From positions 38,264,501 through 38,328,500 of the forward strand of contig CM074860.1 of the NCBI GenBank assembly GCA_037501455.1: 64,000 nt of DNA, in the 5' to 3' direction. Positions within the stretch are counted from its first letter, which is position 1. Each line of letters begins with the position of its first letter. This stretch comes from Lantana camara (taxonomy: Eukaryota; Streptophyta; Magnoliopsida; Lamiales; Verbenaceae). The notes beneath the pieces are model-generated. The model did not search any database. It saw nothing but the letters and a program-made list of their open reading frames with translations, and was not told the origin of the DNA. Made by a program: the position numbers and the translations under genes. Below, one piece after another: positions 1 through 64,000 of the stretch.

Positions 1-404
1 TGGTCGTGCTAGGCGGGAGTTGTTCAAGTCTTGCATTTCCACGGGTCTAGTTCATACCCTGGTTGTATAGTATTTTGAGACATTTCATGGTATAATCGTT
101 CTTATCACATTTTGGATACTTAATGATGTATCTTATTCAGATATGATTATGTAGTGATAGTGAATCAGTACCTATATGTATCTATGCCATAAATATGGTA
201 CCTATATATATACGAATGACTTTACTGCTTCCGCTTTTCTATTCATGTTTGTTTGATTATGTTGGGGAGAGTGTCCCGCCTAGAGCGTCATTTCTATTGT
301 CACCCGTTCGCTGTGGTCTTAGTTTATGTATGAACTGTCCATTTCATACGTGGATCGAGGCTATAGTGCGGGGGATGTGGCGCCTTGGGGTTTAGGGTGC
401 TACA
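1..404 (+). mobile_element. 3' end of a + strand Tekay-type LTR (element A), truncated by window start
   Basis: The segment opens with the GCTAGGCGGGAGT box and ends with GCGGGGGATGTGGCGCC then GGGTGCTACA. Both are shared with the 3' ends of the complete + LTRs at 18142-20785 and 24989-27855. The sequence after 404 is internal DNA of a minus-strand element, so A is nested in that element. The rest of A lies outside the window, so it cannot be said whether A is a full element or a solo LTR. The 66-residue frame at 195-395 is not considered coding. Confidence 0.8.
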
Positions 405-429
405 ATCTTGATCCTATAAACTCTTCTCC

Positions 430-642
430 TTAGTGAATTATACTTGACGTTTTCTTATTCTCGAGTCGACCTTTTAGTGAACGGCTATGTCTTCTCATCT
501 TTAAAGGTTCGGTCGAAATGACTCCCGCATTTACCATCAAGGAATATGATGGCTTGATTCGGTTTTCCTCACCTAGTATTCTCTTCACCATTTTCTCTGA
601 TTCCTTCATGCTTCCATTAACCTCGGCATTCAAATCTTGCAC
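430..642 (-). pseudogene. Charged, helix-prone reading-frame remnant in element B
   Basis: A 70-codon minus frame whose N-terminal half is rich in Glu, Lys, Met and Asn and would form an amphipathic helix. Elements D, K and L also carry coiled-coil-like remnants (10862-10993, 54500-54660, 59441-59570), but no residue-level match between this frame and those was established. No function is assigned, and it may be a chance frame. Confidence 0.25.
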
Positions 643-990
643 TACGAACTCAATCTCTTTAAATTTGGAAGATTGAGTTCGGATGTATGTTTAAACAAAT
701 GTCACGGTGTTGTTCACCGTCATCGATCGCCACTCTCCCATCTTGTTGACACGATTCTTAATATCCATCGAATTTGCACTTTTCCAAACAAATATCCATT
801 CCTCCTTTCAACTTCTTGAAAGTCCTACTTTTCTTGTTCTCGACATCCTCGGAGAGCCGATATTTTTCCAACTTGTTTCCCCATCACTCGTTGTAGGTTC
901 CGTGACTTGGTAAATCTTGCATTTCCGTTGTTCCTACTAGAAGTACTCCCTTAGCACAATTCGGAGTTCAAATTTATTCCTTTTCCATGC

Positions 991-1004
991 TCTCCCCCTT
1001 AAGA
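991..1004 (-). other. Internal polypurine-tract-like motif (element B)
   Basis: On the minus strand this reads TTAAGGGGGAGAGCATG. It matches TTAAGGGGGAGAGCAC at 11891-11906 (element D) and 60143-60158 (element L), and closely resembles the true 3' polypurine tracts of those elements (TTTAAGGGGGAGAGAT before TGTAACG). It sits far from any LTR border, so it would be a central rather than a 3' tract. Function is inferred only. Confidence 0.45.
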
Positions 1005-2400
1005 TTTTCTTTCTTGCCTGTTAAACTCAGCCCATTGTCTTCGACCCAAAATTCTTAACTTCTTAAAATCAATTCCTTCAACTTGATTGGTCTTAATTAT
1101 TTAGTGGGTTCGGTAATCTTGCCCACATTCACTTTGAAGTGATTGGTTAGGGTGGAAACCACACTTCTATCGTTTCCTATTCCCAATTCAATTCCCAAAC
1201 TTCTCAAGATTTCCATGGCAACCCCGTCTACTTCACCCCCAAAATTCTTTTCTTGATCCCAACATTACTTAATTAAATTAGCTTGTGATGTACAGAGTGG
1301 AAAGGATTTCCTATCAAGCAAACATCAAGCTATGCATGTCGGGTAAGAGTGTTCGATGCATGTTGCACATTTTATCAGTTAAGGCATGCAACAATTTATT
1401 AAATCCATCATACACGGGTAAAAAGAATTAAATAAGCAATAAATGATGCACGTACCATGAGTGCAATTACCTTTCACCGTAGAGATGATCTTATACTCGG
1501 CAAATTGGTCTGTTGTTCTTGAATTAGTTGATCATCTCTTGCTTACCCATGGTGTTCTACTTCCTTAATTCTTCTTGCATCCACCCATGTTTCCAAAACC
1601 CTAATGCCTTGATGAACTCCAATTCTTTTACCCTAAACATCTCAATACTTAACTGCTCCCAAGCCGGTTCCAAAATCCCCTTTAATTCTTTGTATCACTT
1701 GAGCAAACCCACGATCCAATAATTCAAATTTCTTGTATCAAGTGATGTACCTTCATGTCTCGAGATCATCACTTGATTCCAAGTCTTCCATAACTGAGCT
1801 ATTTAGTTCATTCCATCCTTTCGAAAATCGATTCTTCTTTTACCCAACTCCTTACCGTAATTGTCATCTTGATCGAAACCTTCTCGTTTTAATCTTGAAG
1901 AATTCCAACTGTCGAGCAACCTCACTTTCCAAAAATCGAGTACTTTCATTCTCACTCCTAGCTGAATTGATGAATTTAATGGTTGATTTGAGTATCTTAG
2001 CCATCCTTTCTGAAATTCCGAAATTGGAGTGGTCTCTAGCTTTCTTCCATTCATCCATACTTGAAAGAAGAGTCCTTAACAAGTTGTTGTAATCATAGAA
2101 ATTGGCGTGGTTTGATGTTGTAGTAATATACTACAATTTACAACTCAACTCAAATGTAATGCATGCCGGTTAGTAAATGCATATGGCACATAATTAGCAT
2201 CAAAAGCACGTATTAATGCAAAATGCAACACGTAATTTAACAAAATTTAAGTTAAACACATTTAATAATATATTTTCCATATCAAATTTCAATAACAATG
2301 CTCGTGATCAATGCGGTGCACACGTTAACACCTTGTTCCTAAGCCGTTCGACCTACACTTGACATGACACGATGCAAGGAACCCCGGTTTTGTAACCTGG

Positions 2401-2413
2401 GGCTCTGATACCA
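2401..2413 (-). other. Primer-binding site, element B
   Basis: The + strand reads GGCTCTGATACCA, so the minus strand is TGGTATCAGAGCC, the complement of the 3' end of plant initiator-Met tRNA. It lies 8 nt inside the LTR border at 2422, as expected for the 5' LTR of a minus-strand element. Confidence 0.9.
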
Positions 2414-3240
2414 CCTTAAGATGTAACACCCGGGACGATAGGTGCCACATCCCCCGCACCATAAGTCTAGTCCACATACGAAATGGACAATCCATACATG
2501 GACCGGACTCATAGCGAACGGGTGACAAATAAAAAACAACCTCGCTAGGCGGAATCTAACCCTGTACCAATTAATCAAAAGTAGAAAACATGGGTGCGGA
2601 AGCAATAAGGTACAATTCAGAAATTTCAACAATGGCTACAAGCCCAATAATTCCTATACATAAATTAAAACCATCATGCATCCTAACAACGGGTTCAACT
2701 AAGCATGTAACCTATCCCGAATCAATAACCAACAATTTATTCATAATTGGCACACAGGCCCCAAATACATAAGGAAATACAATTTAAGTCATAACAATGT
2801 ACAATGTGACTCGAGTGTACGAGTGAGACTCAGATAAAAGAATGAGACTTGACTCCCACCTAGTAAAACCTGCAAAGAACTGGGAAGTGGGAAAGAGGGG
2901 TCAGTCTCTAGAAGACTGAGTGAGCAGGAGCGATACATATATATAAACAAGCACAAGAAAGCCATAAATCCCGAGCAAGGTTTTATGGAATTTAGTTCCT
3001 TTAAAGAGGTAAAAACAGTTACCAATGCTCGGATTTTACAACTATATCAGTTTATAAATATTTTCAAATCAGTAGGGTGATCAGTGGCTCGGCGAGTGAG
3101 CGTGCATAATCTCCATCCTTACTCCGACCGTGTAAAATCAATAGGGAATAATTATTAAATCGTGATCATGCAATCAATCATTCAATCATTCAATCATTCA
3201 TAATTAACAAGTTCAAGTATAAACAGGAACAATACAATCC

Positions 3241-3420
3241 AACTCTTCTCCCCGCCAGGGGTAGCCCAGTCGCGGGAGACAATCCAATTCTTTCTCCCTG
3301 CCAGGGGTGGCCCAGTCGCGGGAGACAATCCAATGCTTTCTCCCCGCCAGGGGTAGCCCAGTCGCGGGAGACAAAGCAATTCTTTCTCCCCGCAAGGGGT
3401 GGCCCAGTCGCGGGAGACAA
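3241..3420. repeat. Four tandem copies of a 46-bp GC-rich repeat
   Basis: CCAGGGGT (once CAAGGGGT) recurs at 3255, 3301, 3347 and 3393, exactly 46 bp apart. Each unit contains CTCCCCGCCAGGGG and GCCCAGTCGCGGGAGAC. The ends CTCCC(C/T)G and CGGGAG are complementary, so each unit could fold as a hairpin. It is found only in this LTR, between the exon-like block and hairpin 1. The open frames across it come from the repeat and are not taken as genes. Confidence 0.9.
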
Positions 3421-4424
3421 TCAGTACAGTATGAGATGGGAAATCAGTAATTCAGTTCAGTGTGGTAGAAGCAGTTCAGTACTTACATTTACTCGATGTT
3501 TCTCCTTTGAAAACTATAAACATATAAAATAAGGATTTTGGCTAAAACATTCACATGCAGGTTGTAGGGTTTAATTCATAACTAGAACGGAAAACACCCT
3601 CAACTGGAACATGGCGATACAAGGATACAAACTAGGCCGGTGCCTATTGATCACGATATCTCCACCGTGGAGATGAACTCTACAAGAGAAAGAAATAATG
3701 TGTACTCGTGAGAGATGACTCAATATGAAACCAATTAGGACGCACGACATTGACATGAGATGTTCATGAAGTGATATGGAATTATTCAATATGCAATAGA
3801 TCATATAAATGTTATGAAGTGTTGTGATCAAGTTCATGCGCACCATTAATGCTCTCACGTAATAGGCAATCATATAAGTTCATACCATAGCACTAATCAA
3901 CCATTAAATAATTATCAAACCACGGAGTGCAATTAACAAGATAAAGATCAATTAGTCATGTATTCAATGCATATAAGTCACATAAGAGGTCGAGGCGGTG
4001 AAAGGAAAGTGATAAAATGGGTTTTGGCAAAGTTTAGCAAGAATTAGAAAAAGTTGACAATTTCCGGAAATAGGGAAGTTGTAGGAAAATGGGAATATCT
4101 TAAGTTATAGAAATTTGAATTAAGGTTTTCTTGTTGGGTATGAAACTAGACACATAGGGCTTTCTAAGCATATATGGCTCGAATCTTATCTCAAAGCGAG
4201 GAGTAAATGGCGTAAGTCCGAAGTTGGATGAATGCAGATTTTCTAGGAAGTGGCGACACCAACATGAATTGATTATATCTCCAAATCTAGAAAGGATAAT
4301 GAGATTATTCCAATTGGAGAATGTATTAGACTTTAATAGGTTTCCGTTGGTTTAAAAATCAGGTCAATCGGAGTTCGTATGAGGGAGAACGAAGCAAAAC
4401 AATCTCAGGCCAAAACAGGGGAGG

Positions 4425-4543
4425 ATCCACGGCCGTGGGTTTGAGATCCAGGGTCGTGGATCTGGGTTCCGAAAGTCACAAGTTTCTGTCTTCAAATCCA
4501 CGCCCGTGGATTTCATAAGGCATAAAATCCACGGCCGTGGATT
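4425..4543. repeat. LTR palindrome cluster, type ATCCACGGCCGTGGAT (4 copies)
   Basis: Copies at 4425-4440, 4445-4462, 4494-4513 and 4526-4543. Two are perfect or nearly perfect and two carry central or flank changes (GGGTCG, CGCCCG). It occupies the same slot as the palindrome clusters of the other LTRs, between the first donor-like and first acceptor-like sites. Confidence 0.9.
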
Positions 4544-5484
4544 CGTTCTAGAGGCTAAAAATCACGGAAATAACAAGGGTTTCGCGGGAGAAACACCAAA
4601 ACTCGAAAGAACCACCTCAAACTCGACCCAAATCACATAATACAAGTAATATGCCAAGTAGGAACATCAATAAGCAAGTTTAGAAAACATAATTTCACGA
4701 ACCCACATATATATACACCCCTATACATACACATATACATACACATATACAAACACATATACACCATCCATAAAATCAACCAATGAAATGGATTTTACCG
4801 GAAATGGAACGAGGATGATGAGGTGAGTTCGTGGTGGTCGGGAATCGTCGGATTTCTTGCCGGAGTTGATGGAGTTGGCTTTCCCCTTTCTCTTGTCTTC
4901 TCCCTTCTTTTGAGCTTGAAGTGGAGATGGAAGGGAGGAGGAAGAAAGGAAGATGGTGATGATGGTGAAGTGGTGGTGCCGGAGAGAAGGTGGTGGCCGG
5001 TGGTGGCTAATGGCCGAGGTGGTGGTGGTTCGGTGGTGAAGGGAGAAAAGGAGAAGAATGAAATGAAGAAGAAGAAGAAGTGAGAGGGAGGGTGTGTATA
5101 TCGTGAATCAGGGAGAGGGAGAGAGAGTTGGTGGTTTTTGGGGCCCGTTTAGATATTTGTGTGTGGTCTCGACTCGAATTAAAATACGGTTAGAATAGAA
5201 ATAGGTTCCCGAATTAAATAAAAAGATGGGCAATGTGTTCGGGAATTGACAAGGAATAAAAGGTAAGGCTCGGAGAAAAAGGAATAATCGTGATCGTGTG
5301 TGATATAACAAAACGAACAAACAATTAGTCACGTACTCACGTAATTACAATTAAAAACATGGACACTTAATTAAACACATAAAACACGTAAGTTACATAA
5401 TTAAACAATTAAAACACATTACTCTCGATCTAACCACACTCACGACCTCATACCTGGTTAGTCCCGAAAACACAGGGCGTTACA

Positions 5485-6095
5485 ATTTCCGTTTTCCCTC
5501 AAAATTCTCTCGGAAGTCCCTCAGAATTTGACATAAAATAAATTAGAAAAGAGAAAAAAATCGTGTTTTTAAAGATTCAATTTAATAACATAAAATTTTG
5601 TTAATTAATAAATGAAATAAGAAAAACTTGATATTTTAGAAATATATAAAGGCGAATTCGATTTTAATTTAAAAGAACACAAATATTTACATTGATATCG
5701 TTCAAAATACGAATCGGATGTTTGATTAATAAATGTCAATAAAAAGCAATTATTAATTAAATAACTACCATTAGCTTACTCTTTTCACCAAGAATACATA
5801 TCATCGTCATGGTTATAGTTAAAGTGAATAAATGATTACAATTCTTTAATTCAAAAATAATAAGAATGGCAAATTCCTAGGGAATTTCAAGGGATTTCCG
5901 AGGGAATTTTTCCTCGGAATTTGACATAAAATAAATTTAAAAAAGAGAAAAAAAAATCGTGTTTTTAAAGATTCAATTTAATAACATAAAATTCTGTTAA
6001 TTAATAAATTAAGTATGAAAAACTTGATGTTTTAGAAATATATAAAGGCGAAATTCGATTTTAATTTAAAAGAACACGAACATCTACATTAATAT
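5485..6095. repeat. AT-rich ~400-bp tandem array, segment 1
   Basis: Contains the monomer anchors TATATAAAGGC at 5643 and 6039. Each monomer carries GAGGGAATTTCC and TTTTCCCTCGGAA-type inverted sequences, then an A-rich stretch and a TATATAAAGGCG box. The array is cut on the left by element B and on the right by element D. 6091-6095 (AATAT) is the left target-site duplication of D. Confidence 0.88.
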
Positions 6096-7460
6096 TGTAA
6101 CGCCCCGACTTTTCAGTCGTACAGGTATAACGTATATGTATACCAATTTGAGCGAATTAATTATTTATAAATGTTTTATATATTTAATTTTATTATAAAT
6201 TGTTATTATATTATATTATTTTATTTTATTATATTTTATTTCGTTAATTAGTATATTTAATTTGATAATTAAGTGTTAATGTTAATTAACTATAGCCTTA
6301 ATTATATTATGAATTTTTGTTTACTTTTTATTTATTTAAAAATGGAATTTAAATTTTATTATTTAATTTGAAATGTTATGAAATTGTTAATGTTTTGCGC
6401 ATGAGTGTTTTAATCGTGCTTCGTTCTTATATGATTTGATATCGAAATTTCGTGAAAATTTAGTATGTCGTAGATTTATGTGTTATGAACATGTCTATAT
6501 GCTCGGTTCATGTTTTTGATCTCATTTGACGTGGTAACGAATTTATTTCTAAGTTGTGGAACCAAATCGGGGGCTAAGGGGCAATTAGCGCACCCTTGGT
6601 TCCGTATGTGATATCTTGAGCTCGGGAACTCGGATTCGAGTTCCGTCACCTCCGCTGAACTCGTATTGAAGATTTGGGTTCAATGGAACAAGTCTCATAT
6701 TTTTCTAAGCTCGTTTCGACCTCCAAACTTTAAGCAAAATTTGTGACGTTCGCCTAAATGACCACCTCCCACTATTTTAACCATATCTTAACCAATACTT
6801 AACCAAATTGGGTGAAATTTGGACCCACTTAACCCTCATTTAACCCTTTATCAGACACCATACATTTCATTTCACTTTTCACTTTCAAACTAAGGCAAAC
6901 AGCAGCAGAAACCGAGCCCTCCTCTTGAAGCCAAGAAAACACAATTCATTTCCTCCCTCAAGAGCTCAATACTCTTCCATCTCTTCCCATACTTGAAAGG
7001 TAAGCTTGGAATGTTGTTCTCCATCTTCTCCTCATTCTTTTAAGTGTAATTTGGGTGATTTTCTTGGAGGTTTAACCATGTTATGGATTAATGGATGAAT
7101 AGTTAGGTTAAAAGGGAATTCTTGAATATCTATGATATCATGTAATTTCGTGGTTGTTTTGTAAGGATTTCGTGCAAGTTTTCTTGATCTTAGCTCTTGT
7201 TATTTGCTTCTCCTCGTTGCCTTTGTTGCTGCTGTGATTATCGGATGAAAACAAAGGATTTTTAGCAAGCTTTAAGGCATGAAAATGTTCAGTTTTCTTT
7301 CCTTCCCTTGCTGTCAGTTTTGGGTCAGTTTTATGGGAGTGTTTGTGTTGTTTTGCTGCTAAATTTGCTGCCTTGGAGTGCCTTGTGTGTTGCTGCATAT
7401 TTGCGTTTTTGGAACAGGGGAACGAAGCTGCTCTGTTGCCATTTTTGGGTCTGAGTTAAT

Positions 7461-7590
7461 CTCCCCGGGCGGTGAGAATTCGGTTGAAGAAGTCGCCGGC
7501 CGGGGACTTTGCCATGAAAGCTACTGTAAAATTTTGCCCGTTTCCCCGACCGGGGGAAAAATGAAAAGAAATCTCCCCGGGAGGGGAGAT
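7461..7590. repeat. LTR palindrome cluster, CCCCGG type (element D 5' LTR)
   Basis: Four imperfect palindromes: CTCCCCGGGCGGTGAG (7461-7476), a GCCGGCCGGGG site (7491-7506), TTTCCCCGACCGGGGGAAAA (7541-7560) and ATCTCCCCGGGAGGGGAGAT (7571-7590). The same cluster is present in the 3' LTR at 14991-15119. Confidence 0.85.
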
Positions 7591-7963
7591 GATCCGCTGC
7601 GCTTTTTAATCCGATTTTGCTTCCTTGCATGTTTAACCCAATTTCATTTTGTTTTCCATGATGTACGTGGACTTTGCATGTAAACACAAGTTGTTGGCAG
7701 CTATGAGATTAATTAATGTTTGAATTTGAATATGGTTTAAATTGTATACATGCTGTTACATTTCATTTCCATTTATTCCCTTTTCATTTATTGCTCATTT
7801 TGTCTTTTGTTGCATGGACTTATACGAAAGAATTTGAAATTACCATGGAATGATGTGGTTGATGAGAGATTTGCATGCATGCTATGTAATATTCATTTTT
7901 CATGCATTTGTTTCCTAGTGTTATGCATTTTGGGGCAGGTGTGGTGTACACATGTATAAATGA

Positions 7964-7966
<3 letters not shown>

Positions 7967-8013
<47 letters not shown>
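7967..8013. repeat. (TA)n microsatellite in element D 5' LTR
   Basis: An uninterrupted TA run of about 47 bp. The matching place in the 3' LTR, near 15497, has a much shorter run, so slippage happened after insertion. Confidence 0.95.
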
Positions 8014-8016
<3 letters not shown>

Positions 8017-9798
8017 GTAATAGGTTTATATTATATATTTAGGCATGTGAATGTGTAAGTGTATATATACATATGTATATTTATTATGTATATTAAGTAT
8101 TGTTTAATTTATTTGAAATTTTGGAATTAATTTGTTATGTATTTCACATTCTCACCTATTTAATTGATTTGAATGCCTTTATTTGGCCTATTCTCTAATT
8201 GTAAACTTGTTATCTTTGAGCTATGATTGTTATATGAAATTCTTGGATTAAATTGATAGGAAATGTGAAATTATGAACTTGAATAATTATGAACGCTTCC
8301 TTGAACGAATGAATGGCTTGTTTATATGCCTTAAATGTATTAATAATGCACATGAACGTGCTCATAACATAATATCATCTTTTATGCATTCATATTATGT
8401 GCATAGAATTACCGTGCGTCATATATGGTCCATTTGGAGTCCTGAGTCTCACGAGTACACTGCTTTGTCCTTTGTACAGTTTTCTCCTGGGCGGAGACTT
8501 ACCGGGTTCATAGATTACTTTCAAGCCTTCTTTTCTTCTTGGTATTGTTCGGTAAGGTGAAACAGGTGGGTTTTTCTTCTATTAGATATGAATCCACCCG
8601 ATATATCCCTTATGTGAAAGTTTTGAACCAAAATATTATAGTTATATATATATCGAGTCTTTTCAAAAGAGTCAATGATTTCCAACGTAAAGCCCTTCTT
8701 TTATGTATTCCCATCTTATGATTTTTGGCATGGACATGATTGATCACACGGGCCCAGGGACTTAGTTGAAGTGGCGATCCGGGGAGGCAAGGGCCGACGG
8801 TGGTCCCTTGTACTAGTCCCACCACATTGACGGTGATACTGGCCCTCGCTAGGAGATTAGCGGGGAATGGAAGCTGAGTGCCCTTGGGGGATTCATGTAC
8901 CCCATTGGCCCATGTATGGTCCGGTGGTCGGGTCTTGCTAACCCGTCCACCACCCGAAGGAAAAAGGTGTAAGTGTTTATGATTATGAATGATATGAATA
9001 TGAATGATTATGATTATGAACGAATATTTATGAATGTGTATGATCGCTAATATAAAGATTGAATTGATATGCACACACGAGGAGTAGGTTGGAGATATTC
9101 GCCCACCCGCCAGGGCTCACGTATTGACCGCATGAATGATTATAATTATGAATAATGAAATTGAAGGTTGTAATCCCCAGCGTTGTTTTCTTTCACCCAC
9201 TTGGGAAATATCTCAAAAACCTCACACGGGATTATAACTTGCATGCGTGAGTGTTTAAATTCTGCGATAATATTATATTATTCCCTGTTTTATACCCACC
9301 AGTCTCCTATAGACTGAACCCGACTTTGTTTTCAGTGCTTTTGCAGGTTTTGGAGTGCTAGGCGGGAAGTCGAGTCTGTCGAGGCTCTTGATCGAGTTGG
9401 AGTCTATTCATATGCATTTTGTAAAGTGAATAAGTTATAGATTTACTTATGAATTGTTATGATTATATGATATTGATACGGGACAGGCTTCTAGGGATAA
9501 TAGAACCCCGTAAATTTATGATTTATGATTTGTGTTTTAATTTTCGGGATTAGGTGCTCATGTTAGTGATCTTTTTCGATAAACCTCGTGATTTATCATA
9601 TGTTCTGCTTCCGCACTCGCATTTAATTCTTGAGCTTGTTTATTTGGTTTCGAGGTTCTAGCACCCGCCTAGCCTAGTGTGGTAGTGAGTCCCTGTTCGG
9701 CGTGATTCGGCTCTTGTATGAACTCTCCATTTCATATGCGGGTCGAGTCTCGGTGCAGGGGATGTGGGGCCTTCCGTTGGGGGCGCTACATCTTTAAG

Positions 9799-9811
9799 TG
9801 TTATCAGAGCC
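9799..9811 (+). other. Primer-binding site, element D
   Basis: TGTTATCAGAGCC lies 8 nt after the 5' LTR and differs at one base from TGGTATCAGAGCC, the complement of initiator-Met tRNA. The mismatch fits the age of this copy. Confidence 0.88.
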
Positions 9812-10861
9812 TCCAGGTTGTAAAACCGGAGCTCTCGTGCCGTGATTGAGTCAGTTTAGGTCGTACGGCATAGGAACAACTTGTCAACGTGTGCATTGCA
9901 TTGAATTTTCATCGTTAATTGACATGAACCTTTAGAATTACTTGATATATGTGACTCACTTCCAACTTTACCGTTTTACTTGTGTCATTTTGCATCTAAT
10001 ACGTGTTTGTTGTTATAAATACGTGTCATAAGCACATATTAATCCACATGCACCTATACTTGAGTTGAATCTTTGATTGTTGATTATTATTACGCTATTA
10101 AAGCTACCATCAACCCCAACTACAAATTCCTCCAATCAAACCAACAAAGAGGTTATGGAATTAAGGGATTAGAAAGTAGTGTGTTTACTCTTCAAGGCTA
10201 TCAACGTGGAGATATATTTCATTACTCAACATCGTGATAAAAGGTGGGATTACCTACAAAGATCTGGGGATCGTGGTCTTTTCTAAATGGAACTAGGTTC
10301 GTTGGTGCCCTTACAATGGTACATTCAATTTTCCTCATCATTCAAAAGGCACATTGGTAGAAAGGTCAAGACCGAAACTATATGAGAGGATGTCAGTTCT
10401 CAGTAATACCTTGGAGATCAACGATTACGATGCGAAACCTAAGTTTCGCTTTTGTGGGGTCCTAAGGGTAGTAGCTTTACTTAGGTTGAAGGCCGTGTTT
10501 TGCCAACTCTTAAATTTAATGTCAAGGGAGAAGATCTCTTTGCTAGGAATTGAAGGTAGGATTTGGATTAGAAGACCGATATTAGAGAGGTTTCTAATTT
10601 TGTGTTGGTTGGTGAAGATTGTTAAGATAGTGGATCATTCATTCAAGGGAGAAGTGAAGAAAATTTTGAAAGTATTTTAGGTTCAAGGATTTTATCAACG
10701 AGGAGACGAAGAACCTCAAGAGAACTCAAGTTTGGGTAAGGAAGAACTTGAATTGGAAGGAGTTAGTGAGAACCAATCGATATGGCAATTTCAAGATCAT
10801 GGAAAGCTAAGGCGCCAAAGGTTCTATCTTCGGTCGGATTGAAGTTGTTTTCCAGACTTAA

Positions 10862-10993
10862 GCTGAATTGTCGTGTTATGAGTCGAAGTTGGGAGTAATG
10901 GAGCAACAAATGGAAACGATAAAGAAAGGCAAAGAGCTATTGGAAGGAAATTATGTGCTCAAGTGTAAGCAATTGGAGGATGAGTTCATTTAG
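10862..10993 (+). pseudogene. Coiled-coil-like reading-frame remnant (element D)
   Basis: From 10862 an open stretch of about 43 codons is rich in Glu, Lys, Gln and Leu (motif MEQQMETIKKGKELLEG), ends at a TAG, and is preceded in frame by a TAA. Related stretches occur in elements L (59441-59570) and K (minus 54660-54500), including a shared AELSC start and a KKGK/KKGN motif. Differences are consistent with a once-coding sequence now decayed. Function is unknown. Confidence 0.45.
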
Positions 10994-11890
10994 TCATTGA
11001 ATTCATAAAGAATAGTTAAGGAAACCTTGAGCAGAGAGACAATTACGGGTAAGATTTGGAACATCATTTAGGATCAATCTTTGAAGAGAGTCAAGATGCC
11101 GATTCCATGGGCGTAAAAGAAGTTGGGTTCGAGGGATTTCAATTTCGGATCGCGGGAACACATAAGTGGATACAAGGAAACTTTGAAAATCTAGAAGAAT
11201 ATGGGTTTAAGAGATTGTGATCTCGGACCATGGAGATTTGAGGACTATGGGGAAGCAAGGCAGGATTTGGGAAGCATCATCAACGATCGAACAATGTCCA
11301 GCCTTACGACGTCTGCTCACAACATCGAGATCAAAGGATAAGATGTGCTAAAGACACCACTACGGTGACAGGTTGAATGTATTCATAACATGTGCACCAT
11401 GCATCGCAAATTAGTTATTTAAATCCTTATTATATGCGTTTTAATACTCTAATTGTTAAATTATTGTTACATACTTATTTGTTGAATTATGTGCCTTGAT
11501 GTTGCATTTCCTTTGTTTAAAATATCTACTACATGCATTTATCGTCTTAACCTAACACACATCATTTTAATGTTTACTTATTAGGATTTCGCCCGTTTAA
11601 TACTTTCACTATTACTTCGAGCAAAGCCCTATTGAACAAAGTGAAGAAGAACATTTTGGGATGATAGAGTGGGACAAAGACGGAAGTGGATGGTTTCAGG
11701 ACACATAAATTGGATGAGACAAGTTAGGGAATTTAATGGAGTTAAACAGGAGTTTGGGAAGCAAAGGAAAAAGGGGTCGTTGTTACAATTAAGAACTTTA
11801 AAGTAAACGTGAGCTAGGCCATCGAACATATTTTCCACTTAGAAGTTGTTCGTCCCAAGGAAATAAGTTTGGGGAGATCAGGAATTCTTG

Positions 11891-11906
11891 TTAAGGGGGA
11901 GAGCAC
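11891..11906 (+). other. Internal polypurine-tract-like motif (element D)
   Basis: TTAAGGGGGAGAGCAC lies about 1.5 kb before the 3' PPT and is identical at 60143-60158 in element L. It could be a central plus-strand priming site or a relic of an older element end. Confidence 0.5.
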
Positions 11907-13221
11907 GACCAAGACACGAACTTAAGCTTTAAGGTTGTGCCCGGAGAGTATTCTAGTAGGAACAACGGCATATGCAAACCATAAATGATTTGGAAGTTCA
12001 AGCGATGGTGATAGGAAAAGAATAAAACGGTCTTAACGATGGAACCATCAAAATGAAAGTTAAATCACTATACTCAGCCTGAAGATTGCTAAGGGTTATT
12101 CATAGTACGGGGTTAGATTTCTGAAGATGATGGAATTATGAGGGAGCTTCTGTGAACTCCTATCAGTGTTGGTAAAAGTAAACCGAATCAAGCTGCCATA
12201 TACAGTACGGTGTCAATAAAGGTTTATCCAATTAAGTGTAAAAGGGGTTCGGATGACACATAACAAAGCAAATAATATTAATTCACCTGTCGTTTTTCTA
12301 TGATAACCTGAGAGAAATTGAAGGGGGGGGGGGTCATTGAAGGACTTGGATCAAACTTCAAGAATTATAAGGAATGTTTTACATTTAAGTAGGGAATTGA
12401 GTGGGCCGGAACCAAATGCTTGCCTATAGGCTTGAAGAGAATAAAGGGATAACTTGAATAAGAGTTGGGAAAGAATCCCCGAAAAGATTGGTCGGACTCT
12501 AGGAATTGATGGTTTTAACTTGATTAAGGAAGAATTCATGAAGGAGAAAACCGTGGTGGGAACGATCATGAGATAGGAATCGAACTTAGGACCTTGAAAG
12601 TAGTTGACCTTGAGTATGGTGAATTCGGGCATCGACAAGGATAGAAGATTCAAACATGTTTCATGGAAGGAATGTTTCGATGACATGTAGGATAAAGCAG
12701 AGTTCGATTGGTGGAAAGAGTTAGTCATGTCAAGGGAAGATATAGAGGTTAAGGGTGAGGAGTTAGGGAAGGAAGTAAGCACTATTCTAAGAGTTAATTG
12801 AATTCCAAGGAATCCACCAAATTGAAGAAGGTAATCAAGGTGTAAGAGTCAAAGTAGGATCAGCCGAGAGTTGTCTTCTCTTCAACCGGACACCCATATT
12901 AAGGGCATTAAAGATAAGTCAAGAGCCAAGCCAGTTTTTGGGTCACATTATACAATTGGATTATGAATTAGTCAACTTCAAATTTCTTGGCTACGGTGAA
13001 CGGTACATAAAACACTCATGGCATATGCATACATGCAATTTAATTTAATTGATTTCTTAATGCTATATACCTTGCTAATTGATCATTTTCGTTGTTCCTT
13101 GTTATGTTGTAATTGACGTTTATTACGTGTCCCTGTGTGACTTACGTGATTATTCATTATTGTAATTCTCGTTTCAAAATCTTTCCCTCTTGGTGTTTAC
13201 TCTCTGATGTAATTGTTGTTT

Positions 13222-13387
13222 GACAGACAGGCTTCTCTCATTGTTGTTTTTGGGAGACGGGGTTCTCTCATTGTTGTTTGAGAGACAGGGTCTCTCTTTG
13301 TTGCTTTTGGGAGACGGGGTTCTCTAATTTTTGTTCGAGAGATGGGGTTCTCTCCTTGTTGCTTGCGAGGGACGAGGTTCTCTCATT
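13222..13387 (+). repeat. Tandem GAGAGACGGGGTTCTCTC-type hairpin array (element D)
   Basis: Six degenerate units about 28-30 bp apart, each with a GAGAGA-like arm, a CGGGG-type loop and a TCTCTC arm, joined by T/G-rich spacers such as ATTGTTG. It lies just upstream of the 3' PPT. Equivalent arrays occur in elements H, K and L but not in the autonomous element I. Confidence 0.85.
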
Positions 13388-13430
13388 AATTATTTTTAGG
13401 CGAACAGTGAATCCGAGGACAAATTTTTTT

Positions 13431-13443
13431 AAGGGGGAGAGAT
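13431..13443 (+). other. 3' polypurine tract, element D
   Basis: AAGGGGGAGAGAT directly precedes the TGTAACG start of the 3' LTR, where plus-strand DNA synthesis is primed in LTR elements. Confidence 0.9.
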
Positions 13444-14021
13444 TGTAACGCCCCGACTTTTCGGTCGTACAGGTATGACGTATGTGTTTACCAATTTGCA
13501 TGAACTAATTGTTTATAAGTGTTTTATATATTTAATTTTATTATAAATTGTTATTATTTTATTATATTATATTTTATTTCGTTAATTAGTATATTTAATT
13601 TGATAATTAAGTGTTAATATTAATTAACTATAGCCTTAATTATATTACTAATTTTCGTTGACTTTTTATTTATTTAAAAATGGAATTTAAATTTTATTAT
13701 TTAATTTGAAATGTTATGAAATTGTTAATGTTTTGCGCATGACTGTTTTAATCGTGCTTCGTTCTTATATGATTTGATATCGAAATTTCGTGAAAATTTA
13801 TTATGTCATAGATTTATGTGTTATGAACATGTCTATATGCTCGTTTCATGTTTTCGATCTCGTTTGACATGGTAACGAATTTATTTTTAAGTTGTGGAAC
13901 CAAATCGGGGGCTAAGGGGCAATTAGAGCACCCTTGGTTCAGTATGTGATATCTTGAGCTCGGGAACTCGGATTCGAGTTCCATCACCTCCGCTGAACTC
14001 GTATTGAAGATTCAGGTTCAA

Positions 14022-14204
14022 TTTTTTCATCTCTCAGAGTTTCCCCCCACCCAATTGAGTGAAGGACTAATCTCCCGAGGTAGCTGAAGGGGCTTATTGC
14101 GGGGACCTCTCCCAACATAGTTTTTTACATCCACAAGGTTCGAACCCGAGACCTTGCTTAAGTGAACTCAAGCCCCTATCCACTTGAGCCAACTGTCCGT
14201 TGGT
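14022..14204 (-). mobile_element. tRNA-derived SINE with 12-bp target duplication
   Basis: This 183-bp insertion is absent from the 5' LTR of the same element. It is flanked by ATTCAGGTTCAA at 14010-14021 and 14205-14216. On the minus strand it starts with a tRNA-like head: an A-box-like TGGCTCAAGTGG (14191-14180) and a B-box-like GGTTCGAACC (14146-14137). It ends in a short A tail (14027-14022). These are hallmarks of a plant SINE moved by LINE machinery. It is not a functional tRNA gene, since no cloverleaf was found around the boxes. The family name is not recognised. Confidence 0.88.
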
Positions 14205-14990
14205 ATTCAGGTTCAATGGAACAAGCCTCATATTTTTCTAAGCTCGTTTCGACCTCCGAACATTAACCGAAATTTGTGACGTTCGCCTAAATGACCACCT
14301 CCCACTATTTTAACCATATCTTAACAAATACTTAACCAAATTGGGTGAAATTTGGACCCACTTAACCCTAATTTAACCCTTTATTAGCCATACATTTGAT
14401 TTCACTTTTCACTTTCAAACTAAGGCAAACAACAGGAGAAACCAAGCCCCCCTCTTGAAGCCAAGAAAACACAATTCATTTCCTCCCTCAAGAGCTCAAT
14501 ACTCTTCCATCTGTTCCCATACTTGAAAGGTAAGCTTAGAATGTTGTTCTCCATCTTCTCCTCATTCTTTTACGTGTAATTTGGGTGATTTTCTTGGAGG
14601 TTTAAGCATGTTATGGATTAATGGATGAATAGTTAGGTTAAAATTGAATTCTTGAATATCTATGCTATCATGTAATTTCGTGGTTGTTTTGTATGGATTT
14701 CGTGCATGTTTTATTGATCTTAGCTCCTGTTATTTGCTTCTCCTCATTGCCTTTGTTGCTACTGTAATTATCGGATGAAAACAGAGGATTTTTAGCAAGC
14801 TTTAAGGCATGAAAATGTTGAGTTTTCTTTCCTTCCCTTGCTGTCAGTTTTGGGTCAGTTTTATGGGAGTGTTTGTGTTGTTTTGCTGCTAAATTTGCTG
14901 CCTTGGAGTGCCTTGTGTGTTGCTGCATATTTGCGTTTTTGGAACAGGGGAACGAAGCTGCTCTGTTGCCATTTTTGGGTCTGAGTTAAT

Positions 14991-15119
14991 CTCCCCGGGC
15001 GGTGAGAATTCGGTTGAAGAAGTCGCCGGCCGGGGAATTTGCCATGAAAGCTACTGTAAAATTTTGCCCGTTCCCCGACCGGGGGAAAAATGAAAAGAAA
15101 TCTCCCCGGGAGGGGAGAT
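14991..15119. repeat. LTR palindrome cluster, CCCCGG type (element D 3' LTR)
   Basis: Copy of the 7461-7590 cluster with only small changes although the two LTRs have diverged. Confidence 0.85.
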
Positions 15120-17289
15120 GATCCGCTGCGCTTTTTAATCCGATTTTGCTTCCTTGCATGTTTAACCCAATTTCATTTTGTTTTCCATGATGTACGTGGA
15201 CTTTGCATGTAAACACAAGTTGTTGGCAGCTATGAGATTAATTAATGTTTGAATTTGAATATGGTTTAAATTGTATACATGCTGTTACATTTCATTTCCA
15301 TTTATTCCCTTTTCATTTATTGCTCATTTTGTCTTTTGTTGCATGGACTTATACGAAAGAATTTGAAATTACCATGGAATGATGTGGTTGATGAGAGATT
15401 TGCATGCATGCTATGTAATATTCATTTTTCATGCATTTGTTTCCTAGTGTTATGCATTTTGGGGCAGGTGTGGTGTACACATGTATAAATGAGTGTATAT
15501 ATATATATTATGTAATAGGTATATATTATATACTTAGGCATGTGAATGTGTAAGTGTATATATACATATGTATATTTATTATGTATATTAAGTGTTATTT
15601 AATTTATTTGAAATTTTGGAATTAATTTGTTATGTATTTCACCTTCTCACCTATTTAATTGATTTGAATGCCTTTTTTTGGCCTATTCTCTAATTGTAAA
15701 CTTGTTATCTTTGAGCTATGATTGTTATATGAAATTCTTGGATTAAATTGATAGGAAATGTGAAATTATGAACTTGAATAATTATGAACGCTTCCTTGAA
15801 CGAATGAATGGCTTGTTTATATGCATTAAATGCATTAATAGTGCACATGAACGTGTTCATGACATAAAATCATCTTTTATGCATTCATATCATGTACATA
15901 GCATTGTCGTGCGTCATATACGGTTCATTTGGAGTCCTGAGTCTCACGAGTACACTGCTTTGTCCTTTGTACAGTTTTCTCCAGGGCAGAGACTTACCGG
16001 GTTCATAGGTTACTTTCAAGCCTTCTTTTCTTCTTGGTATTGTTCGGTAAGGTGAAACAGGTGCGTTTTTCTTCTATTAGATATGAATCGACCCGATATA
16101 TCCCTTATGTGAAAGTTTTGAACCAAAATATTATAGTTATATATATATCGAGTCTTTCAAAAAGAGTCAATGATTTCCAACGTAAAGCCCTTCTTTTATG
16201 TATTCCCACCTTATGATTTTTGGCGTGGACATGATTAATCACACGGCCCCAGGGACTTAGTGCAAGTGGCGATCCGGGGAGCCAAGGGCCGACGGTGGTC
16301 CCTTGTACTAGTCCCACGATTTTGACGGTGATACCGGCCCTCGCTAGGAGATTAGCGGGGAACGGGAGCTGAGTGCCCTTGGGGGATTCATGTACCTCAT
16401 TGGCCCATGTATGGACCGGTGGTCGGGTCTTGCTAACACGTCCACCACCCGGAGGAAAAAGGTGTAAGTGTTTATGATTATGAATGATATGAATATGAAT
16501 GATTATAATTTTGAACGAATATGTATGAATGTGCATGATCGCTAATATAAAGATTGAATTGATATGCACACACGAGGAGTAGGTTGGAGATATTCGCCCA
16601 CCCGCCAGGGCTCACGTATTGACCGCATGAATGATTATGATTATGAATAATGAAATTGAAGGTTGTAATCTCGAGCGTTGTTTTCTTCGTTTTCACCCAC
16701 TTGGGAAATATCTCAAAAACCTCACACGAGATTATAACTTGCATGCGTGAGTGTTTAAATTCTGCGATAATATTATATTATGCCCTATTTTATACCCACC
16801 AGTCTCCTATAGACTGAACCCGGCTTTGTTTTCAGTGCTTTTGCAGGTTTTGGAGTGCTAGGCGGGAAGTCGAGTCTATCGAGTCTCTTGATCGAGTTGA
16901 AGTCTATTCATATGCATTTTATAAAGTGAATAAGTTATAGATTCACGTACGAATTGTTATGATTATATGATATTGATACGCGACAAGCTTCTAGGGATAA
17001 TAGAACCCGTAAATTTGTGATTTATGATTTGTGTTTTAATTTCCGGGATTAGGTACTCATGTTAGTGATCTTTTCCGATAAACCTCATGATTGATCATAT
17101 GTTCTGCTTCCGCACTCGCATTTAATTCTTGAGCTTGTTTATTTTGTTTCGAGGTTCTAGCTCCTGCCTAGCCTAGTGTGTGAGTGGGTCCTCGTTCGGC
17201 GTGATTCGACTCATTTATGGACTCTCCATTTCATACGCGGGTCGGGTCTCGGTGCGGGGGATGTGGGGCCTTCCGTTGGGGGCGCTACA

Positions 17290-18141
17290 AATATCGTTCA
17301 AAATACTAATCGAAAGTGTGATTAATACATGTGAATAAGAAGTAATTATTAATTAAATAACTACTATTAGCTTACTCTTTTTACCAATAACACATACAAT
17401 CATCAGTTTGTAGTTAAAGTGATTAAATTATTATAATTTTTTAATTTAAAAATAATAAGAACGGCAAATTCCAAGGGATTTCCGAGGGAATTTCCATTTT
17501 CCCTCCGAAATCCCTTGGAATTTGATATAAAATAAATTTAAAAAAGAGAAAAAAAATCATGTTTTTAAACATTCAATTTAATAACATAAAATTTTGTTAA
17601 TTAATAAATTAAATAAGAAAAAGTTGATGTTTTTAGAAATATATAAAGGCGTAATTCGATTTTAATTTAAAAGAACACGGACATCTACATTGATACCGTT
17701 CAAAATACTAATCGGAAGTTTGATTAATATGTGTGTATAAGAAGCCATTATTAATTAAATAACTACTATTACTTACTCTTTTCACCAATAACACATATAA
17801 TCGTCATGTTTGTAGTTAAAGTGATTAAATTATTATAATTTTTTTTAATTTAAAAATAATAAGAATAGCAAATTCCAAAGGATTTGCGAGGGAGTTTCCA
17901 TTTTCCCTCGAAAATCCCTTGTAATTTGACATAAAATAAATTAAAAAAAGAGAAAAAAATCGTATTTTTAAAGATTTAATTTAATAACAAAATTTTTTGT
18001 TAATAAATAAATTAAATAAGAAAAAGTTGATGTTTCAGAAATATATAAAGGCGTAATTCGATTTTAATTTAACAGAACACGAGCATCTACATTGATATCG
18101 TTGAAAATACTAATCGGAAGTTTGATTAATACATTTGTATA
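17290..18141. repeat. AT-rich ~400-bp tandem array, segment 2
   Basis: Continues the array after element D. Anchors TATATAAAGGC at 17640 and 18042. Removing D and one TSD restores a 402-bp spacing from the anchor at 6039. 17290-17294 is the right TSD of D and 18137-18141 (GTATA) the left TSD of the solo LTR. Confidence 0.88.
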
Positions 18142-20785
18142 TATAACGCCCCAAGTTCTAGACGTCCAGGTACGCACGTCACACGTGTGATTTTTGAGAG
18201 TTAGGATTTATTTTAATTCTTTTGCCAATTAAATTCCTATATTTTATGGTAAATGATATGAATTATATTTCAATGTGTCTACGTGAAAATATGTGAAATA
18301 CTTCTTAACTTGAGAATTATTATACATATTCAATTCAATTGTTACATGAATTAAGTGTCCAACTTGTTCTAATTGCTTAATTGTCCTTATGTGATAATTC
18401 TTTTAAATTCGAGGACCAAATTGCATAAATAATTCTTGGACCAAAATGAATGAAATTGTAGGAATGAAACTGGATTGCATGATTTATACTTTGGAGGGAC
18501 TAAATTGCAATTTATGGACTTTCATTAAAACCAAAGAGATGAATCACGTAATATATTTCTTCATTCTTCTTCCATCTTCATTCCATTTCATATCATTTAA
18601 CCATCTTCATCTCTCTCGGTCCAAACTCAAAGAAGAAGAGAAAAGTGGGAATTCACCTTTATCATCATCACCAAGCTATCTTTCATCAAATTAATTACTT
18701 TAAAGCTTGAAGCTTCATCATCTTCACCATCTCTCATCTCTTTCTTTCAAGGTAGGCACGAATATATGATTTCTTGAAATCTATATATAAAGCTAGGGTT
18801 ATGATTTATGGGTAATAACTTGATTATTTGTGGTTAGAAATATAAATACATGCTTCCAACATGATTTTGGTGGTTGAATTTTTGAAATTATGGAATTATA
18901 TGATGAGTTGATATAGGAGCTTGAAGTTGGTGATTAGGATGATCTAGCCATGATATGAGTGTTTATATTAAGCTATATTGTATCTTAAACATGTATAGGT
19001 ATTTCCTTTCATGAATTATAGCATATGGGATTGAATTATAAGTGTTTATGGAGATTTGGTGTTGGATTCGTGCCTCCCCTGTTTTCTGCTCTGTTCTCTG
19101 TATCTTCTACGTAATGGGAACGGCCCTTCCAGTTCCCTTTGTATTTGGGGAACGGCCGTTCCCATGTTTTGAAATATGTGTATGTCGGCGAGAACGGGAA
19201 CGACCGTTCCCACTTTGGCTTATAGCCGGAAACGGCGGTTCCCATTTTCGGGGAGCCGTTTCCGGGAGCTGGGAACGGCCCTTCCCATTTTGAACTAAGG
19301 GATGGAACGGCCGTTCCCAGGTCACTGGAGAGGCAGAAACATTCTGCATAAATTCCAATTTTCCATTTCCTTTTCTTTACCTTTAATTGATCCCAACATG
19401 TTATTATATGATCAATTACATGTCATAACATGATATTTATGTGCTACATTGTTCATTGCACGTTATCTCGTTATGTGATCATGTCGTGCGTCATATTTGG
19501 TACCATTATGGAGTCATGTCTCACGAGTGCACAAATGTTTTCGTTTCTTATCCAGTTCTTCTCCAGGACGGAGATTACTAATCATGAGCACGTTCACGCA
19601 TCCTTGAGTCGTCGTGTCGCCTATCAGGTGAGGTTTAATTTCTAGTTATATAGAACCTATATAACACTTACGTGAGATTTCAGCCCAAAAGGTATTTATA
19701 TCTGTAATTTCCATGATATTACTCATGATTACAAGCAAGCCATGTTCATGAAAAACAAGCAAGCCATGTATCATGCATGTTTTGGCGAGTAAGCATGATT
19801 GTTCACTTTGGGCCCGAGGGTTAGTGTATGAGCCAGCCGGGAAAGCATAAGGCTGACGGGTAACTCTACACTCCCCTCATCATGTGGGATCACCCCTGAA
19901 TCCACCAGGAGATTTAGTGGAGGAAGGAGTTCCGTGCGTGGGAGTCATGTTCCTGACGTACAACATGTCGTGGATGGTGAAGGCTCGTAACCTTCCCATC
20001 ATTGGAGGGAGAAGGAGACTGGGGTCGGGTGCGGCACCGCGGGCTGTCCTCGGGTTATTGCATTGATTTCATTTATTGATTGTACTGATTGAATACACTA
20101 CTGCACTACCGCACTGTAACTGAATTGTATGATCACCTGTTAAATAATAAAGCAAGCACGTATTGTTCACTATTGGTGTAAGGTTGGAGATTTGCCCTCA
20201 CTCGCCGGGCCACGTATTGCATGAAAGTGAATGAAATAAAGTGTTAAATTGAATAGTTGTACTCTCGGGCGAAGGATATTATATTCTTGAACTTATATTA
20301 TTTTCCTTTCTAAAGCTTTACCCGAGAATATAACTTGCATGTTATGTGCGCTAATATTTATTTATACCCCTCACTCAGTCTTCATAGACTGACGCCTCCA
20401 CCTTTCAGGTTCGTGCAGGTACATGCTAGGCGGGAGTCGAGTCAAGTCCAGTCTTGGTAGTCGAGTCATGCATGGTTCATTTATTTATTGTTGCATATGA
20501 TTTATCGTTATTGTTAGCTATTATGTATTTTAGAAATGATAATGTATTGATAGTGAAGATACAATGCTTTCGTGGTTTGAATTGATATTGAACATATTAT
20601 GCTTCCGCTTTATTTTGACGCATGATGAATTAATTATGTGGTTTGGGGGTTAGTCCAGCCTAGCTAGTGTCATTTTTTTATTGTCTCCCGTTCACTATAG
20701 TTTAGTTCATGTATGGGTTGTCCATCTCATATGTGGATTGAGCTATAGTGCGGGGATGTGGCATCTTTACGCTTCGGGTGCTACA
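18142..20785 (+). mobile_element. Solo LTR (element E), 2644 bp, TSD GTATA
   Basis: Begins TATAACGCCCC (the usual TGTAACG with G changed to A), ends GGGTGCTACA, and is flanked by GTATA at 18137-18141 and 20786-20790. No interior or second LTR is present, so it is a product of LTR-LTR recombination. Landmarks: CT-rich leader ending TTTCAAG|GTAGG at 18752; six palindromes 19115-19318; acceptor TTTCTTATCCAG ending 19555; exon-like block 19556-19627 ending ATCAG|GTGAGG; hairpin 1 (20256-20269 with 20321-20334); hairpin 2 (20375-20392); acceptor CCTTTCAG ending 20408. Confidence 0.93.
19115..19318. repeat. LTR palindrome cluster, GGGAACGGCCGTTCCC type (6 copies, element E)
   Basis: Copies at 19115-19131, 19147-19163, 19196-19211, 19228-19243, 19271-19286 and 19304-19318. 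Variation is concentrated in the centre (GGCCC, GACCG, GGCGG) while the GGGAA and TTCCC arms are mostly kept. Confidence 0.93.
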
Positions 20786-23048
20786 GTATAAGAAGAAATT
20801 GTTAATTAAATAACTACCAATAGCTTACTATTTTCACCAATAATACATATAATCGTCATGGTTTTAATTAAAATGAATAAATGATTATAATTCTTTAATT
20901 TAAAAATAATAAGAATGGCAAATTTCGAGGGAATTTTCATTTTCCCTCAGAATTCCCTCGAAAATTGAAATAAAATAAATTAAAAAAAGAGAAAAAAATT
21001 ATGTTTTTAAAGATTCAATTTAATAACATAAAATTTTGTTAATTAATAAATTAAATAAGAAAACGTTGATGTTTTAGAAATATATAAAGGCGAAATTCAA
21101 TTTTAATTTAAAATAACACGAACATCTACATTGATATTGTTCAAAGTACTAATTGGAAGTTTGATTAATACGTGTGTATAAGAAGCAATTATTAATTAAA
21201 TAACTACCAGTAGCTTACTCTTTTTACCATTAATACATATAATTGTCATGGTTGTAGTTAAAGTGAACAAATGATTTTAATTCTTTAATTTAAAAATAAT
21301 AAAAATGGAAAATTCCAAGGGAATTTTCGTTTTCCCTCAGAATTCCCTCGAAAGTCCCTCGGAATTTAACATAAAATAAATTAAAAAAGAGAAAAAAAAT
21401 CGTGTTTTTAAAGATTCAATTTAATAACATAAAATTTTATTAATTAATAAATGAAGTAAGAAAAACTTGATGTTTTAGAAATATATAAAGGCGAATTCCA
21501 TTTTAATTTAAAAGAACACAAATATTTACATTGATATCGTTAAAAATACTAATCGGATGTGTGATTAATAAATGTGAATAAAAAGTAATTATTAATTAAA
21601 TAACTACCATTAGCTTACTTGTTTCACCAATAATACATATAATCGTAATGGTTGTAGTTAAAGTGAATAAATGATTACAATTCTTTAATTTAATAATAAT
21701 AAGAATGGTAAATTCTGAGGGAATTTCGAGGGATTTCCGAGGGAATTTTTCCTCGGAATTTGACATAAAAAAATTAAAAAAAAGAGAAAAAAAATCGTGT
21801 TTTCAAAGATTCAATTTAATAACATAAAATTCTGTTAATTAATAAATTAAATAAGAAAAACTTGATGTTTTAGAAATATATAAAGGTGAATTTCGATTTT
21901 AATTTAAAAGAACACGAACATCTACATTAATATCGTTCAAAATACTAATCGGAAGTGTGATTAATACGTGTGAATAAGAAGTAATTATTAATTAAATAAC
22001 TACTATTAGCTTACTCTTTTTACCAATAACACATATCATCGTCGTGTTTGTAGTAAAGTGATTAAATTATTATAATTTTCTAATTTAAAAATAATAAGAA
22101 TGGTAAATTCCAAGGGAATTCCGAGGGATTTCCCAGGGAATTTCCATTTTCCCTCCGAAATCCCTTGGAATTTGACATAAAATAAATTTAAAAAAGAGAA
22201 AAAAAATCATGTTTTTAAAGATTCAATTTAATAACATAAAATTTTGTTAATTAATAAATTAAATAAGAAAAAGTTGGTGTTTTACAAATATATAAAGGCC
22301 TAATTCGATTTTAATTTAAAAGAACACGAACATCTACATTGATATCGTTCAAAATACTAATCGGAAGTTTGATTAATATGTGTGTATAAGAAGCAATTAT
22401 TAATTAAATAACTACTATTACTTACTCTTTTCACCAATAACACATATAATCGTCATGTTTGTAGTTAAAGTGATTAAATTATTATAATTTTTTAATTTAA
22501 AAATAATAAGAATGGTAAATTCCAAGGGATTTGCGAGGGAATTTCCATTTTCCCTCGAAAATCCCTTGGAATTTGACATAAAATAAATTAAAAAAAGAGA
22601 AAAAAAATCGTGTTTTTAAAGATTCAATTTAATAACAAAAAATTTTGTTAATAAATGAATTAAATAAGAAAAAGTTGATGTTTTAGAAATATATAAAGGC
22701 ATAATTCGATTTTAATTTAAAAGAACACGAGCATTTACATTCATATCGTTGAAAATACTAATCGGAAGTTTGATTAATACATTTGTATAAGAAGAAATTA
22801 TTAATTAAATAACTACCAATAGCTTACTATTTTCACCAATAATACATATAATCGTCATGGGTGTAGTTAAAGTGAATAAATGATTATAATTCTTTAATTT
22901 AAAAATATTAAGAATGGCAAATTACGAGGGAATTCTGAGGTATTTCCGAGGGAATTTCCATTTTCCCTCAGAATTCCCTCCGAAATCCCTTGGAATTTGA
23001 CGTAAAATAAATTTAAAAAAAGAGGGAAAAAATAGTGTTTTTAAAGAT
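20786..23048. repeat. AT-rich ~400-bp tandem array, segment 3
   Basis: Anchors TATATAAAGGC or close variants at 21081, 21482, 21877, 22289 and 22690, spaced 395-412 bp. Each unit contains facing GAGGGAATTTCC and TTTCCCTC-type sequences that can pair, long A/T stretches, and a conserved GAACACGAACATCTACATTG segment. Array polarity is constant across all three segments. It is cut at 23049 by element F. No coding potential is seen. Confidence 0.9.
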
Positions 23049-24988
23049 TGTGGCGCCCTTGCCACATCCCGCACTGAGAAATAACCCAAGTGTTAGCTTT
23101 GGGCCTTCACTCGAGATTTTTCCCTGCCAACGGCGACGAACAAACAAACACAAGCATAGCGGAAGCATAAAACAAAGCCAATCAACATCAAACATCAAAT
23201 ATAATTACAAGGCCGATATGGCCGACGACAAACGACAAACGACAACCGTATTAGGTATAGGTACATAGACTGTACATACTGAGTTTTCCACAAAGGAGAT
23301 ATTCCAAAACAGTAACTCCGAAACAAACTATCTAAACGGCACCTTACGACCTAGACCAACATGCCGCATAGTGACACCTACCTGAAGCCAAAACCAGAAA
23401 ACAAGGGACGTTAGTCAAAATGACCAAGTGAGAGGGTTATACATATATATGAACAAGAGCAAAATTTTGGTTCACACTTTTACTCTTTTCAAAACACGAT
23501 CAAAACGTATATGAAAGAATATCTTTCAGTTTGAACGAAACACTTGTGAACCAATAATCAAAACGAACGATCAATCACAATAACCCGGCGAGTACGGGTA
23601 AGTTCTCCAACCTTTCACACCCTGAAAATAAGAAACACAAAACATAAACCAGCCTTCTCCCTCCAATTGTTAGTCGAGGTGCCCCCCAACCAACCACACG
23701 ATCACACAGATAGGGGTAATATGCCCTGGTACCACTAACCTCACTCTATACGTAACGCAGTCACCCTCCGGCTACGCCCCGTATAGAGCTTCACAGAAGT
23801 ACGTAGCAAGATCAACCTTTGGCGCACACCTCCGGGCTTCACCCACTAGATACTCCGGGCCCATATTCCCCAAGGGCGTCACCAAAGGTTCTATAATTCG
23901 ATCACAACTCGCATTTTAAAACATTTTCACACTTTCAAACACTTTCTTTCTCTTAACCATTTCACAGTTCAAAATCAAACTTTGCGTTCACTCACACGTA
24001 CCATTTTTATAAGGACATATGATTTTTCAATAAAATACTAAAATATTACAAAACAACTAATAATATATATAGTGTCAACGGGTCAAAATCAAACTCAATA
24101 AATAAGGGTTGAGTTTTAAGAATATATATATTTACATAGTATATGTTTTGGCCCCAGTTGAAAACATTTTAATCCTCACCTTAAGATCTTCACAAGGCTA
24201 CAAAAGAAAGACAAGACCAACATGGTTAGGGCTCCTCCCTAGGAACACATGTGACACGTATAACTTCAAATTATAACTCGACTGACACACATGACTAACT
24301 CGTACGGCTATTACATAGACCACACTAAGGTTAATTAGGCATTTAAACAATTTGATCAAATACAAAACAAAATTTAAATAACAGAATAATTCATTTAATA
24401 TCTGCATTTAAATCAAGAATATCATAAATTTTATTCATAATAGCATTTCAAGCTATTAATTAAATGTACATAGAGAGATATTTATAATTTACTATTGTAG
24501 TCAGCTAATTATGGTTGCAATTTAAAAATTGTTCATAATATTATACTATTATTAAGTCCTAAAATATACAGTGATCTTATTTGCTCCCTTTATCTCCAAA
24601 ATACATAGAGAACTAGTTTTTATTTCTCTTTAACATTTAAAGGTTTACCGCGCTACTGTGTATAGCTATTAACATCATAAGTTGAGGTTCGTTAACAATT
24701 TATTTCTCAAACTAATCAAGACAATTTAGATCTTCTTATCGATTTGGTTGACGACTAACAATACATGCATATATATATATAGCTAATTAATTATACATGA
24801 ATTCGTATGATAAATTTTTATTGAAAAAAAAAAACAAAATAATAGATCCTATCATATCATGATATTTTCCAATCAACCACATCATAACCAATACTTAGAA
24901 AGAGATTCACATCTAACACCATAAAGTTGGCGATACACAAAAGCACATCAACAGTTTTGTTACATAGAGAATTAGTTCTTATTTCTAG

Positions 24989-27855
24989 TGTAACGCCCCG
25001 GTTTTCACTTATAATTTTCATAACATTATATGTATTATATCTTCATGTATTTAGATGAATTTTCATTACCGTGAAATTTATGTAAATTAATTGCTAACGT
25101 GTCTAATTACTATTATGTGACCTTACTTGATCATTTCATAAATATGTGGACTTAATTGCACAACATGATTTGGAGTTAGATGATTAATTGCCATGGAATG
25201 AAACTTGCTTGCATGAATTCAATTATTTCAAGGACTTAGTTGAAAATTTTGATGATTCATCTTGGTTAGTGGAAGATATAATATATCATAGGTATATCTC
25301 TCTCCCACATTTCATTCCATACATTTTCATCATATATACACACACTCACACCCACATATATCGATCCAAACATACCAAGAAGGGAAGGAAGTATTCATCT
25401 CTTTTTCAAGCAAGATTCTTGGAGGATTTATGAAGTTAGAAGCATCATCTTCATCATCTCATCATTTCATCCATTTCTTCTTCCATCTTAAGGTATATGG
25501 AAAATTTGATTGAATCCCTTGAGATATATTTGAGTAGGGTTTGATAAATATGATATGATTCCTTGGGTTATAAGTGCTTAGAAGCATGTTTAGGATCATT
25601 ACATTTCATAACTTGCATGAATTCTTGAATAAGAGGAAAGTTGGTTAACATGATATTTTAGGGGTTTTGAATGATGAATTCTTGATGATTGATGCATGTT
25701 TCATGGTTTATATGCTACCTAATTGATGTCTTTAAGTTATATACATGCTATCTGCTTATTTTGGAGCATTTTGGTTGAGTTTACTTTGGGGTTTCATTCC
25801 TTTTCTTTCTTCCCCGAAGCTACCCCTGTTTCTCCCCTTTTTCCAGCTCTCGAACAGTACCCGGCCGGGTACTTTTTGTGCATAAAAAGTACCCGGGCGG
25901 GTAGTTTTCCCCCTTAAAGCTTCTGTACTGCTTTACCTGGCCGGGGAACTTTTCCCTTGAATTTTACCCGGCCGGGTACTCCCTTATACGAACTCCAAAT
26001 GACCTGATTTTTGATTATTTGGAAAGATCTTGAAGTCTAGAATAACCTCCAATTGGAATCATCTCAATATCTTTTCGCATTTGTGAGTTATGATAAATTC
26101 TTTTTGGTGTCGCTTCTTTACCGACAAACTGCATTCACCCAACTTCAACCGTTCGCCATTTTCTCCTTGCTTTGAACTACAAAACGAGCCATATATCATT
26201 TTAAAGGTATACTTGTCTAGTTTCAGTCCCAACAAACAAAACCCAATTCCAATCTCTAGAACCTTAGATATTTCCCTTTTTCCACAGCTTGGTCATTTTC
26301 AAAAATTGCCAGTTTTTGCCAAACTTCACCAAAACCCTTGTTATTGCGTTCCTTTCACTTTCTTAGCTCCCATATATGACTTATACGAATTATATGCTCA
26401 CTTAATTGATAAGTATGCTCCTACTTGACACTTCTTGGTACTTAATTGCTCAAACGTTATTGGTTGACTTCATGCCTTATATGAATTGAACTTGAAATAA
26501 TTGAATGATATGAATACATGATTTCTTGTTATTAATTTCACCTCTTAGGTGTTATTTGGTGTTTATACATGCTTAGTGTTAATTGATTGCTTGGTTTTAT
26601 TTAAATTACATGAACATTGTCGTGCGTCATACTTGGTCTCATATTGAGTCATGTCTCACGAGTTCCTACTATTCCCTTTCTTGTCCAGTTTTTCTCCAGG
26701 GCGGAGATCATGGATCGTGTGGCATTGTCTTATAGCCTTATCTTGTCCCGTCGCTCGTCAGGTGAGGTTTAAATTCTAGCTACTTAGAACCCATTAAAAC
26801 CCTACGTGTGTTTTCGGCCAAAAGTATATGTATATTTATAGTTTTCAAATCTTATTGATTTACAACGGATTTCATGAATTGAACGGATTGATTGATTGAT
26901 TGATTGAATGTTTTGGCGAGTAACTATTGTTCACATTGGGCCCCGAGGGTACTGTCTTGAGCCAACCGGGGAAGCAAGGGCCGACGGGTAACTCTTGCAC
27001 TACCCTCACCATTGTTGGATCACCTCTGAATCCACCAGGAGGTTTGGTGGAGGAAGAAATCCCGTGCGTGGGAGTCATGTTCCCTACGTACACCATGATT
27101 GGATGGTTGGGTCTTGCAAGCCCGCCATCACCCGGATGAAGAAGGATGTATTGATTGGAATTGCTAATTGTGCACGGAATTGTTTGTGTGATCACCTAAT
27201 CCACTAATAAATTGAAGTATTATACACAGTCAGTGAAAGGTTGGAGATTTGCCCTCACTCGCCGGGCCACAAATTGATTGTATTGAATTGATTGAATTGA
27301 TAAAATGGATTAGTTGTAACCTCGGGCGATATTATCTCTTCTTTTCTAAATCGTGTTGTTATTTTCCAAAATTATTACCCGAGATTATAACTTGCATGTA
27401 TGTGCGTAAATATTTATTTATACCCCTCGCTCAGTCCGTGTTGGACTGACACCTCAACCTTTCAGTTTTTGCAGGTTCGTGCAGGGCGGGAATTAGAGTC
27501 TAGCCTGTCTTTTATTCGGGTCTAGCACTTCACCTTCATATTTTAGCTCATGTATTGATACTTCTTATATTTTGTATTATGCCTTACCTAACGTTGGAGG
27601 TGATATTATATTGTATGAAATGTTGGTATCTATTAATAAATATGTAAATATGGTACCTATAAGCATTAAATGTTATTGCTTCCGCTTTTATTGATACAAT
27701 TGTTTAGTGGTATTATTTGAGGGTACCCGCCTAGCTTTTGAGTTTTTATTGTCTCCCCGTTCGCTATAGTTTCGGTTCATGTATGAATTGCCCGTTTTAT
27801 ACGTGGATTGAGGCTATAGTGCGGGGGATGTGGCGCCTAGCGTTCCGGGTGCTAC
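24989..27855 (+). mobile_element. Solo LTR nested in the LTR of element F, 2867 bp, TSD TCTAG
   Basis: Runs from TGTAACGCCCCGG to GGGTGCTACA with TCTAG on both sides (24984-24988 and 27856-27860). Landmarks: leader ending TTAAG|GTATATG at 25493; palindromes 25856-25978; acceptor CTTTCTTGTCCAG ending 26688; exon-like block 26689-26761 ending GTCAG|GTGAGG; TATA-rich stretch near 26830; hairpin 1 (27313-27326 with 27378-27391); hairpin 2 (27431-27449); acceptor TTTTTGCAG ending 27474. It is close to the minus-strand LTR 30462-33193, so the two form an inverted pair. Confidence 0.93.
25856..25978. repeat. LTR palindrome cluster, AGTACCCGGCCGGGTACT type (4 copies)
   Basis: Copies at 25856-25873 (perfect), 25888-25905, 25933-25948 and 25965-25978 (perfect 14-bp core). 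Confidence 0.92.
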
Positions 27856-28980
27856 ATCTAGGAATCAAATTGATTTGCCACCCCGTGCATATATTTATTA
27901 GGATTATGTATGACATTCCATAAGCTAGCTACTGCAATAGAATTTTCCAATTAATTACGAAAACCATGAATTAATGATAGATGTTCATATATAAACAATT
28001 TGTTCCAGTTAAGAATTAATCAAGAAGGAAAACAACATATCCACGGAATTCGTGTTTTTCCACAACAAATCACAACATATGCAATCATGAGGTGTGATTT
28101 CACATAAACCCATACATACTAAAATCAATAACTAGTCAAACACACATAAATTTTGTTACCTGTTCTTTGCCGTAGGAGTAAAGAGCCTTTTCCTTCTTGT
28201 TATTGTTTCTAATTCTATAGAGAGTATTAGTTGATGGCTATTTTATGTGTGTTGGATTACACAACAAATTGTTTCTTTATTATTATCGTTATTAATTTTC
28301 TTTTGGCTCATTAATTATATTATGATGACTCAGCCGAACAAGGAGAAGACAGACTCTAATTCATAGGCCATCTGGAACATTGAGTAAGTGCTTGTGACAT
28401 TTATCCAATAAATAAATTAAGAAAGAAAAATGAAGACTTAATTACTATGGTTTGCTCCACGAAGTGGTGAGATGCTTGTACCAACATCCTTAATAATTGC
28501 CTACATAATGTATATATATATTTTTATATATTTATTGCTATAATAGGTATGAATGTAAACTTATGCCTATATATATTGAAGTGTTGTACTTATTACTATA
28601 TTAATATAATTGTCTCAGTAAAGTACCTATATATTTGTACACATTGCAATTAATTATATTAAAATGTAATGCAACATGGTGAGGTAATATTAGATGAGCA
28701 TTAAGAACACACAATTAGATATCTATTATATTTTATTTAAGATACATAATTAATTAAATAATGAGGGTTAATCAAACACATGCGAGATAATTTATCATTT
28801 TGAAAATATTGGACAACTTTACTTATAATTAAACCGCACATTGTTCAATTTATTTACTTATTTCTCTTGGCATAAAATAACACTTAAATGCATAAATTAT
28901 CCAATCGAATTTTCTAAACGTGTCCCAATATTTTAGTTACCTTACCCTTTTTGTTTTGATTTAAAATCCAAGCTGTCACA

Positions 28981-28995
28981 CTCTTCCCCCCTTAA
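28981..28995 (-). other. 3' polypurine tract, element F
   Basis: The minus strand reads TTAAGGGGGGAAGAG directly before the LTR terminus. Confidence 0.8.
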
Positions 28996-30461
28996 ATGAA
29001 TCCGGTCCCCAAATTCTCCTTCTGACCTCTCAAATAAATCGGGTTGGTGCTTCTGCATTTTCTCTTCAGTTTCCCACGTGGCTTCCTCAGTTGTCTGATT
29101 TCTCCATAATACTTTTACCAATGGAATCCTTCTATTTCTGAGTTCTTGATATTACGATCCAATAGTTGTACTGGTTTCATTGTGAAGGTTAGATTTGGCT
29201 CCAATTGCGCTTCCTCCACTGAGAGAATGTGAGATTCTTCAGGGTAATACTTTCGAAGCTGAGAAACATGAAAGACATTATGAATTCCTGTGAGACTTGG
29301 TGGTAAATCTAACCGAAAGGCTATTTTCCCAATTCGTTCTAGAATTTCAAATGGGCCAATGTATCATGGATTCAGCTTTCCACCCTTTCCGATCCTCGTG
29401 AATCCCTTTCTTGGTGAGGCTTTCAAAAATACACGATCACCCACTTCAAATTCCAATTCTCGTCTTTTCTTATCTGCATAGCTCTTTTGCCTGTCTTGGG
29501 CAGCCTTCATCCTTTGTTGGATGATATGTACCTTCTCGATTGCATCTTGAATCAAATCTGGAGGTGTAGCTCGATGAATACCATCTTCAGTCCATCTCCA
29601 GTTCTCCAAATCCCAATACAGTGGAGATCGGCATTTTCTACCGTATAGAGCTTCATACGGTGTCATCCCCATTGAAGCTTGATAACTGTTGTTATAAGCG
29701 AACTCGATCAGCGTCAAATGTTTGTTCCAGCTGTCATGGAAATCTAATGCGCAAGCCCTTAGCATATCTTCTAGGTATTTGATTAAACTTTCTGATTGAC
29801 CATCAGTCTGTGGGTGAGCCGCAGTACGGAACTTTAATTTAGTTCCCAAATAGCTCTGCAAGTCCTGCCATAACTTTGAAGTGAATTTAGGATCCCTATC
29901 CGAAACGATGCTTATTGGAATTCCGTGCAGCCTGACAATCTCCTGATGATACAATTCTCCCAACTTTTCCACTTTATCAGTTGATTTTACTAGGAGAAAG
30001 TGAGTTGATTTGGTCAATCTGTTGATTATAATCCAGATACTATCATAACAACCTCTAACTTTAGGAAGTCCTGTTAGGAAATCCATAGTCACTTGTTCCC
30101 ATTTCCACGTTGGTATTGGTAACGGTTACAATGTTCCACCTGGTTTCTGATGTTCGGCTTTCACTTGTTGGCATGTAAGACATCTTTTTACGAAATCTGC
30201 TACATCTCTTTTCATTCCATTCCACCAATAATGAGCCTTGAGATCCTTGTACATCTTGTTTCCTCCAGGATGAATTGTGTAAGCAGACTTATGAGCTTCT
30301 TCAAGAATTTCTATTCTTAGTGTTGTTGGAATGTAAACCCTATTCTTATATCTGAAGATGCCTGTATCATCAAAGCCAAACTTTAAATCTGGGGTCTCCT
30401 TGACCCGTTCTGCTTGTCTCTAAACCCACTCATCAGTCGTTTATGCTTCCTTAACTCTTTG
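28996..30461 (-). pseudogene. Broken pol: integrase with chromodomain-type tail (element F)
   Basis: On the minus strand this encodes, in order, a zinc-binding HHCC region (near 30290-30170, including [11 protein letters not shown] and CLTC), a DDE core in a 242-codon open stretch at 30092-29364 (MDF, SDRDPKF and GQSE motifs), and the [11 protein letters not shown] segment leading to a chromodomain-like tail near 29250-29020. Reading is broken by a TGA near 29364, where intact copies read PRYFGPYE, and by a frameshift near 29150. Reverse transcriptase and Gag are absent: the next element's LTR interrupts at 30462 and the rest is not in the window. Confidence 0.88.
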
Positions 30462-32152
30462 TGTAACACCTGGAACGCCGAGATGCCACACCCCCGCACT
30501 ATAGCTCAGTCCACATATGAAATGGATGATCCGTACATGGACCAAAACTATAGCGAACGGGTGACAATAAAAACTCAAAAGCTAGGCGGGTACCCTCAAT
30601 TAATACCAATAAACAATTCGGAGCAATAAAAGCGGAAGCAATAACATTCAATACTTATAGGTACCATATTTACATATTTACTAATAGATACCAACATTTA
30701 CATATCAATACAATATCGTATCCAACATGAATAAGGCATAATACAAAATATAAGAAGTATCAATACATGAACCAAAATATGAGGTGAAGTTCTAGACCCC
30801 AATAAAAGACAAGCTAGACTCTAATTCCCGCCTAGCTCGATCCTGCAAAACTGAAAAGTTGAGGGGTCAGTCCAACACGGACTGAGCGAGGGGTATAAAT
30901 AAATATATGCGCAATTACCATGCAAGCTATAATCTCGGGTAAGATTTTATAAAAGAAGGCAATATAAGTTCAATAGACAAGTAGGACTCACCCGAGATTA
31001 CAACTAATCAATTTAATAATTCAATCACGATCACTTCAATACGTGGCCCGGTGAGTGAGGGCAAATCTCTAACCTTTCACTAAAAGTGTACAATCATTCA
31101 ATTTATTAGTGAGTTAGGTGATCACACAAACAATTCCGTGCACAATTAGCAATTTCAATCAATACATCCTTCTTCCTCCGGGTGATGGCGGGCTTGCAAG
31201 ACCCAACCATCCAATCATGGTGTACGTCGGGAACATGACTCCCACGCACGGGATTTCTTCCTCCACCAAACCTCCTGGTGGATTCAGAGGTGATCCCACA
31301 ATGGTGAGGGTAGTGCAAGAGTTACCCGTCAGCCCTTGCTTCCCCGGGGCCCAACGTGAACAATAGTTACTCGCCAAAACATTCAATCAATCAATCAATC
31401 AATCCGTTCAATTCTTGAAATCCGTTGTAAACCAATAAGATTTGAAAACTATAAATATACATATACTTTTGGCCGAAAACACACGTAGGGTTGTAAGGGT
31501 TCTAAGTAGCTAGAATTTAAACCTCACCTTTACTTTACCAACCAAAAGAAGTAAGGAAACACCCTAAGGAGCGTGCTCCTTGTCACCGGGAACGTGATCT
31601 GTGTACAAAGACAAGTGTACATGAAACTTGACTCTTATGAACTAATTAAGACGAACGGCAAAGTCATGCACCAGTAGGTCATGCAATAGCAATTTAAGGA
31701 ATGTCAAATAAGAGCATGATGATCAATAAACCAAGTATATAACACATATAAGTCACATACGGGAGCCAAGGAAGTGAAAGGAAAGCAATAAGAAGGGTTT
31801 TGGTGAAGTTTGGCCAAAACCGACAATTCCCAAAAATGCACATGCTGTGGAAAAATGGGAATATCTAAAGTTCTATAAATTGGAATTGGGTTTTGTTCAT
31901 TGGGAATGAAACTAGACAAGTAGACCTTTAAAATGGTATATGGCTCGTTTTCTAGTTCAGAGCGAGGAGAAAATGGCGTAAGCTTGAATTTAGGCGAGTG
32001 CAGTTTGTCGGTAAAGCAGTGACACCAAAAATAATTGATTATATCTCACAAAATAGAAATGATATTGAGATGATTCCAATTGGAAATTGTTCTAGACTTC
32101 AATATCTTTCCAACGGTTCAAATATCAGGTCATTTGGAGTTCGTATGAGGGA

Positions 32153-32275
32153 GTACCCAGCCGGGTAAAATTGAAGGGAAAAGTTCCCCGACCGGGTAAA
32201 GCTGTCCAGAAGCTTTCGGCACAAAACTACCAGCCCGGGTACTTTTCATGCACAAAAAGTACCCGGCCGGGTACT
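32153..32275. repeat. LTR palindrome cluster, AGTACCCGGCCGGGTACT type (element H)
   Basis: Copies at 32153-32168, 32184-32199, 32226-32243 and 32258-32275. It is the same palindrome type as the solo LTR at 24989-27855, with slightly more decay. Confidence 0.92.
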
Positions 32276-32767
32276 GTTCCAGGGCTGGAAAAAGGGGCAA
32301 AACAGGGGTAGCTTCGGGGGGAAAAAAAAAAAGGAATGAAAACCCAAAGCAAACTCAACCAAAATGCTCCAAAACAAACATATAACATGTATATAACTCA
32401 ATAATATCAATTAGGCTTCATATAATCCATTAAACCATGCTCAAATCATCAAGGAATCATCATACAAACCCCATATAAACTCATGAACTCCCACTTCATA
32501 TTATCCAAGAAATCATGCAAGCCTCCGATTCTAATGCACATAATCATACTTCTAGCCTCAAATAAACAAGGAATCACATCCACTCATCAAACCCTACTTC
32601 AAATATGCTCAAGAGATTCATACATATACCTTGAAAGAATGAATGGAAAGATGAAAGGAACTATGGAGATGATGATGATGCCTCAAACTCATGCAATTCC
32701 TCCTTGAAATTAACTTGGAATGATGAAATCTCCTCATTCTCTTCCATGGTGTAAAAATCGGTATTTA

Positions 32768-32792
32768 GTGTGTGTGTGTGTGTGTGTGTGTG
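32768..32792. repeat. (GT)n microsatellite in element H LTR
   Basis: About 25 bp of alternating GT. Confidence 0.95.
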
Positions 32793-33193
32793 AGGTTTTT
32801 GATGAGAATGAAATGAAATGGAAGAGATGAATGAGATATTTACAAAAGTCTTCCACATATATGCATGACTCATCACGTTTTGCACATAAGTCCGTCCATT
32901 ATATGAATGCATGCAATTAAGTTTTAATCCATGGAAAGTGAGTATCTAACTCCATTTAAGTCATGCAATTAAATCCACACATTTACATATACGAGCATTT
33001 AAGGTCATATAAGAGCATTTAGTCACATTAACAATTAATTCATAAAAGCTCATGGAAATATTATGCATCTAATGTTATGAAAAATATATAAAGTATCACA
33101 TAATATCAATTAAGGACATTATCAATTATTTCATGTAAATTTCACGTTAAGGATAATTCACATAAATGCATAAATTGAAAACGGGGCGTTACA

Positions 33194-33232
33194 ACTCTCT
33201 CCCCCTTAAGAGGACCTGGTCCCCAGGTCTAT
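33194..33232 (-). mobile_element. PPT-side end of element H interior, interrupted by element I
   Basis: The minus strand carries TTAAGGGGGAGAGAGT beside the LTR border. Only 39 bp remain before the insertion of element I. 33228-33232 (TCTAT) is the left TSD of I. The interior resumes at 43223. Confidence 0.85.
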
Positions 33233-35794
33233 TGTAGCACCCGGAACGCCAGGCACCACATCCCCCGCACTATAGCTCCAATCCACATATTAAATGGACA
33301 ATCCATACATGAATCAAAGCGATAGCGAACGGGAGACAATAAAATGACTCAAGGCTAGGCGGGTACCCTCAATTTAAAACCAAACAACAATCAAGTCAGA
33401 GTATTAAAAGCGGAAGCAATAACATTCATTAGATACGTATAGGTACCATATTTATTTATTTACTTATAGTTACCAACATTCACACTGTCAATACAATCTC
33501 AATTCCCAACAATATAGATAACAAGGCGATATACAAAATATCCCAAATAGCTATACATACAAAATGTGGGAATGAAGTGTGCTAGACCCAAATTTAAAGA
33601 CCACTAGACTCTAAATTCCCGCCTAGCACGCCCTGCAAAACACTGAAAAGTTGAGGTGTCAGTCCAACACAGACTGAGCGAGGGGTATAAATAAACATAA
33701 ACGCACATACATGCAAGTTATAACCTCGGGTAATAATTTTGGAAAACAATACAATCAAATAGGTTAAAAGAGATACTATCGCCCGAGATTACAACTGATT
33801 CCATTTCAATTCAATCAATTCAATACAATCAATAGTGGCCCGGCGAGTGGGGCAATTCTCCAACCTTACACCGACTGTGTACAATCAATCAATCAATTAT
33901 TAGGTGATTAGGTGATCAAGCAATTCATTAATGTGCACAATTAGCAGTTTCAATAACACCTTCTTCCTCCGGGTGATGGTGGGATTGCAAGGCCCCACCA
34001 TCCAATCAATCTGGGCAGAGGGTACATGAATCCCTAAGCCCGGAACTCCTTCCTCCCCTAATCTCCTAGAGGGTTCAGGGGTCATCCCAATTTGGTGAGG
34101 ATAGCTCTCGAGTTACCCGTCAGCCCATGCTTTCCCGGTTGGCTCGAGTCACTACCCTCGGGCCACAGTGCAATACAATACTTGCCAAAACAATCAATCA
34201 ATCAATCAATTTCTTCCAATAATTCGATAAACATTTGAAAACCAATCTCATTTGAAAACTATAAGTATAAATATATAAGTTTTGGCTTAAAATTCACATA
34301 GGGTTGTACGGGTTCTAGGTATCTAAAATTAAACCTCACCTGAACGACCCAAAATAAACCAAGGAAACAGCTCACGGGGCCTGCTCCTCGTCACCAGGAA
34401 GCTGGTCTGTGCAAAAAAAAAGACAAATGTCCGTGAAACACGACTCAAAATGTACCAAATATGACGAACGGCGAAAATGCAACGAGACGACGAGAAAAAT
34501 ATAATGTACTATAAAAATATCACGTTTCAACATGTATGCAATCATATAACATCAATTAGGGGTCAAAGAAATGATTGGAGAATGATGTTGAAAAATTAAT
34601 TTTATGCAGTAGCTTTTGCTCTACATTCGCCGTGGGAACGGCCGTTCCGGCCTTCCCTTGAAAATGGGAAGGGCCGTTCCCATGGCTCAGAAAACGCGCG
34701 CCAGCGTTTTTAAATTTAAAACGCGTTTTGGCTGGGAAGGGCCGTTCCGGCTCGCAGGCCAAAGTGGGAACGGCCGTTCCCAGTCTCGCTGGCCTAGTCT
34801 CAGCATCATGGGAACGGCCGTTCCAGTTTTGAACTGGGGCTGGGAAGGGCCGTTCCCAGAATACGTGAGCAAAAGAATGCAGAGCAGAAACAGAGCAGCC
34901 ATGGCAATCACCACAAATAACCACAAAAATGGCTTCAAGCCAAGTTTAAATGCAAATATAAGATGCACTAAATATGCTAACATACATTTTGATTAATAAC
35001 AATTCATAAAAACACTTGACTCCATGTTAGATCATCAATAATTCATCATTTGAAACCCATATATTCATTCATGCTCCAAGTTCATAAAACTCAAGATAAA
35101 TGCATCAAACTTGAGCTCAAAGCTCACATACATATTTCCAACACTCAATACACAATATAACCAATGTATAACAAAGCCCTAGATATACCATTTATACAAG
35201 AAAATCATCCATTCTCCATAATTACCTCAAGAGAAAGAAATGGAAGAAGAGATGATGAAGTGATGTTGATGATGCTTGTATGATCACAAAACCCACAATT
35301 ATTAACTTGAATGGATGAAATCTCCTCTCATCAAAGTGAGGGTTTTGATCGGTTGAAATGGGAAGCAAGAACAAGGAAGAAATGTTTGTATGAATGAGAA
35401 AGAGATGCTACGTGATGTTTGATCAAGAAGGAGAAAAGATGGCCAAATTTTGCTATTAAATCCTTTCACTTAATAAGTTATACAATCAAGTCCAATTCCA
35501 ATATTAAATGATCAATATGGTCCAATTCAATTAGATCCCATATGCATGAAAATGAACAATTAAGGACATAAAAGAAATGAATCACATTCGGGAAAATAAA
35601 TCACATTGCAATCACGTTCAATAAATCCGAAAAATATAATATGATATGAATTTTCAATAAAATGTTAAGAATATAATTTTATAAAATTAATGTCATGCTA
35701 TGGAAATTAAAGAAATGAACAATTAAAATAAAATATATCCCTCAAACGCACACGTGTCGTTCATACCTGAATTGCCGAAAGCTGGGGCGTTACA
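33233..35794 (-). mobile_element. 3' LTR of element I (2562 bp)
   Basis: Minus-strand landmarks: donor CTTGAG|GTAATT at 35225; six palindromes 34857 to 34634; acceptor with a long T tract ending GCACAG at 34407; exon-like block 34406-34340 ending TTCAG|GTGAGG; hairpin 1 (33795-33782 with 33730-33717); hairpin 2 (33676-33660). Confidence 0.95.
34634..34857. repeat. LTR palindrome cluster, GGGAACGGCCGTTCCC type (6 copies, element I 3' LTR)
   Basis: Copies at 34634-34648, 34666-34681, 34734-34748, 34766-34781, 34810-34824 and 34842-34857. Copies alternate between GGGAACGG and GGGAAGGG left arms. An extra palindromic piece (AAAACGCG ... TTTAAATTTAAA ... CGCGTTTT) lies between the second and third copies. 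Open frames on both strands here reflect the repeats. Confidence 0.93.
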
Positions 35795-35796
35795 AT

Positions 35797-35811
35797 CCTC
35801 CCTCCTTAAAA
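35797..35811 (-). other. 3' polypurine tract, element I
   Basis: The minus strand reads TTTTAAGGAGGGAGG next to the LTR border, 18 bp after the Gag-Pol stop codon. No hairpin array separates pol from the PPT, unlike in the non-autonomous elements. Confidence 0.88.
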
Positions 35812-35828
35812 GAATCTGGTCCCCAGAT

Positions 35829-38800
35829 TCACTGATCGGAAGGGAACAACTCTGGATGGAACCGTCTCATTTTGTCTTCAGTCTCCCACGTGGCTTCTTC
35901 GGTCTTATCACTTCTCCAAAGAACCTTAACCATGGGGATCTTCCGGTTTCTTAATTCCTGAAACTTCTTATCCAATATCTTAACCGGTTTCTGAACAAAG
36001 GTAAGACTTGGTTCCAATTCTACTTCTTCAACAGGAATGATCTCGGTTTCATCGGGGTAGTATTTCCTCAGCTGAGACACGTGAAATACGTTATGAATCC
36101 CCGTGAGGCTCGGTGGTAGGTCCAATCTGTAAGCAACTTCTCCAATTCTTTCCAAAATCTCATAAGGACCGAAATAACGAGGTTTAAGTTTACCTCCTTT
36201 CCCAATCCGAGCAAATCCTTTACGTGGAGATGCCTTCAAGAATACCCGGTCTCCAACCTCAAACTCGAGATCCCTTCTGCGACGATCGGCGTAACTCTTC
36301 TGTCTGTCCTGAGCTGATTTCATCCGTTGTTTTATTAGTTGGACTTTCTCAATCATAGCTTCAACAGCCTTGGAAGGTTTTTCCAATTTCTCACCTTTCT
36401 TAACACCTTCCTGCTTAGTCCATTTCCATTCTTCCAAGTCGAAGAACAACGGAGAACGGCACTTCCGTCCATAAAGTAGCTCATACGGTGCCATTCCAAT
36501 CGAAGCCTGAAAACTGTTGTTGTACGCGAACTCAATCAAAGGTAGCTGATCATGCCAAGAAGACTGAAAATCCAAAGAACAAGCTGTAAGTAAATCCTCG
36601 AGATACCTTATTAATCTCTCGGACTGACCATCCGTCTGAGGATGAAAAGCTGTACTAAACTGGAGCTTCGTACCCAAAACCTCTTGCAATTCACGCCACA
36701 ACCTCGAAGTGAACCGCGGATCTCTGTCTGAAACTATACTGATCGGAATCCCATGAAGTCTAACGATCTCCCGGTTGTAAAGCTCGGCTAGCTTGCGAAT
36801 CTTATACGACATCCTAACCGGTAGAAAATGTGCAGACTTCGTCAAACGGTCCACAATCACCCAAATACCATCAAATCCACCTTTCACCTTAGGTAATCCG
36901 GACACGAAATCCATCGTCACCTGTTCCCACTTCCACTCAGGAATAGGTAACGACTGAAGAAGACCTCCCGGTTTCTGATGCTCGGCTTTCACTTTCTGAC
37001 AAGTGAGACAATGCCTCACAAACTCGGCTACATCTTTCTTCAATCCACGCCACCAATAATATTGCCTTAAGTCCTTATACATCTTGTTTCCTCCGGGGTG
37101 GATAGAATAAGCCGATCTGTGAGCTTCCTCGAGCAACACCCGTTTCAACTCTTCGGGTACAACCACTCGGTTCTTGAAACGAAGAAGACCGGTTTCATCG
37201 AACCCGAATGGACACTCTGGATCAGCTCTTGCCTTAGCTACCAATCTCTGAACTTCCAAATCCGTACTCTGAGCCTCAAACAACCTGTGCTTCAATTCTG
37301 GCTGGACCGAAATATTAGAAACTCGAGCCTTTAAGACAATTGGCTCGATTCCACTACTTTCACCCACTTCCAAGCTCGACACACTAGCCTTCCTACTAAG
37401 TGCATCGGCGACCACATTGGCTTTGCCGGGATGGTACTTGATCGTGCAATCATAATCTTCCAACCTTTCCATCCAACGCCGTTGCCTCATATTCAAATCC
37501 TTCTGAGTGAATAGATACTGGAGGCTTTTGTGGTCGGTGAAAATCTCGAAGGACACCCCGTACAAATAATGTCTCCATTTTCCAAGTGCAAAGACTACGG
37601 CAGCAAGCTCAAGATCATGTGTCGGGTAATTCTTCTCATGCTCTTTTAACTTCCTTGATGCATAAGCAATCACTTTACCCTTCTGGGTCAACACACATCC
37701 CAAGCCTTCCTTAGAAGCATCCGTATAAACAGCATACCCTTCAGAACCTTCCGGAAGGGCTAACACTGGAGCAGACACTAACTTCTCCTTCAAGAAAGTG
37801 AAACTCTTCTCACAATCTTCATTCCAATCAAATTTCACATTCTTCTTCGTCAACCGGGTTAAAGGAGCTGCTAACTTGGAGAAATCCTTCACAAACCTCC
37901 GGTAATAACCTGCCAATCCCAAGAAACTCGTAATCTCAGAGGCATTCCTAGGTTTCTCCCACTTCAACACCGACTCAATCTTGGAAGGATCGACTTCCAA
38001 ACCATTGCCTGAAATCACGTGGCCCAAGAATGACACCCGGTCAATCCAGAATTCACACTTGCTGAACTTGGCAAACAACTGATGCTCCTTTAAAGTCCTC
38101 AATACCAACTGAAGGTGTCTTGCATGCTCCTCGGCAGACTTCGAGAAAACCAGGATATCATCAATAAAGATGACCACGAACTTATCCAGAAAAGGCCTGA
38201 AAATCCTGTGCATCATATCCATAAAAGCTGCTGGGGCATTAGTCAAACCAAACGGCATCACAACAAACTCATGGTGCCCATACCGAGTGTTAAATCCTGT
38301 CTTAGAAATATCCCCTGCTCGGATACGCAGCTGGTAGTATCCTTGTCTCAAATCCAATTTCGAATAGACTTTCGAACCCTGAAGTATGTCAAACAACTCC
38401 TCGATGTGTGGAAGAGGATACTTGTTCTTGATCGTCATCCGGTTCAACTCTCTATAGTCTATGCACATTCTCAAGGTCCCGTCCTTCTTCTTTACAAACA
38501 AAACCGGTGCACCCCAAGGAGAAGAACTCGGTCTAATGTACCCAATCTCCAACAACGCATCAAGTTGAGTCTTCAACTCTTTCAACTCGGCCGGAGCCAT
38601 ACGATACGGAGTCTTAGAGTACGACTCTGCATTAGGGTACAAGTCGATCACAAACTCAATTTCCCGTTCTGGAGGTAAAGAATCCAATTCCTCAGGAAAG
38701 ACCTCGGGAAACTCCTTCACTACTTCCGTCTCTTCCAACTTACTTTGATCCTTAGGTTTGTTAAGAATATAAGCAATGAAACCCGTGGCTCCCTCTCGAA

Positions 38801-40409
38801 CCAACTTATGAGCTTCAGAAAAAGAAAGTAACGGTACAGTCTTGGAACTCCAATCTACTACCAAATCTGATCCCAACTGAACCTTCTTCGCTCTACAACC
38901 AACGGTAGCAGAATGTCTGTACAACCAATCCATGCCCAGAATAGATCCATAGCAAGTCATCGGCAGCTCAATGAAGTCTGACAAGAAAACTCGACCCTCG
39001 ATGCTCACCGGAACCTCTCTGAACACCCGATCAGATTCTAAACTACCACCAAAAGGAGTACTAACCACATAGCATGCAGAAGAACGAGAAACAGGCAAAG
39101 GCAAAGAAACAGATATAACACTCGAAAGAAAGGAGTGAGTAGCTCCTGGATCAAACAACGTATGAATGTTCGTGTTATGTATGCAAATGGTACCTTCAAC
39201 TACCTCGGCTGGATCAATATCAGCATCCTGCTGCTCACCCTCCAAAGCATAAGCCCGAGCCCTAATCAGTGGCCTCGGTGCTCCCGGTGGTGGTATCTTG
39301 GGATCGGGACAACCATCTACCAAATGCTCATCGCTCCCACAAAGTAAGCATAAACCCAAACGCCTCCTGCAGTTATCATAGATGTGTGTCCTCTGTCCAC
39401 AGAAGGTACAATAAGGTCTCTCGGGTGGTGGTGGCAAAGCTGGAGCAACTGGAGTAACTGGAGCTCGAATCACTGGTCCTGTTGGTCGGGGCTTCTTCCC
39501 TGGGCCCTGTGGAGCTGGTGGTGGAGAAGAATATACCATCGGCCTCTTGCCTGAAGCAGAACCCGAGCCAGAACCCTTATACCCTGATCCGGCACCTCTG
39601 AACCCTGATCCAGAACCTCTGAATCCCGATCCTGACCCTGAGCCCGAACCTGAACCTAAACGGTAGGTAGACCGCCTCGCATTCACTGAATCCTCAACCA
39701 ATAGAGCCTTCTTGGTAGCCTTCACCCAGGTACTCGTGTTGACCGCCTCAATCGCTACCTGAATATCCGGTCTAAGGCCCTGAACAAACTGCATCGCCTT
39801 ATGGAAATCATCACTCGCTATATTAGGAGCATAGCGGGACAATCTCTCATACTCAGCGATATACTCTGAGACCGACCTGTTTCCTTGCTTGAGCTCTGTA
39901 AATTCCTTCAATCTTCTAGTGCGAGAAGATGGTGGAATGAACTTGTTCTGAAATTCTCTGATAAACACTTCCCAGTTCACTTCCTCGCCTGCAGCATCCA
40001 ACACAATCCGGGCACTCTCCCACCAAGAGTAGGCCTCACCCTGAATCAAAGAAATAGTACAACGGGCCTTCTCTCTGGACTCAAACGGGATAAGCTCCCA
40101 TATCCTCTCAATCTCTTTCAGCCACTGCTCGGCCTGAGTATCATTTCCTTTGTAAAATTTAGGAGGATGCTGGTTCTGAAACTCCTTGAAAACAGCTGAA
40201 ATCTGGCCTCCAGGCTGTGGTGGTGCAACTGGTGGTGGTGGTGGAACATGATCCCGAACTCTTTGATCAATAAGACCCACCACTGCGTTCATGAAGTCCT
40301 GTGGCTGAGCCTGAGGAGGTGGAGGAGGAGGTGGTGATCTCTCCCTGCGATGATGTCGATGATGTCGATGTCTAGGAGAACGATCACGGTGATGTCTATC
40401 GCAAGCCAT
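35829..40409 (-). CDS. gag-pol: Gag-Pol polyprotein of Tekay-type Ty3/gypsy retrotransposon, intact
   Basis: A 1526-residue single frame supplying particle proteins and replication enzymes. Visible order: basic Arg/His N-terminus and Pro runs (1-65); Gag capsid-like region (about 70-230); Gly/Ser repeats (252-288); two CX2CX4HX4C zinc knuckles (334-347 and 354-367); protease with DPGATHSF (420-427) in place of the more usual DS/TG; reverse transcriptase with LDLRQGYYQ and FIDD (748-751); RNase H with Asp897, Glu934, Asp959 and Asp1002; integrase HHCC (His1097, His1104, Cys1134, Cys1137) and DDE triad (Asp1167, Asp1228, Glu1264, with 35 residues between the last two); chromodomain-type tail (about 1470-1522) that in this clade targets heterochromatin. 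The start is the first ATG after the PBS leader. No stop or frameshift is seen, and all catalytic positions are filled. Confidence 0.96.
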
Positions 40410-40639
40410 CCTGAAATCAAGTCACTATTATGCGTGTTCGATTAGTCAATGCCAATGTGTGCAAATAATTCACAGATTGCACATAAATTCAGAAATTTAA
40501 CAAGTCACCCCAAAATCAAATAAGTCAGGTAGGTTCAAGTGTCAAATAACAATGCAAGACTCTCAAATTGACAGTTAGTTCCTATGCCGTGCGACCTAGA
40601 CTCACAAGACACGACACTAGAGACCCGGTTTTGCAACCG

Positions 40640-40652
40640 GGCTCTGATACCA
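40640..40652 (-). other. Primer-binding site, element I
   Basis: The + strand GGCTCTGATACCA gives a perfect 13-nt TGGTATCAGAGCC on the minus strand, complementary to initiator-Met tRNA, 8 nt from the LTR. The leader from PBS to ATG is only about 230 nt. Confidence 0.95.
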
Positions 40653-41087
40653 CCGTAGGATGTAGCACCCGGAACGCCAGGCACCACATCCCCCGCACTA
40701 TAGCTCCAATCCACATATGAAATGGACAATCCATACATGAATCAAAGCGATAGCGAACGGGAGACAATAAAATGACTCAAGGCTAGGCGGGTACCCTCAA
40801 TTTAAAACCAAACAACAATCAAGTCAGAGTATTAAAAGCGGAAGCAATAACATTCATTAGATACGTATAGGTACCATATTTATTTATTTACTTATAGTTA
40901 CCAACATTCACACTGTCAATACAATCTCAATTCCCAACAATATAGATAACAAGGCGATATACAAAATATCCCAAATAGCTATACATACAAAATGTGGGAA
41001 TGAAGTGTGCTAGACCCAAATTTAAAGACCACCAGACTCTAAATTCCCGCCTAGCACGCCCTGCAAAACACTGAAAAGTTGAGGTGT

Positions 41088-41223
41088 CAGTCCAACACAG
41101 ACTGAGCGAGGGGTATAAATAAATATAAACGCACATACATGCAAGTTATAACCTCGGGTAATAATTTTGGAAAACAATACAATCAAATAGGTTAAAAGAG
41201 ATACTATCGCCCGAGATTACAAC
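41088..41223 (-). other. Conserved two-hairpin module (element I 5' LTR)
   Basis: Hairpin 1 pairs 41145-41158 (GTTATAACCTCGGG) with 41210-41223 (CCCGAGATTACAAC). Hairpin 2 lies at 41088-41104 (CAGTCCAACACAGACTG). Equivalent pairs occur at the same place in the other LTRs of this type, with paired base changes between families. Confidence 0.65.
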
Positions 41224-42061
41224 TGATTCCATTTCAATTCAATCAATTCAATACAATCAATAGTGGCCCGGCGAGTGGGGCAATTCTCCAACCTTACACC
41301 GACTGTGTACAATCAATCAATCAATTATTAGGTGATTAGGTGATCAAGCAATTCATTAATGTGCACAATTAGCAGTTTCAATAACACTTTCTTCCTCCGG
41401 GTGATGGTGGGATTGCAAGGCCCCACCATCCAATCAATCTGGGCAGAGGGTACATGAATCCCTAAGCCCGGAACTCCTTCCTCCCCTAATCTCCTAGAGG
41501 GTTCAGGGGTCATCCCAATTTGGTGAGGATAGCTCTCGAGTTACCCGTCAGCCCATGCTTTCCCGGTTGGCTCGAGTCACTACCCTCGGGCCACAGTGCA
41601 ATACAATACTCGCCAAAACAATCAATCAATCAATCAATTTCTTCCAATAATTCGATAAACATTTGAAAACCAATCTCATTTGAAAACTATAAGTATAAAT
41701 ATATAAGTTTTGGCTTAAAATTCACATAGGGTTGTACGGGTTCTAGGTATCTAAAATTAAACCTCACCTGAACGACCCAAAATAAACCAAGGAAACAGCT
41801 CACGGGGCCTGCTCCTCGTCACCAGGAAGCTGGTCTGTGCAAAAAAAAAGATAAATGTCCGTGAAACACGACTCAAAATGTACCAAATATGACGAACGGC
41901 GAAAATGCAACGAGACGACGAGAAAAATATAATGTACCATAAAAATATCACGTTTCAACATGTATGCAATCATATAACATCAATTAGGGGTCAAAGAAAT
42001 GATTGGAGAATAATGTTGAAAAATTAATTTTATGCAGTAGCTTTTGCTCTACATTCGCCGT

Positions 42062-42285
42062 GGGAACGGCCGTTCCGGCCTTCCCTTGAAAATGGAAAGG
42101 GCCGTTCCCATGGCTCAGAAAACGCGCGCCAGCGTTTTTAAATTTAAAACGCGTTTTGGCTGGGAAGGGCCGTTCCGGCTCGCAGGCCAAAGTGGGAACG
42201 GCCGTTCCCAGTCTCGCTGGCCTAGTCTCAGCATCATGGGAACGGCCGTTCCAGTTTTGAACTGGGGTTGGGAAGGGCCGTTCCC
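42062..42285. repeat. LTR palindrome cluster, GGGAACGGCCGTTCCC type (element I 5' LTR)
   Basis: Same six copies as 34634-34857. The LTR differences noticed here (GGGAAGGG vs GGAAAGGG left arm; GGGGCTGGG vs GGGGTTGGG) are single changes. Confidence 0.93.
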
Positions 42286-43222
42286 AGAATACGTGAGCAA
42301 AAGAATGCAGAGCAGAAACAGAGCAGCCATGGCAATCACAACAAATAACCACAAAAATGGCTTCAAGCCAAGTTTAAATGCAAATATAAGATGCACTAAA
42401 TATGCTAACATACATTTTGATCAATAACAATTCATAAAAACACTTGACTCCATGTTAGATCATCAATAATTCATCATTTGAAACCCATATATTCATTCAT
42501 GCTCCAAGTTCATAAAACTCAAGATAAATGCATCAAACTTGAGCTCAAAGCTCACATACATATTTCCAACACTCAATACACAATATAACCAATGTATAAC
42601 AAAGCCCTAGATATACCATTTATACAAGAAAATCATCCATTCTCCATAATTACCTCAAGAGAAAGAAATGGAAGAAGAGATGATGAAGTGATGTTGATGA
42701 TGCTTGTATGATCACAAAACCCACAATTATTAACTTGAATGGATGAAATCTCCTCTCATCAAAGTGAGGGTTTTGATCGGTTGAAATGGGAAGCAAGAAC
42801 AAGGAAGAAATGTTTGTATGAATGAGAAAGAGATGCTACGTGATGTTTGATCAAGAAGGAGAAAAGATGGCCAAATTTTGCTATTAAATCCTTTCACTTA
42901 ATAAGTTATACAATCAAGTCCAATTCCAATATTAAATGATCAATATGGTCCAATTCAATTAGATCCCATATGCATGAAAATGAACAATTAAGGACATAAA
43001 AGAAATGAATCACATTCGGGAAAATAAATCACATTGCAATCACGTTCAATAAATCCGAAAAATATAATATGATATGAATTTTCAATAAAATGTTAAGAAT
43101 ATAATTTTATAAAATTAATGTCATGCTATGGAAATTAAAGAAATGAACAATTAAAATAAAATATATCCCTCAAACGCACACGTGTCGTTCATACCTGAAT
43201 TGCCGAAAGCTGGGGCGTTACA

Positions 43223-43922
43223 TCTATACTCGAGTTCTAAATCTTTAAAGCAATCGGTGAGAGAGCCCCGTCTCTCAAACAAGCAAGGAGAGTACCCCGA
43301 CTCTCAAACAAGCAAGGAGAGTACCCCGACTCTCACAAAAGCAAGGATCCTAAAGAATACTTAATTAAACATTCACACAAAACCTCATGTAATGAGCAAG
43401 TAGAAGAAGCCAAATATACCAACTAGTCATAGAAAAGTAATTTACAAATACAAAGAACCATACGTGGTGATAGTAAAATGTATATTGCACGTGATATGCA
43501 TGTTTAGGTGTACCGTTCACCATGGTCTTAGGAAACTTCAATGGCAGTGACTTGATTTAATACTTGATTCTTTGATCGGGATCCCTTCTAACCAAAATGC
43601 CAACCCTCAAATGCCTAACGCATGTATATACTTCAATAATTACTCAATCTTCATCCCGCGATCCAATTTTCTATCCTTTCTATCACCACAGTTCGAAGAT
43701 TCAATTCTTGAATATGTACTTGATAGCAATCCGACCTACTCATTCTTCTCACAAATTATAGTTGACCTCCTCCAATGCCCGGGCTAATTATTTGATCACT
43801 CGAGGTCTAACTTTTATCCTTCATAATATTCCCGGTTCAAGTAACTCTCATGTGATCCTTTGCGATAGAGAATGTTCCCGTCGAGTTGTTTTTATCTTGT
43901 ACCATAGTAATAGTGCCGCACC
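43223..43922 (-). mobile_element. Continuation of element H interior after element I
   Basis: 43223-43227 is the right TSD of I. The following 695 bp match the PPT-proximal interior of non-autonomous element K in layout: hairpin units GAGAG...CCCCG...CTCTC at 43257-43335, then a GTACCGTTCACC segment near 43512. No coding motif is seen in 43560-43922. It ends at the LTR of element J, so the 5' part of H is missing or outside the window. Confidence 0.7.
43257..43335 (-). repeat. Hairpin repeat array, element H (3 units)
   Basis: Units GAGAGAGCCCCGTCTCTC and twice GAGAGTACCCCGACTCTC. The A-T change next to the loop is matched on the other arm, so pairing is kept. Confidence 0.85.
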
Positions 43923-46908
43923 TGTAACGCCCGAGCGCGAGACGTCACATCCCCCGCACCATGACCCGACCCGTATACGAAATGGATTTCCATACACGTG
44001 CCGAATCATAGAGGACGGAGACATACACACTCGCTAAGCCAGGCGGGACTAACCTATAACTTAAACCCCAACAACAACAACCACAACAATCAGAGCAAAG
44101 GAAACGCGGAAGCAATCCTTCATATATTATATATTGAGCTAGAGCTCTAGGTACCAACATGTATTCCATATATGTTGAGCTATACGCTCTATGTACCAAT
44201 AATTCGAGTAAGATACATATAGGTACCATATTCATGTACGCTCCATACATACAAAATCCAAAAATGAAATCAAATGCGTGTGAAGGAAAGGCTAGACACT
44301 ATGCAAGACTCTCCTCCCGACTCGCATCCCGCCTAGCATCCCCCTTCCTGCAAAAACAACTGAAACAACTTCGGGTTCAGTCTTAGATAGACTGGTGGGT
44401 ATAAAAAGAGGCATAATATCATAATATTTTGGAATTTAAACACGTACATGCAAGTTATAATCCTTATTCGAGGTTTAGAACCCTTTTTCCCCAAGTGGGA
44501 GTAAATAAGATACAACAAATAGGATTATAACGATTCATTTCCTTCATTAGGTCATTAGTAGCCCGGCGAGAGGGCGTGCATCATCTCCAACCACCACCTC
44601 GTGTAATTCATTAATCTTTCATTCATACATTCATTCATGCATACATTCTTTCGTGCACATTCATTAGATCATTCATTCGATCATACATATACTCCTTTTT
44701 CCTCTGGGTAGGGAACGGGTTTGCAAGGCCCGAACCCTCATTCATTAATGCTAGAGGAGTACATGAATCCCCAAAAGCGCGGGTCCCCTTTCATTCACTA
44801 ATCTCCTAGTGAAATCTAGGTTGCCGAAATTGTTGGAACTAGTATAAATGGATTCCCGTCAGCCCAAGCTTCCCCGGTTCACCACTACACTAAGTCCCGG
44901 GCCCCCATTCATTGTGATCACACATTCATTACTCGCCAAAACATTTTGGTAGGATAGTCAAGAAAATGGCTTTCGTTTGAAACATTGTTCGTTGAAAACT
45001 CGCTATAAATACATATATAGGGTTTTGGCCAAAATCTTGCACATTAGGTGTTCGGGGTCATATTGTTATCTAATAGAAGAAAAACCCACCTGGTCGACAA
45101 AAGAACCCGACACAACTCTCACTGCTCGCCCACGGCACCCACCGGACCAAGACCTGTGTGACAAAGGTAGTGTGAGACTCTATTATGACCACATTAGACG
45201 CTCGGCTATGCAATAACATGTTAAGGAATGCTTAAAATGCGATAATATGTTCAATTTATGATCATGAATGTCATAGAATCCAATTAAACACATAATTCAA
45301 CAAGTTTCGTTCATTATACGATAAAACCGTATTCAATCTCGATCACATCGTTCATACTTTCATTCATAAGGTTATCAATATCATAAATCAATCATAAAAC
45401 ATAGCTTTAATACACTCACGTTGCATACAATTCACAAATACGAGCAATAAACGCAACACAAGCAATAAAAGAGTTCCCCCAAAGCTGCCATTTCAAATGA
45501 CACGGCCGTGTTGAGTTTTCAAAGGAAACGGACATGGCCGTGACCGAGGTTTAAAATCCAAAAATTCAAAGTCGAGAGCTTGACACGGCCGTGTTGAGTT
45601 TTTAAAGCATTTGGACACGGCCGTGTGCGGGGTTAAATTCAGAAAAATTCAAAGTCGATAGCCCAGCACGGCCGTGTCCATATTCAGTTCAAAGCTGACA
45701 CGGCCGTGTCAGCTCGTCGTCTTCACAAGAGAAACAGAGCATAAGCTCTGTTTCTTCGAGGGAAAAGCTTGAAAAACAGGGCAGCAACAAGGAAGCTCAT
45801 ATATTACCCTTAGACATGTTTTTAATTCATATAATTCACATATATCATGTAATCCAATCATTTATACAAGAATTCACACCCAAAGTTGGCAAAAGATCAC
45901 TCAAAACCAAGCTATTCATCCATGGAAGCTTCAAGCTCCATTAATGGCAAATCATGTAATACATAACCAAGATGAAATCCAAGCATACAAAAATGATGAG
46001 GAAGTTACAAGCAACACGTTTCATGTATCATCTAACACTTAAAACCAAGGAAAGACATGTAACCAAGAATTTATACCATATAATTCATTTCAAGCTATTT
46101 TCTCATAACACATGATTCCCCAACTCAAATCAAGATACAATCGGGAGAAAATAGAGAGGAGAAGGAGAGAAAAACAATCCATACCTTACCTTGGAAGAAG
46201 ATTGGATGAAGGTTGATCTTGAGCTCAAAGTGTGGATGATCAAAACAAGGGTTTCTTTGGAGCTTTCTCTTGGTCTCTTGAGATGATGATTTGATCGATC
46301 AACAATGGAACAAGGGAGGAGGAAAAATGCTGATTTTTAGTGCTAATACTAGTAGGATTCGGGTCGGTTCAAGTCCGGTTTGTTTAGTAAACGGTTCAAA
46401 CAAGTTATAAGAAACAAGGTTAAGGAAAAGTTCGATGTCGGAGGTTCAAATGGTATCGAAAAAGTATAAGGTCAAGTTTAATGGATAGGTATCGTCGAGA
46501 CAAGCTCAACGCCGGGTACGGATCTCGATTTCGAGGTCCGGAGCTCAAGATATCGCGAAAACCGTTTAGGGTTACCTATATACAAATAGGTCCCTAAACT
46601 TTCAAAAAGTGGCAATTAAGCCCAAACTCAATTTCCAATTGAGTCCAAAACATTCAAATAAGTTACAATCAAGCCCACGGATTACACGAAACATATAATT
46701 CCATTCACTTAACACCGAATTCATGAAATTCACATTCTCACGTATTCATTCATATAATCATAACTCAATTTAGAATTCATATAAAATTTAAACCATTGAA
46801 TCAAATTAGAAACGAATTCAATTAGTAAAACAAAATATAAAATCATATAATTAAATGCAAATGCGCACGTAACTCTTACCTGCACGTGTGAAAACACGGG
46901 GCATTACA
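43923..46908 (-). mobile_element. 3' LTR of element J (minus strand, 2986 bp)
   Basis: Runs on + from TGTAACGCCCGAG to GGGGCATTACA followed by a CT-rich PPT complement. Minus-strand landmarks: donor CCAAG|GTAAGG at 46189; palindromes 45713 to 45499; acceptor TTTGTCACACAG at 45154; exon-like block 45153-45090 ending ACCAG|GTGGG; TATA-rich 45020-45003; hairpin 1 (44531-44519 with 44468-44454); hairpin 2 (44394-44378); acceptor TTTTTGCAG at 44348. Confidence 0.9.
45499..45713. repeat. LTR palindrome cluster, GACACGGCCGTGTC type (6 copies, element J)
   Basis: Copies at 45499-45512, 45531-45545, 45582-45595, 45614-45628, 45665-45680 and 45694-45713. The last is a perfect 20-bp palindrome, GCTGACACGGCCGTGTCAGC. 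Confidence 0.93.
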
Positions 46909-49900
46909 ACCTCTCCCCCTTAAAGAGAATCCGTCCTCGGATTCATTGCTCGTTCGGAAATAATTCAGGGTAGAACTTCTTCATTTTTTCTTCCGTTTCC
47001 CACGTCGTTTCCTCCGTCTTATTACTTCGCCATAACACTTTCACCAAGGGAAACCGTCTGTTTCGAAGTTCTTGAAATTTTCGATCCAAAATCTTAACTG
47101 GTTTCTGAACAAAAGTGAGATTCGGTTCGAGCTCAACCTCTTCAGCCGGTATGATCACTGATTCATCGGGGTAGTACTTCCGAAGTTGTGATACATGGAA
47201 GACATTGTGAATACCCGTTAAACTTGGAGGCAAATCCAATCTGTAAGCTGTATCTCCGATTCTCTCCAAAATCTCATAAGGTCCCAAATATCGGGGATTC
47301 AACTTTCCTCCTTTTCCAATTCGGGTAATTCCTTTCCGAGGTGAAGCTTTCAGGAATACCCTATCCCCAACTTCAAATTCAAGATCTTTCCTTAGCTTAT
47401 CTGCATAGCTTTTCTGTCGATCTTGAGCTACTTTCATCCGTTGTCGAATAATCTGAACTTTTTCAATAGCATCCTGAATCGCTTTGGAAGGTTTATCTTT
47501 CCTCTCACCTCTTTGTACCCCTTCTTGCTTACTTCACCTCCATTCCTCCAAATCGAAAAACAACGGGGATCGGCACTTCCTTCCATAAAGAAATTCATAC
47601 GGTGCCATTTCTATCGAGGCTTGATAACTATTGTTGTAAGCAAACTCAATTAAGGGCAATTGTTCATTCCATGAACTCGAAAAATCCAACGCACACGCCC
47701 TTAACATATCCTCAAGATATCTGATTAACCTTTCAGATTGCCCGTCAGTCTGTGGATGAAAAGCTGTACTGAACTGAAGCTTAGTTCCCAAACATTTCTG
47801 TAACTCTTGCTAAAACTTGGAAGTGAATCTTGGATCCCTGTCTGAAACAATACTAGCTGGCACTCCATGTAACCGAACGATTTCATCACAATACCTCTTA
47901 GCCAACTTACCTATCTTATCTGACATTCGAACTGCAAGAAAATGCGCTGACTTGGTTAACCTGTCCACGATTACCCAAATTCCATCGAATCCACCTTTCA
48001 CTCTAGGTAAACCCGATACAAAATCCATTGCTATCTGTTCCCATTTCCATTCGGGAATAGGCAGTGGCTGTAACAATCCTGACGGCTTCTGATGCTCAGC
48101 TTTCACTAACTGACAAGTCAGACAATCCTTCACATAATTCACCACATCTCTCTTCAACCCGTTCCACCAATAATACTGTTTCAAGTCCCTATACATCTTG
48201 TTTCCACCAGGATGTACCGAATAAATAGTTTTATGAGCTTCATCCAAAATAGCTCTTCTCAACTCGGTTGGAACTACCACTCTGTTCTTAAACCGAAAGA
48301 TTCCCGTATCATCGAATCCAAACGGACTCTCGGAGTCTGATCGAGCCTTTTCTATCAGTTTCTGAATCTCAACATCCGTCCGTTGTGCCTCAAATATCTG
48401 TTGCCTTCTGGACGTACTGAGATGTTACCAATACGAGCTTTTATCTTAACCAACTCCATTGGTTGTCCAATAATTACCTTTAAATTGGATACACTAGCCT
48501 TCCTGCTCAATGCATCCGCTACCACGTTAGCCTTACCTGGGTGATACTTAATCACACAATCATAGTCCTCAAGAGTCTCCATCCATCTTCGTTGCCTTCT
48601 ATTCAACTCCTTCTGAGAGAATAAGTACTGAAGACTCTTATGATCGGTGAAAATCTCAAAAGAGGTTCCATACAAATAATGTCTCCACTTCCCTAAGGCA
48701 AAAATCACCGCTGCAAGCTCAAGGTCGTGAGTGGGGTAATTTTTCTCATGCTCTTTCAATTTCCTAGAGGCATAAGCAATTACTCTCCCATTCTGCATTA
48801 AAACACAACCCAAACCTTCATGAGAAGCATCCGTATACACCATAAACCCTTCAATACCATCAGGAAGTGCAAGTATCGGTGCAGAAGTTAACTTATCCTG
48901 CAAGAGCTGAAAACTGGCTTCACACTTCTCATCCCACTTAAACCGAACTTCTTTCTTAGTTAATCGGGTTAACGGAGCCGCAATCTTAGAAAAATCCTTA
49001 ATAAATCTCCGGTAATAACCGACTAAACCCAAGAAACTTCGGATCTCAGAAACATTCTTAGGACTCTGCCACTGTGAAACTGCCTCTACTTTCGAAGGAT
49101 CCACTTCTAATCCTTTGCTCGAAATAATATGTCCCAAGAAACTCACCCTGTCAATCCAAAACTCGCATTTACTGAATTTTGCATAGAGCTGGTTATCTCT
49201 TAAAGTCTCCAATACCAATCTCAAATGCCGAGCATGATCCTCTTCTAACCTTGAATACACCAGAATATCATCGATGAAGATCACTACAAACTTATCCAAA
49301 TACGGCCGGAAAATCTGATGCATCATGTCCATAAAAGCTGCCGGCGCGTTAGTTAATCCAAATGGCATCACCACGAATTCATAATGTCCATACCGGGTAT
49401 TAAATCCTGTTTTAGGAATATCTTCCTCCTTAATCTTTAACTGATAATATCCCTGCCTTAAATCGAGCTTAGAATACACTCTTGACCCTTGTAGCATATC
49501 AAACAAATCCTCTATATTAGGCAATGGATACTTATTCTTTACAGTCATCCGATTCAACTCCCGGTAGTCAATGCACATCCTTAAAGTTCCATCTTTCTTC
49601 TTAACAAAGAGAACCGGCGCGCCCCATGGTGATGAACTCGGTCGAATATAACCATTCTTAAGAAGATCTTCCAGCTGAACTTTCAACTCCTGTAACTCTG
49701 CCGGTGCCATCCGGTAAGGAGTCTTAGAATAAGGTTCAGATCCCGGATATAAGTCTATTACAAATTCGATCTCTCGATCCGGAGGCAAAGAACCTAAAAC
49801 TTCCGGAAACACCTCAAGATATTCCTTCACCACTTCTGTCTCTTCCAACTTTGCCTGATCTTTCGGCTTATTCAAGATATAAGCAACATATCCCATAACT

Positions 49901-50344
49901 TCGTTCCTTATCAACTTATGAGCCTCAGTAAACGACAAAAGAGGTGTAATCTCTAATTCTTTTCCTACTACCACTTCTTCTCCCAACTTAACTGTCTTGG
50001 TGAAACAATCAACCGTGGCGTGATACCGAAACAACCAATCCATTCCCAGAATCACCCATATCTGTTCATCGGCATTACCACCAAATCTGCCTGATATTCT
50101 CTGCCTTCAAACCCAAACACACAATCTTTGACCACCCGATCCGTCTCAAGACTTCCACCCAACGGCGAACTCACCACATAACAAACATTCAAACACATAA
50201 CAGGCAAACACAAAGTATCAACTAATTTGCAAGAAATAAAGGAATGAGTAGCGCCAGGGTCAAATAATGCATGTATGTTCGTGTTATGGATGCATATCGT
50301 ACCTTCCACCATAGCATTAGGATTGGCTTCCACATTTTGCTCTT
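46909..50344 (-). pseudogene. gag-pol: Decayed Tekay-type pol with partial gag-protease (element J)
   Basis: On the minus strand from 50333: protease with DPGATHSF; reverse transcriptase and RNase H in one open stretch 50055-48355 ([24 protein letters not shown] motifs); integrase HHCC and core in 48280-47534; [11 protein letters not shown] and chromodomain-like tail in 47437-46943 ending just before the PPT. Breaks: in-frame stop and frameshift near 50052, frameshift near 48410, TAG near 47812 and TAA near 47533. Gag upstream of the protease is cut off at 50344 by element K. It resembles element I along its length but is clearly older. Confidence 0.92.
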
Positions 50345-52946
50345 TGTAGCACCCCGGACACGTGGAGGTACCACACCCCCCGCACTATAGGCCGATCCAT
50401 ATACGAAATGGACAATCCGTACATGAACTAGCCTATAGCGAACGGGTGACAAAAGAAGAAAAGACGAGCTAGGCGGGACTAAACCCCAAAGCAATACCAA
50501 ACCAATGCATAATAATTAAAAGCGGAAGCATTAATTCATATAGATACATATAGGTACCATATTTATCAGATAGATACGTATAGATACCAAACTAATTATC
50601 AATACATTATCATCTTTATACATGATCAAGTATTCAAAATGTGCTAACAATAGACATGACATGAGAAGTAGTAAAGTATATACATGATGGTGCACTGCTA
50701 GACTCGTGACAATGCAAGACTGGACCAGACTCCCGCCTAGCACGACCGGCTCTCTAGTACCTGAAAAGTGAAGTATCAGTCTACCGAAGACTGAGTGAGG
50801 GGCATAAATAGATATAGCGCAATCACATGCAAGTTATAACCTCGGGTAAGGTTTTATAATTAAAAGTAATATAAGTTTGCAATAATATAAACTCGCCCGA
50901 GATTACAACTACCAGTATTAAGTACTTGTTCATTTCCATGCAATCAATCAATACATGGCCCCGGCGAGTAAGGGCGGTCTCCAACCGATCTCCCAATGAA
51001 CATGAACATGCTTGCTTGTTTAATAGTCAATAGGTGATCATGCAATTCACTTATCGTGCAATCGTGCGATAGTGTAATCATATAGCACATTCATGAAGTG
51101 ACAGTCATGCAATAACCCGAGGCGCATCCGTGGTGCTGGACTCGTCCCCAGTCTCCTTTTCCCTCCGGTTTGATGAAGGGATTGCAAGGCCCCAACATCC
51201 AATCTCATTGAGCAGAGGGTACATGAATCCCTAAGCCCGGAGCTCCTTCCTCCACTAATCTCCTAGTGGATTCAGGGGTGACCCCTAATCATGGTGAGGA
51301 TAGCGCCAGAGTTACCCGTCAGCCCTTGCTTTCCCGGTTGGCTCTAGTCACTACCCTCGGGCCCAAACCGTCATGCTACTCGCCTAACATGCATGAAACA
51401 ATACCTGACTTGCTTGCTTGCTTGCTTACTTGAACCTGGCTTGAAATGATCAATGATTTATAGAAAATATAACCGTAAATACTATTTTGGCCAAAATATC
51501 ACATAAGGGTTATACGGGTGCTATGTAACTAACAATGAAACCTCACCTATACCGACCCAGACAAGTAGGCACGGCCTACGGGGCTTGCTCCTCGTCCCTA
51601 CCCTCGTGACCTGTGCAAACACGACACTTATACATGAGACATGACCTAAAATGCCCAAAAAGTGACGAACGGCGGAAATGTATCGAGATGACCACGAAAA
51701 TGCAATGTGGTATGATAACATGTTGTTTCACATTATAATAGCACATATTACAGCAATTCGGGGTCAAAGAAGTCGTTGGATCGAGGGGCTAAAAATGTAA
51801 TTTTATGCAGTCACATTTGTTCTGTCAGCGAGGTGGGAACGGCCGTTCCGAGGTGCCTTTGTAAATGGGAACGGTCGTTCCCATTCCTCCCAAAAACGTT
51901 CCAACGTTTTCCCCTTTTAAAATGCGCGCAAGCTGGGAACGGCCCTTCCGGCTCAAGGCCAAAATGGGAACGGCCGTTCCCATGCTCGGCCGCCCAAACC
52001 ATTTAAAAAGGTGGGAACGCCCGTTCCCACAATGCCTTGAGGCTGGGAACGGCCGTTCCCTGTTTCTGCAAATATGAAGAACAGAGAAAAAACAGGGGAA
52101 GGCTACGGGAAAGAGCAACAAAGCTACAACAATCCAATTTTGATCCCCAAAATGCTATTATTTCTAACACTTCTCATGCACATATATTCATAAGATGATA
52201 ATCAATCCTTTAAACACATAAAACATGGAAATCCATCAAGAATTCAAAGTTTGAAGCATATGATCCAACTTGATCATTCATACCAATATTCAATAATTCA
52301 AGCTAGAAATCATGCAATAATTCGAGAGATGATCCCCTAATCATGCTTCCAACTACACATAATCCATCTAGCATATAAATCCCAAACCCTAGTTCAATCA
52401 TATATGCTCAAGAATCAAGAGTTCATGCACAACCAACCTTGGAAATGAAATGAAGAAAGAAGAAGATGAAGATGGATAATTTAGAGCTTAAAAGCTTGAA
52501 GCCTCTTGAGCAAACTTGATGATGATGAATCTCTTCTTCCCCTCTTTTCCACGTGAAGAACCGAGAGCAAGAAGGTGGATATGTTGATGAATTTGGAAGC
52601 AAATGATCAAGGAAGCATATAACGTGATATTTGGGAAAATATGTAATATTTGCAATTGAACCCTCCAAGTTATTTAAGTTAAACAATTAAGGATATCAAG
52701 TTTGAAAAGTGATCAATTGAGTCCTCAAAGGTTTCATGCAATTGGGTCCCTAAATTTAAAAGAATGCACATATAGGGCCAAGTTGACAATTAAATCATTT
52801 TCGGTAATTAATTCACGAAATAAACATTTTCAAGTTTTGAGATAAGTTATAAGTTTAATATGAATTTCATGAAAATATTATAAAATTTTAATTTATAAAA
52901 TTATTTTAGACATAAAATATTAATAAATGAAAATCGGGGCGTTACA
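50345..52946 (-). mobile_element. 3' LTR of element K (2602 bp)
   Basis: Minus-strand landmarks: donor-like CCAAG|GTTGG at 52437; palindromes 52060 to 51835; acceptor GTTTGCACAG at 51611; exon-like block 51610-51547 ending TATAG|GTGAGG; hairpin 1 (50909-50896 with 50846-50833); hairpin 2 (50794-50776); acceptor CTTTTCAG at 50761. It interrupts the gag-protease region of element J. Confidence 0.93.
51835..52060. repeat. LTR palindrome cluster, GGGAACGGCCGTTCCC type (6 copies, element K 3' LTR)
   Basis: Copies at 51835-51849, 51867-51882, 51935-51949, 51966-51981, 52013-52028 and 52045-52060. Confidence 0.93.
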
Positions 52947-52962
52947 ACTCTCCCCCCCTTAA
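52947..52962 (-). other. 3' polypurine tract, element K
   Basis: The minus strand reads TTAAGGGGGGGAGAGT beside the LTR. Confidence 0.88.
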
Positions 52963-53015
52963 AAGGACCTGGTCCCCAGGTCCACTGTCAAGTTTTAAAA
53001 CGATGCACAACATAC

Positions 53016-53145
53016 AAGAGAACCCCGTCTCCTGAACAAGAATGAAAGAACCCCGTCTTTCACAAGGAGTGAGAAAACCCCGTTTCTCAACAAGGAGTGA
53101 GAGAACCCCGTCTCTCAACAGAAAAGGAGAGAGCCCCGTCTCTCA
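53016..53145 (-). repeat. Hairpin repeat array, element K (5 units)
   Basis: Five units of the GAGAGA-CGGGG-TTCTCTC type (minus sense) at about 25-30 bp spacing, between the PPT and the short gag frame. Confidence 0.85.
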
Positions 53146-53382
53146 CAAGCACTGAAGTAGTTCAAGGAGTAGATAGCGAAAACAATGGCATGAATGTTAC
53201 ATAGATAAATCGAATCATATTAATGTCATAGATATCACCTAGACAAATAAAAATCATTTAATCACATATTTATCACTCATAATTAACTAACTTGCAATGC
53301 GTAAGAAATTAAATACACTAACAACAAGATCAGTAATGCACGTGGTATGCATGGTTAAAGGTACCGTTCACCGTTGGTTGTA

Positions 53383-54063
53383 TCATGTATATAGTTGGTA
53401 CCTTCCACCCCCGGGAGATTTCCCTCGTAGCCTTGAGCAAATGTCGATGTGATGCTCGTCACTCCCGCTGTAGAGACATAATCCCAACCGTTTCCTACAG
53501 CCGTCATAGGTGTGGTTATCACGTCCACAATAACTACAAAGAAGTTTCCCAGAAGATGTTGCCGAAACTGAGTTACGCGAAGTTCCCGAACTCGATCTAA
53601 GTGATTGCTTCTTTTTCTTGCGAGACCTTTCCTGAGGAGCCGGGGTATGATAAGGGATAGGCCGCTGTCCCTCACTAGAAAGCTGTCCCGACTTCGAACC
53701 TGAAGCCTGTCCGGGGTGAGGATTAGCCCTTCTTGCCTCCAACAAGGTGGTGCCTCGATCCTTTTCTTGGGAGTCACTCGGAGTTAGTTCCCACACTCTT
53801 TTGATTTTCTTGAGCTGTGATCCGGTGGAATCCTTGTTTCCTTCAAAGGGTCCTGAGGATGGTTGGTTCTGAAATTCCCTAAATGCGATCGAAATTTGGC
53901 CCGGCTGTGTTGATAAAACTTGTGGCGCTGAGGAAACATACTCCTTTATCTTCTGATCCACTAAACGGACTAAAGACTCAAAAAACTCCTGAGGCTGAAC
54001 TGGAGGGGGTAAATGTGAAGAAACCCTAGGTGCCTGTTCCTGAGGAGAGTGGTCTTGAGACAT
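53383..54063 (-). CDS. Shortened Gag-like protein of element K (capsid region deleted)
   Basis: A 226-residue open frame starting at an ATG in the same CAGG-ATG context as the Gag-Pol start of element I. Its first ~100 residues resemble the Gag N-terminus (Pro-rich stretch, VDQKIKEYV, ISIAFREFQNQ, then a degraded IKRVWELTPS). It then jumps to the Gly/Ser and Lys-rich linker and a zinc knuckle, CSYCGRDNHTYDGC. The second knuckle has lost one Cys (CLYSGSDEH). Most of the capsid is missing, yet the frame stays open until just after the knuckles. It may still bind RNA, or may simply be a young pseudogene. Confidence 0.6.
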   Translation of the reverse strand: MSQDHSPQEQAPRVSSHLPPPVQPQEFFESLVRLVDQKIKEYVSSAPQVLSTQPGQISIAFREFQNQPSSGPFEGNKDSTGSQLKKIKRVWELTPSDSQEKDRGTTLLEARRANPHPGQASGSKSGQLSSEGQRPIPYHTPAPQERSRKKKKQSLRSSSGTSRNSVSATSSGKLLCSYCGRDNHTYDGCRKRLGLCLYSGSDEHHIDICSRLRGKSPGGGRYQLYT

Positions 54064-54499
54064 CCTGTAATCAAGACACTGAACATGCATGTTGAATTAA
54101 TATGCCAATGCACGTAATACACTCAGAAGTAATAATTCAGCACAGGGGAGCAATTAAATTCAATCAAGAGAATCACATATATGTAAAGAAATTTAAAATT
54201 AAAGTAACGTATGATGCACGTGCTTATGGATGCATTGAACCTATCACCGAAGTAATGGAAGATTGTATCCCGACATGGAATTCCTTGTTTGTTGAATCAT
54301 AAGCCTGTCTTGAACTGGTAAACAATTTCTTGTTTTCCCCACGGTCTTTCATTCTTCAAATTTATCTAACCTTCACTTGAACATCCCCACGGCTTGTATT
54401 ATGATTTCTGAAACCCGAAGTCTTCAATGCTCACGGAGTTACCATCTAACTTACTCTTCAATAGTTCTCTCCAATTAATCCCCGAATCCTTTTCATGCT

Positions 54500-54660
54500 T
54501 GTCACTTGCTCCAAAACTTCCTTGTTTACTCGTTAAGAGTTCGATTAGTTATCTGAACTCCTTCTCCCAGCAACTCTTTGCCTTTCTTTACCGTTTCCGT
54601 TTACTGCTTCTTATCCTTTATCATAACCTTGCCACATGACAATTCAGCTTGGATCTGAAA
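54500..54660 (-). pseudogene. Coiled-coil-like reading-frame remnant (element K)
   Basis: The minus strand from 54660 reads FQIQAELSC then a Lys/Glu-rich stretch with KKGKELL, broken by stops. It matches remnants in elements D and L, and lies in the 2.3-kb stretch between PBS and short gag that the autonomous element lacks. Confidence 0.4.
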
Positions 54661-56383
54661 TACCCAACTAACCGAAGTCTTTAACATGATTGTCTTTCAG
54701 TTTCACATTCACTGGAGTGCTGAGCTTCCTTTATCGCTTCCTTAATTGAAATCCCAGAATTGTCCTTGTGTTAGCTTGGGTAACTATATGATCCCCTATA
54801 CCAGACCCCTGAATTCAATTTCTGTTCCACTTATAGAATTGATTTCCTGACCCTTCTTGAACCAAGAGCCTCCAGTTATTCTCCTAATTCACCAAGTTGC
54901 CACCGTGACTAAAACCCTTCAAGTCCACTCTTCCAATTTGAATCGGTTATAGAACTCTTCTTCTTACTTACCTACTTCTGAGCATAAAATTTCCTTCCAA
55001 AATTCCTTATCATCCGTTGCCATTTTCATTTATTGCTCCAAGTCTCCCAATTCACTTTCTTGCACGACCATCCAAATTAAGTCCAAAAAAAATAAATTCA
55101 TTCCACCCGGTTATAGAGTCCTAGGACCTTTACCTTTCATGAATAAATCATCCAAAGTTACTAGCCCGATTGAAATGATCTTCTCCTCCCACTTGAGTTT
55201 GCTTCCCAATTAACTAAGTCTCAACTTAACAACACTCCTGAATCTTGAATAATTAGTAACCTCAATCTTCTTCGCCTTGTCCTCGGATAAAATAAACTTC
55301 CTTGCTCGGTAGACGCATCGTTTCTGGTAATACAATTTCCCACAGTGAATTCTTTTATTTCGGATCTCATCCCTTGAATCATAACTCGATGAACTTATCT
55401 TCGAACTTTCCATATTTGATTCTCAGCCTAGAATTCCTTGGGTAACACTTTCTGTGAATTGATGATCCATGGTGGTAATCCCGAAATTTGAATGCTTCGA
55501 CTTGTTGCTCCATATCTTCCAATTCAACCACATCATGGTTGTTAATCTTTAGAGTCATTCCCCGAGGATACCTCTTCCTTATTATTAGAATTCCCGATTT
55601 AAACATCTTTGAAATTCTCTCCTTCCAAGCCTTGAATCACTCGCTAACGGCAATCCGGTTATCTCCCTCTAATTAACACTCTGCCTCTCTTGAGTACTTT
55701 CCTTTACCGTTCCCTATCTGTCGATGTATTTTCTCCACGCGACAATTTATCTTGCATCAGAAAATAAACTCGTCTTACCCAAATGTAGAATCCCGAACAT
55801 GATGATTTCCATAACTGGTTGTTTAATCTTTCTGGCTGTCGTGTTAGAAAGTTGAATCCAGTTGATATAACCCAAAGGTAATTCCCAAGCTTGTACTTCA
55901 ATCGGACATAATTAATTGGCTTTCCTTCGACGTCCAAATTTTAGCCTCAACTTGCACACCCTTCTCAAATTCGGTAGTAGCCCAAAATTATCGAGCAACT
56001 GGCCGTGGTTTGATAATCTTTCTACAACCTGTAACTCACAACTTCCATTGAAATAAATGCATGCAGGTGAGGCATGCTCATGTCACATAATAGTCACATA
56101 ATTAATGCTCGCGATGAAAATTTAATATAAATGCAACAAGTAGTATATTAATGTTTAAATAAAACACATTAAGCACATAATTGCCAAGAATTCCAAACCA
56201 ATTAATTAGCACTAAATATCATAAATCAATGCAAAGCACAAATTGTCAAGTGATCTAATTAATTCAAAGAATTCAATTAGCTTCAGATAATATGCAAGAC
56301 TCTCAATCAACAATTAATCCTATGCCGTTCGACCTAAACTTGACACGACACGACACGACACGAGAACCTCGGTTTTGCAACCG
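54661..56383 (-). mobile_element. Non-coding interior of element K between PBS and gag remnant
   Basis: About 1.7 kb with no recognised motif. Short minus frames (for example 55606-55379, with a DVVELEDMEQQVEAF stretch) suggest more decayed helical coding sequence. The corresponding leader in element I is only ~230 nt. Confidence 0.55.
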
Positions 56384-56396
56384 GGCTCTGATACCA
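56384..56396 (-). other. Primer-binding site, element K
   Basis: The + strand GGCTCTGATACCA is the complement of TGGTATCAGAGCC, 7 nt from the LTR. Confidence 0.95.
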
Positions 56397-56403
56397 CCTT
56401 AGA

Positions 56404-59006
56404 TGTAGCACCACGGACACGTGGAGGTACCACACCCCCCGCACTATAGGCCGATCCATATACGAAATGGACAATCCGTACATGAACTAGCCTATAGCGA
56501 ACGGGTGACAAAAGAAGAAAAGACGAGCTAGGCGGGACTAAACCCCAAAGCAATACCAAACCAATGCATAATAATTAAAAGCGGAAGCATTAATTCATAT
56601 AGATACATATAGGTACCATATTTATCAGATAGATACGTATAGATACCAAACTAATTATCAATACATTATCATCTTTATACATGATCAAGTATTCAAAATG
56701 TGCTAACAATAGACATGACATGAGAAGTAGTAAAGTATATACATGATGGTGCACTGCTAGACTCGTGACAATGCAAGACTGGACCAGACTCCCGCCTAGC
56801 ACGACCGGCTCTCTAGTACCTGAAAAGTGAAGTATCAGTCTACCGAAGACTGAGTGAGGGGCATAAATAGATATAGCGCAATCACATGCAAGTTATAACC
56901 TCGGGTAAGGTTTTATAATTAAAAGTAATATAAGTTTGCAATAATATAAACTCGCCCGAGATTACAACTACCAGTATTAAGTACTTGTTCATTTCCATGC
57001 AATCAATCAATACATGGCCCCGGCGAGTAAGGGCGGTCTCCAACCGATCTCCCAATGAACATGAACATGCTTGCTTGTTTAATAGTCAATAGGTGATCAT
57101 GCAATTCACTTATCGTGCAATCGTGCGATAGTGTAATCATATAGCACATTCATGAAGTGACAGTCATGCAATAACCCGAGGCGCATCCGTGGTGCCGGAC
57201 TCGTCCCCAGTCTCCTTTTCCCTCCGGTTTGATGAAGGGATTGCAAGGCCCCAACATCCAATCTCATTGAGCAGAGGGTACATGAATCCCTAAGCCCGGA
57301 GCTCCTTCCTCCACTAATCTCCTAGTGGATTCAGGGGTGACCCCTAATCATGGTGAGGATAGCGCCAGAGTTACCCGTCAGCCCTTGCTTTCCCGGTTGG
57401 CTCTAGTCACTACCCTCGGGCCCAAACCGTCATGCTACTCGCCTAACATGCATGAAACAATACCTGACTTGCTTGCTTGCTTGCTTACTTGAACCTGGCT
57501 TGAAATGATCAATGATTTATAGAAAATATAACCGTAAATACTATTTTGGCCAAAATATCACATAAGGGTTATACGGGTGCTATGTAACTAACAATGAAAC
57601 CTCACCTATACCGACCCAGACAAGTAGGCACGGCCTACGGGGCTTGTTCCTCGTCCCTACCCTCGTGACCTGTGCAAACACGACACTTATACATGAGACA
57701 TGACCTAAAATGCCCAAAAAGTGACGAACGGCGGAAATGTATCGAGATGACCACGAAAATGCAATGTGGTATGATAACATGTTGTTTCACATTATAATAG
57801 CACATATTACAGCAATTCGGGGTCAAAGAAGTCGTTGGATCGAGGGGCTAAAAATGTAATTTTATGCAGTCACATTTGTTCTGTCAGCGAGGTGGGAACG
57901 GCCGTTCCGAGGTGCCTTTGTAAATGGGAACGGTCGTTCCCATTCCTCCCAAAAACATTCCAGCGTTTTCCCCTTTTAAAATGCGCGCAAGCTGGGAACG
58001 GCCCTTCCGGCTCAAGGCCAAAATGGGAACGGCCGTTCCCATGCTCGGCCGCCCAAACCATTTGAAAAGGTGGGAACGCCCCGTTCCCACAATGCCTTGA
58101 GGCTGGGAACGGCCGTTCCCTGTTTCTGCAAATATGAAGAACAGAGAAAAAACAGGGGAAGGCTACGGGAAAGAGCAACAAAGCTACAACAATCCAATTT
58201 TGATCCCCAAAATGCTATTATTTCTAACACTTCTCATGCACATATATTCATAAGATGATAATCAATCCTTTAAACACATAAAACATGGAAATCCATCAAG
58301 AATTCAAAGTTTGAAGCATATGATCCAACTTGATCATTCATACCAATATTCAATAATTCAAGCTAGAAATCATGCAATAATTCGAGAGATGATCCCCTAA
58401 TCATGCTTCCAACTACACATAATCCATCTAGCATATAAATCCCAAACCCTAGTTCAATCATATATGCTCAAGAATCAAGAGTTCATGCACAACCAACCTT
58501 GGAAATGAAATGAAGAAAGAAGAAGATGAAGATGGATAATTTAGAGCTTAAAAGCTTGAAGCCTCTTGAGCAAACTTGATGATGATGAATCTCTTCTTCC
58601 CCTCTTTTCCACGTGAAGAACCGAGAGCAAGAAGGTGGATATGTTGATGAATTTGGAAGCAAATGATCAAGGAAGCATATAACGTGATATTTGGGAAAAT
58701 ATGTAATATTTGCAATTGAACCCTCCAAGTTATTTAAGTTAAACAATTAAGGATATCAAGTTTGAAAAGTGATCAATTGAGTCCTCAAAGGTTTCATGCA
58801 ATTGGGTCCCTAAATTTAAAAGAATGCACATATAGGGCCAAGTTGACAATTAAATCATTTTCGGTAATTAATTCACGAAATAAACATTTTCAAGTTTTGA
58901 GATAAGTTATAAGTTTAATATGAATTTCATGAAAATATTATAAAATTTTAATTTATAAAATTATTTTAGACATAAAATATTAATAAATGAAAATCGGGGC
59001 GTTACA
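56404..59006 (-). mobile_element. 5' LTR of element K (2603 bp)
   Basis: Offset 6059 from the 3' LTR and almost identical. Landmarks: donor-like site 58496; palindromes 58120 to 57894; exon-like block 57669-57606; hairpin 1 (56968-56955 with 56905-56892); hairpin 2 (56853-56835). It has one extra C in the fifth palindrome (GGGAACGCCCCGTTCCC). Confidence 0.93.
57894..58120. repeat. LTR palindrome cluster, GGGAACGGCCGTTCCC type (element K 5' LTR)
   Basis: Same six copies as 51835-52060 with one inserted C and nearby substitutions. Confidence 0.93.
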
Positions 59007-59021
59007 ACTCTCCCCCCCTTA
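59007..59021 (-). other. Orphan polypurine tract outside the 5' LTR of element K
   Basis: ACTCTCCCCCCCTTA here is identical to 52947-52961, the true PPT of element K, but it lies on the wrong side of the right LTR. It is best read as the start of a second element interior sharing this LTR, cut off at 59022. Confidence 0.75.
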
Positions 59022-59440
59022 GAGACGCGATGGCAGAAGGACACTTGGTGAAATGAGGATTGATTGTGGGATGGTTATGATCTAGAAGATTGACCGATAT
59101 GGCTCTGTCACATAAGGTGCCTTGGATTGGATGCACGGGATCTTTCAACCTAAAGAATAAAGTGAACGAACCTTGAAGATATTCTGATTCGGGACTTGAT
59201 CGTTGAAGAGGTATCAATAATTAGGAGAAACTAAGATAAGATGGGTCCGGTAGGAGTGGTGCACATGGGGTCGACAAAGAAGGAATTCTGACTAAGCCTA
59301 GGAAATTGAAATCAAGTCTGTCGAAGTTAAGACCGGGAAGAGTTGGACTTGGTTGCTTTGGATTTCGATCATGAAGGGAGACTCATAAATAGTATTCACG
59401 GGAATCTTGATCAAGGTGTTGATTAGGATTTGAGTTCATT

Positions 59441-59570
59441 TTTCCAAATCCAAGCCGAATTGTCATGTTGTGAGGTTAAATTGGAAGATATGAAACAACA
59501 AATGGAAATGGTAAAGAAAGGCAATCACTCTTGAAAGGAAATCACGCGCTCAAATGTAAGCAGTTGGAGG
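59441..59570 (+). pseudogene. Coiled-coil-like reading-frame remnant (element L)
   Basis: Reads FQIQAELSC then a Lys/Glu/Gln-rich stretch (motif MKQQMEMVKKG), stopping at a TGA. Similar to 10862-10993. Confidence 0.45.
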
Positions 59571-60142
59571 TGAATTGAACTTTCTAAAAGGGTAAGTGCG
59601 GGTTTCTTGATTGAGACGACGATTAGAAGTAAAGGTCGAATTTGGAGAATAAATTGGATGTTAACTCCGTGGAGGTGGAAGATACAAGTTGATTTATAAA
59701 GATGCATGGGAATCTCGAAGACCGTGGGAAAGGCAAGGAATAATTACCAAGTCAAAGTAACCGTGGGACTCGGAGTAACAAGGAAAAGCTGTCGAGCTAA
59801 CTACTTACCTCATTGGTGACAGGTTCCAAAGCATTCATAGCACGTGCATCATATTTTGCATTAATTATTTATTCTCTTGATCTTATGTTATTCGTGCATT
59901 TCAAATTGGTTTTGTTGCGCTAATGTGTGGTATAATTGCTTGGTGTAAACGTGACACATGCATTGCCATCTTTACCCAACATGCATTTTAGTGTTTACTC
60001 GATAGGAAGTCCTTTCGTCTCAATTATCAAGTATCAGTTCAATCAAACTGCATCTGAGTTATGAGGAAGAGAAATGGGAGTTACTCATCGAGAATTTCGA
60101 TAAAAGAAGAATCAATGGAGTTCAACCCGGGACAACAGAAAT

Positions 60143-60158
60143 TTAAGGGGGAGAGCAC
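60143..60158 (+). other. Internal polypurine-tract-like motif (element L)
   Basis: TTAAGGGGGAGAGCAC, identical to 11891-11906. Confidence 0.5.
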
Positions 60159-60956
60159 AACCGAAGAACAAATTGGACGATTAAAAAGGTGCTCGAAGAA
60201 ATGTTTTAGTGGGAATGACGAAATTACAAATTTAGGAAGACCTGGAAGTCCTATTAATGATGATCGGAGATAACTAAGGTGGCGTGAATGGTTAAGTGTT
60301 AAGAGGAGAACTAAGTTATTAAATTCGGGTTGAAGTCCATCATTAGGAATGAAGGAAATGGTTTGAAGAATGTTCCTATGTATGGAACATGGATCTGGGG
60401 ATAACAGAACTATAAGGGAGCGTCTGGAAATTCCTAAGTCAGAATTGACAAGAGAGAGTGTCGAATCAAGTTGGCATATGATGGAATGATGGCGATCATG
60501 AGTAACCCAATAGGGTACAAAGAGGGGGTTCAATAATGACACTATTATCAAGTCCTCAGTTAGTCCCACGATAATTCGGAAGAAACCAAATCGGAGAAGA
60601 TGATCCTTAAAGGATTTATCAATACCGAGGAACGTTGAAGAGGTTCAAGACAAGCTGACCACTGAGCTATCTTCAGGATAGATCCTACACTGGAACGGCA
60701 ACTCTCAGTTCTAAACTTTGGAACTTCGGTGAACGGTACTTATAGCATTCATGATACATGCATCCATGCAATTTTAACTTATATAATTTTTATGTTAGGT
60801 GCTTTAATCTTGTATTGTGTTAAATTACTTGGGAGTAATTGAATATCGGTGTGAGCGACGTTTATTACTTGCCTTGGGTGACTTCCGTGATTTTAAATTT
60901 GGTTTTGCGTGAGTTGCTTGGAAGTGCTGGAGACTTCCTTGTTTTATTTTCGGTTA

Positions 60957-61119
60957 AGAGACGGGGATTCTCTTATTTTTGTTTGAGAGACGGGGTACTC
61001 TCTTTGCTTGCGAGAGACGGGGTTCTCTCATTGTTGTTGGAGAGACGGGGTTCTCTCATTGCTGCTTGAGAGACGGGGCTCTCTCCTTGTTGTTTGTGAG
61101 AGACGGGGAATCTCTCATT
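60957..61119 (+). repeat. Hairpin repeat array, element L (6 units)
   Basis: Six well-preserved units such as GAGAGACGGGGTTCTCTC, separated by TTGTTG-type spacers, 40-200 bp before the PPT. Confidence 0.9.
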
Positions 61120-61161
61120 GTTTGATTTCAAGCGTGCTTTGAATCCGAGGACGGATTCTTT

Positions 61162-61176
61162 TTAAGGGGGAGAGAT
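61162..61176 (+). other. 3' polypurine tract, element L
   Basis: TTAAGGGGGAGAGAT directly precedes TGTAACGCCCCC of the LTR. Confidence 0.9.
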
Positions 61177-64000
61177 TGTAACGCCCCCGTTTTTCAGTTT
61201 ATAACAATGTGACGTATTTGTTTATAAATTGCTCGATTTAATTAGTTAATTATATGATTTATTGTTTATAAACGTTTATATTTGATTCAAACCATAAACT
61301 ATTTCTATTTTAATTTAATTCATTTTATTTTACTTTGATAATTGGTGTTTAATTTCTTAATTGAGGTTTCACGTACCTTAACTGCTTCGGTAATTTCGTT
61401 AATTAATTTCAACATGTTATTAGTTGGTTTTAATTTAATTAATGTGGAATTTAGGTTTAGTAAATTATTTATAACAATATTAATTCGTTCATGCGCATGA
61501 GTGTTCTATTTGTGCTTCGTTCATATGTGTATTGATATCGGATTGGTATGAAAATTCAGTATGTCGTAAATATATGTGTTATGAACATGCCTACGTGCTC
61601 GGTTTATGTTTTCAGATTTATTTGACGTGTTTATGAATTTAATTTCGATTGTGGAACCAAATCGGGGGCTAACGAGCAATTAGCGCACCCTTGGTTCCGA
61701 GCGTGATATCTTGAGCTCGGGAATTCGGATTCGAATTCCGTCAACTCCGTTGCCTTCGTATCGACGATTCGGAGACAATGGAACAAGCCTCATACCTTTT
61801 TGAAATCATTAAGACCTCCGAAATCCAACCGTAACGGACAACTCGTGCAGGAAGAGCCCTTATGTTGACTAGTCTTCATGGTGGGACCCCATAACCCCTC
61901 TTAACTTAACCATACCTTAACCATGACTTACCTACCTTGAGTTAACTCCTTCCTCTCCCTTTTAGCTGCTAAAACCGAGCCAAAATATCTCCTCTCTTTC
62001 TGCAACTGATCGAGAGAAGGGAGAAGAGGAGAAAGGAAGAAACCTTGGCCATCCTTTGTGATTTTGAGCTCAAATCACCATCTTTCTTCACCAAATCTTT
62101 AAGGTATGAATATTTATGTCTTCTCTACTCAATTATGTTTGATTTCATCTATTTAAAACATGATTTGGATCAGATTTGATTAGGGTTTGAATTATGAGAT
62201 TAGTATGAACTTTTAGGGATTTTTGTCCTAGTGACCTATTTACTTGTGTGGCTGAATTCCTTGCTTAAACATGATCATATGAACTTGGTTCTTGGCTTAT
62301 TTATTTCCTAACTGATAGTATATGATGTTAGGAGGATTTCTTCTCTTGCTCCTTTTATAAAATTTTGAGTTATGGAGCTCCAAACTTGGTGATCAAACTA
62401 TTTTCCCCTGTTTTCGAACTGCTGTGTGAAATTTGGTGTTGTTGCATGATCATATGGCCTCCATTTCGTGTGAAAATGCATGGAGTTGATGTACACTTAT
62501 TGTTATATATGTTAGCATTCATGCTTTAAGTATTTGGTTCCATTTGAAGCCTCAAAACCGAAATACATGGCCTGTTTCTATGCATGCACCATGACAGATT
62601 TGTTGCTGTTGTGTTTGGTAAGTTGTTGGTCATCCTAATGTGCTTTAAATTGTACCATTTTCTATATATATGATGTATATTAGTTGTTTGGTATGTTAGC
62701 ATGCATTCCCCAAAGTTTCAGATCCAAATTCAAGCCCTAAGTACTTGATCAAGGCATGATAGAATCATTAGGGCTCATATGTCCGATTGTAGCGACCCAG
62801 TTTTGTTTCACGGTTTCGATGATCTTAACGTGTGATTTAGCTTTTGCAATCTAAATGAAAAATGTTCATAACATGCCAAATATGCTGCATATTAAGTTTC
62901 AGAGCATTTGGAGTTCATTTGATATGCTTTTGGATTGAGTTTGTAAGGGATCAGCTTTGCCGGAAAAACCTTGTAAACGGTTTTGGTTCTGTACCGTGAC
63001 ACCCCCGTGTCACATTTACTCATAAGAGTGAGACACGGGCGTGTCACACCCTCTGCTAAGTTCTGTACTGAGCCACGCCCGTGGCTCAGTTTGGCTAAGG
63101 GAGGTGACACCCCCGTGTCACTTCCCATGCGCAGTCTTCGTTACTTCCTCTTCGGTTTTTGAATTGTTTCACCTCCTTAATGACTTTATCTCCCTTTATG
63201 TTGAACTATGAACTTGTTGTACTATGTGTTAAGAGTATTTTGGTTTAATTTCATGGCATTTGGATGTGCTATAGGCATGCTTTTACTTAATGCCGGTTAT
63301 GGGTGTTTATGTGTCGTTTATGAATCGCCTCGCTTATTTTCTATATCTTATCACTTCTTCTTGTTGCCCAACCTTGAATATATGCTATGTTATGTAATAT
63401 GAAGTATATGGTAACATTATGGACGAGCTTGAACATGTTCTGTGCCCTTATTTGGATTCTTGAATTATTGGATTGGAAGTATGAATTGAAGGATCTATGA
63501 TTAAACAAGTGAATGAATTGGTTATATGATTTTCATGACTTAATATGATCTTTATGCCTTCATATCATGCTTGAGCATTGCCGTGCGTCATATATGGTTC
63601 ATTTAGAGTCTTGAGTCTCACGAACACGTCTTGTGGTCTTTTGTACAGTTTGTCTCCAGGGTGGAGAGCTTTTGATCGTTCAAGCACTTGATAACTCGTT
63701 CCTTGTTTCATCACGGTTAAGGTGAGGGTGTTTTCGTTTTAGCTATGTAATAAACCCTACAATCCTTATGTGAAAAGCTTTGGCCAAAAACCTTATGATT
63801 ATATATATATATGGTTTTCAAATGACGTTATCGAGTAAATTCTTCTGAATTATACGTATAAGCGTGTATAAGCTTAAAAATGGTTTTGTAATGAGGCTAT
63901 GCTCCAAACCGTGTGTCTTCATGCTAGCTATGGATTAGGATGACACGGAGAGGTACGTATATAGCATATGCCGAATTACACGGTAAGGTATGATTTCTTA
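61177..64000 (+). mobile_element. 3' LTR of element L, cut by window end
   Basis: Starts TGTAACGCCCCCG. Landmarks: AT-rich start; CT-rich leader ending TTTAAG|GTATGA at 62104; palindromes 62996-63121; acceptor TTTTGTACAG ending 63648; exon-like block 63649-63721 ending TTAAG|GTGAGG; TATA-rich stretch about 63797-63815. The hairpin module and 3' end lie beyond the window. Confidence 0.88.
62996..63121. repeat. LTR palindrome cluster, GTGACAC/CGTGTCAC type (4 copies, element L)
   Basis: Copies at 62996-63013, 63028-63049, 63067-63090 and 63104-63121. Centres are CCCC, GGGC or GCCC rather than a perfect GGCC. The third has a different arm (ACTGAGCCACG facing CGTGGCTCAGT, 24 bp in all). Confidence 0.9.

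Follow-up and report, generated by a model that had tools for sequence, protein, structure and literature searches.

Paired palindromic units with lineage-specific arms in LTRs of Ty3/gypsy-related retrotransposons of Lantana camara: candidate sites of dimeric DNA-binding factors

Palindrome clusters and their host elements

The window, the whole stretch of 64,000 nucleotides of Lantana camara DNA analysed here, carries twelve clusters of short palindromic units, all inside LTRs of retrotransposons related to its Ty3/gypsy element F. An initial annotation had listed twelve such clusters, and all of them were recovered within a base or two. The features are as follows, with spacings in bp between unit centres.

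4424..4543, minus strand: LTR A cluster, 4 units, arms ATCCAC/GTGGAT, spacings 31, 50, 21
7460..7589, plus strand: LTR B (5' copy) cluster, 4 units, arms CTCCCC/GGGGAG (outer bases differ), spacings 31, 50.5, 30.5
14990..15118, plus strand: LTR B (3' copy) cluster, counterpart of 7460-7589
19115..19319, plus strand: LTR C cluster, 6 units, arms GGGAAC/GTTCCC, spacings 32, 48, 32, 43, 32
25856..25980, plus strand: LTR D cluster, 4 units, arms GTACCC/GGGTAC, spacings 32, 44, 31
32152..32275, minus strand: LTR E cluster, 4 units, arms GTACCC/GGGTAC, spacings 32, 43, 31
33233-35794 and 40661-43222: LTRs of element F, flanking its gag-pol frame
34633..34858, minus strand: LTR F (3' copy) cluster, 6 units, arms GGGAAC/GTTCCC, spacings 32, 44, 32, 68, 32
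35829..40421, minus strand: open gag-pol frame of element F, used for Ty3/gypsy placement
42061..42286, minus strand: LTR F (5' copy) cluster, counterpart of 34633-34858
45497..45712, minus strand: LTR G cluster, 6 units, arms GACAC/GTGTC, spacings 32, 51, 32, 51, 32
51834..52061, minus strand: LTR H (3' copy) cluster, 6 units, arms GGGAAC/GTTCCC, spacings 32, 47, 31, 68, 32
57893..58121, minus strand: LTR H (5' copy) cluster, counterpart of 51834-52061
62996..63121, plus strand: LTR I cluster, 4 units, arms GTGACAC/GTGTCAC, third unit GAGCCAC/GTGGCTC, spacings 34, 40, 34

Element F was assigned to Ty3/gypsy because of its open gag-pol frame. Its Pol is of Ty3 type, with Ty3 Gag-Pol as the best solved match and further matches to RVP_2 and a Tf2-1-like SH3, while a chromodomain match of 20.2 bits lies below the Pfam cut-off of 25.1; a candidate clade is that of the Tekay-like plant chromoviruses. 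The gag-pol frame is the sole ORF of at least 200 aa in the element, and no gene for a reader of the units was found among ORFs of that size. The LTR tree revealed two clades, not the nine independent lineages originally assumed, and the LTRs fall into five arm types if G and I are taken as one.

The clusters start 262-899 bp past the best predicted donor, a weak one in the case of A and H. Their proposed location between donor-like and acceptor-like sites holds to this extent, with the reservation that the sites are predictions made with hand-set weights and that the order donor, cluster, acceptor is built into the scan, because donors were sought only upstream and acceptors only downstream of the cluster. 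In several LTRs, TATA-like words precede the donor-like site and also follow the cluster. A cluster was said to be present in every LTR of this type, but not every related LTR has one: it is missing from the LTRs of three plant-like contigs found in assemblies of bacteria (L001, L002 and L007), those of L001 and L007 extending only about 450-520 bp past the donor-like site located by eye. No relative was confirmed in the viral contigs searched.

According to a hand-checked list, the nine non-redundant LTRs hold 44 units, four or six per LTR, each built from arms of 6-9 bp flanking a 4-bp GC centre; this centre is GGCC in 27 of the 44, the CCCC centres of I being the clearest exception. The clusters display a GC content of 0.48-0.60 and a CpG observed/expected ratio of 0.67-1.29, compared with 0.65-0.93 in the rest of the LTR. 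These ratios, together with the CG or CHG context of all cytosines in the CGGCCG motif, would suit a methylation platform, where dense symmetric CG and CCG/CGG sites attract or repel methyl-readers and the arms are secondary. Such a platform seems very improbable to us, as it has no need of arms that are palindromic over as much as 9 bp or that are specific to a lineage, and the ratio in the cluster of lineage I (0.67) is lower than in the rest of its LTR (0.85).

Symmetry of the units

Arm cells were paired in 81.6% of cases in 43 units of the window (38 distinct; one unit with a 5-nt centre was omitted), against 52.1% after shuffling and 16-45% in slid registers, a score that is biased as a test because the units were chosen for pairing; the covariation score of the 43 units was 0.645 versus 0.180. 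The description of the units as palindromes is borne out with the qualification that many are near-palindromes, paired at position 1 in 77%, at position 6 in 66% and at position 7 in 59%. Changes had been placed mainly in the centre, and the centre and pair position 1 do vary, as do outer arm positions.

That palindromy itself is maintained, as the initial annotation suggested, is supported by 23 CGGCCG pairs at 20 further loci, whose units matched themselves at 194/276 arm positions and their partners at 161/276 (sign-flip p=0.0003; 14 pairs for self, 3 against and 6 ties). A swap test on 54 clustered cores of L076-L095 gave 235/324 versus 213.8 (p=0.0004); with all 63 cores (279/378 versus 251.9) it includes cores outside clusters, and the pair test was relied on instead. 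Within the window, the self-versus-partner comparison was borderline (286 versus 269 over positions 1-9, p=0.06), with 164 versus 163 over positions 2-5 and equal self and cross pairing, 91.4%, over the inner five positions.

A covariance model built from 21 of the 22 unit pairs, omitting the 21-bp pair of A, yielded 58 matches in the window at E<=1, every one in the twelve clusters and on either strand; outside the window it found none in L001-L010 and one in L011 at E=0.61. No known RNA family was found in the clusters at the gathering threshold. A coding origin was rejected, since stops interrupt most of the 48 frames over eight clusters, some frames being open in B, C and F; the F frame across the cluster, the sole open frame searched, had no protein relative at E<=10.

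Pairing and spacing

The palindrome clusters are real and more ordered than first described. Their units are arranged as pairs, with a within-pair centre distance of 30.5-34 bp, or about three DNA turns, in 21 of 22 pairs and distances of 40-68 bp between pairs in 13 of 13. At 24 loci picked by one exact unit, 93 spacings below 100 bp comprised 58 of 31-33 bp, 34 of 38-70 bp and one of 26 bp, while the 54 spacings at 20 type-A loci were 20-21 (9), 31-32 (25), 40 (2), 50-51 (16), 71 and 82 bp. A spacing of 31-33 bp is present at 42 of 44 genome loci selected by one exact unit. In any single comparison the spacing constraint is weak, because ordinary windows mostly keep their length too (32-bp windows of aligned lineages within 1 bp in 66-79%, and in 62-93% near the cluster).

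Strict helical phasing of all units was not borne out by the spacing periods: between-pair spacings of the GGGAAC type are unphased (n=34, R=0.18 for a 10.5-bp period), and type A is fitted best by a period of 9.9 rather than 10.5. A long composite hairpin formed by a whole pair was likewise discarded, given that self-complementarity of the within-pair spacers is weak (43 Watson-Crick pairs versus 33.1 in shuffles, p=0.027) and evident by eye in no pair but the first of A, D, E and I, and that units in the window pair with their partners as well as with themselves. G.U pairs in these spacers exceed the shuffles (24 versus 16.3, p=0.015), which leans to RNA. Pairing of units at a fixed spacing is absent from the initial annotation, and the 20-21-bp pairs may trace to a single event.

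DNA-level or RNA-level symmetry

The units might fold as hairpins in leader or intron RNA and serve the dimerisation or packaging of genomic RNA, splicing, or the production of small RNAs; with identical self-complementary arms, each unit could pair with each of the others. Retroviral signals for packaging and dimerisation are self-complementary motifs, too, lying downstream of a donor and close to the 5' terminus of genomic RNA; unlike them, the LTRs studied here carry several units at fixed spacing, without wobble-tolerant covariation. Hairpins would agree with a self-complementarity that is higher in units than across the pair, with the equal self and cross pairing in window pairs, with the G.U excess of the within-pair spacers and with the predicted place between donor and acceptor, an order built into the scan. 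All nine clusters contain a 110-nt folding window below -40 kcal/mol, a pre-miRNA-like threshold quoted in PMC10760457, but so do 8 of 9 LTRs outside the cluster. The same text reports, at second hand, a small-RNA excess for Sirevirus palindromes (PMC10760457).

The wobble-tolerant covariation expected on the sense strand of an RNA hairpin signal was not observed in the LTR units. Sense-strand unpaired transitions, in counts that include homologous units, revealed no G.U excess in three samples: G.U 4 versus A.C 16 in the window (first seven pairs, 44 units; 2 versus 8 over the first six), 4 and 4 at the 24 exact-unit loci, and 2 and 7 at the 20 type-A loci. An internal 3' array of the same elements provides a hairpin-like contrast, with G.U 4 and A.C 0. 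Because G.U wobbles are not enriched in the units, their symmetry looks DNA-level. Moreover, hairpins would not predict a fixed spacing, and arm sequence, not merely pairing, is kept where spacers are 46-50% changed, so that we consider them an unlikely explanation.

Conservation and turnover of the arms

Arms are distinct across arm types, in line with the earlier description of lineage-specific palindromes, and within a type they are 86-96% conserved versus 49-85% for spacers. Between C, F and H, 72-76 of 84 arm positions are identical, compared with 47/93, 47/95 and 63/117 in spacers; for D and E the values are 54/56 and 44/52. At the places where D and E have GTACCC-like arms, those of A are ATCCAC-like in each of its four units, with 12/12 and 11/12 centre positions identical, and the other types carry different arms in all units. 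In A versus D/E, arms (21/35 identical) are no more changed than spacers (22-23/50) or the upstream flank (48-53%), and more changed only than the downstream flank (73-78%). The view that each LTR has one type of unit applies generally, with exceptions in I, where GAGCCAC stands among GTGACAC-like units, and in B, with three outer-arm versions. Where arms differ inside one LTR (unit 3 of I, B, L084 and L093), symmetry is kept per unit.

Mutation without selection could produce part of this picture if template switching in reverse transcription (quasi-palindrome correction) perfects palindromes and copies arms, the elements tolerating the outcome. It would account for wobble-free DNA-level symmetry, symmetric units with differing arms and arm sharing across an LTR, but leaves unexplained the similar LTR place of the clusters, the unit pairs at 31-34 bp and the conservation of arms far above spacers between diverged lineages, and appears quite improbable.

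Putative sites of dimeric factors

Our preferred reading, to which we give a probability of roughly 0.47, is that the clusters are arrays of two-fold symmetric cis-elements, putative sites of dimeric DNA-binding factors, paired as modules. Each unit would most likely be bound by a dimeric sequence-specific factor, and the working module of this presumed regulatory array would be two units about three helical turns apart, or two turns in one group of type-A copies, with two or three modules per LTR, probably downstream of the promoter in a leader intron. Lineage specificity would be set by arm sequence; occasionally, all units of one LTR may acquire new arms, and unit-to-unit template switching in reverse transcription could spread these and repair symmetry. 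Two points count against dimer sites: symmetry per unit with differing arms in one LTR is unneeded for a dimer of single specificity and is better fitted by self-pairing, and no known factor emerged that would read the five or more arm types present in a single genome. Rather unlikely, in our view, is an extension whereby the paired palindromes form a lineage address, a DNA-level code of three-turn dyad pairs with a co-evolving element or host dimer as putative reader, choosing which LTRs are activated or shielded from silencing; autonomous and non-autonomous partners would share the code, and template switching would swap codes wholesale. If true, the code would have arisen separately in Ty1/copia and Ty3/gypsy.

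Relation to known systems and abundance

No LTR feature of this behaviour was thought to be described, yet a precedent exists in the RM boxes of Sireviruses (Ty1/copia), repeated LTR motifs that are palindromic, element-specific and have a CGG-CCG core (Bousios et al. 2010, PMC2829016). In the available text of that account, they occur in many copies in the upper LTR part, with an identity commonly >85% inside an element and distinct motifs in other elements, and with extra copies in the internal linker of ENV-gene elements; further traits are at least eight copies per element, a cluster upstream of the TATA box and a CpG island at the cluster. The Lantana camara units share the CGG-CCG core and, apart from I and B, near-identity within and difference between elements. 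They differ in their Ty3/gypsy carrier, in their predicted place downstream of the promoter and in pairs 31-34 bp apart, which that text does not mention; they number 4-6 per LTR and 8-12 in both LTRs, whereas PMC2829016 counts the 3' LTR and linker. At nearly even odds, the clusters may represent the Ty3/gypsy counterpart of the palindromic Sirevirus motifs. The literature on palindromes in such LTRs, as far as it surfaced, comprised the Sirevirus account and none for Ty3/gypsy, and motif words in literature text gave no related work by title among the matches listed.

VANDAL DNA transposons, according to the available text of PMC5735166, carry arrays of VANC-binding motifs, that of VANC21 being YAGTATTAY in a single orientation and often in tandem repeats, and encode their own reader. 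The clusters resemble these family-specific, co-evolving groups of short motifs in non-coding DNA, but element F has no reader gene among its ORFs of at least 200 aa.

Lineage-specific palindromes with a CGG-CCG core in two plant LTR retrotransposon superfamilies suggest a common LTR need in plant nuclei. Fixed pairing and clean arm types convert a vague palindrome-rich region into defined sites with a searchable reader, making the paired palindromes a good test bed for the recognition of such elements. In the 1.27-Gb Lantana camara genome, one 16-bp palindrome has 15,128 exact copies (reversed control 0), enough to measure birth, copying and loss of sites, CGGCCG pairs 31-34 bp apart number 11,546 (reversed control 69), and the palindrome of LTR A was counted 1,105 times. 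Cotton intergenic DNA may be rich in ACACGGCCGTGT-like words.

Paired palindromes in the LTRs

The paired palindromes in these LTRs are real, ordered and abundant, and they are a variant of an already described kind of feature. All 12 clusters reported in the initial annotation are present in the window. Counting the nine non-redundant LTRs (A-I) and leaving aside the second copies of B, F and H, we checked 44 units by hand, each with arms around a 4-bp centre, which is GGCC in 27 of them. Arm pairing declines along the arm, the rates at positions 2, 6 and 9 being 100%, 66% and 32%.

Within the window, where each LTR holds two or three pairs, the centres of paired units lie 30.5-34 bp apart in 21 of 22 cases (21 bp in the remaining one), and 40-68 bp separate neighbouring pairs (13/13). 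Outside it, 24 loci from among the first places listed for GGGAACGGCCGTTCCC, taken with apparent second LTRs of an element skipped and still including three probable sets of LTR mates (L012/L013, L014/L015, L042/L043), gave 93 spacings below 100 bp: 26 (1), 31-33 (58), 38-44 (16), 47-49 (10) and 67-70 (8), a spacing of 31-33 occurring at least once in all 24. Twenty loci from among the first listed for ATCCACGGCCGTGGAT gave 54 spacings, namely 20-21 (9), 31-32 (25), 40 (2), 50-51 (16), 71 (1) and 82 (1), with 31-32 present in 18 loci. Genome-wide, CGGCCG pairs with centres 31-34 bp apart number 11,546 against 69 in the reversed control; this total covers those distances only, and the evidence on spacing is that of the 44 outside loci. 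By hand count, the first 50 such pairs listed were spaced by 31 (5), 32 (34), 33 (9) and 34 bp (2). Single pairwise comparisons of spacing are weak, because in alignable LTRs 66-79% of ordinary 32-bp windows also vary in length by no more than 1 bp; the argument draws its force from lineages agreeing with one another.

Sampling by position (20 stretches from the first 18 Mb of contigs C1-C4, 200 kb in all) yielded three clusters, with spacings of 47 and 32; 32, 79, 32 and 42; and 34 and 78. Among the 18 CGGCCG cores there, palindromes stand at those in two stretches (L031 and L033), and the control core GCCGGC gave no signal (17/60 vs 15.9). Pairs of C, F and H seem to have a direction, since the 5' arm of the second unit is off-type at position 6 or further in in 7/9, whereas the 3' arm retains the full TTCCC in 9/9.

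Arm matching and turnover

In 43 window units, which had been picked for pairing, 81.6% of cells are paired vs 52.1% after shuffling, and covariation reaches 0.645 vs 0.180 shuffled and at most 0.265 in slid registers. Palindromy maintained unit by unit found support in 20 outside loci (L076-L095) and was only borderline in the window. These loci were retrieved by CGGCCG-N25..28-CGGCCG and chosen from 50 places listed, aiming at many arm types, with one arm per unit visible and never both; L076/L083 and L084/L085 are close relatives. Within-unit arm matches over positions 2-7 number 194/276 in the 23 core pairs of these loci vs 161 across the pair (p=0.0003), within-unit matching being ahead in 14 pairs, behind in 3 and tied in 6; positions 2-5 gave 152/184 vs 140/184 (p=0.016). 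The 22 window pairs showed 286 within-unit vs 269 cross-pair matches over positions 1-9 (p=0.06), and 164 vs 163 over positions 2-5. A test that exchanged right arms between all the units of a window LTR gave p=0.008 for positions 6-9 and p=0.58 for positions 2-5.

Comparisons of C, F and H revealed 72-76 of 84 arm positions and 20-22 of 24 centre positions identical, with spacers at 47/93, 47/95 and 63/117; D and E share 54/56 in arms and 44/52 in spacers. Between A and D or E the arms are no more changed than the spacers, because 21/35 arm positions are identical vs 22-23/50 in spacers (a further 20 D/E arm columns faced non-unit sequence, 9 being identical); centres agree at 12/12 and 11/12, upstream flanks at 48-53% and downstream flanks at 73-78%. 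What marks this arm switch is that all four A units share one set and all D/E units another. LTRs A, D, E, H and I share GGGC as the centre of their second unit. A tree of the LTRs with clusters removed groups B with I (98/98), G adjoining, and the arms are discordant with this grouping, being CTCCCC in B and TGACAC in I and G. The rest of the genome holds further arm types (GTCGC, GTAGC, GTCCC, ATCCC). One arm type throughout an LTR, as initially described, has exceptions in I and B, which mix different arms; differing self-complementary arms within a single cluster also occur in two outside loci, L084 and L093.

Setting and possible role

Donor-like and acceptor-like sites were found in every LTR by a scan whose search for donors was confined to sequence preceding the cluster and that for acceptors to sequence following it. 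In one outside locus (L002), CTATAAATA lies, by eye, ~160 bp 5' of a donor-like site, and we think from this order that the cluster may be located within a leader intron. TATA-like words also stand 3' of several clusters.

If folding of the sense RNA were under selection, G.U should be favoured over A.C. The units show no such preference in three samples, whose counts include homologous and hence non-independent units: G.U 4 vs A.C 16 in the first seven pairs of the 44 window units (2 vs 8 in the first six), 4 vs 4 at the GGGAACGGCCGTTCCC loci (59 oriented of 120 units) and 2 vs 7 at the ATCCACGGCCGTGGAT loci (32 oriented of 74). Our reading, held with moderate confidence, is that the symmetry of the units is a DNA-level property, although within-pair spacers exceed shuffles in G.U (24 vs 16.3), which leans towards an RNA role of the palindromes, a reading we consider rather unlikely. 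Predicted folding in 110-nt windows averages -32 to -50 kcal/mol in clusters vs -18 to -23 in the rest of the LTR; every cluster has a window below -40, but so does sequence outside the cluster in 8/9 LTRs. Judged from sequence, the units would most likely be paired sites for dimeric DNA-binding factors, to which we give slightly less than an even chance (about 0.47).

The initial annotation knew of no described LTR feature of this kind, which does not hold: in their account of 13 Sireviruses, Bousios et al. 2010 describe element-specific, repeated palindromic LTR motifs with a CGG-CCG core in 12/13 elements, clustered in the upper LTR 5' of the TATA, and term them Sirevirus-specific relative to the classic elements compared (PMC2829016). 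Where Martin et al. 2023 treat such structures, they cite, second hand, a small-RNA excess at Sirevirus palindromes and find an obvious structured peak generally missing in maize Ty3 elements (PMC10760457). Among arrays of family-specific motifs whose reader is known, the closest case known to us is that of the VANC motifs (PMC5735166).

The elements and their internal hairpins

The window, at 38.26-38.33 Mb of contig C6 in a 1.27-Gb genome, contains nested LTR retrotransposons and a tandem repeat of roughly 402 bp. Complete LTRs measure 2.6-3.8 kb and start with TGTAACGCCC or a near variant.

33233-43222, minus strand: element F, open gag-pol frame of 1530 aa

This frame encodes a Ty3-type protease, RT, RNase H and integrase, with a weak chromodomain match, and plant polyproteins are most of its 38 protein matches. 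At 52947-56403, element H has a gag-like region 38-39% identical to that of F, and nothing matching pol lies between the LTRs; the element is apparently non-autonomous and has its palindrome type in common with F. The satellite-like ~402-bp repeat (17291-18141, 20786-23049) adjoins or surrounds several LTR elements. Contigs L001-L005 and L007 of bacterial genome assemblies encode relatives of plant Ty3/gypsy polyproteins and are apparently contamination.

Internal hairpins of the elements (window positions unless a locus is named)
13228-13373: GAGAGA-CGGGGT-TCTCTC array
43270-43328: GAGAGA-CGGGGT-TCTCTC array
53027-53138: GAGAGA-CGGGGT-TCTCTC array
60962-61104: GAGAGA-CGGGGT-TCTCTC array
13409: polypurine-tract hairpin
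33212: polypurine-tract hairpin
35812: polypurine-tract hairpin
46927: polypurine-tract hairpin
52965: polypurine-tract hairpin
61141: polypurine-tract hairpin
L001:4084: polypurine-tract hairpin
L002:5551: polypurine-tract hairpin
L004:3318: polypurine-tract hairpin
L007:2037: polypurine-tract hairpin

The arrays, of 3-6 hairpins 27-30 bp apart, lie shortly 5' of the polypurine tract preceding LTRs B3 and H3 (the 3' LTRs of B and H), E (separated when F inserted) and I. In F and G, the 320 bp ahead of the 3' LTR hold pol instead, and no such array was seen there. In contrast to the LTR units, these hairpins appear RNA-like, because their stems compensate (four pairs with double changes vs 0.4 shuffled; 15 of 17 units, 12 distinct), their wobbles are G.U only (G.U 4, A.C 0 in 17 units with a six-nt loop) and the loop is conserved. 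Directly 5' of the polypurine tract, a further hairpin was found in 10/10 elements looked at, decayed to 4/7 pairs in B3, with a stem differing by lineage and a purine loop of AGGA, GGGA or GGA. Its stems are paired at 66/70 positions vs 43.7 shuffled, and at 49/49 vs 31.2 with close relatives collapsed.
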